Source: Crossaster papposus
Lineage: Eukaryota; Echinodermata; Asteroidea; Velatida; Solasteridae
Assembly (NCBI GenBank): GCA_037893245.1
Contig: JBAIAA010000321.1
Location: 1-64,000, forward strand
DNA length: 64,000 bases
Direction of reading: 5' to 3'
This document shows positions 1 through 64,000 of this stretch, one piece after another. Position 1 is the stretch's first letter; each line of letters starts with the position of its first letter. Below the pieces are notes generated by a model that was given only the letters and a program-made list of their open reading frames with translations, was not told where the DNA came from and searched no databases. Both the position numbers and the translations under genes were made by a program.

Positions 1-1030
1 AAAGGAGGTCCCCTGTCTCACATCTTGCTTCATATGTACTACCGATGATAAAATTCACAAAAGACGAACGCTCGATGGAGGGCTGAAAGGAGCTATTGTT
101 CGTATATTGTGCTTCCGTCCGGAGGGAGGAGGGGGGGGGGGGGGTATGCAGTACATGAACACACATAAGATAGTCCGTCTGCATCTTAATTGCTTCATAT
201 TCCAGTCGACATCTTTTTGCCTTCAAAAACATCTCTTTAAGAAGAAATCATATAATTAACATTTTTCAACCATTTCTGCTATACAAGCCAGACTATAATT
301 CACACGTACTACAATGGAGTGACTCATCACGTCATTCCCCACGGACAATAAATATGTGGCCAGCAAAATCAAATCCAAACGTTCGAACTTGAGCATATAG
401 AATGTTGTGTTATGTACCAAGCTCGAGTGGCAAGTTGAAATTAAAACTGTCCTCCCGGACTGAAATGCAGCTTAATTTGTATGTTTCAATTGCACTCGTG
501 GTTGAATTATTTCACAAACTAAAACAATAATCAGGATATTTGGAATGCACCAAGCGTCCTGTCCCCCTCAAAGTAAAAAAAAGAAGCTTTTGTTCTTGCT
601 CGGCAAAACCTGTATCGACGCTTCTGAGGTGACAGCTGTTATCAATTAGTCTTCTTATATTATACCCTCAACACGCACATATCGATTGCAATTAATACCT
701 CGATGTCATCAGCTATACGGAAGTCTCTCCCTCTCTCTCTCTCCGATCTCGCTCGCTCGCTCTCCAGGCCGCCGCCAATTTATCTCCACCGTAGGGGCCG
801 ACAGGGATTTTGCCGCGGCTTCGGGAAATCAACTTTTACCGGTGGGGTTCTCCAGGCCTGCTTGTTCAATGTAAATGCACGATGAGCTCGATGCCGCGAT
901 TCGTTACAGATTATATCAGATATATAGACGCGCAGGGGATGTACCGACAACGATATACTGTATAAAACCTATGTACATCGCACAATCCCCAATGTGCATG
1001 AGATAAATATCTGGCGTCTTAGAAATGTCC
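1..1030. other. No gene seen; low-complexity sequence
   Basis: The first 60 bases resemble the end of family N (CTTGCTTCATATG). There is a G14 run at about 131-144 and a CT-rich run at 721-760. I see no exon and no clear repeat boundaries in the remainder. Confidence 0.5.
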
Positions 1031-1137
1031 CTGTACCCAGCACGATATGTTATACCCAGAAACATATTGGACCGACGAACTCCCCCCCGCCCCCTGTCCC
1101 CCATACCTATACACTATATAAACTATTGTTACCTAGC

Positions 1138-1173
<36 letters not shown>

Positions 1174-1415
1174 ATAAACAGTACAACAAAAAGAATTTAT
1201 GAAAAAACAAAACATTCCGCAAGCACATTGACCACTACAAAGGAGGGTTTTGTTCCCGTCCCATGCCTTTTCCCTTTACATACATAAATACACACTCCAC
1301 ACTATTGTTACCTAACACATCTCCCTTGAGATTCGGGTAACATAATGGCAAACCAAGGGGGGTCTCTTTGCCACATATCGCGCTTCATATCTTTTTCCGC
1401 GGATGGGTGCCGGAA
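1030..1415. mobile_element. Family N inverted-repeat element, disrupted, with C33 tract
   Basis: It contains the family N landmarks CCCAGCACGATATGT on the left and GCCACATATCGCGCTTC on the right, with CACTATTGTTACCTA blocks and a C33 tract (1139-1171) between. The intact copy at 43801-43999 has only a run of seven C at the equivalent CCTAACCCA site, so the C tract has expanded here. Confidence 0.55.
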
Positions 1416-1489
1416 TCGTATATACAGGGTGGGTGGCCCCAAAATACATATTAAAAAAAAGGACAAAGCGTGCTTTAACTGCACTGAGG

Positions 1490-1640
1490 CCAAATTGGTA
1501 ACGAATGGGGAGTCTTTCTGAAGAAAAATGACAGCAAGATTTAAACCAAAACTACTGGACCCAAATAATGTTTGTTTTTTTTGCATCATTTTTCTTCTAG
1601 AATGATTTTCCATCCATTGGTACCGGGTACATTTGGTTTT
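1490..1640. repeat. Partial copy of the repeat at 34456-34772
   Basis: The stretch CATTTTTCTTCTAGAA followed by GATT-TCCATCCA-TGGTA matches the right arm of the inverted-repeat element near 34.7 kb. Only one arm is recognisable. Confidence 0.5.
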
Positions 1641-1939
1641 GGGTCGTTGATGTGTGCTTGACCGTTACGTTGTGGGCCACCATTTATAAACTACTACGAG
1701 CTGCTAATAGATAACTTAATATCGATAACTTAATTTTTCTCGTTTTTACGACGAGATGGCTGCAAGGTTTAAATCAAATTGCACATTATGATACCTGAGA
1801 TAGTTTAGCCATTCCTGATGGTCGAGAGCCGGGAAGGTCTATGGTTTGGTTTGGCAATGACTTCAAAAGTGTACTAAACTCTACAAACTGCTTAGACCAG
1901 ATCATAGACAAAGGTGTCACCTGTATTGGACTGTGCTTA

Positions 1940-3610
1940 TACCTCAGTCACAATTAAAGCGGAGCCCGGGCGGCGTGTGCGATTTCTAGGCATCGGCCGG
2001 CGTGTAGAGGTCGGCGAAAGATCGTACGATATGGCGGTCACAGTCACAATTACAAGTGCCCCGTACGCTGCCATGACGGGGTCCGGGGGGTCGCCGACCG
2101 GCGATCGGCCGACTTTCTTGGAAATGGGGTCGAATTATTGGCCCGTTTATCGGCTGGTGTCCGGCAGGCACTCGTCCGGTGCCCTGCTTATGTCCTTGCG
2201 ATACCCCTGCGGTATCCGGCAGGGTGCCAACCAATTCGTACAGGTCGTACGGCGGCCGGACGGGCATCTGTAGTGTGCCTGTCGAGTGGCCAGCGATCAA
2301 CGGCCGGCGGCAGAAGCTCTCCTTTGACCTTCTTAATGGCCCTGTCACACTAGAAAATTTTAGGCCAACGCGTGAGTAGCGCGTTAAAAATAGTTGATAT
2401 GCTGGCAAACGCTGAACTTCCACAGAAAAAGTCAAGTTGAACCGTGATTTCAGCGTGTCCATAACGCGTTAATAACGGGTTCATAGCGTTCGCCAGCGCG
2501 TGAATAACGCGTTAATAACGCGCTCGACGACTGATGAACGACTGCCCAGCGCGTGAGTAGCGCAGTCCAACGCGCGCCAGCGTACGGCAACGAACACATG
2601 ATTAGTTGTACAAAAATATGACGCGCTACTACAGTAATGGCCCTGTCACACCAGAACGTTTTAGGCCAACGTGTTGAAATTGTCGTATTTTTTATATAAA
2701 TCAGTGATGCGTTCATTACACGCTGAGCGCGTTCCTCACACGCTACTTACGCGCCGGCATACCCTATGAACCCGTTATCAACCTGTATGAACACGCTGAA
2801 ATCACGGTTCCACTTGACTTTTTCTGTAAAAGTTCAGCAATTGCCAGCGTATCAACGTGTTGCTAACGCTGGCCTAGTGTTGGTCAGCGTTTGCCAGCGT
2901 GTTGCCAAAATTACAACACGTTACTCACGCGTTGGCCTAAAATGGTCTGGTGTGACAGGGCCATTAAATAAGAAAATGCCGTTGATACCTCCACAACGCT
3001 TGCGGGCACCTGCACAGCGCGTGTAGGTCGCCCGGTTGAGGGAGAGGTTGGCGTTTGCACGCTATACCGCTACAACCTGGTTCTTGTTGCATTGGTAGCT
3101 AAAGAAGAGATGTAGTACTTGCACTATGAAACTTGTGTGATAAACTGTGTGTAGATGTAGATGAGCCGCTTTTTTTACCCTGCAAGCCCCGGCCGATGCA
3201 TGACCGATTTCAGGCAGGGCGCCGGCAGGGCGCCGTCTGGCCCCCGGCCGATTTCCGGCCAGGCACCGCCAAGTCGGCCGGACGCCTGGCGGGACCCGGC
3301 CGGCGTGTGGACGGCGCCTGGCCGATATATTGATTGTCTGGGTTGTCCAAAATTTGGCTCGGCGCCCGCCTGACGTGTGCGATGCCCTGCCGGACATCGG
3401 CTAGGCATCGACCGATTTATTGGCGATCAGTTTGCGATGCGAAACGCCGCACCAGGTTTTAAGTCCGAGTTAAAAGTAACTCGATGCCCGCCCGATGCCA
3501 AAAAATGACCCGGCAGCCGCAAGGAGTCCCGTGGGGCCCTGGCCGAAAATGCCTAGAAATCCGCCGCAAACTAATCGCAAACCCATCGCAAGCCAATTGT
3601 GACTGGGGTA
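1940..3610. mobile_element. GC-rich inverted-repeat element (family K) interrupted by a TTAA element
   Basis: Ends are TACCTCAGTCACAATT and, inverted, AATTGTGACTGGGGTA. The interior is GC-rich with many copies of GCCGG, GGCCGGCGTG and GCCGATTTC in both orientations. An ACGCTGG-word element (2337-2963) is inserted at TTAA. The short copy at 8075-8399 matches both ends in inverted orientation and lacks most of the middle. The ORF-like openings here reflect the GC-rich repeats and are not genes. Confidence 0.8.
2337..2963. mobile_element. ACGCTGG-word palindromic element (family G), TTAA-flanked
   Basis: It is flanked by TTAA at 2333-2336 and 2964-2967, with inverted ends TGGCCCTGTCACAC and GTGTGACAGGGCCA. 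The body is built from repeated ACGCTGG, CCAGCGTG and GCGTGAGTA-CGCG words in both orientations. An internal copy of the terminal sequence occurs at about 2638, so the element is composite. The TTAA duplication points to a piggyBac- or Kolobok-type mobiliser (inference). Confidence 0.85.
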
Positions 3611-3652
3611 TTACGTGGGAACTACACAAGTGTGGTTGGGTGCTCAGGAACC

Positions 3653-3688
3653 CCCCCCCCCCCAAAAAAAAAAAAAAAAAAATACCAC

Positions 3689-3719
<31 letters not shown>

Positions 3720-3760
3720 ACAAACACCCCAAGACCCCCACCCCCTAAAAAAAAAGAACA
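3653..3760. repeat. Low-complexity run: poly(C), poly(A) and (CAA)n
   Basis: Fourteen C, then about nineteen A, then (CAA)n at about 3690-3722, directly after the family K element. Confidence 0.9.
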
Positions 3761-3799
3761 ACAAGCTTAGTGTACCAAAATCAAACCAATAGAAATGTA

Positions 3800-5250
3800 T
3801 TGACTTGATATTAACCAAACAAGTAGAAATAAAACACTGAATAGCCATGGAGCTATGCACAGATTATTTTTATAACTACATGACACAAACATGGTTCCAG
3901 AACATAGGGCTTTTCCGCATATTTTTTCTTAATGATTATATTCATGCTTATTTCGTCAGGTTTTTTTTTGGAATATTATTTTTGTTTTAATTGTGCTGTT
4001 TTGCGAGCCTTTACAGCAAGTTTCGTGACAATTGGATCGTTTTGGAAGGTTTAATGGTATTTTCATTGTAACGTTTGTTGGATGACGTCATTAATATGTT
4101 TCCCCTCAACTTGTTCGTAGCATGAAACTGATTGTATACATTAATTATAAAGTGATTTCAGCAAACTTTGCCAAACAAATTAACAAATTATTTATTGTAA
4201 ACACTTTTCAACCTGCCGCTATAGAGGACGCTATAATATTTTATGACGTCACCGGTATTTTTGTTTTATAAAGTACAACGTAGCCAGAGACTGACATCGT
4301 TAACAGAAAGTTCACATCATTTTCCACTTTCAAATTATTAGGCACTTCCGCTTTGGACCGGAAGCAAATATCTCGTAATTTCACGCACAGGAGTTAAAAT
4401 GAAGATTCTGGTTTATTCTATCAATTCCCACACATTTCAAGTTTAGAGCTTTTGCGGTTGATTTGTTATTGATTTTCAAAGATAAAATATATTAATCTGC
4501 CAATGTTACATAACGGCACACTTTCCTGGACGATTGTCACAGGTTTCTTTGAGACACATTTGTGGATGGTCCCCAGGGAGCCTATACAAATTCCCAAGTT
4601 GAACCGACTTTGCAAAGTGAACAAGTTGTCACCACAATCCTGTGCAAATTGAATGGGCAAAGTCACTGAACGTGGGAAAATAAAATTCGCCTACAACAAT
4701 AGTTGCTTCTGTATAGTGAGGCCGAAGCAATTAATAATCCGATGAGTTAATCCTAAGTTACATAACATTTGATTCCTTGACACATTCTCGGACGTCATGT
4801 TGGCGTCATGAAAACCACAATTTCGCAGGTCCTTGTAATAATAGTCTGCATGGTTCGGGCTCATAATATCCGGTTGTTCATGTCACGAGCACGAACGAGC
4901 ACAGGCTCATACTACGCCATTGCGCGTACCCTGCAGGAGTTTTTTTACCTAGCCGGGGCCAATCCAATTTTCACACCACGTGTAAAGCCCATTAAATCCA
5001 ATAAGTCAACACAAAGATATTTGGCTGCGGTTCTGTCAACATCAAACGCTGAACGACCGCAGTATAAAGTCGACGCGGTAAACGTTTGGCTTTGACTATC
5101 TGTACGGCATTGAATGCTGACAGACCATTATATTTGAGCCTCTAAAACAGACTGGATCTGCCCTGATTGTTAAAGGGAAATAACAGTCAGGTGAATAATT
5201 GTTAAATCAATTAGACAAGCATAGAATCTGGCACACATACAGTGGTGGAT
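3800..5250. other. Unassigned stretch, no gene recognised
   Basis: AT-rich sequence with no exon or clear repeat. Short open frames at 4466-4666 and 4808-5095 have no recognisable motif. Confidence 0.4.
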
Positions 5251-5255
5251 ACAGA

Positions 5256-5281
5256 GGGGGGGGGGGGGGGGGGGGGGGGGG
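5256..5281. repeat. Poly(G) tract, 26 bases
   Basis: An uninterrupted G26 run. One of many G or C homopolymers in the window. Confidence 0.95.
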
Positions 5282-5736
5282 TGCTGCTGAATACAATTGT
5301 TTATTTTATTTTGGAAAAAAATCGAAACTTAAGATTACACCACAGAGCATGTAGAATAGTTGTAGTTAAATTTGGTACACCCTCCCCTAATAGAAAGCTA
5401 GATCTGCCCATGATATAGTATGTCACGAACAAAATAGTTGGCTATATAGGGCCATTGCAGATTTGTCCTTAACAAACAAATAGGTAGAATAACAAGCAAT
5501 TTAAAAAAATTAAACAATGGCTGTTATATATTGTATGTTATTCAAATGTCAAAACATGCGATGACCCAATAGCAAAATATATTTTAATGCAAATACTCTG
5601 ACCTTAGCCAAATTTCCTGCTTGTACAAGCATCAAGTAAACAATTTTATCATATTGTGCACCAATCTGCCTCGTTAACCCATTATTTGAAAATCACTGGG
5701 TTTTGATTGCGCAAAGGAGAGGAAAACGTAGGCAAA

Positions 5737-5950
5737 CATATTGGTTGAAAATAACCAATTGATTGGTAGATATGTGTCCAACCATTATATTGGTATATTT
5801 TAAAAAAAATATTGGTTATTTTGACCAATATTGTTGTTAAAATGACCAATATCATTGGTTATTTTGACCACTATTTTGGTTAAAATTGACCAATTTTATT
5901 ATTTGGACACATATCTAAAAATCAGTTGGTTATTTTAACAAATCAGATAT
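5737..5950. mobile_element. TTGGTT-word element
   Basis: Repeated ATTGGTT and AACCAAT/GACCAAT words in both orientations across about 210 bp. An inner inverted pair GGTAGATATGTGTCC and GGACACATATCTA mirrors the two halves. The left part (TTGGTTGAAAATAACCAAT, then TTGGTAGATATGTG) matches the left arm of the 58.2-kb element. Confidence 0.7.
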
Positions 5951-6777
5951 AAATTTACAAAACAATTTACATTTATAGTTATACTGCAGCATTGTGATAG
6001 AGCATGATACAATATTTGTTTACACGTCGTCGTGCTGAACAAGAAGTGTTTAAAACCATCCATTATAATTCAAGCCTTTCAACCGAAACACTCTTCGCAT
6101 GGTTTTAACGAGATGAGCTGGCCGAGTCCGATTCATTAGTTTATAGATGCGTATCCTTGATTTGGTTCTTAATTAGTTTACCCAAAAGCCAATTTTAGAA
6201 GGAGTACCTAACCCATAAAGCGAAATTTGCATAGTGTAATAATTATTTGGACAGAAAATTTAGAATGCATGGGTTCCAGATGTGAATCGGCCCTGGTATT
6301 CACGCAGTTTATAATCACGCAGCATTGAATAATTTAATGCAATCCTTGAAAATTCAATCTGTTTTTTGTCCTTCTATTTTCGTGTTGCCATTTGCAACGG
6401 GATTTTGGTACACTGTTTTGGTTTAGTTGTGCTGATGTGAATGTTCATATTCACGAGCAAATTGTAATGTCACCCCGGGCAGGAAGCTCCACGTTGCAGC
6501 TATTTAAGCACACATAAAAGTTGCTGGATTTCTAAATATAGGGCTATTTTGCTGTCGTTAATTATATTTTCTTTAGGTGATTCGTTGTTGTGTCGGTACA
6601 TGGGACTACATAAATGGGCAAACCTTTCTCCCAAATAATTTGGTGGAGCAAATTATTTTGGGGTTTACAATTTGAATAGACACCTTAAACTGAATGGTGT
6701 CAGACAAAATATACGTTATAAAAGAAGTGCATTATTAATAGTATTGACCAAAATAGATGTCAAATAATTGTTAGACA
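5951..6777. other. Unassigned stretch, no gene recognised
   Basis: AT-rich sequence; nothing beyond short open frames was seen. Confidence 0.4.
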
Positions 6778-6781
6778 TTAA

Positions 6782-7222
6782 AGGTGTACTCTAAGAAACA
6801 AAGGTTCAAATTTGCTCCCTTATAGATACAATAGCAGCACCCCTCAAATAAAGTAAATATTTGAACCTCAAAAAGGTTCAAGGGTAAAAATGTGGCCCTC
6901 TAGGGGTACAATGTGTTAGAGCTGAACCCTAATAGGTTCTGTTTGCAACCTTAGGGGTTCTGCTATTGTATCAACTATATGGTGCAAAATTGAACCTTTA
7001 TTTCTTAGAGTGTATACACCATTTGCTTTTTCTGAGATTTTCGAAAATGATGGATGTGGGTAGTAGTAATCTATAGAAAGTATTGTTACAGTGATCTGTT
7101 TAAAGTTTTGTGTTCGTAAATGTGATTTTCTTCTAAAAAAGAAAAAACATCGCTACGAAATTCTCGAAATTATCGAAATTCTCTCGATGACTTTATTTAC
7201 AGTGGTGTTCTATATACACCCT
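6782..7222. mobile_element. TTAA-flanked element (AGGTGTA ends) with a nested word element
   Basis: It is bounded by TTAA at 6778-6781 and 7223-7226 with ends AGGTGTA and TATACACCCT. A GGTTCAA-word element is inserted in its left end. Its right TTAA is shared with the next element. Confidence 0.6.
6787..7014. mobile_element. GGTTCAA-word palindromic element
   Basis: Ends TA-CTCTAAGAAACAAAGGTT and, inverted, AACCTTTATTTCTTAGAGTGTA form a TIR of about 29 bp. The inside repeats GGTTCAA, TTGAACC and AGGGGTTC in both orientations. Confidence 0.75.
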
Positions 7223-7226
7223 TTAA

Positions 7227-7573
7227 AGGTAGGATGGATACACTATTGATAATTGCTCGAATTTTTTTAAGAGTGGGTGGATTCAGGGGGTTGTATTGTA
7301 TGGTAAATATCTTTTAACTGCTGACCCGTCCGAAGTTTTACAATCATGGATGCTGATAAAAGCAAGAAAAACGGCGTTCGTTTTTAACCGGCGTCAGGTA
7401 TAGTGGTTCTTATGTTGTTCTGTTTTTCCCGCGATCGCCGTCCAATTACAGAGTATCTAGCGCAATCATTTTGCTGGATGCCTACAATCATTATTTACTT
7501 TCCAATAAGTAAGACTTTTAAAAATAATTCGGTCGTAAAACAATTCGATGTCTGCAAATGGTGTATCCTACCT
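7227..7573. mobile_element. Family B TTAA element
   Basis: Bounded by TTAA at 7223-7226 and 7574-7577. Ends are AGGTAGGATGGATACAC and GGTGTATCCTACCT. It carries the diagnostic inner motifs GGATGCTGA, CGCGATCGCCGTCC and TCTAGCGCAATCATTTTGC. No coding capacity. Confidence 0.85.
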
Positions 7574-7577
7574 TTAA

Positions 7578-7874
7578 ACGTTAGATGCGTCGACATGACT
7601 GTTTGAACGACTGAAAGCAATTTGGACGAACAAACTGTTTATTCATACTTTAGTGTTCTATTGTGGACCTCTCGGGTACAGTGGATTAATAATTCCCTAT
7701 TTCGGAATTGAACTATTGTACACCCGACACCTGGGGGTTGTGACTTTGCAGGTGTAATGTTATAGGGAGACGCTCCTAACCACCTGGGGTGGGACAGTCC
7801 CGACTATTTTGTTTTTGATGTGTCGAAAGCGCCGCACACTTCAGTAATGAATGCAACATTAGCATTACAGGAAA
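7578..7874. other. Unassigned stretch, no gene recognised
   Basis: A short stretch holding GTAATGTTATAGGGAGACG; no repeat copy or exon recognised. Confidence 0.35.
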
Positions 7875-8573
7875 TATAGGTTTTCCCGGTATTCAAAAAA
7901 AAAATTTCCTTCAAATTCATCAACTATCACATTCAATTTCGTCCGAGAAAGAAATTCACACGCTTTTACCAAACCAATTTAGTCATTTATCATTTAATTT
8001 TAACTTATGGTCACCCTTTTTAAACACCAGATTGAAAATATTCGTCATTACAAATTCGTCTGAGCAACAGCTTATACCCCAGTCACAATTGGCTTGCGAT
8101 GGGTTTGCGATTAGTTTGCGGCGGATTTCTAGGCATTTTCGGCCGGGGCCCCACGGGACTCCTTGCGGCTGCCGAATCATTTTTTGGCATCGGGCGGGCA
8201 TCGAGTTACTTTTAACTCGGACTTAAAACCTGGTGCGGCGTTTCGCATCGCAAACTGACCCGTCATGGCAGCGTACGGGGCACTTTTAATTGTGACTGTG
8301 ACCGCCATATCGCACGATCTTTCGCCGACCTCTACACGCCGGCCGATGCCTATAAATCGCACACGCCGCCCGGGCTCCGCTTTAATTGTGACTGGGGTAG
8401 ATGAATTTGATCTGTAATGACAAATATTCTCGAAACGGTGTTTAAAAGGGGTAACCAAACATTGAAATTTAATGACAAATGACTACATTTGTCAGATGTA
8501 AAAAATAATTCTGGGACGAAATTTTGTTGGTGAATTTGAATACTTTTTTTTTAAATAGCATGGGAAAACCTAT
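7875..8573. mobile_element. GGTTTTCCCGG-type element (family M) with a nested family K copy
   Basis: Left end ATAGGTTTTCCCGGTATTC; right end, inverted, ATAGGTTTTCCCATGC. A poly(A)/poly(T) block and GTATTCAAATTC follow on the inside at both ends. The family K copy at 8075-8399 sits inside. Confidence 0.7.
8075..8399. mobile_element. Short family K element (325 bp)
   Basis: Perfectly matching ends TACCCCAGTCACAATT and AATTGTGACTGGGGTA. Both halves match the outer parts of the 1940-3610 element in inverted orientation (CGGGCGGGCATCGAG, CACGCCGGCCGATGCC). It looks like an internal-deletion derivative of that element. Confidence 0.85.
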
Positions 8574-9574
8574 TGTTGACCGATTTCGCTTCTTGTCGCC
8601 AGGCCCAGTTATGCGCATGCGTGCAGACATTTAAATTTGTATCGTTTTCCAGTTTGCAAAAGAGCAGCCAATTTAACCACTGCGCCAGTCTACTTCGCGT
8701 ACAATCGAATGCTGCTGAAAATGTCCATTCTGTTTCTCGCTATATGCCTAAGCAAATGTACTGTTGCGTCAATTGATTTAACACAATAACCATCAAATAA
8801 TATAGGTCTATATAAAAGCTACAGGAAACATAAATGAAATAAAGAAAAACAAAAGGTTTGACTGACTTATCAGTAAAGTTACGAAACAGATGTCTAGCAC
8901 AATGTATTTCTTTGTCGTACCCATTTGAATTTTCATTTAGTGAAATTGATTGCCTCTTATACGAAATTGAAAACAAACAATCAGCAAAAATAGAACGTCG
9001 AACAAGCTTTGCTAAATTTAATGATGATTGTGCGTCAAGAAAAAAAACAATGCATGTTTTGTCTCTCGTTTTCCACAGTATCACAGTAACAGATTCAATT
9101 CAGCGTTCTCTTCACGTAATGGGTTACTGTATCCCCCCCCCCCCCCCTCCCCCTCCACCATTACTTATTGATGGGACGGAAATTGAACAAGCATACGCAA
9201 TTATTTCTCTGTAAAATTTAAATTGCCGGAACACCACTGGGGTGGAAAACAAGTGTTCGGGTTCCTCTGGAGAAAAATAAGCTCGATTCAGTGTGGAGTG
9301 TGTACTGTTGTATAGTGGGGTTGTCTTTTTCTTTTCCACGAAGCGAAGGGCATTAATATTAGATAAGCCAAGTGACTTGGAAATCGCTCTTGCTGACATT
9401 CCAAACGTCTGAACGCGCATTGCACTGGCGATAGCCCGGGGGGCTTCATAGTGTACCGTGTGCGCTTCACACCTCAACTGAGACAAGCCAATACATAAGT
9501 CATTTTTTTTTTTTACTGCCAGATTTATTTTTGGGTTGAAACAACAATCGATCACGTTTGTGCGCTGCTTTACA
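8574..9574. other. Unassigned stretch with a transposon-end fragment; no gene supported
   Basis: The sequence after 8574 (GACCGATTTCGCTTCTTG, then TATGCGCATGCGTGCA) resembles the terminal repeat of the element at 56658-57665. A minus-strand opening at 9124-9603 includes SARAISKSLGLSN, faintly like a helix-turn-helix of a Tc1-type transposase, but there is no supporting domain. A C14 run lies at about 9135-9148. Confidence 0.35.
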
Positions 9575-9695
9575 CTGGGAATGGGTATGATTTGATTTTG
9601 CATTCAAATCGGACGCGGTTCTCAGCAGGATGTGATTTCAACAAAAGAATTCAAAAATTACATCAAAATAATCCAAATTCACATCATTCACAAAT
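9575..9695. mobile_element. Family A fragment
   Basis: One arm only: GATTTTGCATTCAAATCGGAC, split here as GATTTTGCATTC and AAATCGGACGCGG, then GCAGGATGTGATTTCAAC. The other arm is missing. Confidence 0.7.
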
Positions 9696-9723
9696 TCACC
9701 GAATGGCAACAATTCAATGTTAA

Positions 9724-10131
9724 ATGAGTACAACAGGATACACCATTTGGATACACCATTTGCAGAAATCAAAAATGTTTACTTCCGATTTATTTAAAAA
9801 TATCTTCCTTTTTTAAAAGTATATAATGATTGTAGGCATCCAGCAAAATGATTGCTCTAGATATCCTATAATTGTTCCCAAAAATTGAATTTTATACAAA
9901 CAAATTCACTATCGCCGGACGGCGATCGCGAAAAAAACAAGAACAGCATAAGAACCACTGCCCAGCGCCGGTTGAAAACGAACGCCGTCTTCTTTCCCTT
10001 GTCGGCATCTATTATTGTAATTTGTTTAACAGGTCAGTTAAACGATATTCTATACAAATTAATACAACCCCCCAAATCCACCCATTCGTGATATCGATGA
10101 CTCAAGCAATTACCAATGGTGTATCCAACCT
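9724..10131. mobile_element. Family B TTAA element
   Basis: TTAA at 9720-9723 and 10132-10135. The orientation is reversed relative to the 7.2-kb copy. The left end is modified by a small duplication of GGATACACCATTTG. The inner GCATCCAGCAAAATGATTGC and GGACGGCGATCGCG motifs are present. Confidence 0.85.
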
Positions 10132-10135
10132 TTAA

Positions 10136-10360
10136 AGGTAGGATACACTATTTGCAAATATCGAAAGAAAAAAAACGGCGATCGCGAAAAAAAACATAAC
10201 ATAAGAATAACTGCTCAACGCCGGTTGAAAACAAACGCTGTTTTTCGTGCTTTTCTCGGCATCCATGATTGTAAAACTTCGGAAAAGTCAGTTAATACAA
10301 CCCCCCAAATCCACCCATTCATGATAATTCAAGCAATTATACCAATGGTGTATCCTACCT
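10136..10360. mobile_element. Family B TTAA element, internally deleted
   Basis: It begins AGGTAGGATACACTATTTGC and ends GGTGTATCCTACCT before TTAA at 10361-10364. It shares the TTAA at 10132-10135 with the preceding copy, so the two are head-to-tail with no other spacer. It lacks the GGATATCTAGCGC part. Confidence 0.85.
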
Positions 10361-10364
10361 TTAA

Positions 10365-10677
10365 ATGACCAAGACTGCGAGTTCAGTATAATTAACGAAC
10401 CAATGCACGCACCTGCCTCACAGGATCACTGTTTTTGTGTTTCTTTTTGGTGTTGGCAAACTGGAGTAATTGCCATCATAATATTCAAATTTCAGATTTT
10501 TAGACCAACCCAGCACACTCCCTGTCAGGTGCGTGTGCATGTTGGCTGAGTGAAGTACAAGTTTTTCAATCTTTCCACGAAATTTGTTATCCTGTTTCCC
10601 TAGTTGTTGTAACAATTATATCACACACACACCCCTTTCATTTCATTCCCGAACAAGTTAACAATTGATTTCGTTTA
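10365..10677. other. Unassigned stretch, no gene recognised
   Basis: It holds a short (AC)n run near 10624. No repeat copy or exon was recognised. Confidence 0.35.
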
Positions 10678-10990
10678 AGATGCAGTATAATTCAAATTTG
10701 TATAGCATTCTGATTCGTCCTATTATTCGTGAAACGCGTCACATCGGGCAATAGCGTTGAATTGAAAAAGGATCTTCGTAGTGTTTTTTGTTTTGTCATT
10801 CGTTTTAACGCTTTGGTAATTTAAATTAATTTCCTAACCATAACATTTAAGTGTAAACAGAACGAATATAACGGCGTCAAATTTAAAACGATTTTGCTTT
10901 AATAATTCAACGCCGATATCGCCCAATGAGACCAATTTCACAAATTAAGGACGAATAAACATGATGCAAATTGCAACTTAAATGAAAAAG
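10678..10990. repeat. Copy of the family M3 core
   Basis: GATGCAGTATAATTCAAA, ATTCGTGAAACGCGTC, TGTCATTCGTTTTAACG and ATTCAACGCCGATATCG follow in the same order as in 41952-42235. The two arms around GTTGAATTG and ATTCAACGCCG are mutually inverted. The GGTTTTCCCGG ends are missing here. Confidence 0.65.
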
Positions 10991-11743
10991 AAATTGAAAT
11001 TGAAATGGATAATTGAGCTCTACGGTGTAATGTTCGGAGACGTACTATTAAAGTGTCGTTACAAGAAATGTGTGTAATATATAATAAGTGTTCAAATAAC
11101 TGGGAAAAAACCTATATACATGTAGCAATCAGCCTATATGTGCCTTTTCAAATTTTCCAACTATTGTTCCTTAGTCTTCTTTGAAATTCTTAAAAGGGTG
11201 CTTTTCAGCTAGGCTTGCAAATATTTGTATATATTACCGCGTACCATTGTCCCCGGCCCTTTGTGTAGTTCCACGGATGACGTTTACACCGGAGCCAGGT
11301 GTTATGGCGGGTAGCGGTTCACGTAATATCACGCCCTGACTGCAGAGAGAGAAATGGCCCTAGGCGAAAGAATATTGACCAAAACATGTAAATAACGGTG
11401 CAAATAAACTAAGTGTTGGCATCTTGTAGTAGTTGCATTATCATAAAAGGTATATTTTACTAAATAAATTGGGGTGTTTTTTTCAATGAAAAATAATATC
11501 GCCAGTAATGGCGGTAACTTAAAAATAATCCTGGCGCGAACTGGTTAAAGATCACAATATATTTGAAATGCGGAATTCATCGACTAAATTGAATTACGTG
11601 TGTATTGAACCATTACATTTTTAATGTTAATCCTTTAGATGTGGTTATATCACCGTGAATCGGCATTGCCCCCAATATTTCCAAGAATTATGAACTGTCT
11701 TTGTGATAAAAGTATAAATATTCGCATGTTGGTTTTTTCACAC
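10991..11743. other. Unassigned stretch, no gene recognised
   Basis: AT-rich sequence with no exon or repeat boundary that I could support. Confidence 0.4.
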
Positions 11744-11745
11744 TA

Positions 11746-12025
11746 GGAAATGATATGATGTGATTTTGCATTCAAAGCGGACAAGGTCCTTAATGGCATG
11801 ATGTGATTTCAACAACAGTTTTCCGAAATCACATCCAAATGCTCCAAATTCACATCCTGTGTTAAGTAGTTAAAGTCCTAATTCAACGACCTTATGGGAT
11901 GGGATTTTGATAGAGGATGCAAATTTGGGGCATATTTGGATGTGAGTTTGGAAATATTTTGTTGAAATCACATCCTGCTACTGGTCGTGTCCGCTTTAAA
12001 TGTAAAATCACAGCATGCCCATTCC
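11746..12025. mobile_element. Family A TA-flanked inverted-repeat element
   Basis: TA at 11744-11745 and 12026-12027. Inverted arms: GATGTGATTTTGCATTCAAA with GCATGATGTGATTTCAAC on the left, and GTTGAAATCACATCCTGC with TGTCCGCTTTAAATG on the right. No coding capacity. Confidence 0.85.
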
Positions 12026-12378
12026 TAAAACAATATAGATAACACAAACCAGTTATATGTCCTAGTTACAATTGCTTCGGAAATGCAGGGCTCTTCGTCA
12101 ATGTGTAAAGTGCTGTCACCCGTGAGAGTGGCACATTTCACATCCTCGACTGTCGAGGCAGAGTCGAGAGATGCATTAGTACGGCATGCATGGAATGTGA
12201 CATTCAATCCACGCAACCGTGCAGATCCGATCAAGGGACCAGAGCGGGGTATATCGCGCCGCACCTCCCCAGGCCGAGGGTGTTAACGCGTCGCTCGATT
12301 ATGATGACCTTAAGACTACACATAATTCCCTATCCGAGTCTCCCCAATTGACACTGAAACAGTGCAATAGCCCGACTA

Positions 12379-12560
12379 GGGTCTACAATCCCGGCCAAAA
12401 TGGTTGGGACATGATCTAAGTGTACCCTATAGCTCGCAATTTCCCCCCACTCCCTCAGTCAATGTTCTGCAGCTGGAGCACAGAACGCGCAATAAGAGAC
12501 AACATTGACCGGGAGCCGGAGGAGGGCTGCCCAGCGAGATTTGGCCGGGATTGTAGGTCT
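12379..12560. repeat. Inverted repeat with GGTCTACAATCCCGGCC arms
   Basis: GGTCTACAATCCCGGCCA is mirrored by TGGCCGGGATTGTAGGTC. An inner pair, GTCAATGTT and AACATTGAC, fits the same centre. Probably a small transposon; no second copy seen in the window. Confidence 0.6.
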
Positions 12561-13081
12561 CGAGGGTGGGGGTTATTTGTTTGAAGGAGCACTCTGAAAA
12601 GCCCACGCCTTCTCCAAAATCAAGTGGTGGAGAGGGGAGAGCTAGAACAGCGGAAAAAACTACGGTTGAATTCGTATAGGGGGAACCGGGTGTGCATAAT
12701 TTTTAAGGGGGCACTCTACAATCATGTACAGTGGAGGCAGGGGATACGTGCGTTGTTTGCGAGCAATTCGACTTTTTTAAATGCGGAAAGGGGTGGGGGT
12801 TGACATGAACCTTCGACTTGTAGGGGTGGGGGAAATAACCACCCCACGTACAGTAACGCTACTGGTCAATGGTCAGGGCACATACCTCAAGAGCCTCTGC
12901 ACCCCCCCCCCCCCCCCCTCCCCTCCCCTCCCTCCCCCCTCAATCGCACCTTATTAGTTACGCCCTTGCACTGACAAGGGTTTCATAAGCTCCAGTGGAA
13001 TTAAGTGCTTAATGGGCGCTGCACTTTTCCAATAACCTGAAATGAACTTCACGAGTTTTAGTTGCCATTTTTTTTCTATAG
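12561..13081. other. Upstream flank of calmodulin-like exon A; purine-rich and C-rich tracts
   Basis: It contains GGGGGAAATA-type purine-rich sequence and a C17 run (12902-12918) followed by CCCTC repeats. It ends in a T-rich polypyrimidine tract at the exon A acceptor. The expected 31-bp calmodulin exon 2 was not found here. Confidence 0.6.
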
Positions 13082-13225
13082 AATTCAAACAGGCCTTCTC
13101 CATATTCGACAAAGATGGCGACGGGACCATCACACACAAGGAGCTGGCTACTGTCATGAGGTCACTGGGTCAAAACCCCTCAGAGGCTGAACTTCAGGAC
13201 ATGATCAACGAGGCGGATCAAGACG
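13082..13225 (+). CDS. Calmodulin-like protein, exon A (EF-hand 1 and start of EF-hand 2)
   Basis: First visible coding exon of a calmodulin-family calcium sensor. It is 144 bp, the same length as exon 3 of vertebrate calmodulin genes as I know them, and encodes residues 11 to 58 in calmodulin numbering, beginning [17 protein letters not shown]-hand 1 has the loop [12 protein letters not shown], with Ca2+ ligands at positions 1, 3, 5 and 12. The exon ends inside EF-hand 2 (DQD, then G). The acceptor is a pyrimidine tract followed by TATAG at 13077-13081; the donor is G|GTATAT at 13226. The first codon takes its G from an upstream exon, so the intron before it is phase 1, as in vertebrate calmodulin. 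The short exons for residues 1 to 10 were not found anywhere to the left. Calmodulin binds Ca2+ in cytosol and nucleus and activates kinases, phosphatases and channels; this paralogue probably does something similar. Family assignment is certain; orthology to calmodulin itself versus a calmodulin-like paralogue is inferred from its divergence. Confidence 0.95.
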
Positions 13226-13419
13226 GTATATTCTCTTCTAATAATGCCAAATACTAAAACAAAAAATAGTTTCTCGTCCAAATTGTTGTTCAAAAATTAA
13301 GAGTTTTATTTATTTTTAATTTTTTAAAAACTTATTTGTATATATTTTATCGCGGATTTACATAGCGTCGCGTCATAATTATTAATTCTGTCTGGTAATG
13401 AAAATCAAGGCTCCCTCAA

Positions 13420-13655
13420 ATGCGACCTGGGCACTGTAGCTCGTAAGCCTGAATAAACATGTAGAGAGAAGACAATGAGAAGAAGATCCAGTTTTAGGAG
13501 GTGGGAGGAAAACCCCAGAAGAATATATCCTGTGGAAAACCCACGGAGTCATGGACTGAAAACCCAATCCACATGTTGGCCCAGGCGAGATTCCAACCCA
13601 GGTCACAGCGGTGGAAGGTGAGAAAAGAACCGCTACGCACGCCAATCTGACTCCC
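13420..13655 (-). repeat. tRNA-related SINE
   Basis: Read on the minus strand, GCGTAGCGGTTC resembles an A box region and GGGTTGGAATCTC a diverged B box. They are followed by GTGGATTGGGTTTTCAGTCC and GTGGGTTTTCC-C, a body seen in SINEs of several invertebrates. It lies about 200 bp into intron A-B. Confidence 0.65.
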
Positions 13656-14315
13656 CAAATTACGATTGGGAGAAAAGTTTCGATATATAAATGACTTGGA
13701 CTTTTGTCATTTTTATTATTTTTTTCATGTTGATGCGGTAGCAAAAGTGAGGACGAGAAACTATTATTATTTGATTTGGCTTAGTTGCATATTGTGTATA
13801 AATAGGGCGCCGTCATTGTTGACGTCATTTCTAAACACGAATCCAATCACACACGGTGGGGCGCGCACACACGGAACCGCAAATATGTATCTTTCAACCA
13901 CATTTAATAATCTTGGCTGGAATTTTCTACCCAATATACCCTATAACCAAACCCAAACACTAACCCCCACCCACATCCCTAGTTTTTGAATAATTTGAGT
14001 AAAATATCTATTACGTGAAATTTCTTGTGGAAACCTGTTAATCCATATAAATTATCCTGTGGATACCTTACGACTCCTATTGTCCCCATTGTGTTTAGGA
14101 CTCCATCGGGTACCGAATTTAGAAGCACCTTCCTTGATGGGCCCCTGGGTGTTCCTCTTTTGTTTGTACTTGTCGGCCTCCCATAGTTTGCTCACGAATT
14201 TTAACCGTGGAACCCTATAATTATTGTCTTTTGTTGTTCTACGTCCACTATTTGAATGCGGATACAACCTCAAGCATGCAGACACCAGACTCAAGCACAC
14301 ACCAGACTAATTTAA

Positions 14316-14688
14316 AAGGATCGTATACGTTTGGTAATTACTCCAAATATTAATGGCAATAAAAACGTACAGCAGCTTTGGATAGTATAATGCATTTTTA
14401 GAAACTTTTCACTTTGAAGTACTGCGGTTATGGAAAAAGATATCACTTAGTATCCCCAAAAAATTGAATCTGAGAAGCGTTACTGCAGTGACGTTTCTCA
14501 GATTGTGTATTCCAATGCAGATTATTCTTCCTGCGTGGACATAAACGCTCAAAATTTTCGGCAATATCTCAAAATCGATACCACCTTTTGAAATGAATTG
14601 TTTACATGTTAGTTTTATGGTATATATCTATAACTATATAGGATTGAAACAAACAGCGGGTTCCAATTACCAAACGTATACGATCTCT
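14316..14688. mobile_element. Family C TTAA element
   Basis: TTAA at 14312-14315 and 14689-14692. Ends are AAGGATCGTATACGTTTGGT and ACCAAACGTATACGATCTC. The inside matches the copy at 48892-49280 in opposite orientation (ATTAATGGCAATA, AGCAGCTTTGGA). Confidence 0.85.
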
Positions 14689-14813
14689 TTAATAAGTTTG
14701 AAGCTTATTGATATCAGACGAATTCGATCTGTAAATACTGCTTTTTGGCAACAGCTTAGACGAATGTGATCTGTAATGACAAATATTTTCAAGCTAATCT
14801 TAAAAAGTAGGAT

Positions 14814-15130
14814 ACACCATTGGTAATTGCTTGAATTATAATGAATGGGTGGATTTGGGGTTGTATTTTATAGTAAATATCGTTTAACTGACCTGTCTGA
14901 AGTTTTACAATCATTGGATGCTGAGAAAAGCACAAAAAAACGGTGTTTAAACGGCGTCGGGCAGTTGTTCTTATGTTGTTCTTGTTTTTTGTTGCGATCG
15001 CCGTTCGGTGTAACAATTACAGGATATCTAGCGCAACCATTTTGCTGGATGCCTACAATCATTTTTTACTTTCAAATGAGTAAGATATTTCTTAATAATT
15101 CGGTAGTAAAATTCGATATCTATCTGTAAA
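14814..15130. mobile_element. Family B TTAA element, right end decayed
   Basis: TTAA at 14810-14813, then AAGTAGGATACACCATTGG. It has the inner motifs GTTGCGATCGCCGTTCGG and GGATATCTAGCGCAACC. It ends near GATATCTATCTGTAAATAG with the terminal repeat lost. Confidence 0.8.
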
Positions 15131-15296
15131 TAGAGCGAGCGAACGTTAACGAAATTGATTTTGAGAGTTGAGGAATTGGAATGGAAAAATACCCCGGAAA
15201 ACCGATAATAATGTTTTGCTGCTCACCCCCCGCATAAATAGTCTGGCACCGTCCAATTCAACAGTTTACAAGGCCTTGATTTTGTCGCAATGTCAA

Positions 15297-16243
15297 AGTA
15301 GTGTTATTTCGTTTTAGACCGGTTCATGCATGTGACATGGTAACAAAACAATACGGCCCTCCCACCGGGGCCCCGTTCAATCGATGGCCAGATGACGACT
15401 GCATGGTCGTCATGTCAGGCTTTCGTTATTAGTAATGGCACAATAATGTTACATATTCAGCATGAATTAATTTATTTAAATTATAGGAAGCTATTTCTGC
15501 GGTTTGTTATGTCAACAATGTACAGGGTACTAGCGAAGATGCTCATCTAGCCGTGGAATTTGTCATCTTTGTTCAATTTCTATACCTTGTACTGGGACTT
15601 TTAGAGTCAGCAAGGAATGTAAGTGGCCTGGACAAATGCATTGCTGCCAGGATAGACCTTGGATAGACCGATCGTTTTGGTTTGATGAAAGCCGCGAAGG
15701 AGGGGAGTCCTAACTTTGCGCGTTGAATCTGATCTTAAAGGTAGGATACACCATTGGTAATTGCTTGAATTATCATGAATGAGTAGATTTGGGGGATTGT
15801 AATTTATATTAAATATTGTTTAGCTGACCTGTTCGAAGTTTTACAATCATGGGTGCCGAGAAAAAACCCGAAAAACAGCGTTTGTTTTCAACCGACGCCG
15901 AGCAGTTATTCTTATGTTATCTTTGATTGTTCGCGATCGCCGGACGGCTATCGCGAATTTGTCTTTATAAAATTATATTTTTCGGAATAATTACAGGATA
16001 TCTAGCGCAATCATTTTGCTGGATGCCTAGAATCATTATTTATTTTCAAATGAGTAAGATTGTTTTAATAATTCGGTAGTAAATATTTTCGATATCTGCA
16101 AATGGTGTATACACCTTTAATTGATACCAATCATACTTTATGCAGGAAAATGTACACATAAAATAAAAAGTAAATACAACCAGCGATAGAAACAAACTGA
16201 CGAAAATAACTACAGGATACATAGAAAAACTAATAAAACATAG
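15297..16243. repeat. Left arm of a long inverted duplication, carrying a family B insertion
   Basis: GTGTTATTTCGTTTTA, ATACGGCCCTCCCACCGG, GCTCATCTAGCC and AATAACTACAGGA occur in this order and reappear inverted at 17876-18497. A family B element interrupts the arm exactly at TTAA (15735-15738). Confidence 0.85.
15739..16116. mobile_element. Family B TTAA element with a matching empty site
   Basis: TTAA at 15735-15738 and 16117-16120. Ends are AGGTAGGATACACC and GGTGTATACACCT. The other arm of the inverted duplication reads GATCTTAATTTATAAT at the same place with a single TTAA, which directly shows a TTAA target duplication. Confidence 0.92.
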
Positions 16244-16571
16244 GGGCATTTTGTTTTGCCCTTGGATCCGCCATTGTCAAAAGATTAGGCGACCACAATG
16301 AACGTAACTAAATACACGTAAACTGACACAGACTTAGTTATGTCATGGGTGAGGCTCGATACAATTTGCATGTTATCATTGGAAAATTGAAAAATACTGT
16401 TATGTAATTATTTTATTAAATTGTGTCCATTGTTAGAAACCATCATAAATTTGCTCCGAAATTTACTCATGTTGATGTTATTTAAATGCGGCTGTTCTTG
16501 TTCAGGTTCATACTGTTGTTAATTATGCTAGGTTTTACCTCATCATCACCTCGCCTCACCTAATCACCTCG

Positions 16572-16728
16572 TCTGAGGTGCCTGGAGTTGTAACGAGTCA
16601 CTGATTTATGTCACTCGATCAATCGAGTGAAGCCAGTTTTCAAGAAGTGACCCGAGTCGAGTCTAGTCATTATGTCATTGGCCGAGTCGAGTCAAATACC
16701 TAATCGAGTCTAGTTCGAGTCACGAATA
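16572..16728. repeat. GAGTC-word element
   Basis: Repeated CGAGTC, GAGTCGAGTC and inverted forms (CACTCGATCAATCGAGTG) over about 155 bp, preceded by GAGTTGTAACGAGTCACTG. The same word builds 59622-59790. Confidence 0.65.
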
Positions 16729-16881
16729 TTCTTCTTCTTATCGTGTCCATACACACTAGATATTGTGTTTCAGCCAGAATATTTGAATATTTTAACACTA
16801 TATAATAAAATAATAAAGATAAGCGAGAAAGACATTTGTATCACTAAACGAGTCCTCCATATAAAGAACGTACACACGAAA

Positions 16882-16913
<32 letters not shown>

Positions 16914-16926
16914 GGGGGGGGGGGGG
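16882..16926. repeat. Poly(G) tract (G31-T-G13)
   Basis: The longest G-rich homopolymer in the window, with one T interruption. Confidence 0.95.
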
Positions 16927-16959
16927 ATGGCCAGGGAGGAGGGGTCCGAGCAAATGTAA

Positions 16960-17870
16960 ATAGCACATTGTCAAACCAATGCGTATACTTACGCAAACCG
17001 GAATTCTACTTGTAATAAATTGTCGTGGAATCAATGTACTTTCTCATATTTAATATCAGGACCAGCGTTTCTGTATCGAACACTGTTTAAACACTGTACC
17101 CTTCAGCCCCGCTATTTTGTTCAAAGTGCCACCGCCAATCTAAGCATTAAAGAGGTTATCAAACTTCAGAGACCGAAATGATAAAACGGCGATTGTGATA
17201 CGGGCCCCTCTTTTATTTTGGTCAAGTAGTTGACTAATCATTCCAAAACCACTTCCTCAACCCAAAGCTGACATCTCTTAAATCTAACAATATTTGGTTA
17301 TTTGACAGTATTTTTCAATAGAAATGCGAGTCACGTCAGCGTGGTTTTGGACATTCACAGTGCGTCGCCGGCGGTGATCGCCATCTCTATTTCCGTGTTG
17401 CATTTGTTTCGTTTTCGTCATCGTTTTCCTCCAAAATGTCCTACTACTTTTGGTTTGAATTGTCGCTAACTACTTTGGTAAATTGGTTAGTTCAATAACT
17501 ACACAATCGCCAATAAATTGCTTCAAGTAGCAGGCAAACATGCCTCGTTCAAGCTTTTGTCCAAAACAGTCTTCGGACCGTCGTGTTTTTTTAGGTTTTT
17601 TTAATCGTCAGTTTGTCGCCCCTGGATCCTCTCTTGGCTTTGGAAATGAATAAAACGGCTGGATGAGAAAAAAAGCTTCAACGAGGCTAACTGACGGATT
17701 AAAACAAAACTTGAACGTCAAAGCCGATATGGGTTGCTGCCTGTATTCTAAACAGGACTTGAATATCAGACCATGGAGGTAGGAAACACAGACAAACGCA
17801 AATATAATCCATAACATATACTACAACAGGTGCAATTTTGTAATGCAGCTCGTCAGCCCTTCACTGTCAT
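16960..17870. other. Unassigned stretch between the arms of the inverted duplication
   Basis: No exon or repeat copy recognised. Includes GATCGCCATCTC and T-rich segments. Confidence 0.4.
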
Positions 17871-17875
17871 GTGTC

Positions 17876-18033
17876 CTTTATTTGTTGTTTTATTAGTTTG
17901 TATGTTTCCTGTAGTTATTTTCGTCAGTACTTTTGTATCTGAGTATATTTACTTTTTATGTTATGTGTACATTTGCCTGAATAAAGTATAATTATTATAA
18001 ATTAAGATCACATTCAACGCACAAAGTTAGAAC

Positions 18034-18068
<35 letters not shown>

Positions 18069-18497
18069 CCCGCTTCCATCAAACTCGAACGAATAAAATG
18101 GATATCCATGTTCTATCCTTGCAGCAACGCATTTGTCCACTCTACTTAAATTCCCCGCTGACTCAAACGGGCGCAATACAAGCCATATAAATTGAACAAA
18201 GATGACAAAATCCAAGGCTAGATGAGCATCTTCGCTAGCACCCTGTACATTGTTGTTACAACAAACCGCAGTAAAAGCTTCCTTTAATTTAAATAATTAA
18301 TGTTTGCTGAATATGTAAATCTATCTTGGCATTACTACAAAAGCTTAATGTGACGACCGGTCGTCATCTGGCCAACGATTGGACGGGGCCCCGGTGGGAG
18401 GGCCGTATTGTTTTGCACGGCGTTTGATTGGATAGGAGACGTACACCGTCCACCATGTCGTATGAAACCGTATAAAACGAAACAACACTAATAGTAC
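17876..18497. repeat. Right arm of the long inverted duplication
   Basis: The inverted counterpart of 15297-16243, without the family B insertion. It contains a C31 tract (18035-18065) where the left arm has only GGAGGGGAG, so the homopolymer has grown in this arm after duplication. Confidence 0.85.
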
Positions 18498-18502
18498 AAA
18501 AT

Positions 18503-18740
18503 AGCAGGGATGTAGTCGAGTCCACCACAAGTCCCTGCAAGTCTCTGTAAGTCCCTGCAAGTCCATCATAAGTCCTTCAGTTCCAATTTAAATCACAAGC
18601 TATTCAAATCAGCTTTGACAAAAGCATTCCTTTGTCATTGTTCATCGAATTACTTGTGACTGCCTTTATGAAGAGACTTGTGACTGGCTTCACGAATGGA
18701 CTTGTGAACGGACTTGCGGGGACTCGACTACAACCCTGCA
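18503..18740. mobile_element. GGACTTG-word palindromic element
   Basis: Ends GCAGGGATGTAGTCGAGTCC and, inverted, GGACTCGACTACAACCCTGC. The left half repeats CAAGTCC; the right half repeats GGACTTGTGA. It directly abuts the inverted duplication. Confidence 0.75.
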
Positions 18741-18769
18741 AACTAGTACACGACGGTTGCGCGACTTTT

Positions 18770-19010
18770 GACATTAGGAACCATTTTAATTTGATATGCT
18801 TACGGGATACGTATGCGGCTCGGAACAAGTCGCCTATTAAATCGCCATTTTGTGTGATAATTATCAGTTTTACATTATACATTTTTATATGCGATGTAAA
18901 TTGCCGATAGTGTGCCAGATGAAATGACAACGCAAAATGGTCATTTCAAAGGCGACTTTATCGAGCCTCATAATCCATCCCGTACGCGTATCAAAATTGA
19001 ATGGTTCCTA
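18770..19010. repeat. Inverted repeat with AGGAACCATTTTAATTTGATA arms
   Basis: TAGGAACCATTTTAATTTG is mirrored by CAAAATTGAATGGTTCCTA. Inner inverted pairs (AAGTCGCC, GGCGACTT) suggest a palindromic element of about 240 bp. Confidence 0.6.
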
Positions 19011-19451
19011 TTATTAGCGCGATAAGTGGCTGCAAAATGCGCCGCTGATAGCGCCGAGAGCGTCATTTAATTGCGGATACGTGCGCTTTACAAATGTCCA
19101 TTATCATTCTTATTATTAAGGCGTACGCCTTTGTCGCTTATGTAACACGTTCATTGATTTATGCTTGTATATAAATACGCGCGTCTATAAATGCGCGGAC
19201 GAGTATGAGAATCAGGGAGCACGATCAAGAACGACTTCACCGTAAATAAGATGTATAGGCATAACTTGTAAACACATTACACAAATTAAGCGAGCCCCAT
19301 ATTGATTTAAACAAATATATATATATACATGTATATATTTTCTAATCGGGTCACTTTCTTTTGTACTCACCCTGTAGGCCCTACATTTTAATGTCCACAG
19401 AATCCCCGGAATGAAATACACACTTCATTCAAATGTCGCCTACTATCACTA

Positions 19452-20137
19452 GACATGGGCATGATGTGATTTTGCATTAAAAACAGACACGGTCCTTAGC
19501 AGGAGGTGATTTCAACAACAGATTTTCAAAATCATATCCAAATGCTTCAAATTCACATCTTAAGTCCAAATGCACATCCTGAGTTAAAGGTAGGATACAC
19601 CATTTGCAGATATCGAAAAAAATTGACTACCGAATTATTAGTAAATATCTTACTTTTTTGATAGTAAATAATGATTGAAGGCATCCAGCAAAAGGATTGC
19701 GCTAGATATCATGAAATAGTTCCGAAAAATTGAATGTTATATATATATAAAAAAACACGATCGCCGTACAGCGATCGCGAAAAAAACCAAGAACAACATA
19801 AGAACCACTTTCGGACGCCGTTTGAAAACGAATGCCGTTTTGGGTTTTGTTTGCTTTTCTCATGCATCCATGATTGTAAAACTTCGGACAGGTCAGTTAA
19901 ACAATATTTACTATAGAATACAACCCCCTAAATCCACACATTTATGTTCATTTAAGCAATTACCAATGGTGTATCATCTTAAGTGGATGTGAATCAAGTG
20001 GATTCTTATCGACTTAACGACTTAATCCAGGATGTGAATTTGGACTGAGGATATTAAGTTGGAAATATTTTGTTTAAATCACATTCTCTTTAAAGGACGT
20101 GTCCGCTTTGAATTCAAAATCACACCATGCCCATTTC
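19452..20137. mobile_element. Family A element containing a family B insertion
   Basis: TA at 19450-19451 and 20138-20139. Ends are GACATGGGCATGATGTG and CACACCATGCCCATTTC. Family B (19588-19978) is inserted at TTAA within GAGTTAA-GTGG. Confidence 0.85.
19588..19978. mobile_element. Family B TTAA element nested in family A
   Basis: TTAA at 19584-19587 and 19979-19982. Ends are AGGTAGGATACACCATTTGC and TGGTGTATCATC. It carries the CGATCGC palindrome region. Confidence 0.88.
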
Positions 20138-20139
20138 TA

Positions 20140-20536
20140 CTACCTTCCCTTGGATGTCTGGTGTGAGTTTCAATTGATGTTTCCCGAGAGTATAGTAGAA
20201 TTATTTAATGGCGCAAAATGGTGGAATTTACTCTGATAGTCAGCACACCTACCAACGTTTACTTCCCTTGCCCTTTATATCATTTCCCTATTTGAGAATC
20301 AAGTGTAAGTTTATATAACCAAGAAGGCGATATATTGCCTATAGCTATAGGCTTTATTTCAGTGCACTTAAGTTGGATAAATATAGCACAACCAAAGAAC
20401 AGTATAGCAACTTCGTGCACCAATTGACAAGGGAAATCCTCAAGGAAAATATCTGACGCTTAATAATTTGTAGCAAGTGGGGCTAATCGAACCTCGAAAT
20501 AAGGCCAAAGGTTGCCATTCGAACTACAGGCCGCAT
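20140..20536. other. Unassigned stretch, no gene recognised
   Basis: No exon or repeat copy recognised. Confidence 0.35.
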
Positions 20537-20661
20537 GCGTTCCACTCACGTGCAAACGTTCGCCAACGTTCGTTAATTTTGTGGGCACGTCTAAATAGAA
20601 AATTGTTTGCGTGTAGTCTAGTCGGCAAAGGTGGGCAAACGTTCGCGTGAGTGGAAAGCGC
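20537..20661. mobile_element. AACGTTCGC-word palindromic element (125 bp)
   Basis: Ends GCGTTCCACTCACG and, inverted, CGTGAGTGGAAAGCGC. AACGTTCGC/GAACGTT words lie inside each end. Very small. Confidence 0.65.
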
Positions 20662-20937
20662 CCAAGGTTTGTAGACTTTTCTTGATCATCTTCCCTGCGG
20701 GGTATCTTGATTGTTTGTCGACTGATGACTATCGCCGTGAAATTGCCGTCGACCGCTGTGTGTGCATCATTGTAACAAATAAGTTCACTACGAATTGACT
20801 TATTATAACACATAATTTCGCATAGTTTTTCCATAGTATCTAAATCACCGAATATTACACTTCTTTACTCAAAGGTAATATACAACATTACAAACATAGA
20901 TACAAAACTATAGGTTTTCCCGGCTATATTTAAAGAT

Positions 20938-21035
20938 ATCATTTGCAGATATCAAAAAAAATTACTACCGAAATATCTTATTTAACAATAACAAATGATT
21001 GTAAGCATCCAGTAAAAGGATTGCCTCTATACCTC
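20938..21035. mobile_element. Family B fragment
   Basis: GATATCATTTGCAGATATC, a degenerate ACTACCGAAATATCTTA and GCATCCAGTAAAAGGATTGC match one end of family B. The rest is missing. Confidence 0.65.
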
Positions 21036-21039
21036 TAAG

Positions 21040-22970
21040 AACAATTTATTCGTTTAAATTCAACAACTCTTAGGCCAAATAAAAATAAACAAAAAAATGT
21101 ATTTTGTAATGGCCGTCCGACACATTTTTATGCGAGTCATGTAGTGAACATGTCACACCCTATCTTCCAATTTGAAACTAAAACATGGCTCACCCACGAT
21201 TACAAATCAAAATTCATGTGGTTCGATCATGTATAAACCATACACGTCACACCCTAGCCTTCCCATTATAAACAATACATTTCAACAGCATGTACACAGT
21301 GATGCTAAAGTCTTAAATACGATCTTAAAATTGTATTATCTTTTTGAATTCTTTTTATTTATTTATTTTGTTTTTGTCAAAAAGATAATAAAATTCATCG
21401 TGCCCATTCCGAATGCTATTATAAAATACCTTGTTTGACTGTTATATGTTTCAGTTGTCCTGTATAATCAAGGCACTGGGTGTGCTTTACTTTTACAATG
21501 TTGTATCAATTTCCAACAATGGTCGGCCGACCATCGTTTGAAAAACTTGACCATAAATGGGTGCAAGCCAGCTACTCTGGTTCCCTGGTCCCACAAATAC
21601 CAGACGTCTATAAATTGCTCTGTTTCTCTGAAGTAAGGTCAGGAAAGCAGACTACAAAAACAGTATTTTGTTTATTAGCTTCAATGAACATACAACAATA
21701 GTCATTGTAAGGATATTTTCTAAAAAACAACCCAACAGTCATGCCCTAAAATTACATCAAAAGCAAAATATTGTTTCTTGAATTAAACATGATAGAATTA
21801 TATTGACTATACAGGTGCAAGCTATTCTAGTTTCCTGGCCGGATAATTCCCCGTCGTCTATACATTACACGGTTTCATCTGAAGTAGGTCAGGGAACCAG
21901 GCATTTTGTTCTCTTGGTTTTTTCTAACATGTATGGACACACACAACCTTAAGCATGTAACAAGATTCGCTATAAAATACTATAACCCCCGCGTTCATCT
22001 ATTTCTGGAAAAATCACATCAAAAGCAAACGACCGAATTATAATATTGACGTTTAATTAGCATTCCTTTGTCACCTGTTTACCAAGTCCTGGCCATGAAA
22101 CACTGGACACGAGCCAGCCACTTTTTAATCAAGCTTATACTTTCCTTGTCAACAATGCCTACAACCACGTCAGTCCACTGCCTCTATTGTTTCAAGATCT
22201 ATTTATGTCTCTCGTTTCCCTATAGTGACGCGCCAAAAGATATACACGAGTGACTACAATCTATACCGCTCACACCCTCAACTCCCCAGCATTATCATTT
22301 ATTAATGCATGCATCAGATTCTCCCACACGCTTGATTTAGTCTTGCGCCGTCCATATACTCCGATTCCTCCCTCGTTCGAATTAGTTTCCCCTTGAACAA
22401 ACAGTAATACATTTTACACAAAAAGACATTTGTCAAAAAGTCACCGTTTGTTTTGAGGCGAGTCTAGAAATTGGATCGCTGAACTGAAATTGCCCTCGCT
22501 TGGATGAAGATCATTGTTGTTATAGTTCTCTCCTAATTATTTATGTGTCTGGGTTTTAGGTATTTTAAGCAGTCGTTTATAGTTCATGTAAAACCGACAT
22601 GAAAACGAATGTTTAACACGTATTTGCAATAACAAATCTCACTTCGGCAGGGGGAAATGCACCATTTTTCATTAACGTGGTTGTATAGCACATCTCTCCT
22701 TTCACATTGTTCGGCCATGTTTAGTTGTTGCTGTGCATGTACTGTTGTGTATAAAATGGCCACCGTCGACCGCGTGCCCGCAAGAGAAGATATTAGCCGA
22801 CATCAAAATATTACCCCGTGCATTTATTATCCCACTTTCGGTTTCAACAGAATTGTGCTTCAACCCTAACGGGACTGGGCTATTTTTAGGGCTTTTGACG
22901 ACCGGGGCCACAATGTGAACACATCCTTACTTGCATCTGCGTTGGGATATTTTCCTAAAGATGTGTACAT
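21040..22970. other. Unassigned stretch, no gene recognised
   Basis: AT-rich sequence. GCAAGC-AGCT-CT-GTTCCCTGG-C occurs near 21570 and 21830, suggesting two diverged copies of a short repeat. No exon supported. Confidence 0.4.
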
Positions 22971-22977
22971 GTATTAT

Positions 22978-23588
22978 ACAGGGTGTCCATACAAAAAAGA
23001 TACCCATTTTCAAATGTATATTATTGCAACACTACTGAATATTTCTGAAAAAGACAAATGTCTGTGGAAATGGTAGAATGACCTCTGTCCAATGGTATAC
23101 GATTCATTATGTCATTGCTGTGGATGACTAAACAAACAAGACATTTATGAAATGTACCTAAATCAGCACTGTGACAAGTTGGGGTGATAAGGCGGGCAGT
23201 AAGAGACATGAGACGAAGATGCCGGCCATGTATTAACACTAATAGTGGCCATGTGGATGGTACATCACCTTAAATTTAAAATTCTTGGACCCTGTCTTAA
23301 CTTGTTCAATGTGTTCAAACAGCAAAATAATTCGTGCTTAAAAACAACTGCCTGATCTTTGTCACTCAAGTAAAAACAACTTGTCACAGTGCCGATGTTA
23401 GTACCTTTCGTAAATGTCTTGTTTGTTCAGTCATCCGTGGCAATGACATAATTAATCTTGTACCATTGGGCAGAGGACATTCTACCCTTTCGAGAGACGT
23501 TTGCCTTTTTCTGAAAACAAATTCAGTAGTTTTACAATAATATGAATTTGAAAATGGGTATTCTTTTTTCATGGACGCCCTTTATAAT
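22978..23588. mobile_element. Fold-back element with arms of about 240 bp
   Basis: Ends ACAGGGTGTCCATACAAAAA and, inverted, TTTTTTCATGGACGCCCT. The arms continue through GATACCCATTTTCAAAT and AATGTCATTGCTGTGGATGA on the left, and through the inverted GTCATCCGTGGCAATGACAT on the right. About 610 bp in all. Confidence 0.8.
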
Positions 23589-23952
23589 GTGACGTATTTG
23601 ATATTGCTGCGGTGACCACACGAGGGCGCTGTGCTATTTCCCCCTATTTTGGTAAACAAATAAACATAATTTCTAAATTTGTCATTCAATTGCTGTCAAA
23701 TGTTCAAATACAAATAATCCAAATACAGTTACTTCTAGAGAGTACTATAATTATGCCAACATATTGGGATAAAATGATGTTTTCAAATGTGTCACGAAAT
23801 GTGATTTTTGTTTTACAAACAGTTGTCAAAATGAAGAAGTATGCATATTTTATAACTACATTTTGTTGTTTTAATTCAATGTGAAAAACTGTACCCTCAA
23901 ACAAAGTAATATATGCAGAAAGAGTGAATATTAAATGCTGTTTTCGTATCAA

Positions 23953-24434
23953 TGGCGGCCATGTTGGATTCGCAGCATGCATTGCAGTCGGTCAACAGAT
24001 ACTTTAGAAATCAATAATTTTAAAGATCAACACCCGATAGGATTATAGAGGAAAACAAATTGTCATTTCTCAACCAAATCCACTGGTATAAAAGATAATC
24101 GTGGACAGCTAGATTGACATTATATATTTTGGCGGCCATGTTGGATTTGCAGCATGCATCGCAGTCGGTCACCAGATATTTTAGAAATCAAGAATTTGTA
24201 AGATTTAACACCCGATAGGATTAGAGGAAAAAAGTTGGCATTTGTCAACCAAATCCACTGGTATAAAAGTTAATCGTGGACAGCTAGATTGACACTATAT
24301 ATTTTGGCGGCCGTGTTGGATTCGCAGCATGCATCGCAGTCGGTCACCGGATATTTTTGAAATCAAGAATTTTAAAGATTCAACACCCGATAGGATTAGA
24401 GGAATAATCGTGGACAGCCAGATTGACATATAGT
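23953..24434. repeat. Tandem repeat, about 176-bp unit, 2.7 copies
   Basis: GGCGGCCATGTTGGATT or its variant starts at 23954, 24131 and 24306. Each unit continues with CAGCATGCATCGCAGTCGG, ACACCCGATAGGATTAGAGG and GTGGACAGCTAGATTGACA. Confidence 0.9.
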
Positions 24435-24499
24435 TTTTTTTGTATTCGTCATCACATAAACTATAACTTGGCGTGCTTCCAAAATGCTCACATACCAAT

Positions 24500-24640
24500 C
24501 ATTCTAGTCAGTCACGGTATGTCATGGGCAAGCTATCTGGCTTATTATTAGGGTCATTGCAAATTTGACCTTTAAAACAAATATAGCATGCAGTGGCAGC
24601 CATGTTGATTTTTTTTCCTCAAAGGACAAACCTGTGATGG
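24500..24640. repeat. Family D fragment (GCAAATTTGACC / GGCAGCCATGTTG)
   Basis: A diverged copy of the repeat seen at about 27720-27920, 37850-38050 and 41050-41260, recognised by TATCTGGC, GGGTCATTGCAAATTTGACC and a GGCAGCCATG motif. Confidence 0.5.
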
Positions 24641-25162
24641 CTGTGTATAATGATGGTGTGCTAAACTCCATGCTTTTATTTTGTTATTGAATTTTGTTTC
24701 ACCAATCCGCCTGACTATTATTCGTGTTCTCTTTCGATACGGTAGGACTCGATCCAGCACGTTCTCGAACGAACGTTGGCTATCGCTGTCACGTAGCGTT
24801 GTGATGGAGCAACCGGCTGACACCGATGGACATCGCTAAATGATCGGTTTAAATGTCAATTTGTTGCGTGGGGTTATGGGCAAGGAATTACTCTTATCCA
24901 CGTAGACCGTGATTTAGTCCGAACTTTCGCTACTTGGTTTTTGCTGAACGGATTGATCTGTTTGGACAGTTTGATTCTGGCGACGATTTCAGTTAAGTTT
25001 TGAGGGTTTTCGGGTAAATTGGATAGAGTACCGATAGACGTTAGTGCTTTGATCTATTTGACTTATGATGCTAATACCAGACGCGTGTGAATCCTTATAC
25101 TTTTATGAGGCTGGTATTGATGCAGTGGCCAAGAAGTCGACTAATGTTTATCTGCGGTTGAG

Positions 25163-25441
25163 GGTTACAACTGATAATGCAGTAACCAACGGATAACGTA
25201 TCACCAACCGATTGACCAATATTGCATCACTATACCGATAATGACCACCTATACTCTCGGTTAGTTTATATTATCGGTTAGGACCCATTATTGGTTAGAA
25301 TCGATAATGTAAAACTATGACCTTTAGTGTAGTACATGTTTACTACATTGTCAGTCAATTTGTTATTACATTATTGGTTAGTGGTACAGTATCGGTCAAT
25401 ATGTGTGACATTTTTGGTTGGTGATAGACATTCACCGACGA
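25163..25441. repeat. CGGTTAG-word element
   Basis: Repeated ATTATCGGTTAG, ATTGGTTAG and the inverted GTATCACCAACCG, ACCGATAATG words. It shares GTTACAACTGA, GTATCACCAACCG, GGTTAGTGGTACA and TTGGTGATA with 62821-63028. Confidence 0.65.
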
Positions 25442-25615
25442 CCTTCATTCTCGTATCTACAGTTTAAAGCAAATATAGGAGAGAGGCTTAAACGATAGCA
25501 AAAGTACGGCCGTATAGGTATTCAAACATTGTATCCGACCATTGGGGTTTGCGCCACCATGTGACTTTGGCTGTTTCCAATGTTATAACAAAGGCGACGT
25601 CAGTCAGTAACATTT

Positions 25616-25667
25616 AGTCAGTCAGTCAGTCAGTCAGCCAGTCAGTGGGATAGTCAGTCAGTGGGTC
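25616..25667. repeat. (CAGT)n microsatellite, imperfect
   Basis: CAGT/GTCA repeats with a few substitutions. Confidence 0.9.
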
Positions 25668-26062
25668 AGTCACTCACAGGCCCGAGGGACGCATAGACAT
25701 GTACAAATACTTGTGACCGAATAATGCCAGTCCGTATGTGTTTTATAACACACCTCTCTCCGAAATATAAAATAAGACAATAAATTTGCCATGGAGTAGT
25801 TAATAACGTCTTTATTTTATGTATTTTTCCGAATCTTTTTTAAGAAATAACTTTCTTTCTCAGTAATAGTAGGATAAATATATACTTCCAAAGACAACCA
25901 CTTCCGAAAATCGGGAAAATACTCACAACTTTGTAATTGTTATTGTTGTTTTTTTTAACAATGACTTTTGGAAGAAAATTCAAATCAGTGACGGCCACCC
26001 CTAAAAGTAATCTTGTAGCCCATCACCATTTATTAAAAAAAAAATATGCATGTACGCTCCAC

Positions 26063-26280
26063 TGCAAAATAGAGCACTTTTAGCACCCAATTGCATCCGA
26101 ATTGCACAGTAACACAAACTGACATTTCCGTGCACGTCGTCTATACCATATCTATTTTTTGTTTACAAACCCTCTAGTTCACGATTCACACAATGCTGTA
26201 ATTAAACTAAAATTAGGGCATGCAAATCGTGATTCGGCTGGCGTAGGCAATTTTAACCCTAATTTATACTAACCCGCAAG
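26063..26280. repeat. Direct repeat with 39413-39605
   Basis: GCAAAATAGAGCACTTT, CATCCGAA, GTTTACAAACCCTC-AGTTCA and GCAATTTTA occur in the same order in both places. Flanks differ; likely two old copies of one transposon. Confidence 0.6.
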
Positions 26281-26669
26281 TATTAATTAAAAGCAGCTTT
26301 CAGCGCGTGACGGAATCAGTACCGGTTCCGTCATATTATTGGAACTTTAGTATACATGGATAAGGGACGACTATAGATTCACCATACGTTGTTTTTGCAT
26401 TATAATCATTCATAGCATTATAATTCTAACCCAGGAACGAATTCATATGAACTCCGCAATGTCGGGTATAAGAAATGCTTTTTGGCCAATATTTTATACA
26501 GTTCCCCAGGGTGCTACAATTGGTCGGCTTAATATAAGACCTTCTTATAAGACCTTTTTTTAAAAGGCCTATGTCGATCTTAACAAGATTGTCTTCAGCG
26601 GCAAAATGACAGTGTAAGAGAAACAAACACAAGGGGACACGCAGGCATGCATGGTTGGGAAGAGAAACT

Positions 26670-27295
26670 AGTATTATTATTATTATTTTATTTATTTGAC
26701 CTCAACAATACAATTACAGAAACAAAACACAAATAAATCAGAAACAAATCGGAATACAAAACACGACAAAACCGATAACATATTAAAACGAAATGTTACT
26801 TTAAAAAATAGACAAAATCTAATGAACAATATAAACTGATTGGAGGGTAACTAGACGAGCATGATAACAGCAGAGAAAACTGGTAAATGGGTGTACAGGG
26901 GAGCACTAAATGGGGATTAAAGGGAAGAAAGTGGTAGAACCAACAAAGAAATATTAAACCCAGAGGATAAACAGACAGACCAAGAAAGATTAATACTAGA
27001 TATAGAAATTTTCAAGAATGGTGCAATGGTGCACTGACGCTGTCATTTCAATTGTATGAAATCCTATAACGTAGACTTGGCTGATAGGAACGTAATGCAC
27101 GTGTACTATCTTTGTCTGTTGTTTGATTTATTTTGTTTGTACGTATAAGTAATTTAAACTTGTAAAAGGGGCCCATGATTATAAGCTCGTAGTGAGTCCC
27201 TCTACATTCTCACTTTCTGCATATCAAGGACCTTTTTGTATAATTGCCATAGTCAAAATGTGTGACGCTGTGGAAATAAAATGAACAATGAACAA
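26670..27295. repeat. Probable LINE-type 3' tail region
   Basis: A TTATTTATTTGACC motif, purine-rich body and the stretch GTGACGCTGTGGAAATAAAATGAACAATG resemble tails of non-LTR elements. No reading frame is preserved, so this is tentative. Confidence 0.35.
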
Positions 27296-27299
27296 TGAA

Positions 27300-27334
27300 G
27301 TTCAAGCAATTACCAATATGGTGTAACCAACTTT
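27300..27334. mobile_element. Family B end fragment
   Basis: TTCAAGCAATTACCAATATG, then GTGTAACCAACTTTAA, matches a family B right end. Confidence 0.65.
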
Positions 27335-27470
27335 AATTGGGGCCAGATCTGGTTGAGATCGGAGGGGGATCAGAGAGGTTAATTGGGGCCAGATTAGGTG
27401 GAGATCAGAGGGGGGTCAGGAACTCAGGTTAATTGGAGCCAGATCTGGTGGAAATCAAGCTGGAGATCAA
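27333..27470. repeat. Tandem repeat (about 47 bp, three copies) upstream of exon B
   Basis: TTAATTGGGGCCAGATCTGG begins near 27333 and its variants near 27379 and 27428, each followed by GAGATCAGAGGGGGATCAG-like sequence. It ends about 60 bp before the exon acceptor. Confidence 0.8.
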
Positions 27471-27528
27471 GGTTTTAGATTGAAATGATGGTGATCAGAG
27501 CTTCATTGTCTTCCTGCTTTTTTTCCAG

Positions 27529-27655
27529 GGAACGGGACGATAGACTTCACGGAGTTTGTCAGCATGATGGGACAGAAGATGAAGGAGCTTGATACGGAGG
27601 AAGAGATTCGGGAAGCCTTCAGAGTATTCGACAAGGACGGGAACGGCTTCATCAG
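27529..27655 (+). CDS. Calmodulin-like protein, exon B (rest of EF-hand 2, linker, EF-hand 3 loop)
   Basis: This exon continues in phase from exon A (GAC G|GG AAC) after an intron of about 14.3 kb. It completes EF-hand 2 with loop [12 protein letters not shown] and encodes the flexible central linker ([13 protein letters not shown]), then EF-hand 3 ([10 protein letters not shown]). The acceptor is TTTTTTCCAG at 27519-27528; the donor follows ATCAG at 27656 (GTGGGA). The exon is 127 bp. The corresponding vertebrate exon is 107 bp and ends after FDK (between residues 94 and 95), whereas here the junction falls within the codon for Ser101, so the intron lies 20 bp further downstream. Phe replaces the usual Tyr at position 99. 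Methionines at 71, 72 and 76 are kept. Confidence 0.95.
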
Positions 27656-27719
27656 GTGGGAACCCGGTCGGTTATTAGTCGGGCAGATTGGTGCAAATTA
27701 TGATAGAATTGCTCAATTG

Positions 27720-27920
27720 GCAATCAGAGTATAAGGAAGATATTTGGCTGTAGGCCATCGCAGATTTGTTCTTGTAATAACAAGCAATTTTCAAAATCGT
27801 CAAAATGGCTGCCGTTGCTTGTTATTCTACAAACATACGATGGCCCTATATAACTAAGCCAGATACCTTTCTCGTGCATGACATACCCTGACTGTGTGCC
27901 AAATCTCATGATTTTATCAT
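27720..27920. repeat. Family D repeat
   Basis: Contains GGCCATCGCAGATTTGTTC, TAACAAGCAATTTTCAAAA, AAAATGGCTGCCGTTG and, inverted, GATGGCCCTATATAACTAAGC. Confidence 0.6.
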
Positions 27921-28054
27921 CAATTCAGCAATGTTTACACCAACCTGCCTGAGTATAAACAGCGAGACAATCATGTCGGGTGTGTTTTCAGATGAGAAGC
28001 CGGACACCGGGACTTTAGGTAGGGATTCGGAGAACCATTGGTGTATATTTTATT

Positions 28055-29312
28055 ATAGGTTTTCCCGGTCAATTTATGCAAATGAGCAGCCAATTTAATT
28101 TCCGTTCGTTCGAATTAAAGCGATTTTGCCTCTTCATTTTTTACCACGTTTTACATTCAGAATGCTGGCATTCTATTTAGTTTTGAGACATTCCAATTTC
28201 ATTTCAATAACAGATAAACAAAATTAATTGTGATAGACTGTTTCGTATCTTCAGTAAAACCGTTTGTCTGTCTTAATTATTGTATGTTTCCTGTGAATTT
28301 TATATGGAGCCTATTGGTGTTTTTTTATGGGATGAGGTATTTATTGGTTACCTGAACAAGACCTATTTGTTATTATTGTGTGTGTAAAACAATAACGTTT
28401 ATGTATTGTTTGAGTGTTTCTTTGTGTGTTTTTTCTTTTGGTTTTCCTATTGTTTATTTATGTTGACCCGGCCTTCTGTGCCAATAAGTAAACTGTATTT
28501 ATGCCTTTAACATTCCAAAGAAAAAGAAAAATACAAATAAAGCCTAATTTGCCGCGGCGGCCGTGGGGTCTAAAATATCTACGGCCAATAGCAATTATAG
28601 AGCCGCCGCAGCATTCCTACGGTCACATACTGTAGAAGTATGTGACGGGATCCGTGCGTGGGCCTTGCGTTGCCCGCAGGGTGTGTCACATACCGCAATG
28701 CCACCGTACGGGCACCGTATGGCCGCGTTAAGGCTGCCAAAGGGCGCCCGTGGAATTCCTGCGGCCGCCGCAATTTGTTGGGGTCCGCAAAAGTCAATTG
28801 TAATTCATAAGACCCCAGGGCAGCCGCACGGCAAACGCAAGGCCACAGTACGCCCGACGTATGGTCGCCGTGGAACCGCTCTACGGCAAGGCTACGGCGT
28901 GTCTAATTGCTACGGCGAACCTAGAAATGAAAACAATTATAACTCCGCGCTATAATCCCACGGCGGCCTGTAAAAGATAGGGATACGCCATAGGGCGACC
29001 CTGAGGCCATCGCAGATCCTCTGCGACCGCCGCAGGTATCTCTCGATTTCGGGGGGTTACGGCCGCCGTATCCTAGCCGTAGAGCAAATGTGACTTAGGC
29101 TTATAACACGTCGGTTTTTTGTTATTTCATAAATGACAGAAATGCCTGCCCAGTAATGAATTTGAATGCTGTTTTGTTGAATTGTTAAATTGGATGGTTA
29201 TTGTGTTAAATCGAATAACGCAACAGTACATTTGCATTTAATTTCGCGCGAAATAGTATGGCGCAGTGGTTGAATTGGCTGCTCTTTTGCCGAAAATGAC
29301 CGGGATTATTTT
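28055..29312. mobile_element. Family M element with a nested GC-rich word element
   Basis: Left TATAGGTTTTCCCGGTCA with GAGCAGCCAATTTAA; right, inverted, TTGAATTGGCTGCTC with TGACCGGGATTATTTTA. The GC-rich element 28539-29104 is inside. Confidence 0.7.
28539..29104. mobile_element. CGGC-word GC-rich palindromic element
   Basis: Ends AAGCCTAATTTGC and, inverted, GCAAATGTGACTTAGGCTT. The body repeats TACGGCCGCCGT, GCGGCCGCCGCA and ACGGCAAGGC words in both orientations and is far richer in GC than its surroundings. The 130-codon opening at 28563-28955 is a by-product of low stop-codon frequency in this GC-rich repeat. Confidence 0.75.
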
Positions 29313-29339
29313 AGGATTTTTAACATTTTTAGTCAGTTT

Positions 29340-30340
29340 AACATTATTTGGCAGCCAAATTGATGACGAATCACCTATTTTCGCACGAATTTAGATGCAC
29401 ATTTTAGATCAACATTCAATTCACTAAATACTTTGTTGAATTTCAATCTAAAAGCATGCAACCGCATTTTGCTACGATTTGTTTTTGAGGCATTTAAATT
29501 AACATTTCACATTTGGTCAATCGAATTCGCTTGAGCTTCCAGTTGCGCCAGTTTGGCCATTCGAATTCACCATAGGCAAGCATTTATGGAATGTAAGAAA
29601 GGACATGCGAATACAGTTCATGTTACCCATTTGTTCGTTAGAATTATACAGTGTCTTATTCCATTTGATTAAGTACATGAAACATGTTCTTACAAAATTC
29701 TGCCACAAAGAGCAGCGACAAAATAACAAAAATGTTCACGTGTCCCCGTGTTTTGTGCACATCAAACAAAAATCAGGTAATAAAAAGAAACACGAGAAAC
29801 ATGTTAGAGATATAAGAACACCTAGATCTCATATAGGGAGCAAAAAGTAACAATTAAAAACAAACAAAAACTATGTGTATACGCGATAAAAAAGAGAAAT
29901 TATTACCCAAGTTATTAATTATTACCTAAGTTATTGCCAACGTTTATTGTTTGTACGTCGACTTGTATACGACATGTATAACTTAACCGTATCGCTAATT
30001 TATAATTTTACTTTTGTGGGTTAAAGACAGATGCTTCACAAATGAACAAACTAGACTAGAATGAAAAAAGATCATGTAAATGTAAAACAACAACAAATGC
30101 AGAAAGTGCAACATAAAATGAGCGAAAATTTAAAATGAAAGTACGAATCTCATGCAAATAAGACTGCTAGATTGAATGACCACTTAAACCAAATGACAAC
30201 AACTTTAACTTAGGATGGGTAAAACATAAATAGGCCAATGTCAGATATAACAATTTGAACGTCTGAAATCGAATACGAATCGCAGGAACGACAGCAGAGA
30301 GCTAATTCCCTTTGAATTGGCCACTATCAATTAGAATTTG
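29340..30340. repeat. Family R repeat, inverted relative to 53590-54460
   Basis: CTTCCAGTTGCGCCAGTTTG, GCAAGCATTTATGGAATG, TTGTTCGTTAGAATT and AATTCTGCCACAAA occur here and, reversed and in the same order, at 53.6-54.3 kb. The GACAGCAGAGAGCTAATT end is also shared. The short reading frames differ between copies, so it is unlikely to be coding. Confidence 0.75.
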
Positions 30341-30354
30341 ACCGGAGAAAACTA

Positions 30355-31131
30355 CACTGCAAAAACTGTGGTGTTAAATTGTACACCAATGGTGTACAAT
30401 TTGATTATTTCCTGGTGTTTATATTGGGCAGGGATTTGGGTGTTAAATGACACCAGTTTGGGAATCAATTTTTTTAACATCAATTTTGGTGTACACTCTG
30501 ATAGCAAAATTTAACGTGGATATCACGTCATTTGCTCGTCATTCTAGCGAAAAGATGTACATATACATGTACTGTTTTAACTCTATAATTGTGTACATAT
30601 TAACTGCATGGACAAATTACGTAATGAAATATTACACATCCATTTACAATAATAACCTATTCCTACTAAATACGTACTACACACATAGCCATTGCCGTTG
30701 TTAGTTTTATACTACGCTTTTTTGTCCACGACGATGTCACAACTAGTTTTTATGAATAATGTCAAAGTTTGAAAACGAATAAAATGTAACGGGAATTTTT
30801 AACTATGTTTGCACAAAAATCAAAATTCAATCATGGAATCGTTTAAATAATTACATATTATGGTAAAAAAATGAATTTTTGGACTCAATACAACAATTTA
30901 ACATCGACTATTGTTAACATATCCCATAATTCCTTATCGACCAATCAGAGGGCTTTATTTCACACACGCATGCGCACTAGGTCAAATTTAACACCAAAAG
31001 TACGTAACACCAGTACTTGATTTGAAACTGATACTTCAAGAATCATTTTACTTCATTTTAACACCAATTTTCATTCCAAAAGATTAAAAAAACATTGGTG
31101 TTAAAATTTTAACACCACAGTTTGTGCAGTG
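30355..31131. mobile_element. GGTGTTAA-word palindromic element with shared core
   Basis: TA on both sides (30353-30354, 31132-31133). Ends CACTGCAAAAACTGTGG and, inverted, CCACAGTTTGTGCAGTG. The arms repeat GGTGTTAAA, TGTACACC and TTAACACC. The middle (about 30613-30955) is homologous to 58614-58977, which has quite different arms. Confidence 0.88.
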
Positions 31132-31176
31132 TATAGTGAAGGAGTAGATTAAAAAAGTAGGGGGGGGGGGGCATCC

Positions 31177-31208
31177 ACACTTGCACTTGCACTTGCACTT
31201 GCACTTGC
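31177..31208. repeat. (CACTTG)n microsatellite
   Basis: About five hexamer units after a G11 run. Confidence 0.9.
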
Positions 31209-32420
31209 CCCGCCCCAGGGTGCCCTTATTTGAAATCTTGAATTGCACACAATCAATCAGTTGCCTTAAGTTTCCCCTTGAAGAAACCCCATAGTGCGCC
31301 GCTGAATTATTGACATTACTACCGTGAAAGCTATATACTGCGATACATTGGGATCCGCAATTAGGCAGTTTCGTTATTTTATTCGAAACCTTTGATTCGT
31401 CTTCGGCTTGGGCTTCGCCTCCGAATTACTGAGAAGTAAATAGAAATGGAAGCAAATAGACATAGTTTAACTTTTGGGTTCACATTAATCGAGTGAATGT
31501 TTCAGAAGCACAACAGGCATCAGAATGTGGCTAGAAATCTTGCAGTTGGGAATCTAGCACTAACATCGTCTTAAACCAAAGACGAAGACAAAGCCAGGGA
31601 TTTAAAAAGGCCCGAAGTATGGGAGACAGCAGTGGCGGAACACGTTTGAGAGGGGGGATGGGGGGGGGGGGGGGGGGGGGTTGAATGAGCTAATTGTGGG
31701 GTGGGGTGGGGGTGGGGATTGGGGTGCCCTTGCCTCTTTTTTTCGCCGCCGCCTAAGTGTGTAAGTGTTTAGTGCCTGTATACAACTGATATAGCATCAC
31801 AATTTTGATTTGCATTAATTGGGGTCTGCGTGAGGTATAAAACCTACGGTTCATTTTACACGAAACATCCACACAATGTCCTGTACATCGGGTAAGAAGA
31901 CGCCATATCCCGACGAGCACTCTACCATCGGAATTGCCAGCCCCTCCAAACATGCCCACGGATCGATGCTTGCTTGTACCATTCAAGCGCTGTGTCGGCC
32001 GGCTAACGCAACTATCGATCGGGTATCATGAGACTAATTTCCCCTCTCCCAAAGCCAGAAACCCGAGAGAATGGATTTCAATTTCGTAGCGTACGTAGCA
32101 CTGCACACATCCAGAATATTGAGATTGGATGCATGTTTTGTTTGTGGGTGAAGTAGAGAGCCCGGGTATAGTATCGGGTTTTCGGAGCGGTCCCTACGTC
32201 TATAAACAGCAGATGTTACTGTATTCATGTGGCAATTTATATTCCTGGTATTGATCGGATCGAGCCCGGTAACAAATTAAGGATGCCACGGCTCACCCTA
32301 AGTCAAACCACTTAGTCCGCTCGTGACCTGTACACAACAAGCCGACGGGAGCGCTAAGTAAACCCACCTACCAATGGTTAACCAATTTCACCTTAATCAG
32401 TGCCACTACAGGAAAGGGTA
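31209..32420. other. Unassigned stretch with a G21 tract
   Basis: A G21 run at 31660-31680 and G/T-rich sequence to 31730. No exon or repeat boundary recognised. Confidence 0.4.
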
Positions 32421-32424
32421 TAGT

Positions 32425-32650
32425 GCAATATTGCATTCAAAGCGGATAGCAGGATGTGATTTCAACAGCAGATTTCCCGAATCTCATCCTCCGTCCAAAT
32501 TTATTTCCGGGGTTAAGTGGATGCGAATTTGAATCCTAACGACTTAACCCAGGGTGTGAATTTGGAATGAGGATGTGAGTTTGGAGCATTTAGATGCGAT
32601 TTTGAAAATCTGTTGTTGAAATCACATCCTGCACATCAATCACATTCCTT
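32425..32650. mobile_element. Family A element, ends decayed
   Basis: Left TTGCATTCAAAGCGGATAGC with AGGATGTGATTTCAACAGC; right GATTTTGAAAATC, GTTGTTGAAATCACATCC. Confidence 0.75.
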
Positions 32651-32652
32651 AG

Positions 32653-32802
32653 GGAATAACAGTGCGAGGACCCGGTCATTACTGCGTGCTAATGACCGGG
32701 TTGGGGGATGACCGCTGGTCGGCGAGGTCCATTACCAGCGGTTATCCCCAAACCCGGTCATTATCACGCAGTAATGACCGGGTCCTCGCACTGTGTTATC
32801 CC
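32653..32802. repeat. 150-bp near-perfect hairpin (ACCCGGTCATTA)
   Basis: The arm GTGCGAGGACCCGGTCATTA is mirrored by TAATGACCGGGTCCTCGCAC. Each arm contains its own smaller inverted pair, CCCGGTCATTA and TAATGACCGGG, so folding is two-tiered. Followed by TGAATAAATACCTTTTT. Confidence 0.88.
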
Positions 32803-33237
32803 CGTGAATAAATACCTTTTTAACGAGAATTTTTTTGAAAATGCTCCAAATTTCGTGACTTTTCTTTCGGCGATATTTCCAGTGTTTTGTTTTCAAGGGC
32901 ATTTTTTTAACTTACGCATAGTACCCTGTTTCTTCAATATGTGTTGTTATTATTATCCACACTTTGAGACCAGACTAGCTGACTACTGATGCCCACCGTG
33001 CATAGTAACGCGCTAGCGTTAACAGACGACACGCGCATTTTGAAAAATGCCAAGCGTATATATACAAACGTTCTACGCGTACATTTATAGCGCGCAGTAT
33101 CAAGATTTGACGCGTCCTTGTTACAAGTTACCGTAGGGCTGTTGCATTCGGCCAATCATTGGCTTACATGATGCTTGATTAATGCTGGTTCAGGGGGCAT
33201 TTATTCGCTTCTTCTTGAAAGCCGGGTAATTACTAAG

Positions 33238-33400
33238 GGAATAAATGTGTGTTCGAGAGGTTTTAATCACTCTGTTTAATACCGATTGGAGTCTGGGTGC
33301 TGATAATTACCCGAGCCGAAGGCGAGGGTAATTATCAGCACCAGACTCCAAGAGGTATTAAACAGAGTGATTAATACCGACCGAACACACATTTATTCCC
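33238..33400. repeat. 163-bp near-perfect hairpin (GGTATTAAACAGAGTG)
   Basis: GGGAATAAATGTGTGTTCG is mirrored by CGAACACACATTTATTCCC; inside, TTTAATCACTCTGTTTAATACC and TGATAATTACCC with their inverses. Followed by ATTCATAAATACCTTTTTT, resembling the flank of the preceding hairpin. Confidence 0.88.
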
Positions 33401-33409
33401 ATTCATAAA

Positions 33410-34450
33410 TACCTTTTTTGTAAAATTCAGCCCAAAAAGCCCCGAAAATCCCGGAAAATTGTCGCAAGTAAATTTCGGTGTTTCGCCATTCTGTCTGTGT
33501 CAAATGACATGTTTCCGCCTCTGTCGCTCTCTACACAATACATGCAATAAAGCGTATTTACTGTGAACCAGACTATTACTGCCATTGGCAACCTCGTTCC
33601 CAAGGTGTCGAGCTGTACGCGCTCAACACTACCCGCTCTTATTATTGGAGACGAGGTGCTGTTCAGAGTTGGAAATAAAGTGAGCCCTGGGGACGGAATG
33701 TTGTTTCCATCTATGTTTAAACACTTCCAGCCATGTCTTTATCGTCCGTTTAATACCGGCCACGTGACGGGCTCTCGACCAATAGGAATGCCTAAACTGT
33801 CCCAGGTATTTATGAATACAAAATAATGCCTTCCATGTGATCGAGTCTTGACCAATCAGAAGCTATCAACTCTCCTAGGTATTTATTAATATAGTGTAAG
33901 TAAGCCCACATACGAATGGGTAACCAATGTCCATGAATCAGTGCGCGTCTGGTCGACCTTTTGCTAGTTTCTTGAGTACTGAGAAATCAACCACTACATT
34001 CTCCTGCCTTGTACGTCCCGCTGGCGTGCAACCACCAAACGCCAACAGAGCTTCCTTCCTTCGGATACATCGGCTCTTGTGAGATCAAAGCCTCTTTTCC
34101 AGCTAGCCCCTGCGAGGGACATGGGACATAACAAATGCTTAGTCCGAGAATTATTCATTCGCCGTAGGACTTTTTTGCCAGATCTAAAAAAAAAAGGAAG
34201 GGGAAGAAAAGACAAGATCGACCTGCTCTGGCATCTTAGTATCGGTATCCCACAGCGACCACGTGGGCCTATAATTATATAGCAGCTCCAGGGAACAAGG
34301 GAAAGCTATCACGGTATCTGAGCTCCACATAGCCTCTGGGTCTATCGATCGCACTGACCGTACCGTTAATGCCGAATATCCCCTCTGTAGCTATTGTGGG
34401 GTGGCAAAAAAGGAAATCGGACAAGCATATCTCAACGGACAGGCATACTT
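33410..34450. other. Unassigned stretch, no gene recognised
   Basis: GTATTTATGAATAC and GGTATTTATTAATAT near 33.81 and 33.88 kb recall the AATACCT flank of the hairpins, so part of this may belong to the same element. No exon supported. Confidence 0.4.
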
Positions 34451-34455
34451 GCTAT

Positions 34456-34772
34456 ACCCTGAGGCCAATTCTACCTATACCAATTAATGGATAATCTTTC
34501 TAGAAGAAACATAACACTAAGATATCTTGATTTGGGCTAGTAGTTTTAGCTCAAGACCCTATTTTGTAAAGTGAAGTCAGTGGTCCTTTCGCACCGAAAA
34601 ATAACTAAATCGCAGTTTAGTTATTTCTCGGTGCCAAAGGACCCTAACTGCAGGTGCTTCACAAAACAGGGTCTGGGGCTGAACCTACTAGCCTAAATCG
34701 TAATATCTTGGTACCATTTTTCTTCTAGAAAGATTATCCATCCAGTGGTATGGGTAGTCTTGGCCTCAGGGT
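34456..34772. mobile_element. Inverted-repeat element (family H), about 317 bp
   Basis: TACCCTGAGGCCAATTCTAC is mirrored by GTAGTCTTGGCCTCAGGGTA. Inside, GATAATCTTTCTAGAAGAAA, AAGACCCTATTTTGT and TAACTAAATCGC have inverted partners up to the centre. Confidence 0.8.
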
Positions 34773-35060
34773 AGTGAAAGTATACATGACCGTATAATGA
34801 AGTATAATGGGCCACCCTTTATAGTTATAAGTACTGTACCTATAGCATGCCTTACACCATGATCATTCACGCTTTTGTATTTCAGAGAACAACTTGCAAT
34901 CGTCTAAATGGCAGCAATTAAGCTCAGGGAACGAGGCTGCAATGGCCGTTTGCAGCCCGTGTTCGGAATGCTGTGGCTGTAAACTCGTTACCTGGGTTGA
35001 TAATAGTTATTGCCGCCTCAGGGTAAACTCCCATCATGCTTTGTCGTAATGTAGACTTAA

Positions 35061-35530
35061 GCCCTGTCCGCACTGGACTTAATTTGGGCAAACTAACCGA
35101 GCCAATGGGTAACTTACCCATTTCAAGTCCAGTGCGAACAGCCTGGGTAACTTTCCTCACAGGTAACTTACCCACGCCGCGTGGGTAGTTTAACCGAGCC
35201 AAAGGTGCCCAGGAAGATTGACCAGGTCAGTTTAACCGAGCCAGAAAATCCAGTGCGGACGCGACGTCTCGGTTAAATCTTCCATCACCCGGTCGAATGA
35301 CTTGAACGAAGAAAATAATGTTGAGAGCTAGCGTCGGGAACAGACGATCCGGTCGTCAAGTCGCGGTCATAGGTCACGCAGGGCGCCCTCTTTATTGTTT
35401 TGGGGCCAGCTCGGTTAGTTTACCCATCGTCTCGGCAATTCTACCCGCGTCAATTAAATCCAAGTGCGGACGGTGGGAAAATTAACCCATCGGACTGTTA
35501 CCCGGCGTCATGGTCAAATTACCCAAAATG
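35061..35530. mobile_element. GGGTAA/TTTAACCGAG-word element
   Basis: Starts after TTAA (35057-35060) with GCCCTGTCCGCACTGGACTT. Repeats GGGTAACTTACCCA, TTTAACCGAGCC and CCAGTGCGGAC in both orientations. The right boundary is uncertain. The start resembles the GGCCCTGTCACAC end of family G. Confidence 0.6.
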
Positions 35531-35534
35531 TTTA

Positions 35535-36280
35535 GACATCTAAAAAAAGCTAGACTTGTATCGTTGTAGTCATTGTTCTGAAAATAGGCCGCGTCACAGA
35601 ACACGCGTATTGCGAACGTTCGCCCTCCCTGCGCACGCACGCCCACCATGAGCGTTTTGCGTACTTGCACATACCATACGCGGATCAATTTTCAGAACAG
35701 TTTTGAAAACGCATGTCATGTCTAGGTTTTATTTAGATGTCTTTGAATGTAGATGCCAGTGCGTTGGAAGTTTCCCGCGCTTTTGAATTGAGTAGCTGTG
35801 CCAATAGGTGCTATGCTTTGTGGCACTTTCAAACTATATTAAATTATTAGAGCGCTGGCTCGATGTACAAAGTGATGCCTGGTGGGCGCATCCATGTCTG
35901 TGCACAAACCTATGGAAACCTCAATATTGTGTACGGCTTTTGTACGACTATTTGCATATGTGCGTTTGTATTCTATACATTCCGTTACCAAAGCCGATAC
36001 GCCCAAAACCGAAACACACGATCATTAATGAGCTTTATTATTTTTATCTGCGTAAATAGCGCAAATGCGTGAACGTATCCACTGCAAATGATTTTGCCGT
36101 GACATTTTTTAACTGGCATGACGCGCTTAAGTTGTTTGCGTCTGTTCTACTTGCACGCGCGTTGCGTTTAGAGTACCCTTTCAAAATTGTATCCATCTTT
36201 TTGTATTATGTTCTACAACACGCACATGAATTCAAAATGTCTGCGCGCAGAATGGATTTAAAGTATCTTTGAGCGTAAGA
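35535..36280. other. Unassigned stretch, no gene recognised
   Basis: It contains ACGCATGTCATGTC and other short inverted pieces (GTGCAAGTACGCAAAACGC on the minus strand, 35653-35671, and ACTTGCACGCGCGTTGCG near 36.15 kb) that may be arms of another element. Confidence 0.35.
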
Positions 36281-36283
36281 ATC

Positions 36284-36503
36284 AGGGGCTAATTGTTGCT
36301 TAAGCACAAAACATGCTTGCTTACTCAAACCAGCTTACCAGCCACAACTTCATGTGATGTATATTGTTTGTGATTGGTACTTAGCTGTTGTTAGCAATAT
36401 CATAACAATTGCATGGAATGTTGGCTCCTTACCTGAATTATTAAGCAAGGGTTGTTGTGCTTAAGCACAATTTTGTGCTTAAGCAGCTCTATGAAATTGG
36501 CCC
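36284..36503. mobile_element. TGCTTAAGCA-word element
   Basis: Left GGGGCTAATTGTTGCTTAAG; right, inverted, GGGCCAATTTCATAGAGCTG followed by CTTAAGCACAAAA. Several TGCTTAAGCA palindromes lie inside. Confidence 0.6.
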
Positions 36504-36837
36504 GAGGAGTTAGCACTCTAGTAATTTAATGTAGTTTCATGGTTAAGCATGACTACAAGCAAAACATTGGCAACTATATATGACTGTGCAAAGTGACGAT
36601 GGACACATTGGTTTGCTGCGCGCCATTGTTTTATAAAAGCTGTCAAATATTTTGACATTAAAGAGCTATGCAGTGTCATTATTGTTGATGCAGTCCTTTA
36701 AATGCACCTTTGTGTCCATGCAATGTAATCTCATTTTCAATTATCGTGATGCAATTTACATGTAGTCGGGCAGATTGGTAAACCCAGAACATACAAATCA
36801 GGAATAAGTCGGAAAATGACTTTTTGAGATATTAAAT

Positions 36838-36864
36838 AATTAATTAATTAATTAATTAATTAAT
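36838..36864. repeat. (TTAA)n microsatellite
   Basis: Seven units of AATT/TTAA. It offers many potential TTAA target sites, yet no TTAA element is inserted. Confidence 0.9.
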
Positions 36865-36969
36865 TTGAATTTTGTTTACGTATGGTGTGCCCAAACAAAC
36901 TGGTTTATACTGGGGCCCTGCATACATCATTAAACACAATTGTATAAAGTAATACATCAAAGATCATCA

Positions 36970-37320
36970 ATAGAACCATGATAAAATCTTAGAGATAATT
37001 GGCAGTCTAGAAATAGGCCGATAGTTACATGTACTGCATTTATCTCCTCCCTTGTGAATTGGTGTTACTAAAGCTTGTTTCCAATCTTCAGGATATCGCT
37101 CACATCTTATATAATGAGTTAAATATGAGTTAAATATTTAATGATATAAGGTGAATCAATTTTGATAATTGTAATACTAATGCCATCCAGACCTGTTGCT
37201 TAATTTCCCAACCGAAATGGATGATATTTGCTTTTGAACAAACTCTTCTGTAATATTAGGTACTACGCAATCTTCATCAAGAGAATCAAAGATAAAGGCG
37301 TCAGTATTGTCATATTATTT
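36970..37320 (-). pseudogene. Non-LTR retrotransposon reverse transcriptase fragment
   Basis: Read on the minus strand, codons give PEDWKQALVTPIHKGGD, then NYRPISRLPIISKIL, the classical region of LINE reverse transcriptases where a WK-A-V-PI-K-GD block precedes NYRPIS. Upstream on that strand, DGISITIIKI and LTHI are also typical, but the reading frame is broken by at least one frameshift and stops. It is a 5'- and 3'-truncated dead copy of about 350 bp and is not part of a host gene. Confidence 0.85.
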
Positions 37321-37377
37321 CAAGTTCACGCAAAGGATAATGTCCAGCAGTACGCTTGCCGATTGTTAATAATACAA

Positions 37378-37850
37378 ATAATAATAATAATTACTTATAA
37401 AGCGCATTCCATCTTAATTAGAAGACCTCAAAGCGCTATACATAAAAAACAAAAACTAAACAACTTTATTTCAAATAAACTAAAAACATTGATTAGCATG
37501 ATAAAATATTCTTGTGCTAAAAATTTGGTAGACAATTTTAGCACATTGTTGAAAAGTGTTCATTTAATGTATCAGCAATGTCGGTGGGATCGTCAATATT
37601 TTCCCTATTTGAGAAAGTAATAGTTTGGTACAGTTGTCTATTTCTCAGGGAAGCTTCATAATGATACCCAATACAAGCATATCATAGCCAATAACTCCTT
37701 AGCTACAGGTTTATGGTGGATATCATTAGGAAGCTTATGAAATTTCCAATCTTACTATTTGCATATCTAAAAAAGTCATTTTTGACTTATTCCCGATGTT
37801 CGTGTGCTGGATCACAAATAGTAAAAACATGGAATTTGGCACAAAATCAT
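37378..37850. other. Unassigned stretch, no gene recognised
   Basis: An (AAT)n run at about 37378 begins it, followed by AT-rich sequence with no recognised repeat. Confidence 0.35.
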
Positions 37851-38050
37851 AGTTTGTCATGATTGTGAAAGGAATTTGGTTAAAGGGCCATCGGAAATTC
37901 GTCCCTTGAAAAAAATATAGGTAGAATAACAAGACGTTTTCAAAATGTTCAAAATGGCTGCCAATGCATGTTATTCTACCTATATTTCGTCAAACTTAGG
38001 TCAAATCTGCAATAGCCCTATATAGCCAAATATCTTTCCTGAAATGACAT
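37850..38050. repeat. Family D repeat
   Basis: GGGCCATCGGAAATTCGTCC, GTAGAATAACAAG, AAAATGGCTGCCAATG and, inverted, ATAGCCCTATATAGCC. Confidence 0.65.
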
Positions 38051-39412
38051 CACAACAACAGCGCCCTCGTGTGTCCGGTAAAAGCATAGACAATTTAAAA
38101 TGTTTAAAGCAGTGTACTTAGTTTCACTTAAATTAACCCAACAAGAATATAAAAGCTTTTGTAGCAAGTTGCACAAAATATGTTGCTAAGAAAAGTTAAT
38201 CGTATGGACCACTTAAGTCTTAGGATTACCAGGTGAATCAAAACATTTTTGTTTGATGAACTACATCCAAACTGTTTAAAAAAATTACCATAATATCAAT
38301 GTATATTGCTGGGTATCATTTCCGACCTGTCTCGTTGCATTACGTGAAGGGCTTCTGCCCTTTTGCGATCATATCCCGTAATGATATTACCGCGGAATCA
38401 AAGCTTCAGTGAGATGCAAATTCTGTCCGTTGTGGGACAACAATCGAATCATAATCTTGTTACTGTACAGACTGTGTGCGATATCCCCCCCATCCCTCGG
38501 GGGATCCGTGGTTGAACCAATTCTCAGTAAAAGGTATATAGCAACTATACGGAGTGCGTTCTCAGCTTTACACATAAACAAACAACTCATCCGCGTAAGA
38601 GCTGTTTCCGACTGTTTTGAATATCGAGTTCTCCAGTGTTCATGTTCTGTCGTTGCTTTAATATGATACACATATATAATATTTGGTTTAGGGGATTCAT
38701 AATTCATAGTACATATTGTGACGCTGACCTGTTTAAATAATAGTTGTGTGTTCATAAATGCTGGAAAAACCAAGAAGAAAAAGATATGTTATTGTATAGT
38801 CTGGGTTCTTGACTTCTTTCAGACGAAACAGAGAAACCTATATATATATAGACGTCAGAGAGTTATCGGTTTGGTAACCAGACTACTTGGCTTACACTCA
38901 TTCACTGATGTGTAACCGTATTGCAAATAAAATGTGGACTAACGAAATTTAATAAACAGGGGGCACTGACGGCTGCACGGTTGCATGACAATCGTTAGAA
39001 ATTGAAACTAAATTCCACTTTTGTTGACGATCACAGCACACCAGGTTCGTCCTTTCACAGGATGCTTGAGACTGTTATTCACTTTACAGTCAAGTAAGAA
39101 ATAATTCAGTAGTTCTGTTTTCTTGTTGCAAATGGTGTATAAGCTGCGTGCGTGGGAATGTGTAAACACCGACATTGGTGGACGTCGGACAACATAATTT
39201 TGGGGAAAACAATGGGTCCACGAATGACAGAAGGTCCACGATTCCAAATCGTGTACAAATTATACAGAGGTCTTCCGAAAAAGTTTGTAGTACAAAAGAA
39301 AGAGGTATAACGGGAGGACAATCGGGGGTCTATCAAGGAAGGTGTTTACACACACCCATGTATGTGGCAGGGGATACCAGTACTGACTATTTTGATAATT
39401 TGTCATTCGCTG
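38051..39412. other. Unassigned stretch with a weak inverted repeat
   Basis: GTGTAAACACC near 39160 and GGTGTTTACACAC near 39339 form a loose inverted pair with a GTGCGTGGGAATG / CCCATGTATGTGG context. No gene recognised. Confidence 0.4.
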
Positions 39413-39605
39413 TTGCAAAATAGAGCACTTTCAGGGCCCAATTTCATCCGAAGTTCACATCCTTAAACACAAGCTGACAGTCCTGTGTATGACTTCCAAT
39501 TTATTTTTATTAATTTGTTTACAAACCCTCGAGTTCATAGCAAACTCAATGTTTCAATATAAAGCAAAGCAATTAATTTGGCCCCGTAAGCAATTTTAGA
39601 CTGAT
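39413..39605. repeat. Direct repeat with 26063-26280
   Basis: GCAAAATAGAGCACTTTCAG, TCATCCGAA, GTTTACAAACCCTCGAG and AAGCAATTTTAGA match the earlier copy in order. Confidence 0.6.
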
Positions 39606-39656
39606 TTACAGGTCTGTACTCATAGCAACGTGCTCTTTAGATAAAGGTTAATCTCT

Positions 39657-39945
39657 TCAAATTGTGTTTTTATTATAATTCTGCTTGTTTAAATAATTGG
39701 GCAATGTACGCTACAACAAAATATGCTGCTTTAATGTCACCGTGTTTTTTTTCTTCCATTTTACTCCGCAGCTCTGCCCTTACATAAGGGTTTATAATCT
39801 TCTCTTCAAATTGTTAACTCCGAAATTCTTATTTTCTTTTAATAATTCGGCAATGTACGCTACAATTCATATGCTGCTTTAATGTCATCGTGCTTTTTTT
39901 TCTTTTCATTTTGCTCCGCAGCTCTGCCTTTACATAAAAAACATT
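39657..39945. repeat. Tandem duplication (about 149-bp unit) before exon C
   Basis: GCAATGTACGCTACAA, ATATGCTGCTTTAATGTCA, TCCGCAGCTCTGCC and TTACATAA appear twice, 149 bp apart. Each unit contains a T-rich tract followed by CTCCGCAG, which mimics a splice acceptor. Confidence 0.9.
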
Positions 39946-40068
39946 AAAAAGTGAGCACAAGCCTTTGATAGGATCAAGCAAATCTTCTTGGCAGCTCACG
40001 TATGACTGGTTTCTCCGTCTTATTTTTCATTCTCTATATGTCTTGGGTTTTTCTTTCTTGATCTGCAG

Positions 40069-40184
40069 TGCAGCAGAGCTGCGTCATGTAATGCTGAGTT
40101 TGGATGACACGGTTGATAAGCACGAGGTTGAAGACTTGATACGGGATGCGGACGCGGATGGGGACGGTCATGTGAATTACGAGG
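40069..40184 (+). CDS. Calmodulin-like protein, exon C (EF-hand 3 exit helix and EF-hand 4)
   Basis: In phase with exon B (AG|T giving Ser101) after an intron of about 12.4 kb. It encodes SAAELRHVM, then the divergent stretch [16 protein letters not shown], and EF-hand 4 loop [11 protein letters not shown], whose final ligand Glu140 is split across the next intron. The acceptor is GATCTGCAG at 40060-40068; the donor is GAGG|GTATGT at 40185. At 116 bp it is exactly 20 bp shorter than the 136-bp vertebrate exon, balancing exon B. Residue 115, the trimethylated lysine of most calmodulins, is Thr here, and Met124 is Leu. These differences, together with the extra C-terminal residue, argue for a calmodulin-like paralogue rather than the invariant calmodulin. 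Confidence 0.94.
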
Positions 40185-40911
40185 GTATGTTTTTACTGGG
40201 TTAGGCTTATCACCCCATGCAATAAATTAAGAGATATAAAAAGATAACTCAATAATACATAAGCGTAATATTTTGTGTTGGTTTCATCGAAGATAGACGG
40301 ACGGGTAACAGTATATACAATTACCGTGCTAATTTTAGGATGATTTTTATACTTTCTGTCATTTCAATTAGTATCGATTTGAGGAGCTAACCATACATTC
40401 CTATGTAAATATGTCCTGTATTAGGCTCATAAATTATAGGTTTCATTGCAAAACAATATGGATAAAAGGCATACATATTTCGGGGTATATCTTAGTATAA
40501 TACATGACGATAATACATGTGCCATTGAATGTCATCGATAAAAATGCAACGGTCCTACAAAACCCAATTTTATTTGAGGCGGGAGTGGCTGGGAGAAACC
40601 AATGACAATGTTTTGTGATAAATTTGTATGACATTCAAGAGTCTGTTATACTCTCTCCTGTGTAATTGCTTGGACAAAAGCAATAATCACTTGCCTTCAG
40701 TACCCCCTTTTTTGGTATATCACACGGGCCCCTAAACGGTGAATCATAGTTACTTCGCTGTCTATGAGTTTCATGTGAGTTTGGCAGTGTGCTTTTTGGT
40801 TCCAGTTTTCCTTTGAAAATTACAATGTGCATTGATTTTCTCAAGCTTTGACAGGTTAATTCAATCATCACCCTCCTCCCCTACTTACTGACACGGCAGT
40901 GTCACATGGTT

Positions 40912-40937
40912 CCCCCCCCCCCCCCCCCCCCCCCCCC
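40912..40937. repeat. Poly(C) tract, 26 bases
   Basis: Uninterrupted C26 inside intron C-D. Confidence 0.95.
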
Positions 40938-41049
40938 TACACAGCCTCACTGGTCATCCCCCATATCCTCACTCGCCGACACAGATGTAGGCCGCTGCTG
41001 ACTCCTAGCAGTACGGCAGATAGGTGATGGTATTGTGCCTTTGATGATA

Positions 41050-41260
41050 CAAGCATGACATTTAGCACACAATCATATGCCATAGCCCATGAGAAAGATA
41101 TGTGGCTATAGGGCCATCGCAGATTTGTCCTTTATAGAAATATAGGTAGAACAGGCCTAACAGGCAATGGCAGACAAATTTAGAAATTGTTTGTTTCTTG
41201 ACTACCAATGTTTCTTCAAACGGTAAATCTGCGATAGCCCTATAGCCAAATCTCGTTTTC
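41050..41260. repeat. Family D repeat in intron C-D
   Basis: GGGCCATCGCAGATTTGTCC, ATATAGGTAGAACAGG and, inverted, GGTAAATCTGCGATAGCCC. Confidence 0.65.
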
Positions 41261-41463
41261 AATACACACTCTGAGTGTGTGTCTGCGTGCCAAACATTAT
41301 GCTTGTATTATAAGGCACAATTCCTCCCAGTATTCCCCGTGTCTGCCCCACTATGACTTTCTGGAACACCTTTGCACGTGTGTTTTTCCCCTTTGTACTA
41401 ATTTAATATCTATCAACTTAAAGCTAAATATCTGGGGTTTTCCCCTGTGTCATTGCCTCACAG

Positions 41464-41495
41464 AATTCGTGGCCATGATGAGCTTGGACAAATAA
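41464..41495 (+). CDS. Calmodulin-like protein, terminal exon D
   Basis: The last coding exon joins exon C as GAG G|AA TTC and encodes EFVAMMSLDK followed by TAA. Canonical calmodulin ends EFVQMMTAK, so this protein is one residue longer (149 by calmodulin numbering). The acceptor is TGCCTCACAG. The stop codon lies within an AATAAA hexamer (41491-41496), which could be a poly(A) signal giving a very short 3' UTR, or could be chance. No better AATAAA was noted close downstream. A GGTTTTCCCGG-type transposon begins about 340 bp further on. Confidence 0.93.
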
Positions 41496-41832
41496 AGGAA
41501 ATGTTGGATGAAGAGACATCGAACCACTTGTGCCTCCGATACCTTTTCAGTTCTTCTTATGTACAAGACGGCCACCCAATATCACGAAGTGGAGTTTTAT
41601 ATTCAACGACGGCATGTGTTGTTTTTCGGTGAACAAAATTGGTTGAACTGATTTTGCAAACTACATGTGTGCGTTGTGTGTTAGTTTTGTTATTTCTTCT
41701 TTTAATGAAAACGCCACCACTTGACCGCATGCACTCGCACCGCCCTCTCCGACGGCCTCTGCCGACAAAACAAATGAACCTCATCAATGAAGTTATGAGA
41801 TTAAAGTCTCCCTCGTTATATTTTCCCATTAT

Positions 41833-42405
41833 ACAGGTTTTCCCGGTCATTTTGACATTGATGTCACACAAAATCCCTAAAACGATATTAATCGCTGAGC
41901 TCATGCAGTTCTCAATTTCTATTTCAAAGGGTTACAAATAGAGTTAATTTAAGATGAAGTATAATTCAAACTAGTGGTATTCCGATTCGTGCTAAATTCG
42001 TGAAATTCGTCTCGTCCGGCGATCGGCGTTGAATCGAAAAAAAGCAAACTCGTTTCTTGTGATTCGTTTTATCGTTTTGGTCATTAGAATTCATTTCCTA
42101 ACCTCGACGTTTCTGAGTAATCGGTACGAAATTGAACGAAAACAGCGTGAAAATGAATGATACAAAAACAAATTTGCTTTTTCAATTCAACTCCGATTGC
42201 TACACGAGACGAATTGCACAAACTTAGAAAAAATTGCTATAATAAATAATTACATTATATGGAACCTTAAATGAAATTTAGTGTATTTTTTAGGTTTGTT
42301 TTATTCAAATTGAGAATTGAGCTTGGCGATGTTCGTCGACGAAATTCAAGTATCGGTATCGGTAATGTGTGTGATATAAGTGTTACAATGAGCGAAAAAC
42401 CTATA
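41833..42405. mobile_element. Family M element (M3), 573 bp
   Basis: Left ATACAGGTTTTCCCGGTCAT with TGATGTCACACA; right, inverted, TATAGGTTTTTCGCTCATTG with TATATCACACA. The core (41952-42235) matches 10678-10990. Confidence 0.75.
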
Positions 42406-42714
42406 TTTTTATATCGACTATATTTTAAATTCTTAAGCTGTAAACCTTCATAAATATATCAATTTGGATGGAGAAGCCGTTTACGTGTATATCAGTGGCG
42501 GTGTTGCAACGAAACAAGCAATGCACTCAAACTTGGTAATTATGCTCACAAGATACGTCTATGGCGAGCCTATGTAACCAAACTTACGCGACGATATTCA
42601 AAAGTTATTTAGGGATATCTCAAAATGAATTAGAGATATCTCCAAATATCTCAAACAAATTATACATGTTTCTTAGTATTTATTTATATCTCTAAATAAT
42701 TTGAATTATTTAGA

Positions 42715-42970
42715 AAGATAGCGCGACTCATGATCAGAGGTCCAGAGGTTCGAATCCAGCTGCTGGCCATATGTTGTGTCCTTGGGCAAGCCATTAACCC
42801 CCACTTGCCTCTCTCCACCCAGGAGTATAAATGGGTACTGGCATTAGCTGGGGAGTAACCTGCAATGAACTAGCATCCATGGGAAATATTCTCAGTCGTT
42901 TCATGCTAGAGCAACCGGAGTTAAACACCGGCCTAAGTTGGCTCGCGACGGTGACAGGCTTTACTTATTT
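42715..42970 (+). repeat. tRNA-derived SINE
   Basis: Carries a B-box match GGTTCGAATCC, then GTGTCCTTGGGCAAGCCATT and GAGTATAAATGGGTACTGG. The last two blocks recur on the minus strand near 63.6 kb. A GAGATATC-word stretch (42590-42715) lies just before it. Confidence 0.72.
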
Positions 42971-43299
42971 TTGTTAAATAACTCTAAAATACCGTTGCGT
43001 TAAGGCCGGTTCATACTTCACGCGAAAGCAAATGCGAATTTCATGACGTCAAGAATTGAAGTTTCTTCCTACGTTCCTACGTCAGAAAATTAATTTCGTT
43101 TCTATATCTCCCGCATGTAATACTAATAGAGTTCATAAACCGAAAGAAAAGGAAAAAGACAACAATGATTATTTGGTGAACTATTGGGATGGTAGAGCAC
43201 TGGAACTCGCTCATGGAGAAACGTCAAAGAACGGGGATATTAATGATGGGTGGAAAACTTAGATTGGCCGTCAAATTCGGCTATTTTCGACTCGACTTG

Positions 43300-43665
43300 T
43301 TCGATTGCCAAATAATTTTGGAACACAATTCAGTATGTCATTCGGTACTCAATCGACCGATAATGCCAAGCTACAAATCAGCTTGACGTCTTACAAATTG
43401 CGTCTCAACGGAAAACAATGTTTCCTCTTGGGGCCAAGTTCAGTAGTTGCATACAATAATCAAGTGATACTCGACTAAACAGACTTGTTCGACTCCCAAA
43501 TAATTTAAAAACACAATTCAATATGTCATTCGGTACTCAATCGACCGATAATGCAAAGCTACAAATCAGCTTGACGTCTTACAAATTGCGTCTTAACGGA
43601 AAACAAAAGTTTTCTCTTGGGGGCCAAGTTCAGTATTTGCATGCACTAATCAAGTGATACTCGAT
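43300..43665. repeat. Tandem duplication, 188-bp unit
   Basis: ATGTCATTCGGTACTCAATC begins at 43335 and 43523; ATCAGCTTGACGTCTTACAA, GGGCCAAGTTCAGTA and AATCAAGTGATACTCGA follow in both units. Confidence 0.9.
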
Positions 43666-43800
43666 TTGCAAAAATCGTCGACCATCATGAATTTAACAGG
43701 GGTAGGCCCTAAGTTATATCGCGATGGTACAGTAAATAGAAAGTACATGTATCGGCAAACAACTTATTATAAACGTGTGCATCGGCAAGACGTACGAATC

Positions 43801-43999
43801 CTATGGCATATACCCAGCACGATATGTGGCAGAGGGGTACCCCCCTCTTCCCTATACTTTATACGCACTCAACACTATTGTAACCTAACCCACCCCCCCT
43901 TGAAACCTAAAAGGAATTCCTGAGATTCCGGGAACACAATAGTCAACACAAAAGAGGGGGGGTTTTCTCTGCCACATATCGTGCTTCATATGCTATGGC
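43801..43999. mobile_element. Family N inverted-repeat element (199 bp)
   Basis: CTATGGCATATACCCAGCAC and GATATGTGGCAGAGG are mirrored by CTCTGCCACATATCGTGC and TTCATATGCTATGGC. CACTATTGTAACCTAACCC lies inside. The cleanest copy of the family. Confidence 0.82.
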
Positions 44000-44398
44000 A
44001 AGCGAGGTTCGAACGCTCAGACCGAGAAGAAAGGCATTGAATGCAATGCCCGCTTTTATAAGCTAAAAGCATTGGGGCGTAACGAAAACTTTATAAAACG
44101 TCTCTGTTGAGCCCACCTGTCGTTCGATAACGAAAAGAAATGGCATTTTCATTGAGGCGTTCTCTGTTACCTTATTATACGAATTCGCTTGCAGCGACAT
44201 TCGCCTGAACTATGAACCGGCCTTAAATCATCTCGTCACAGACGAATCTTGTGTGCATGCGTCATACCGAGTTTCGGCGCTTACAACGGGTCTGGAGGGT
44301 GCGAGGGTTGTTTTTAAAAAAACCACCCTTCCCCGTTTTAGCCATGAACTAAACAAAATATAATAGAGCCAAAATAATAGATTGAATGCTATAGACCA

Positions 44399-45692
44399 TG
44401 TGCCCTCTGTTTACATCTATATTTCAATGTGCCCGTCAATATGGGCACACATCGTGTTTTAAATAAATTTGGTTATGGCCCTGTCACACCAGAACATTTT
44501 AGGCCAACGCGTGAGTAACGTGTTGTAATTTTGGCAACACGCTGGCAAACGCTGACCAACGCTAGGCCAGCGTTAGCAACACGCTGAGCGCGTTACTCAC
44601 GCGCTGGGACATGCTGTCACACGCTGAGGAAAACATATTTTTTTCAACATACATACAATTTCCAGCGTTTGCCAGCGTGTGACTGCACACGCTGGCGGAG
44701 CGTTGGAGGTTTGTTACTCACGCGTCGAACACGCTAGACGATCGTTATCAACCCGCTACTCACACGCTGGCGTACGCTGGCGTACTCTGGCGACACGCTG
44801 GTTATGGCCCTGTCACCCCAGAACGTTTTAGGCCAATGCATGAGTAGCGCGTTAAAAATAGTTGATACGCTGGCAATCGCTGAACTTTCACAGAAAAAGT
44901 CAAGTGGAACCGTGATTTCAGCGTGTCCATACAGGTTGATAACGGGTTCATAGCGTATGCCAGCGCGTGAGTATCGTGTGAGGAACGCGCTCAGCGTGTG
45001 AGGAACGTATCACTGATTTATAGTAAAAATACGACAGCGGGTCGCCAGCGTGTGAGTAGTGGGTTGGTAACGATCGTCTAGCGCGTTCGACACGTGAGTA
45101 ACAACCATCCTGCGCGCCGCCAGCGTGTGCAGTCACACGCTGGCAAACGCTGAAAATTTTAGGTATGTTGAAAAATGTATTTTTGCCTCAGCGTCTGACA
45201 GCTTGTTCCAGCGTGTGGGTAACGCGCTTAGCGTGTTACCGAAATTCCAACACGTTGGCCTAAAACGTTCTGGTGTGACAGGGCCATTAGTGTAGTAGCG
45301 CGTCGGCTTTTTATACAACTAATCATGTGGTCGTTGCAGTACGCTGGCGCGCGTTGGAACGTGCTACTCACGCGTTACTCACGCGCTGGCGAACGCTTAT
45401 GAACCCGTTAACAACGCGTTATGGACACGCTGAAATCACGGTTCCACTTGACTTTTTCTGTGAAAGTTCAGCGTTTGCCAGCGTATCAACTATTTGTAAC
45501 GCGCTACTCACGCGTTGGCCTAAAACGTTCTGGTGTGACAGGGCTAAGAGGCGACATCAGAGGTCACATAATTCAAGGGTGATCTGACCTGTGGCGTCAC
45601 TCCTCAACCACATTTTATGCAAAACACGATGTGTGCGCATATTGATGGGCACATTTGAATACAGATGTGAACACGTGACGTCAGAGAGCACA
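44399..45692. mobile_element. Inverted-repeat element hosting the second ACGCTGG-word element
   Basis: Left TGTGCCCTCTGTTTACATCT with TGGGCACACATCGTGTTTT; right, inverted, AAAACACGATGTGTGCGCAT with ATGTGAACACGTGACG. The insert at 44476-45544 interrupts it. Confidence 0.72.
44476..45544. mobile_element. ACGCTGG-word composite element (family G), second copy
   Basis: Ends TGGCCCTGTCACACCAGAAC and, inverted, GTTCTGGTGTGACAGGGC, with further internal copies of the terminal sequence at about 44811 and 45260. Dense ACGCTGG, GCGTGAGTA and CACGCTGGCG words in both orientations. The region 45300-45545 is the inverted equivalent of about 2350-2640 in the first copy. Confidence 0.85.
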
Positions 45693-45699
45693 TCGTCTA

Positions 45700-46060
45700 T
45701 ACAACAGGCTAGCCGATAGATCCATCCCACCGCGTGGACGTATAATCCTAAATTCATTATCAAGTTGCCTTAGAGTGCATGCCGAAACATTATGGATTGG
45801 ATTTCAAAAAAAGAAAGAATTCCAGCACGCTTCGGCATGCCATTAGTCTTATAATCAACTCTCTCCCCTTTGCTCAAACACGCAAAGCAAACATTCTTTA
45901 TGCCGTTGGCTGCGCAACGCGCACATGTTTTCAAAGCCGTTTTTCTCGCAACGAGGTCGCCGAAGTTCGGCGGTACACAGTCTCATTTCTCGTAGCATGT
46001 CTACCGAAATACAAATTCTACAGCAATAAATGAACACTAGAAAGTTAATGATTTTCACTG
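45700..46060. other. Unassigned stretch, no gene recognised
   Basis: No repeat copy or exon recognised. Confidence 0.35.
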
Positions 46061-46452
46061 TGGCATATTGTGGGCATGGGCATGTGTGATTTTGCATTCA
46101 AAGTGGACTCGGCCAGTATTCCAAAATTCGCATCTTCTTCCAAATGCACATCCTGGGTTAAGTCCAAATTCACATCAACTGGATGCGAATTTGCATGTTA
46201 ACGACCTTGGTGTGAATTTGGAGCATTTTAAGAAGCTGTATTAGGGACATGGTGAACAAGTACGGTCAAGCATAGAGTCAAGTCTCGTTTTAACCACCTT
46301 CTAATAAACGGTCGGCAGTAGCCATATACAAAAATGGCGGACAAACTTAACTGTGCACCTGTTACCGAATGAGGAGTACTTCCGACATACAAATGGTCCG
46401 TTTATGATGTCATTAAGGTTACTCTGAAGGGTGATCCCTAGAAGACAGAAGA

Positions 46453-46680
46453 CAGGCAGTAGTTCTTATGCTATTCTTTGTTTTTGCGATCACCGTCCGG
46501 CGATCGTAATTCATAACAAAATATACATGTAATTACATTTTTCAGGAGGAATTCTAGGATATCTAGCGCAATCATGTTGCTAGATGCCTACAATCATTAT
46601 TTGCTTTCAAATAAGTAAAATATTTCTTAATAACTCGGTAGTAAAATGTTTTGAATACTTCAAAATGGTGTATCCTACCT
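46453..46680. mobile_element. Family B remnant, third nesting level
   Basis: CACCGTCCGGCGATCG, GGATATCTAGCGCAATC and GGTGTATCCTACCT before TTAA (46681-46684). The left end is missing. Confidence 0.8.
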
Positions 46681-46684
46681 TTAA

Positions 46685-47110
46685 CAACTGAAGGGTAAAC
46701 CCCAAGCTCAAGGAGTCTGTTTACGGTAACCTTGTGATCAATGATGTCAAATACCTTGCTCAAATTGTTAGGTTTGTTTGCACAAGATATTACGTGATGA
46801 TATAAATATCAACAATGTAGTGGGCTATAGACAAATCTTTACGATTTCCATATAAAGTTTCATCGACTAACAAGGGAGTGAGAGAGATTGGCCTAAGTTT
46901 CTGCAAAGTGGGTGGTTTCACTTTAGGAACATGCACCACGTTTTAGCTTGCTTCCATTGAAATGGAACAACACCGGCCTGAACGATGAGTTTAACATATT
47001 AGTTACAGGCGTGCTAAATTCATATGTAAATTCCTTGAGAATCTTTTCAGGCCAAATTATCTGGTCCCCCAGCTTTACTCGCTGAAATCTTGTTGTTTAT
47101 AAATTTCCCA
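46685..47110 (-). pseudogene. Non-LTR reverse transcriptase fragment
   Basis: On the minus strand codons give VPFQWKQAKTW and, broken by a frameshift, LRPISLTPL. Further along, KVFDIIDHKVTVNRLLELGV matches the region following the reverse transcriptase palm motif. Stops and frameshifts show it is dead. The order is interrupted by the family B remnant at its 3' side. Confidence 0.75.
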
Positions 47111-47652
47111 TGAATACAAAATTAACGAAGCAGGAAGGTAAGCTGGCGAATCATGCAAACTGATGGGAACTTAAGTTTGAAAAAAACCCAGGCAAGGTTA
47201 TTATAAATCTCGTTAAAGCAATCAATGTACTATGGGATCAATACCCTCAGCATGATTGGTAAAAGGTTTGGTTTGGTTTGGTTTGCTAAGTTACGGATTT
47301 GTCGATGCCACCTTCCTGGGTCAGTCTTGTTGCGACTAACGTACCCTTCCAGCATAGTACGGCTGTTTAGCAGACATTATATGACGAGTAACTTGATTTT
47401 GGAGGGACCAACATTTGGTTCTGTCACAGTTAATAATGAATGCTTTTTTATCTGCACGATATTGTTTCTCTCATCCGATCATTGAACCATGGTTTATCAA
47501 TACAGTGGTGTCGTATGTAGGAATTAGCTAAAGTGAAAGATAATTGTTACCATGTCCCTAATACTAAAACAGCTTCGTAGGATTTAGATTTGGAAATCTT
47601 TTGTTGAAATCACATCCTGCTAAGGACCGTGTCCGCTTTGAATAAAACATTC

Positions 47653-47874
47653 GCAAACGCATGTACGTTTGTTTATGGTGTAAACCGATGAGTTTCTTTT
47701 GTTCCTCTCGATGATTTCCTTTGTTTGTACTCTAACTTTTTCGAACGGCTCTCATTGGTTTTGTACACGAATCTCAATCGAGGACGTCCTCGATTCTAAC
47801 CCTAACCCCAATTCACCTTCGTGTCGCCAGGCATGTGTCCTCCATTTACACCATAAACAAACGCGACGAGACAT
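47653..47874. repeat. Inverted repeat with GTTTATGGTGTAAA arms
   Basis: GCATGTACGTTTGTTTATGG is only partly mirrored; GTTTGTTTATGGTGTAAA and TTTACACCATAAACAAAC are exact inverses about 160 bp apart. It contains a perfect GAGGACGTCCTC palindrome. Confidence 0.75.
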
Positions 47875-47878
47875 TAAA

Positions 47879-48375
47879 GGTAGAGTATACCATTGTGTTA
47901 TTGTGCAATTTTCTTTGAAGCAGCAAAATGCTCAAAATCTGAAGACAGGTGATTGACAACTATAACCTCTGGAAATGCTGTCATGGTGATGTTTGTGAAT
48001 TCTGGTTATCGCGCAGGGAAACACTATTATAAGATTTTGCTTTCAATCAAAAGGTGCCGCGTTACGATTTAAATTGCGCCGAGATTCAGCATTCGAGGCA
48101 CGTTTTCATTCAGCCGATTGCATGCAGCTGATGCGCGTCACGCGCTGAACCGACCAATAATAGCAAAGCAAGTACTAACAGAAAATTGTAAAACTACGTC
48201 TCTGAGACGCATCTTTGGAAATGATCTTCTTTTATTGTTTTCTTCAAAATGAAATTGTGCCAGAAGAAAATATTTCACAGGGAATTTAGTGTCATTAATA
48301 TATTTACAACAAGAATACAACAATAATTTGGTTGGTTACTTTTTGGATAGCTGCAAATGATATACACTTTACCTT
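47879..48375. mobile_element. TTAA-flanked element with AGGTAGAGTATACC ends
   Basis: TTAA immediately before AGGTAGAGTATACCATTG at about 47875 and after GATATACACTTTACCT at about 48377. The terminal bases resemble family B, but the interior is unrelated. Confidence 0.7.
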
Positions 48376-48891
48376 TAACATGTCTCCGTTTTCATGAACA
48401 GCCTTTAAGAACAAATCTATACTCTTTTTTGCTCACTTTTAGTTAAACACCGAAATAACCTGTTTGGAATTCTGTATGCGACGTGAACAAAATTAATTAT
48501 TATGTACATAACATTGAACAACACTTTCAACGAAATGTACATCATGGTGTGTTTTGATTGTTTAATGCCTAAAAAACAGGAATATATCTGTTTATATCTG
48601 ATATATTATCTGATTAATTTGCCTTCAATAATTGAACCGAATATGAAGATTTGTGTGTATATAAGTGCAATATATTGTTTGTATAATGTAATATACTATA
48701 AGGTAGCCGTAACAGAAGTTTAGAGTATGAGGTATTTTGTAAAATGGTATTTTGCTCCGTAAATAGAGATTTATGAGACGAGAACAACTTGGCCATCCCG
48801 AGTCTTAATATTTTGTCAAAGCAGCAAAAATTGAAGATTTGCTTCAAGTCTGATGTGTGCAGTAAGGCAGATAACTACATATTATACTTAA

Positions 48892-49280
48892 AGGGACCGT
48901 ATACGTTTGGTAATTAGAACCCACTGTTTGTTTCAATCCCATATAGTTATAGTTATATACCATAAAACTAACCTGTAACAATTTCATTTCAAAAGGTGGT
49001 AGCGATTTTGAGATATTGCCGAAAATCTGGATCAGTTATGTCCACGCAGAAAGAATAATCTGCATTGGAATACACAGTCTGAGAAACGTCACTGCAGTAA
49101 CGCTTCTCCGATTCAAATTTTGGGGGATAAAAAGGGATATCTTTTTCCATAACCGCAGTACTTCGAAGTGAAAAGCTTCTAAAAATGCATTATACTGTCC
49201 AAAGCTGCTGTACTTCTTACCAAGTAAGTTTGTATTGCCATTAATTTTTGGAGTAATAACCAAACGTATACGATATCCCT
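48892..49280. mobile_element. Family C TTAA element
   Basis: TTAA at 48888-48891 and 49281-49284. Ends AGGGACCGTATACGTTTGGT and ACCAAACGTATACGATATCC. A family A element starts only a few bases to the right. Confidence 0.87.
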
Positions 49281-49289
49281 TTAACACTA

Positions 49290-49597
49290 GGAATAAGCAT
49301 GATGTGATTTTTCATTCAAATCGGACACGGTCCTTATAGCAGTATGTGATTTCAACAAAGGATTTCCAAAATCACATCAAAATGCTTCAAATGTACTTTT
49401 GTTATCCAAATTCACATCCTGGTTTAAGTGGATGTTAATCCAGTGGCTGTGAATTCGAATCTTATACGAATTAGCCCAGGGTGTGAATTTGGACAGATGA
49501 TGTGAATTTGGAGCATTTGGATATGATTTTGGAAATATTTTGTTGAAATCAAATTCTGCTAAGGACCGTGTCCGCTTTAAATGCAAAATCACATCAT
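49290..49597. mobile_element. Family A element
   Basis: TA at 49288-49289. Left GGAATAAGCATGATGTGATT; right TGTCCGCTTTAAATGC, AAAATCACATCAT, with the last bases lost before TAGG. Confidence 0.82.
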
Positions 49598-49604
49598 TAG
49601 GCCA

Positions 49605-51800
49605 AGAGTTTTAGTTATAGCCTGGAAATAGCTCATAAAAAGCTGAATTTGTCAGGATAGGTCCAGGAATATAAGTAGAATAACATTCTTAGCTCTTTCC
49701 AAAATCCAAGACGGCGTCCAAAATGGCTCAAGTTTTCTATGTTTATCATAACTTTACAACCAAACAAATGTAAATAAAAAAATTAAGTGCCTAAACATAA
49801 TGTTTTACGGTATAATGAATAACGGAATCATTATTTAGAAAGTTCAAAACCAAGATGGTGTCCAAAATGGCAGACATTTTCAAATTATATTCTAACTTTG
49901 CAGCCAGAAAAGTTAGAAATACATTATACATACAAGTATCTAAACTAGTGTTTTAATACACAACTAATCTAACAAAAACCTGTGCAAAACTCATGGGTAG
50001 CCAGAACCAAGATGGCCTAAAACTGTGTGCACCTTTATGGTATCATATCGCATCGGGGGCGAATTTCATGAAAAATCGTACATTATCGATGTTATTTAAA
50101 TACAAACTATTATATATTGCAATATATACAACCTGGTGAAGTTATACAATCCCAACAATCATTAAAATTCAAATTAACCTAATTAACAAATGGGCGAATT
50201 TATCCTTAAGTGCCGTTTTGCGTTTTGCGAAGAGGCGAGTTTAAAATAGCATCGGCGCTTTGGTGCGCGTACTGACTTTAGCGTTTTTCACGAAGAGGCG
50301 AATTTATGGCGCAGTGGGGAAATGTATACATTCTGACGCTCACAGGGGCGAATTTGCTAAGTTATCGGTTTTGTATTATTGTTGTCGTGTTTAAGAAGAG
50401 GTACTTCTAATAATTGAAGAATTCTGCAAAACGAATAACCTTTAATTTCTTAAAGTTTGATATAATTCTTGAACAAGATTGGAATCTCTTCTTTCACGTG
50501 ATACCTTAATCTTGCATATTCTATGGATCTTTACATTGCAAACTGCTAAACGAAAAAAGGACTAACTTTACACGCGATGTTCTCGAAAGTTTGTTCAGAC
50601 CGTGAAAGGCTAAATTCGCCTCTTCGTGGAAACGGTGACGATATGACGCAAACATACATTTAGCACAGCTCTAAATTATACCGCAGTCTGTGTTTTAGAA
50701 AAGGCTTCTTTACAAAAAAATACAAGGCACATGAACAAAGTGAAAATGTGCCATGAAATGTTATTGCTTGTTTTGGTTTTACATTATTTGTATAATTTCA
50801 AAATGATTTTTTTTCAACCTAAAGTAGACTTCTAGACTGCGGCTTACAGTTTGTGATGTAAGATTTAGCGCAGTATTACGCGTTAATGATACATCGCGGT
50901 GACCGTTGGTGATAAAGCGCAATAGCACAGCACATTATTGTCAATTTTCTTTTCGGTTTTTCATTTTGTCGTCGCCATTTAATTTTTTTAATTACACGTA
51001 GCCCAATTCCAGTGTCACATTTGGCAAGACTGTATCATTATTTACTTGTTTATCAACAAGCTTATTTGTCATAGATTCCTAAAACTATATATTTTAATAT
51101 TTCAAATGAAATAATATGAAACTCAGCAAAATGTATCAATTTTTTTTGGATAAAACAATAGGCTACTAAACAAATTGTCGCCCTCTAAATCAATATTATT
51201 AGTATACGGATACCCAAATAGGTCTCCATCATTAACTTGTAAGTTTCAACATTACAATTGATTCAGGGCACAAATCTGTAGAATTTGCAGCTTTTGTAAT
51301 GTCATAAACGTTTTCTTTGGTTTGTTTATTTCTAGAAACATAATACTAGGCCACTTTCGTTGAATTTTAGTTATGTTTGGATGTCAAGAAACTACGAATA
51401 AAAATAGAAAGGTTTTGGTCGTAGATTCATTGTTTCCTAAATCATGTGTTTAGACTCTTTATATGTATTTCGAACATGCTTATTATTGCATTGTGAACAC
51501 CACATTGGTTATGGATACTTTATGGATAATGATTGTAGTATATTTCGTGTATTTACAACATATGCTAAGACACATTATTTGTTTTTAAAGCTTGTCTGGT
51601 TGCAAAGTCATTAAACAAATTGAAAATGGCAGCCATTTTTGACGCCATCTTGGATTTCGGAACGAGCTTCAGGGGATTTTCGAGAACTGTTAGTGTAATT
51701 ATTGTTCTACTTATATTACTGGATCTACTTTGAAAAATTCAGCGTGTTACGAGCTATTTCAAGGTTTTAGAATGATCTAATGCTCTTGGTGTACATGCCC
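49605..51800. mobile_element. 2.2-kb element with diverged terminal repeats of about 150 bp
   Basis: GAAATAGCTCATAAAAAGCTG, shown here as GAAATAGCTCAT and AGCTGAATTTGTCA, plus TATAAGTAGAATAA and CCAAGACGGCGTC on the left, match inverted GAAATAGCTCG, GCTGAATTTTTCA, TATAAGTAGAAC and CCAAGATGGCGTC on the right. The middle repeats GAGGCGAATTT in both orientations. Confidence 0.6.
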
Positions 51801-52460
51801 TTTCGTAGTGTAACAACCTGTCTGTTTACAAGTCACAGGTACAAGCGACATACTGATATTGCACGATCTTGTTTTTTAAGCAGAGTCAATTACATGGAAG
51901 TGTAATTTTTCATCATTTGCGTTTTCGTATTAATACACGCCATATCAATTTCAGCGCTGTTATTTAGATCGGCCTTGGCTACAACCATTGGCATTCTGAA
52001 GTGTGCTTCAACGAGCGGAAATTACACTTAACGTGTGTTTGTGTTGAGTCGAATGTCTCTATTTTATATTCATGCGCACTTTAGCTACCGCGGCTCCATC
52101 GCAGTGCAGTATATTAAAGCATTGGTTACAAAATCATCTTACGAGATAAAAAGCACGTGAGTACCACATCTGAAATATTTATAGACCCGTCGAAATGCCT
52201 CTGAACAATTTCCCGAGAACATTTCAAGCGTGGTATTTTCATATCCCCCTTGCTGCATACAATTACACACTAATTAAATTACAAACTTTATTTATCGCGC
52301 CAGCGCGGTCCAATTGTAAATTACTGAAAGGGGCATTCCAATTTTAAAACAGCGTCTTCGATGTTATTTACGCAATAAACACGTATAAGGGCTTTGCACT
52401 TGAGGTGAGCTCATAATATTCAGTTACTCATCATCCATTCAAATCTTTGGGACTAGTTAG
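51801..52460. other. Unassigned stretch, no gene recognised
   Basis: No exon or repeat copy recognised. Confidence 0.35.
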
Positions 52461-52464
52461 ACTA

Positions 52465-52676
52465 CACTGAAAAACTGTGTTTAGCGAGTAAACACCTTTC
52501 TAAACACTTTCTTGCTATCAGTTTGTAAACATGTTTACATGCTAAACATGTTTAGCATGAGGATGGATCGTGTTTAGCCATTGGACATTGATGTTTAGGA
52601 ACTGGACACGTGCGTTTAGCTTCTAAACATGTTTACAGGAAAAGTGTTTCCTCGCTAAACACATTTTTTTAGAGTG
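52465..52676. mobile_element. TGTTTAG-word palindromic element (212 bp)
   Basis: TA on both sides. Ends CACTGAAAAACTGTGTTTAG and, inverted, CTAAACACATTTTTTTAGAG, with CGAG/CTCG next to each. AAACATGTTTA and TGTTTAGC words fill the middle. Confidence 0.85.
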
Positions 52677-52757
52677 TACCGAATGTGCCCATAGGCCTTA
52701 GTTGTAGAAGATCACTGGGCAGAAGCAACTGCTCATCAGTGAAAAACTTTCACACTA

Positions 52758-53069
52758 GGATCGGGCATTATGTGATGTTGCATTCAAAGCGGACATAGTC
52801 CTTTAGCAGGATGTGATTTCAACAACAGTTTTCCAAAATGTTCCAAATTCACATCCTCTTCAAACTTTCATCCCGGATAAGGTCGTTAACATGCAAATTT
52901 AAATCTAGTGGATGTGAATTTGGACTATAACGACTTAATCTAGGATGTGAATTTGGAAGAGGATGTGAATTTTGAACATTTTGATGTGATTTTGGAAATA
53001 TTTTGTTAAAATCACATCCTTCTACTGGCCGTGTTCGCTTTGAATGCAAAACAACATCATGTCCGTTCC
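52758..53069. mobile_element. Family A element, both ends intact
   Basis: TA at 52756-52757 and 53070-53071. Ends GGATCGGGCATTATGTGATG and CATCATGTCCGTTCC. The arms fold along most of the length. Confidence 0.87.
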
Positions 53070-53229
53070 TAGCGTCAAACCATGTATTAAAATTATGTTG
53101 GTTTAACAAGTTGATTGGTTACAAGTTTGTTAAAATGTTAACCAACACTGTCTACATTTATGCGGGTAATCCGAAAATAAAAGACAACGTCTACTTTCGT
53201 TCAACTCCAATTGACTGTAATTATTATCG

Positions 53230-53480
53230 GCGTATGAACAGACAACCCCCCCCCCCCCCCCTAAAGTCCCTCAATACAAAAACGACTGAGCACGTTTCGG
53301 TAAAATAACCACTAATTGTTAAGAGAAACTGATTAGGAATCCAGCCATACTCCACATTCAATTACAAAATGTGCAGCGTTTTGAGGATTATTTGTTCTAT
53401 ACATAAATTGTACAATTTTGTCCATAATATAATTGTTATTGACAAAATAGTATGGCTGGATTCTTAATGACGATTTCTCT
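53230..53480. repeat. Inverted repeat near 53.4 kb
   Basis: TTAGGAATCCAGCCATACT and AGTATGGCTGGATTCTTAA are inverted partners about 120 bp apart, with TTGTACAATTTTG in the centre. A C14 run lies to the left. Probably a small transposon. Confidence 0.7.
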
Positions 53481-53589
53481 ACTTATTAATGACTAAAAAG
53501 TGCTCAGTATAAATATTTATATGTAGTTATTTTAATATTTTTGTGTATTTAATTATAATATTTTGTATAGGTTTATCCAACAAAAATAG

Positions 53590-54460
53590 CGTTTAAATTC
53601 ATCTTGGTAGTGGCCAATTTGAAGCGAATTAGCTCTCTGCTGTCGTTCCCGTGGTTCGTATTAAAGTTCAGACGTTCAAATTCGTTTTTATAATTATCTG
53701 ACTTATTCATAATGTTCTCCTTCTACGTTGAAGTTTGGGCGTTCGGTTTAAATGGTCATTCAATTTAGCAGTGGGTTTGATAAAGGCTTATTTGCATTTG
53801 AATCGTATTTTCGTTTTTGCGCATTCTATTTAGCACTTTTTTCATTCAAAATAAAGAAAAACGCGAGATGCGAAGTATTAAAAGTGTTAGGCAATGCTTT
53901 TTTTTTCTAGTTTAGTTTTTTTTTAAAGTATCTGTCTCAATCAAATCTGAGATCTGGGTGTTCTTATATCTCTAACGTGTTTTTCGTGCTTCTTTTCATT
54001 AACTTATTTTTCTTGTTGATGTGCAAGAAAGCTGGGAAAAGTGATACATTTAGGTATTTTGTCGCTGCTTTTTGTGGCAGAATTTTGTAAGAAATGTCCC
54101 TGGTACTCAAATGGAATAAGACAATGTACAATTCTAACGAACAAATGAATAACATGAACCGTATTTGAATTCCTTTTCTTACATTCCATAAATGCTTGCC
54201 TATGGTGAATTCGAATGGCCAAACTGGCGCAACTGGAAGCTCGAGCGAATTGGAATGACTAAATGTGAAATGTTAATTTGAACGCACAATTGTTTTAATC
54301 GAATCATCGACCTGGGCTTCATACTGCGAATTTAAACCACAGTTCAGTGGGTTTTCGCCTATGCAAATTTGACAGAACAAAACGCAATTGAATCAATTAT
54401 TTTTTTGTTTTCTGTGGCAGATTTTAGTTTTACGTTTGAATGGCAAATGTTTAATTTAAC
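53590..54460. repeat. Family R repeat, second copy (inverted)
   Basis: See 29340-30340. CAGAATTTTGTAAGAA, AATTCTAACGAACAAATGAA, CATAAATGCTTGCCTATGG and CAAACTGGCGCAACTGGAAG run in the opposite order. Confidence 0.75.
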
Positions 54461-54469
54461 CCTTTGTCA

Positions 54470-54840
54470 TTTGAGTATTATAAGAAAATGAAAGGCTAAA
54501 TTAATTATGTTTCCATTAAAAACATACGACTATCAATGCCACTATTTTAATAAGCAGTAAATGATATTATATAAATATGAATAATACAATTGTAATTCTA
54601 AATAAACTTTGAAATTTGAATTCATACTTAAATTGTTTGTGTATTGTTTCTTGGAAGAGGCAATGTGTCCAAGTCCATAATTATACAAACATAAAGACGT
54701 TAATTTAAAATGCTCTATATTAAGAAAGGGGGAAAACGAAACAAAATATGTGACGGTGACCAAGCATTCAGGAGTTGTACTTATAGGATCTCAACATTAA
54801 TTAACCAATTACCGATTCCTTTTCTCGGCTTACCCGGCAG
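54470..54840. other. Unassigned AT-rich stretch
   Basis: No exon or repeat copy recognised. Confidence 0.35.
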
Positions 54841-54844
54841 CGAT

Positions 54845-55175
54845 TTATTCCCCAAACGACATCGCCATAGAACTGGTTTTTAGCGCATCTGATTGGTTGT
54901 ATAACATCTACGCCATATATTCATCTATGTGTCGCATTGCATGACGTGTACTAGGGTAAACAATCCCAGAGTCATAGGGTTCAAAAGGGTTAGGGTTAGG
55001 GTTAGGGTCAATAAGTTGAGAGTCCTAGGGTCAATAAAACCCAGAGTCCTAGGGTCAATAAGTTAAGAATCTTAGGGTCAATAAATTGAGAGTAAAATTT
55101 ACTACCATGACGTAACAGATAGGCAATCAGATGCGCTAAAAACCAGTTCTATGGCGATGTCGTTTGGGAAAATAA
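54845..55175. mobile_element. Inverted-repeat element with near-perfect 50-bp ends and telomere-like core
   Basis: CCCAAACGACATCGCCATAG and AACTGGTTTTTAGCGCATC are mirrored at the right end almost without change. The core contains three to four TTAGGG repeats (54986-55009) and then AGTCCTAGGGTCAATAA in about four tandem copies. Confidence 0.85.
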
Positions 55176-55179
55176 AATG

Positions 55180-55795
55180 TGCTACCCGGCACATCGCTCG
55201 GCTACTAAAATGTTAATAAAATGAAAAGACGAAGAGGATTGTTAGGTCCATCTGTTTCGGCTCTAGATGGAAAACACACACATGCATTTCGATGAATGAG
55301 CCATGTGCTCTACGTCTGTAAAATATACTGCAGTCTCTTATTAGTCTACTGCGCGTTCCCATTGGATTTAATGTTGTCATATAAACACCGCGGTACGTTA
55401 TCCAAACAAGTTTAATGGGAACACGGCTTAATTAAGTAATTTGGGACACGATCAAGCGGAATGAGTCGGATGTTGGGGAATCCCAAAAATGTTTTAATCA
55501 GAATTGTGTTCTTCGTTGGTATTTAAACAAATTTACATAACTCGACAACAAAACATCGTATCAACATGGGGTTTTCAGTTTTTAAAACGTTCAAATGCCC
55601 TTTTTAAAACTACATGAAAACTCATTTTGACCGGGGCCGACATCCGACTAATTCCGCTTGTTCGTGTCACATTTGGGCACAGGGATATTCCTGGTTTATC
55701 GCCAGATATGTTTAAAGCAAGACATGGGACGAAGGGAACTCCAATCCCTTGTGGTCGCTGTGTTTGCGGAATGTTGCGGTAAAATTATTATTAGT
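55180..55795. other. Unassigned stretch with a loose inverted repeat
   Basis: GACACGATCAAGCGGAATGA near 55447 and TTCCGCTTGTTCGTGTC near 55654 are partial inverses, suggesting an element at about 55445-55672. Not confirmed. Confidence 0.5.
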
Positions 55796-55975
55796 CCTCC
55801 ATACATATCATACATAATCACTCTCTAGACTATTGCTACCTAACGCACCCCCCCCCCCCCCCTTTACAAACCTAAACAGAATTTAACAACATTCCACAAG
55901 CACAATGAACACCACAAAAGAAGGGGAAAGGGGGGGGGGTTGTCTCCGTCCCAATCTTGCTTTATAATCCCTCAT
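55795..55975. mobile_element. Family N copy with C15 tract
   Basis: CTATTGCTACCTAACGCA followed by C15, then ACATTCCACAAGCACAATGA and CCAATCTTGCTTTAT. Matches the disrupted copy at 1030-1415. Confidence 0.55.
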
Positions 55976-56252
55976 CATCCAACCAATTTGTTTCTTTCTA
56001 GCTTGCAAATCATGATCAATAATTTTAGCATTTCCAAAGCATTTGAAATGACCGTTTACCATAAAACTAACACCCACTTCCATAATGTTTCTTATTTCAT
56101 AATGTGCAACTCAATGAGTTGTATCAGTCACATGTTTGTATTCGAGTATCACTCTGCCACACTGCACGTGCCACTCTGCTTGGGCTCTGACAAACGAAAC
56201 AACGCCCTCTGTTGATAGCCACCGTTGAGGTTATTTTGGTCAAAGTTCACCG

Positions 56253-56608
56253 TTATTTGCTCTTCACCACTTTTGCAGGTACAAACATAAAACTGTAGTA
56301 AATTTTGTACATGATGTCAGTGACTGGCGCCGGGAGAAAGCAGAGCATATAAACCGTCAGTTTAGAGGTCCAGTTTCCGGGAAAGTACCGCTCGTGTGGG
56401 TTTTCGTCGATGAGGGCGCTTGTGCAAGCATCCACCACTGGCGCGAGGGTAGTCACTGAGAAGCCCTGGGATGCGTTGACAATGTGATCTTTCGTCGCCT
56501 TGAAATACTCTGTACCGTAAGCCTCTCGCACTTCGTCAGTTGTTTCGCTCCAGACATTGTCCAGGCCAGTGGACATGTATTCTCTAGTAAACATGGCGGA
56601 CCCTCCAC
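56253..56608 (-). CDS. BDH1-like short-chain dehydrogenase, terminal exon (substrate-binding C-terminus)
   Basis: A 356-bp exon with acceptor ACATTTCAG, joined in phase 1, encoding about 118 residues to a TAA stop. It covers the variable SDR C-terminal domain: GGSAMFTREYM, then a helical region with DEVREAYGTEYF, and the end segment NPHERYFPGNWTSKL followed by a hydrophobic run and PVTDIMYKIYY. The ERY-P pattern and (T/S)D-(I/L)MY near the C-terminus fit the SDR9C group; in BDH1 this part binds phospholipid and substrate. The protein ends KVVKSK. Together the three exons give about 225 residues; BDH1 is about 340, so roughly the first third is missing to the right. No clear AATAAA was found downstream on this strand. 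Confidence 0.92.
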
Positions 56609-56657
56609 CTGAAATGTAACGTAAACGTAGGACGCACCATAACCCAGTTTTCTAATA

Positions 56658-57665
56658 AATTCAAATTCATGCACGCAGGCGCATAAATACACAATGTAGG
56701 ACAGGAGGCTAGACGCGAAATCGGCCCATTGAAAAATGTACAGGGGTCCATAAATTGTTGCCATTTTTGTGACTGAATAGAGTTGATGGTAAGTGTTCTA
56801 GAATTGTGTTATTGAGTTTATAAACATGTAAATTTTGTTCCAGAATGAATGATAACTCAACGTACTTTGCTAACATTTAGAGAATCCTTGTTCAGGGGTT
56901 GTAGTACTTGTAGGACGCTATGGTCACAGACAAAATCTTGGATTTCGAGTAAAATATGTGTTCACTTTGAATTGTAAGTACATTTACATATTATAGTCAG
57001 TTTCCCTTGTGGTTTATTTGTGTATTACAAGACAACGAGTGGTATTCCCATTGGGTGATCCCCACAATGTCGTTTCCCGGGTTATATGTTCAAATGTATC
57101 CATTCTTTACAGAATTGAATGTTGATTTTTACAATTAAAATATGTATACATTAAGCATCGAATACAACTCCATTTTGTATTCCTCTTGGGCCTTCCGGTG
57201 CCTGAAATCATCCTAGGTATTCTGCTCTAAGTGGGTTTTGTTAGGGTACAAAATTAAACAAAAATGTTGTTGTACTGTGCGCACGAGGTCGATGAAAATC
57301 AACGAGTCAAAGAAAATACTGTTACTTTGTGGAAGTACCATTCACCACATTGCGGACATGATCGCAGGCAATTAAACACGGCGCGAACTACAACTTGCGC
57401 TGGCACAAACACTGTAATTCACGCCGTGATTCAAAGCCTGCCATTCTGTACGCAATGTGGTGGATGGTACCCCGACAAAAATCATAGTATTTTCTTAGAC
57501 TCGTGTTTTTGTTACCCCAAATCCTGTCCTAAATCAAATAGAGCAAATCTTGGAGAAATTAGGAGAAAATTACAAAACTGTATGGACCCCTGTACATTTT
57601 TCAATGGACGATTTCACTTCTTGCCCCCCAGCCTATTTATGCGCATGCGTGCATGAATTTGAATG
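56658..57665. mobile_element. 1-kb element with 110-bp terminal inverted repeats
   Basis: TTCAAATTCATGCACGCAGG with GCGCATAAATA and GAAAAATGTACAGGGGTCCA on the left; the inverse of each on the right. A 130-codon opening (57264-57656) with CTQCGGWYPDK reaches into the right repeat; I do not recognise it and doubt it is a gene. Confidence 0.82.
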
Positions 57666-57718
57666 TATTAGTGAAAATGGTCTATTACAATGAATATAGT
57701 CCTGCAGAATACTACAAA

Positions 57719-59510
57719 AATATTGCATTTAGTGATACAAGCACCAAAATTGGCACACATGCTCATTTTGGGTCACTTTACACAAAAAAAACGTTAGCCA
57801 AATTAAAATCCAAGATGGCCGCCATTTTTGAAGATGGCCGCTAATGAAGGCCAAATATCACCGAAATATTGATGTACGGATGGAGAGAATGGCAATACAA
57901 GCACAAAACTTGGCATTTAACATCTGTTTGGCCTCCTTGTTGTTGGCATATCCAAAACAGGATATTAGACACTTGAAAATTCAAGATGGCCGCCATTTTC
58001 CAAAATGATCGCCACTGATTGGCTAGTAGTAGTTTTACCAAGGATCAAACAGTAATACGGACCAAAATGGGCATTTAATCTCCATTTGAATCCATTAATA
58101 TGCTTAAATTGTCAACCACTTGATAATTCAAGATGGATACCATTTTTAAAGATGGCCGCCACAAGATGACTCAGCCTATATGTTACAAAAAGTGACACAT
58201 AAATCGTAACATATCTGGTACAAAGAAGACATACAACACACTCTAACAACAGATTGGTTGAAAATAACCAATATATTGGTCGATTTCAACCAATCCAGTT
58301 GGTAGATATGTGGATAACCAAACTATTGGTTAAAATAACCAATCTGATATTGGTTACCTAGTTAATCAATTCGTATTGGTTATAACACCAACCAATGCAA
58401 TGTTGGTTAATTTAACCAATCCGCAATGGTAGGACTCCAACCAATTTGTATTGGTTACCACGTAACCAATTTAAATTGGTTATAGCACTAATACATAATG
58501 ACAGGGCTGCAACCAATTTATATGCAACCAATTTATATTGGTTAACACGCAACCAATTACATTGGTTACAACACCAACCGATATGTAACAACCAATTACA
58601 TAACGTGGACTAATTACGTAATGAAATAATACCAATACCAATTTATTACACATTGCAATTACGCATACATAATAACCTATTCCTAATAGATATTACCTAC
58701 TGAACACTTACTACACACTTAGCTATTGCCATTGTTAGTTTTATAGTTCGCTTTTTTTGTCCACGACGAAGTCACAGCTATTTTTTTTATGAATAATGCA
58801 TTTGAATACGGATGAAATTTAATGTGAATTTTTCACTATGTTTGCACAAACATCTAAATTCAATCATGGAATCGTTTGAATAATTACATATTATGGTCCA
58901 AAAAATGCATTTTGGACTAAATACCACAATTTAACAGGGACTATTGTCAAAACTATTTGTTTCACTTCTGATTGGTCAGTTGCTGTAGGCACATTTCCTA
59001 CATTATGAATAACCTATAGATTGGTTAATACCTTGGTTACAAGCTCAACCAATATGACTGGTTGAAGGACAACCAACATATTGGTTATAAATAAACAATA
59101 GATTGTTTGATACCTTGGTTGCAAGCTTGACCAATATGACTGGTTAAAGGACAACCAACATATTGGTTATGAATGACCAATATATTGGTTGGTAACTTGG
59201 TTGCAAGCTCAATGAAAGCAAACTTGGAAAACATGGACGCCATCTTGAAAAAATGGCCGCCATCTTGAATTGTTAGGTTGTTTCTATTTTTGAATTGATA
59301 AGGGGTACATTTGGTGGATAGTTGCAACTTTTAGTGCTTGTATGACCAATTAATCCAATGTAACATTAACTGTTACCATTTAGTGGCGGCCATCTTGAAT
59401 AAATGGCCGCCATAATGGATTTTAATTTGGCTAACGGTTTTTTTGTGTACAGTGACCCCAAAAGAGTAGTTACGCCAATGTTGGTGCTTGTATCATCAAA
59501 TGCAATATTG
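57719..59510. mobile_element. 1.8-kb element with 130-bp terminal inverted repeats, hosting a TTGGTT-word element
   Basis: Left TATTGCATTTAGTGATACAA, GTTAGCCAAATTAAAATCC, AAGATGGCCGCC; right the inverse (GGATTTTAATTTGGCTAAC, TTGTATCATCAAATGCAATA). Several ATGGCCGCCAT words lie inside both arms. Confidence 0.82.
58246..59215. mobile_element. TTGGTT-word palindromic element with shared core
   Basis: The left arm (about 58251-58590) has some twenty TTGGTT or AACCAA words; the right arm (about 59015-59215) has more. The core (about 58614-58977) is homologous to the core of the GGTGTTAA-word element at 30355-31131. The left start ACACTCTAA resembles other word elements; the right terminus is not clear. 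Confidence 0.85.
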
Positions 59511-59621
59511 TGGTGAAGAAAGTTATTAATCTGCAGGACTAATAGGAATTTTTCAAATCAAAATATTCAAATCTAGTTACGGTTAATTGTCAAACGTATA
59601 GACAACATTTACTTGACTTAA

Positions 59622-59790
59622 ATCAGAGTTGTATGACTCGAGTCCCGTTTTCCGGACTGGGATTCGAGTCATGAGTTACATGACTCAGAACTCGGACTCG
59701 GAGTCGGCCTGTATGGTTTGGCACTGGGACTTGTACTCGAGAGAGGTGACTCAGACTAGGATTCAGACCGATGTTTATTACGGTGATTCT
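59622..59790. repeat. GAGTC-word element near a BDH1-like exon
   Basis: GAGTTGTATGACTCGAGTC, GACTCAGAACTCGGACTCGG and GTACTCGAGAGAGGTGACTC. Its opening matches GAGTTGTAACGAGTCACTG at 16.58 kb. Confidence 0.65.
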
Positions 59791-59825
59791 ATGTGCGATA
59801 ATTTTAAATTAAGCAACACATTTAC

Positions 59826-59993
59826 CCGAGAAGTTGCCTGGTTCTACAATGACAGCGGAGACACCGAATTTCCCGGCGAGCTCGTTGCGAAGACTATCCG
59901 TGAAGGCCTGGATGCCGTACTTGGTGATGGAGTACGCCGAGCAGGTTGGCATACTCACACGGCCCAGCATGCTACTTATGTTTACCACACGAC
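59826..59993 (-). CDS. BDH1-like short-chain dehydrogenase, catalytic exon (YxxxK)
   Basis: A 168-bp, phase 1-1 exon with acceptor ATCATTTCAG and donor TCGG|GTAAAT. It encodes (G)[18 protein letters not shown], then [19 protein letters not shown] and [11 protein letters not shown]. The Ser of NISSM, Tyr of YSITK and the Lys four residues later are the expected SDR catalytic triad, and EPGNF follows the catalytic helix as in BDH1; retinol dehydrogenases typically have EPGYF or EPGFF. The reaction is NAD(H)-dependent oxidoreduction of a hydroxyl/keto group. The catalytic residues are intact, so this looks like a working gene. Introns of about 3.2 kb flank it on each side. Confidence 0.94.
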
Positions 59994-60339
59994 CTGAAAT
60001 GATTGACCCAAGGAAGCATTTCAAGTTGAAGGGCCACGGGATGATCGCAACAAATGTTTCAAATCGTGATTTCCATTTTGAACCACACACAATCATTTAT
60101 TAACTAAAATTATGTTTAAAATATAAAAATCGCCCGTAAACTATGTTACTTGTCAAAAGTCGGGCATTTTTTCTTCTTTTTATTAAAAAAAGATTTCACG
60201 AGCGTTTTGCGATCTAAAAGTTAGGGAAGAAATACAAAGCGTCAGCATTTGGCTGGAAGGCACTGTTTGTTATTGTTAGGGTTGCAGTTAATAGCCCCGG
60301 TGGGGCTAGGGTTAGGGTTGTCATTCTAGTTACTATCAA

Positions 60340-60745
60340 AGACCTTCCGATCAAAGACCTCATTACCACTTATATTGGTTTGATTCGACCATTGCTAAAA
60401 TCTGCTGTCCCTGTCTGGCACCCAGGTCTCACTATTAAACAACATAAATTAATTTAGGTTATGATTACATGCCCTATCACCATGCCTTGCAGTTGGGTAA
60501 AATAAAATACCTTAAACAACGCCGGTATGATATTTGCCTTAAATTTGCTAAGTCTTTGATGAGTTGCAAAGAATTTCGGAATTGGCTTCCAAAAACCAGA
60601 CGATAAAGTAATGGCCATTGTCTAAGAAACTCAAATTTGTTATCCATTCCAAAAGTACGCACCGAGAGACATGCTAACAGTGCGATTCCTTACATGGTAA
60701 AACTACTAAATGAAAGCTGTCTTTAACCCTCATTTGCAGAAGTCA
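60340..60745 (+). pseudogene. LINE (CR1/L2-like) ORF2 C-terminal fragment
   Basis: Plus-strand codons read YIGLIRPLLKSAVPVWHPG, then in other frames RRYDICLKFAKSLMSCKEF, NWLPKTRR and NSNLLSIPKVRTERHANSAI, PYMVKLLNES. This is the conserved tail of non-LTR ORF2 (RP-LE-A-PVWHP ... RT-R---S-IPYM--LLN). An in-frame stop after KTRR and earlier frameshifts show it is dead. Confidence 0.85.
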
Positions 60746-60749
60746 CTGT

Positions 60750-62320
60750 TTGGGTAGGTTGTTTATGCTGTCGCACCATAGGGTGCTTAATTGTAATTAT
60801 AACATCTCGTTTGGTTGTAATTTGTAAATTAATGTGAATAATCATTTTTAATTTGTGTTAAGATTATCTCAATGTTTAATATATTCTAACTGTTTAATGA
60901 ATTTTAGTTTTTATAATAGCTGTCAATACTTATCATTGTGAATTCAATGCAATTTTGCTTTTGGCAACCGCAAGTTGGATTTTAATATACTATTTCCATC
61001 AAACTGTTGTGACCTGCAAAACATGACAACGTTCAGTTGTAATAGCGCCCTCAATGAGTAAAACAATTTCAGGAGAGTCTGATGTTTTGAATTAAAATAA
61101 ATCAGGAAAAGAGTGTTCACAAGACAGCGTGCAGACTGCGAATAGAGCCTGAATGTGGACCCTAGTGGCGCGCTTCCGGACCCCTCAAGAAGAAAAATAA
61201 GCATGTACAAGTAGAAGTTTTTAAAATTATGTTTCGTACGTTGATTTATTACGAAAATTCCCCCCGGAAAAGGCCTTTGTAAAAGTGTTGCTAACATCTC
61301 AATATACGGAATCTGAAGGAAAAAAATAGGACAAGTATCGTGTCAAAACTTGACCTTTCACCTCTCAAAAATCTAAAATACATGTGGACGAAGCACTCGT
61401 ACATACAAAAAATGTAAATTAATTTATGCAATAATTGTGAAAAGGTTATTGGGCAAAACAAACACCTTAATAGGAGAATATAAATGTCTTTTGGGACACA
61501 CTTTTGAACATATACATTTAAAGGACTTATTCTCATTTACAAAAAATCTCCAATGACTGTTTTTAAGAATTGTTGAAAGAGTGATTCAAACGAGCCTAAA
61601 TAAAAACTAGAATCCATTGGATTTAGGTAGGTCAATAGTTTTTAATTGTCGTCAATTTACAAGTACGCGATGTGAAAACAAACGCGATCAGACAAGGAGA
61701 CCGTAGGAACAAACATTAGGATGTGAATTTGAACTGAGAATGTGAATTTGGAGTATCTTGGTATTCTTTAAGACAAATTGATGAAAAATCACTTGCGATG
61801 GATACAAAATAATTGTATTTTTGACCTTTCACATCCAGCATTTCGTCCCTGTGTCTCCCTGTTCGTTCACGTGTCTGTTTGTTTCTTTGTTTCTTTTCAC
61901 GTGGAGTATAAATGCGTGATAACGTAAACCCTATAAGACACATTGATATTCTACTTTACATGCAGTGTTCACCTAATTGATCGCCACAAATTATTTCAGG
62001 GTACATTTTATTCATGTACGAGTGCACCCAGTTGCACTAGTCCGCATGTATTTTAGACTTTCGAAGGTGAAAGTGAAACGTTAATTTTTAGCACGACATT
62101 TCTTAAGATATCAATGTATCAAAATAAATGCGTATTATATACCCTAGAATATTTGCACGTTAATTTTCCTATTCAAGGCCTCCGGAAGCGCGTCACCAGG
62201 GTGAACTTTCAGGGTGTATTATTCATTGATCACCGCATTCGTTGGCATTTAGCAGCACCCTCATGCCTCGTCTGAATCATCTTAAGCCGTATTCGAATTG
62301 GAATTACAGAGAGTCTGTGC
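60750..62320. other. Unassigned stretch within a BDH1-like intron
   Basis: AT-rich sequence with a family A scrap (about 61719-61760, GGATGTGAATTTGAACTGAG). No exon recognised. Confidence 0.4.
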
Positions 62321-62324
62321 TGAG

Positions 62325-62747
62325 TAGTCTTGTTCGCAAGACGACCTAATCGCGGTATGCAGCGCGTGTATAGGCCGCCGAAGCGGGTGCCCTCTATAAC
62401 GCACCTAATTGCTCGGAAAATTCCGAGCCGAACTGTGTTGCATTTGCATGCGTGTGTGACGGTGCGTGTATAACCGATCGACGTAACATGCATAATCGCT
62501 GACTCATTGGTCAAGTTTCTGTTACGTCACGTAATTATGCACGCAACGTCACACGCGCATGCAAATGCAATACAATTCTGCTCTGAATTTTTCGAGCGAT
62601 TATTAGGTGAGTTAGACAAGACAACCTATTAAAAGGTCATTGCGTGGTCTACGCATTTATGTATGTGGGTACGTAGGTTAGAGGGCGCCCGCATCGATGG
62701 CCTACGCGCGCTGCATACCCCAATTAGGACGTTTTGCAAACAAGACT
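62325..62747. mobile_element. 0.42-kb near-palindromic element
   Basis: AGTCTTGTTCGCAAGACG, GGTATGCAGCGCG, GCATTTGCATGCGTGTGTGA on the left; inverted TCACACGCGCATGCAAATGC, CGCGCTGCATACC, GCAAACAAGACT on the right. The centre contains GTTACGTCACGTAAT. Confidence 0.8.
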
Positions 62748-62820
62748 AGAGCGGAGTGGCTGCATCTGCCACCATAGACCCATGTGTAATTTCAAACCGC
62801 AGCCAAGTACTTCGAACACC

Positions 62821-63028
62821 GTGTTACAACTGACAATGCACAAATAGTGTATCACCAACCGCTAATTTCATACAAATTGACCGATAGTGTATCAATAACC
62901 GACAGGCCTAATGTAACAGAAATTGACAGAAAGTGTAGTATAAATACATTGTCGGTTAGTGGTACATTATGTGTAAATTTATGTGACATTATCGGTTGGC
63001 GATACATTATCCGTAGGTTGCTACGTCG
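62821..63028. repeat. CGGTTAG-word element, second copy
   Basis: GTTACAACTGACAATGCA, GTATCACCAACCG, TTGTCGGTTAGTGGTACAT and ACATTATCGGTTGGCGATAC match 25163-25441. Confidence 0.7.
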
Positions 63029-63192
63029 ATCTGTTGTAACACATGGCCTTATAAAACATTATGCCCCCGCGGAGTACTGTTGAACGATGCGTCCAAGGCA
63101 ATTTAATTCAAACATTAGACCCCACTCGTGTACATCATGTATGCGAAACCCTCGAGCGAGCATTGCATGCCACTGAGGGTGTTTTGTTTTAC

Positions 63193-63345
63193 CTTTGCAA
63201 TTTCGGATGAGAGGCAAGAAGGCTTTTGTAACCCGAATCATCCCCCAGAGGTTGACCTCTGCCATCTTCTTGTATCTGTCCACGGACACCCACTCCGCCT
63301 CGCCCCAGCATGCCGTGCCGGCGTTGTTCACCACTCCCCACAGTA
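63193..63345 (-). CDS. BDH1-like short-chain dehydrogenase, first visible exon (NNAG motif)
   Basis: Coding exon of a classical short-chain dehydrogenase/reductase, read on the minus strand. It begins after TTTTTCCAG at 63354-63346 and ends AAAG|GTAAAAC at 63192. It encodes [19 protein letters not shown], then a helix ending [26 protein letters not shown] is the conserved SDR motif that stabilises the central beta sheet. The run LWG-VNNAG and AEVNLWG followed by TK-FLPLIR is most like D-beta-hydroxybutyrate dehydrogenase 1 (SDR9C1), a mitochondrial inner-membrane enzyme interconverting acetoacetate and 3-hydroxybutyrate with NAD(H). Retinol and 17-beta-hydroxysteroid dehydrogenases of the same SDR9C group are the main alternative. 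The exons for the N-terminal targeting region and the TGxxxGxG cofactor-binding motif were not found before the right edge. Phase is 1 at the 3' end. Confidence 0.92.
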
Positions 63346-63539
63346 CTGGAAAAACATGAACACACGAAGAACAAAAACTTTATAATAATTATTCAGGGTT
63401 AACCATCCTTACTCGCAGCTAGCTGGAAAGCTGAATTGCGAAGGACCCTATATCTGACCACAGAGGACATGCAGAAATCGATTAAATTTTGCTTACAATT
63501 GTTATGCCTGATGTTTATCAGGAATAAGAACACTTCTGC

Positions 63540-63715
63540 GGCAGCTCGAGCTTTTCGCACTTTGGTCTCTACGGGTGCCCATTTATATACTCCTAGGTGG
63601 AAAGGGGCAATTGTAGTAAAGTGTCTTGCCCAAGAACACAGACAGCATGTTTCCGTCAAGGTTTGAACCAGTTGTGTACCATTGCATACTGATCGTACAC
63701 CGTATACGAGAGAGC
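63540..63715 (-). repeat. tRNA-derived SINE
   Basis: On the minus strand a B-box match GGTTCAAACC is followed by GTGTTCTTGGGCAAGACACT and CCACCTAGGAGTATATAAAT, the same body as at 42715-42970. It lies just upstream of the first visible BDH1-like exon. Confidence 0.7.
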
Positions 63716-64000
63716 GGGGCTAGTTCGCCCACCACGTGATTTCCCACTACTACAGCCAAGTAATTAGTTTCGATGATGTAATTATAGATTGCGCACGACA
63801 TGATAAAACTCATATGATAGCTAAACGAGCAGGCTCAACGAGCTCATAAAGCTATCATCAAAACACCGTTTACATATCATGTAAGTAACAGTTTGTTTCT
63901 TGCATCGAATATGGTATAAACCCTAAGACATAAACAAAGATGGTTTTAGTGGTTATTGTTATTTAGAAGATAATAGACTTGCCAAAATAATTATGCAGTT

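Follow-up and report, generated by a model that had tools for sequence, protein, structure and literature searches.

In the sea star Crossaster papposus, two families of short transposons, E1 and T, carry one homologous core between arms that cannot be aligned between the families, the arms of each being built from repeats of its own word. Both families are represented in the window, i.e., the whole stretch of 64,000 nucleotides that was analysed (contig JBAIAA010000321.1; Table 1). E1 and T are most likely CACTA/EnSpm-like. It is rather probable that they are MITE families of this kind, that their words are predicted protein-binding sites, and that recombination set one core between two sets of arms.

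Table 1. Elements and their parts in the window.
Feature	Position	Strand	Description
E3	5735-5950	.	short core-less TTGGTT-word palindrome; ends not typical
E1	30355-31131	+	complete non-autonomous transposon, 777 bp; ends CACTGCAAAAACTGTGGTGTTAAA / rc CACTGCACAAACTGTGGTGTTAAA; arms of GGTGTTA words
E1, left end and arm	30355-30608	+	
E1, core	30609-30917	+	309 bp
E1, right arm and end	30918-31131	+	
E4	52465-52676	.	212 bp, core-less; ends CACTGAAAAACTGTGTTTAG / rc CACTCTAAAAAAATGTGTTTAG, same end type; TA duplication
Outer host element	57697-59541	.	imperfect inverted ends TAGTCCTGCAG; AAGATGGCGGCC-type words; unrelated to E1
T copy	58239-59215 (right limit approximate)	+	left end CACTCTAACAACAGATTGG, TTGGTT-word arms, core
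T copy, core	58606-58950	+	345 bp
T copy, tandem unit	59003-59212	+	82 bp, built of TTGGTT/AACCAA words; right arm

E1 has inverted ends that read CACTGCAAAAACTGTGGTG, and in the window it is flanked by a duplicated TA (30353-30354 and 31132-31133). There are 13 copies of E1 for which both ends were found: 12 of these have a 2-bp target duplication (9 TA, 3 CA) and none has a duplication of 3 bp. The closest copies are near-identical (93-100% in the core region, best 40 candidates scored). The second core of the window belongs to a right-truncated member of family T, which is nested in a larger, unrelated element. The first-pass annotation had placed this copy at 58246-59215; a T-type copy is indeed present there, but its left end is at 58239, and a scan for ends revealed no right terminus of its own. 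Thus, an element with ends at 58246 and 59215 was rejected, as the host element ends elsewhere and the T copy lacks a right end. The host element had been overlooked in the first-pass annotation. Its inverted ends align over 124 columns at 86% in the window copy and over about 160 columns at 81-82% in four other loci (L039-L042); it is flanked by ATA (57694-57696 and 59542-59544), and a 3-bp duplication was found in all five copies examined.

Complete T elements of about 1.16 kb, with ends CACTCTAAAAACAGATTGGTT, are present elsewhere in the genome. That T is genuinely mobile is shown by one insertion for which the unoccupied site is known and at which the TA has been duplicated. The site AACAG-TA-ATGG has 44 empty matches (at most 4 mismatches; fetched loci, some of which overlap), and the same site is filled in two left junctions, where T follows the TA. 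Duplications flanking T are TA/TA in loci L088 and J69b, and AA/AA in L086 and L087; the latter two loci have common flanks and were counted once. One partial match, considered as a third type of arm, was rejected, being a truncated T (L090).

The homology of the middles of the two window copies, claimed at first pass, was borne out. The local alignment of 30606-30917 with 58595-58951 has a score of 315, compared with a mean of 21.6 and a maximum of 30 for 200 dinucleotide shuffles, so likeness by chance was rejected; a global alignment gave 273 identities in 307 aligned columns, and BLAST gave 85.7% over 265 columns. The edges of the shared core read TGGAC...GACTATTGTYAA, and similarity ends at identical core edges in the 9 E1 and 14 T copies that were aligned. 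By eye, neither a target duplication nor an inverted repeat was seen at the edges in these copies; that is, the separate insertion of a core with duplications at its edges, which the first-pass annotation had named as the case against its own reading, was not seen. Just outside the left core edge, subfamilies of T differ among themselves too, so this is a variable place within T. The tree of cores is unrooted, and midpoint rooting gives E1 and T as sister clades. A known Rfam RNA as the identity of the core was rejected, as there was no match at gathering scores in the whole window.

The layout of E1 and T is the same: a CACTSYAAAAACNG end, a word array, the core, a word array and an end. The arms had been described as using different words, each in both orientations. 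The arms of the two window copies are indeed unrelated (they match each other at shuffle level only), and TTGGTT is present around the second core in both orientations, 20 times on the left and 10 times on the right (shuffle means 0.89 and 0.48). GGTGTTA is present twice in the left arm of E1 in one orientation only, and five times in the right arm in both (shuffle means 0.05 and 0.10). Comparison between copies revealed that T cores are 0.887-0.980 identical to each other (105 pairs), and that T left arms align over a mean of 84% (minimum 50%) with a mean identity of 0.947. Between T and E1, core identity is 0.869-0.924 (135 pairs), whereas left-arm scores do not exceed 30, a level at which shuffled E1 arms also arrive (23-32), and right-arm scores are all below 30. 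As the range of E1–T core identities overlaps that of T–T cores while only the E1–T arms are unalignable, we conclude that the arms were exchanged as blocks. Gradual mutational decay of arm similarity was rejected, as T left arms are about 95% identical at comparable core divergence. The arms of E1 also differ from those of T in the non-word stretches that adjoin the core.

Within T, the mean pair identity is 0.964 for the left arm and 0.966 for the core (190 pairs), whereas the gap fraction is 0.34 for the left arm and 0.026 for the core, and the left arm varies in length from 265 to 721 bp. Thus, slippage occurs in T arms, and there is no sign of continuous replacement of words; the left arm substitutes at the rate of the core. 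The earlier proposal that words are replaced and homogenised while the core is inherited therefore holds in part: there is one core lineage with two internally repetitive arm sets, and arms were replaced as blocks, with no sign of continuous replacement word by word. A special process diversifying the words, as had also been suggested, fits less well than modular exchange. Several words on one core clade, anticipated at first pass, were not reached: only two core-bearing words were found among the closest matches, each DNA search having scored its best 40 candidates, so that the samples are the closest relatives rather than a random draw.

Two further word elements in the window lack the core. 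E4 has the same type of end and carries a third word, TGTTTAG; families of this end type therefore differ in word. The left arm of E3 aligns with that of T at 72% over 101 columns.

An end beginning with CACTG is also accepted for the CACTA superfamily, and strict duplication of TA is the criterion for Tc1/mariner. The ends begin with CACTG in E1 and at the left of E4, and with CACTC in T and at the right of E4. Strict TA targeting was rejected, as 3 of the 12 E1 duplications are CA and those of T in L086 and L087 are AA. The subterminal motifs, direct and inverted, that characterise CACTA/EnSpm elements are present. In PMC4158355, CACTA elements are defined by inverted ends beginning with CACTA and by a target duplication of 3 bp, whereas the duplication is of 2 bp in 12 of 13 E1 copies and in T (L088, L086, L087 and J69b). 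Both families have the 5′-CA..TG-3′ ends and a duplication within the 2-5 bp by which the broader CMCT group is delimited (PMC12730594). A DDE transposase with C(2)C and H(3-4)H motifs is a further mark of that group. The genome holds the EnSpm-type transposase domain PF02992: 61 scored candidates gave 27 matches, 26 of them over the cut-off, and 10 of them in open frames of 637-930 codons. The CACTA/EnSpm superfamily is characterised by mobilisation through a Tnp2/Transposase_21 transposase, encoded by an element with matching ends. A tie between one PF02992 gene (on C616) and the ends of E1 and T was rejected, as the two 2.2-kb stretches beside it are without a CACTSYAAAAACNG-type end.

The words may be sites for family-specific, transposon-encoded DNA-binding proteins, by analogy with TNPA on the subterminal repeats of Spm/En. 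Recombination between two such elements, possibly by ectopic conversion or by a template switch while an excision gap was being repaired, would have combined one core with two sets of arms that already existed. Each combination of core and arms would then have been amplified by the machinery reading its own word, with the core carried along as a passenger. Both families are present in many copies, and both are flanked by 2-bp duplications. One core with two arm sets was not found in the titles or abstract starts listed from a library of open papers.

A related origin, possible but rather doubtful, is that the swap took place between autonomous parents: E1 and T would have arisen by deletion from two autonomous elements with an internal non-coding region in common (e.g. 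a transposase promoter), and their arms would differ because the binding proteins do. MITEs typically originate as deletion derivatives of autonomous elements, and PF02992 genes are present in this genome, but the closest matches included no autonomous element with the core. It is distinctly improbable that the core itself was mobile or captured (e.g. a fragment of a host promoter, or a transposon without inverted ends) and entered two unrelated word elements independently. Its sharp edges, and the existence of E3 and E4 as word elements without it, would suit such an entry; the edges lack visible target duplication or inverted repeat, the core is central and in the same orientation in both families, and none of the loci retrieved for their likeness to E1 or T was a solo core.

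Turnover in place is unlikely as well. Here slippage, conversion and homogenisation, under a co-evolving binding protein, would have changed the word between TTGGTT and GGTGTTAA in either direction, with core and ends kept. In favour of this, the left arm of T spans the range of lengths given above, its gap fraction is 13 times that of the core, and the 82-bp word unit is tandemly repeated. The two words look alike (TTGGTTAA and TTGGTGTTAA), one or two AACACCAA are present in the left arm of 6 of 8 T copies, and in Arabidopsis VANDAL elements the targets of VANC proteins are tandem repeats with a rapid turnover from one related copy to another (PMC5735166). Against this, T left arms have kept their identity at core divergence as large as that between E1 and T, the non-word stretches by the core differ between the families too, and the closest matches sampled include no intermediate.

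Modular recombination, the reading preferred here, would mean that elements of this kind can swap the end sequences probably recognised by the machinery that moves them, and still keep their cargo. We would propose very tentatively that MITEs here routinely change allegiance, the core passing between arm sets read by different proteins, so that a lineage persists when any one partner dies out or is silenced. If arms exchange as units, the interior of a MITE may have a different history from its ends, and a classification that uses only one of the two, whichever it is, would mislead. E1 and T, having the same core and the same end type with different words, are a natural set in which to ask whether the words decide the mobilising transposase system. 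In CACTA elements, families within a single species have conserved ends but different subterminal motifs, and the co-evolution of these repeats with the proteins that read them is left open in the same source (PMC2613891).

Of the known systems, CACTA/EnSpm elements (CMC; Spm/En and soybean Tgm, with TNPA-bound subterminal repeats) share with E1 and T the 5′-CACT...AGTG-3′ type of ends and the motifs repeated in both orientations. They differ in that they duplicate 3 bp (PMC4158355), E1 and T 2 bp, in that T begins with CACTC, and in that the core is common to elements with unrelated motifs. ESTA elements and the wider CMCT group are like E1 and T in their CA..TG ends and in duplicating 2-5 bp, which in ESTA are TA; the ESTA elements described come from fungi with TET/JBP genes (PMC12730594). 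No transposase could be tied to E1 or T from the stretches beside the one PF02992 gene. Like other MITEs, E1 and T are short, gene-less and present in many copies, the closest of which are near-identical; their long word arms, and a core common to two families, set them apart. VANDALs are Mutator-like and encode proteins, and neither E1 nor T is known to be accompanied by an anti-silencing protein. VANDALs resemble E1 and T in having non-coding motif arrays that vary strongly between related elements (PMC5735166); their arrays are read by an element-encoded protein, a likeness that for E1 and T is putative, and their motifs turn over by formation of tandem repeats, whereas in E1 and T the arms were exchanged as blocks.

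The core, a central segment flanked by arrays of repeated words, is common to two families of elements: E1, with arms of GGTGTTA words, and T, with arms of TTGGTT words. The local alignment of the two window cores scores 315, whereas the highest score among 200 dinucleotide shuffles was 30; a global alignment has identities in 273 of 307 aligned columns. The core has one orientation in both families. The arms of the two window copies match at the level of shuffles. This bears out the first-pass annotation, which had called the cores homologous and the arms non-homologous. It had also described a different word in each copy, repeated in both orientations. The words do differ and exceed shuffles (T: 20 left and 10 right, in both orientations; E1: 2 left and 5 right), but only the right arm of E1 has both orientations, its left arm having two exact copies in one.

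Features of the window
Feature	Coordinates	Size	Description
E3	5735-5950		short palindromic TTGGTT element; no core; related to T left arm
Tandem repeat	23953-24404	175-bp unit, 2.6 copies	unit starts TGGCGGCCATGTTGG
E1	30355-31131	777 bp	complete; ends CACTGCAAAAACTGTGGTGTTAAA
Core of E1	30609-30917		TGGACAAATTACG to GACTATTGTYAA
11-mer, E1	30939-30949		TCTGATTGGTC, just past right core edge
E4	52465-52676	212 bp	core-less; family word TGTTTAG; TA duplicated; end type as E1 and T
Outer element	57697-59541		inverted ends TAGTCCTGCAG; unclassified
Core of T	58606-58950		TGGACAAATTACG to GACTATTGTYAA
11-mer, T	58967-58977		TCTGATTGGTC, just past right core edge; orientation opposite to E1

The genome comprises 1.02 Gb in 1841 contigs, and the window, in contig C321, has a G+C content of 39.4%. 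Each DNA search scored the best 40 of its candidates (1917 for the E1 core, 2278 for the T core, 570 for the right end of the outer element, 2713 for T arm plus core, 1953 for E4), so that the copies sampled are the closest relatives. The E1 set has 15 loci, eight cut out of the E1-core search and seven picked later from the same list.

The ends of E1 are present in all eight loci cut from that search (L004 and L005 each have one change in the first bases), and both ends were found in 13 of the 15 loci. Identical 2-bp flanks border 12 of these 13 (nine TA, three CA) and one has no flank match; an identical 3-bp flank occurs in none of the 13. The core region of the window E1 is 93-100% identical to the scored copies (best 40 of 1917 candidates), which indicates that recent copies exist but gives no age for the whole family. 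At position 759 of locus L045, 118 bp ahead of an E1 copy, there is a further CACT-type end, CACTGTAAAACCAGGTGTTTAAC, possibly of a fourth word family.

The window copy of T sits within another element of 1.8-3.3 kb, recognized from the long flanks of four relatives (L039-L042). This outer element has a 3-bp duplication in all five copies examined, including that of the window (TAG, CAA, GGA, ATA, ATA); GATGGC and GGCGGCCA words lie in its arms, in and near its ends, and longer copies also have a GGTAATA word array. In L039 it stands inside a long tandem array with a short unit of about 43 bp, which gives the exact insertion site. Many outer-element copies carry T, and those at loci J69 and J72 carry two, the second inverted. 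The complete T in J69 is 1163 bp long, with CACTCTAAAAACAGATTGGTT at each end and TA on either flank. Among the fetched loci, some of which overlap one another, the T-less site AACAG-TA-ATGG has 44 matches when up to 4 mismatches are allowed; its filled left junction was found in two. Seven more copies from other places (L083-L089) were scanned for end motifs: L086, L087 and L088 have both ends, flanked by TA/TA in L088 and by AA/AA in L086 and L087, which, having the same flanks, represent a single insertion. The left flank of L085 is also that of L086 and L087, and the BLAST match of this copy extends to the last base of T; L084 has the left end, and the scan found no typical left end in L083 and L089. 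Given complete copies elsewhere, duplicated flanks and an empty site, T is a transposon in its own right. The window T is a copy without its right end, nested in the outer element; the annotation of this stretch as an element with its own ends is therefore abandoned.

Common to E1 and T are the end skeleton CACTSYAAAAACNG, followed directly by the family word, the 2-bp duplication and the arm-core-arm layout. Core-less E4 was found at 40 scored places, including its own (about 218-238 bp; best 40 of 1953 candidates), and most of these matches cover E4 plus its TA and no more (about 9 to 224 of the 232 query positions).

Within T, 21 of the 30 loci from the T-core search could be cropped by motif, giving 190 pairs (window copy left out). 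Mean pair identity is 0.964 in the left arm and 0.966 in the core, but gaps make up a fraction of 0.341 in the left arm versus 0.026 in the core, and left arms range from 265 to 721 bp; the right-arm figure, 0.817, was set aside, as the cropped stretch extended into other modules. The word arrays of T win and drop units, with letters changing no faster than in the core. The earlier proposal that arm words are replaced and homogenized while the core is inherited had named slippage among the possible processes; slippage does occur in the T arms, but ongoing replacement of words is not evident there.

For the comparison between families, 15 T copies (J69a and J69b, the two T of J69; L083-L089; six of the 30 T-core-search loci) and nine of the 15 E1 loci were picked by hand. 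Core identities, gaps not counted, are 0.887-0.980 between T copies (105 pairs) and 0.869-0.924 between T and E1 (135 pairs). Between T copies, left arms align over a mean of 84% of their length (minimum 50%) with a mean identity of 0.947, and right arms score 93-671; between T and E1, left arms score 30 at most and right arms stay below 30, compared with maxima of 23-32 for shuffled E1 arms. Since the core identities overlap, age alone cannot account for the lost arm similarity, and the alignments argue that the arms were swapped as blocks. In the core tree, E1 forms a clade apart (UFboot 100); unrooted, it joins within T, with support of 78-91 around that place, and midpoint rooting puts it beside T, so that transfer may have run in either direction.

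How would one core come to lie between two arm sets? Had it inserted as a separate transposon, target duplications might mark its edges. The edges, taken as the end of similarity, fall at the same place in all aligned copies, nine of E1 and 14 of T (J69a skipped), with slight alterations directly at the left edge in L084 and a few others; by eye, neither edge has a duplication or inverted repeat in these copies, which speaks against such an insertion. The 11-mer just past the right edge resembles a CCAAT box. Alternatively, the arms could turn over in place, as reported for VANC target arrays (PMC5735166). Two observations lend some colour to this: the words TTGGTTAA and TTGGTGTTAA are alike, and six of eight T copies have AACACCAA once or twice in the left arm. 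It is weakened in that T arms still align with one another and not with those of E1, at overlapping core identities. We regard recombination, setting one core between two existing arm sets, as the likelier account, held slightly less firmly because the sequence just outside the left core edge varies among T subfamilies. Two such elements would recombine, or a template would switch between them, during gap repair; a new combination of arm and core would result, which the machinery that reads the arms could then amplify.

CACTA elements, as described in PMC2613891, have conserved ends and subterminal motifs, bound by TNPA-like proteins, that vary among the families of one species. By place, repetition and orientation, the words of E1 and T fit the role of such protein-bound motifs. 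The genome has PF02992 (Transposase_21, EnSpm-type) genes: 61 candidates were scored, of which 27 matched, 26 of these above the cut-off. Two trios with nearly equal scores (C103, C191, C616 and C72, C487, C164; frames of 844-846 and 674-763 codons) may each represent an EnSpm-type element that exists in several similar copies. The 2 x 2.2 kb adjoining one PF02992 gene contain no E1/T-type end. E1 and T lack the 3-bp duplication of CACTA/EnSpm proper, and T starts with CACTC; they are not assigned there. In ends and duplications they agree with CMCT in the broad sense, outlined in PMC12730594 as having CA..TG ends and duplications of 2-5 bp.
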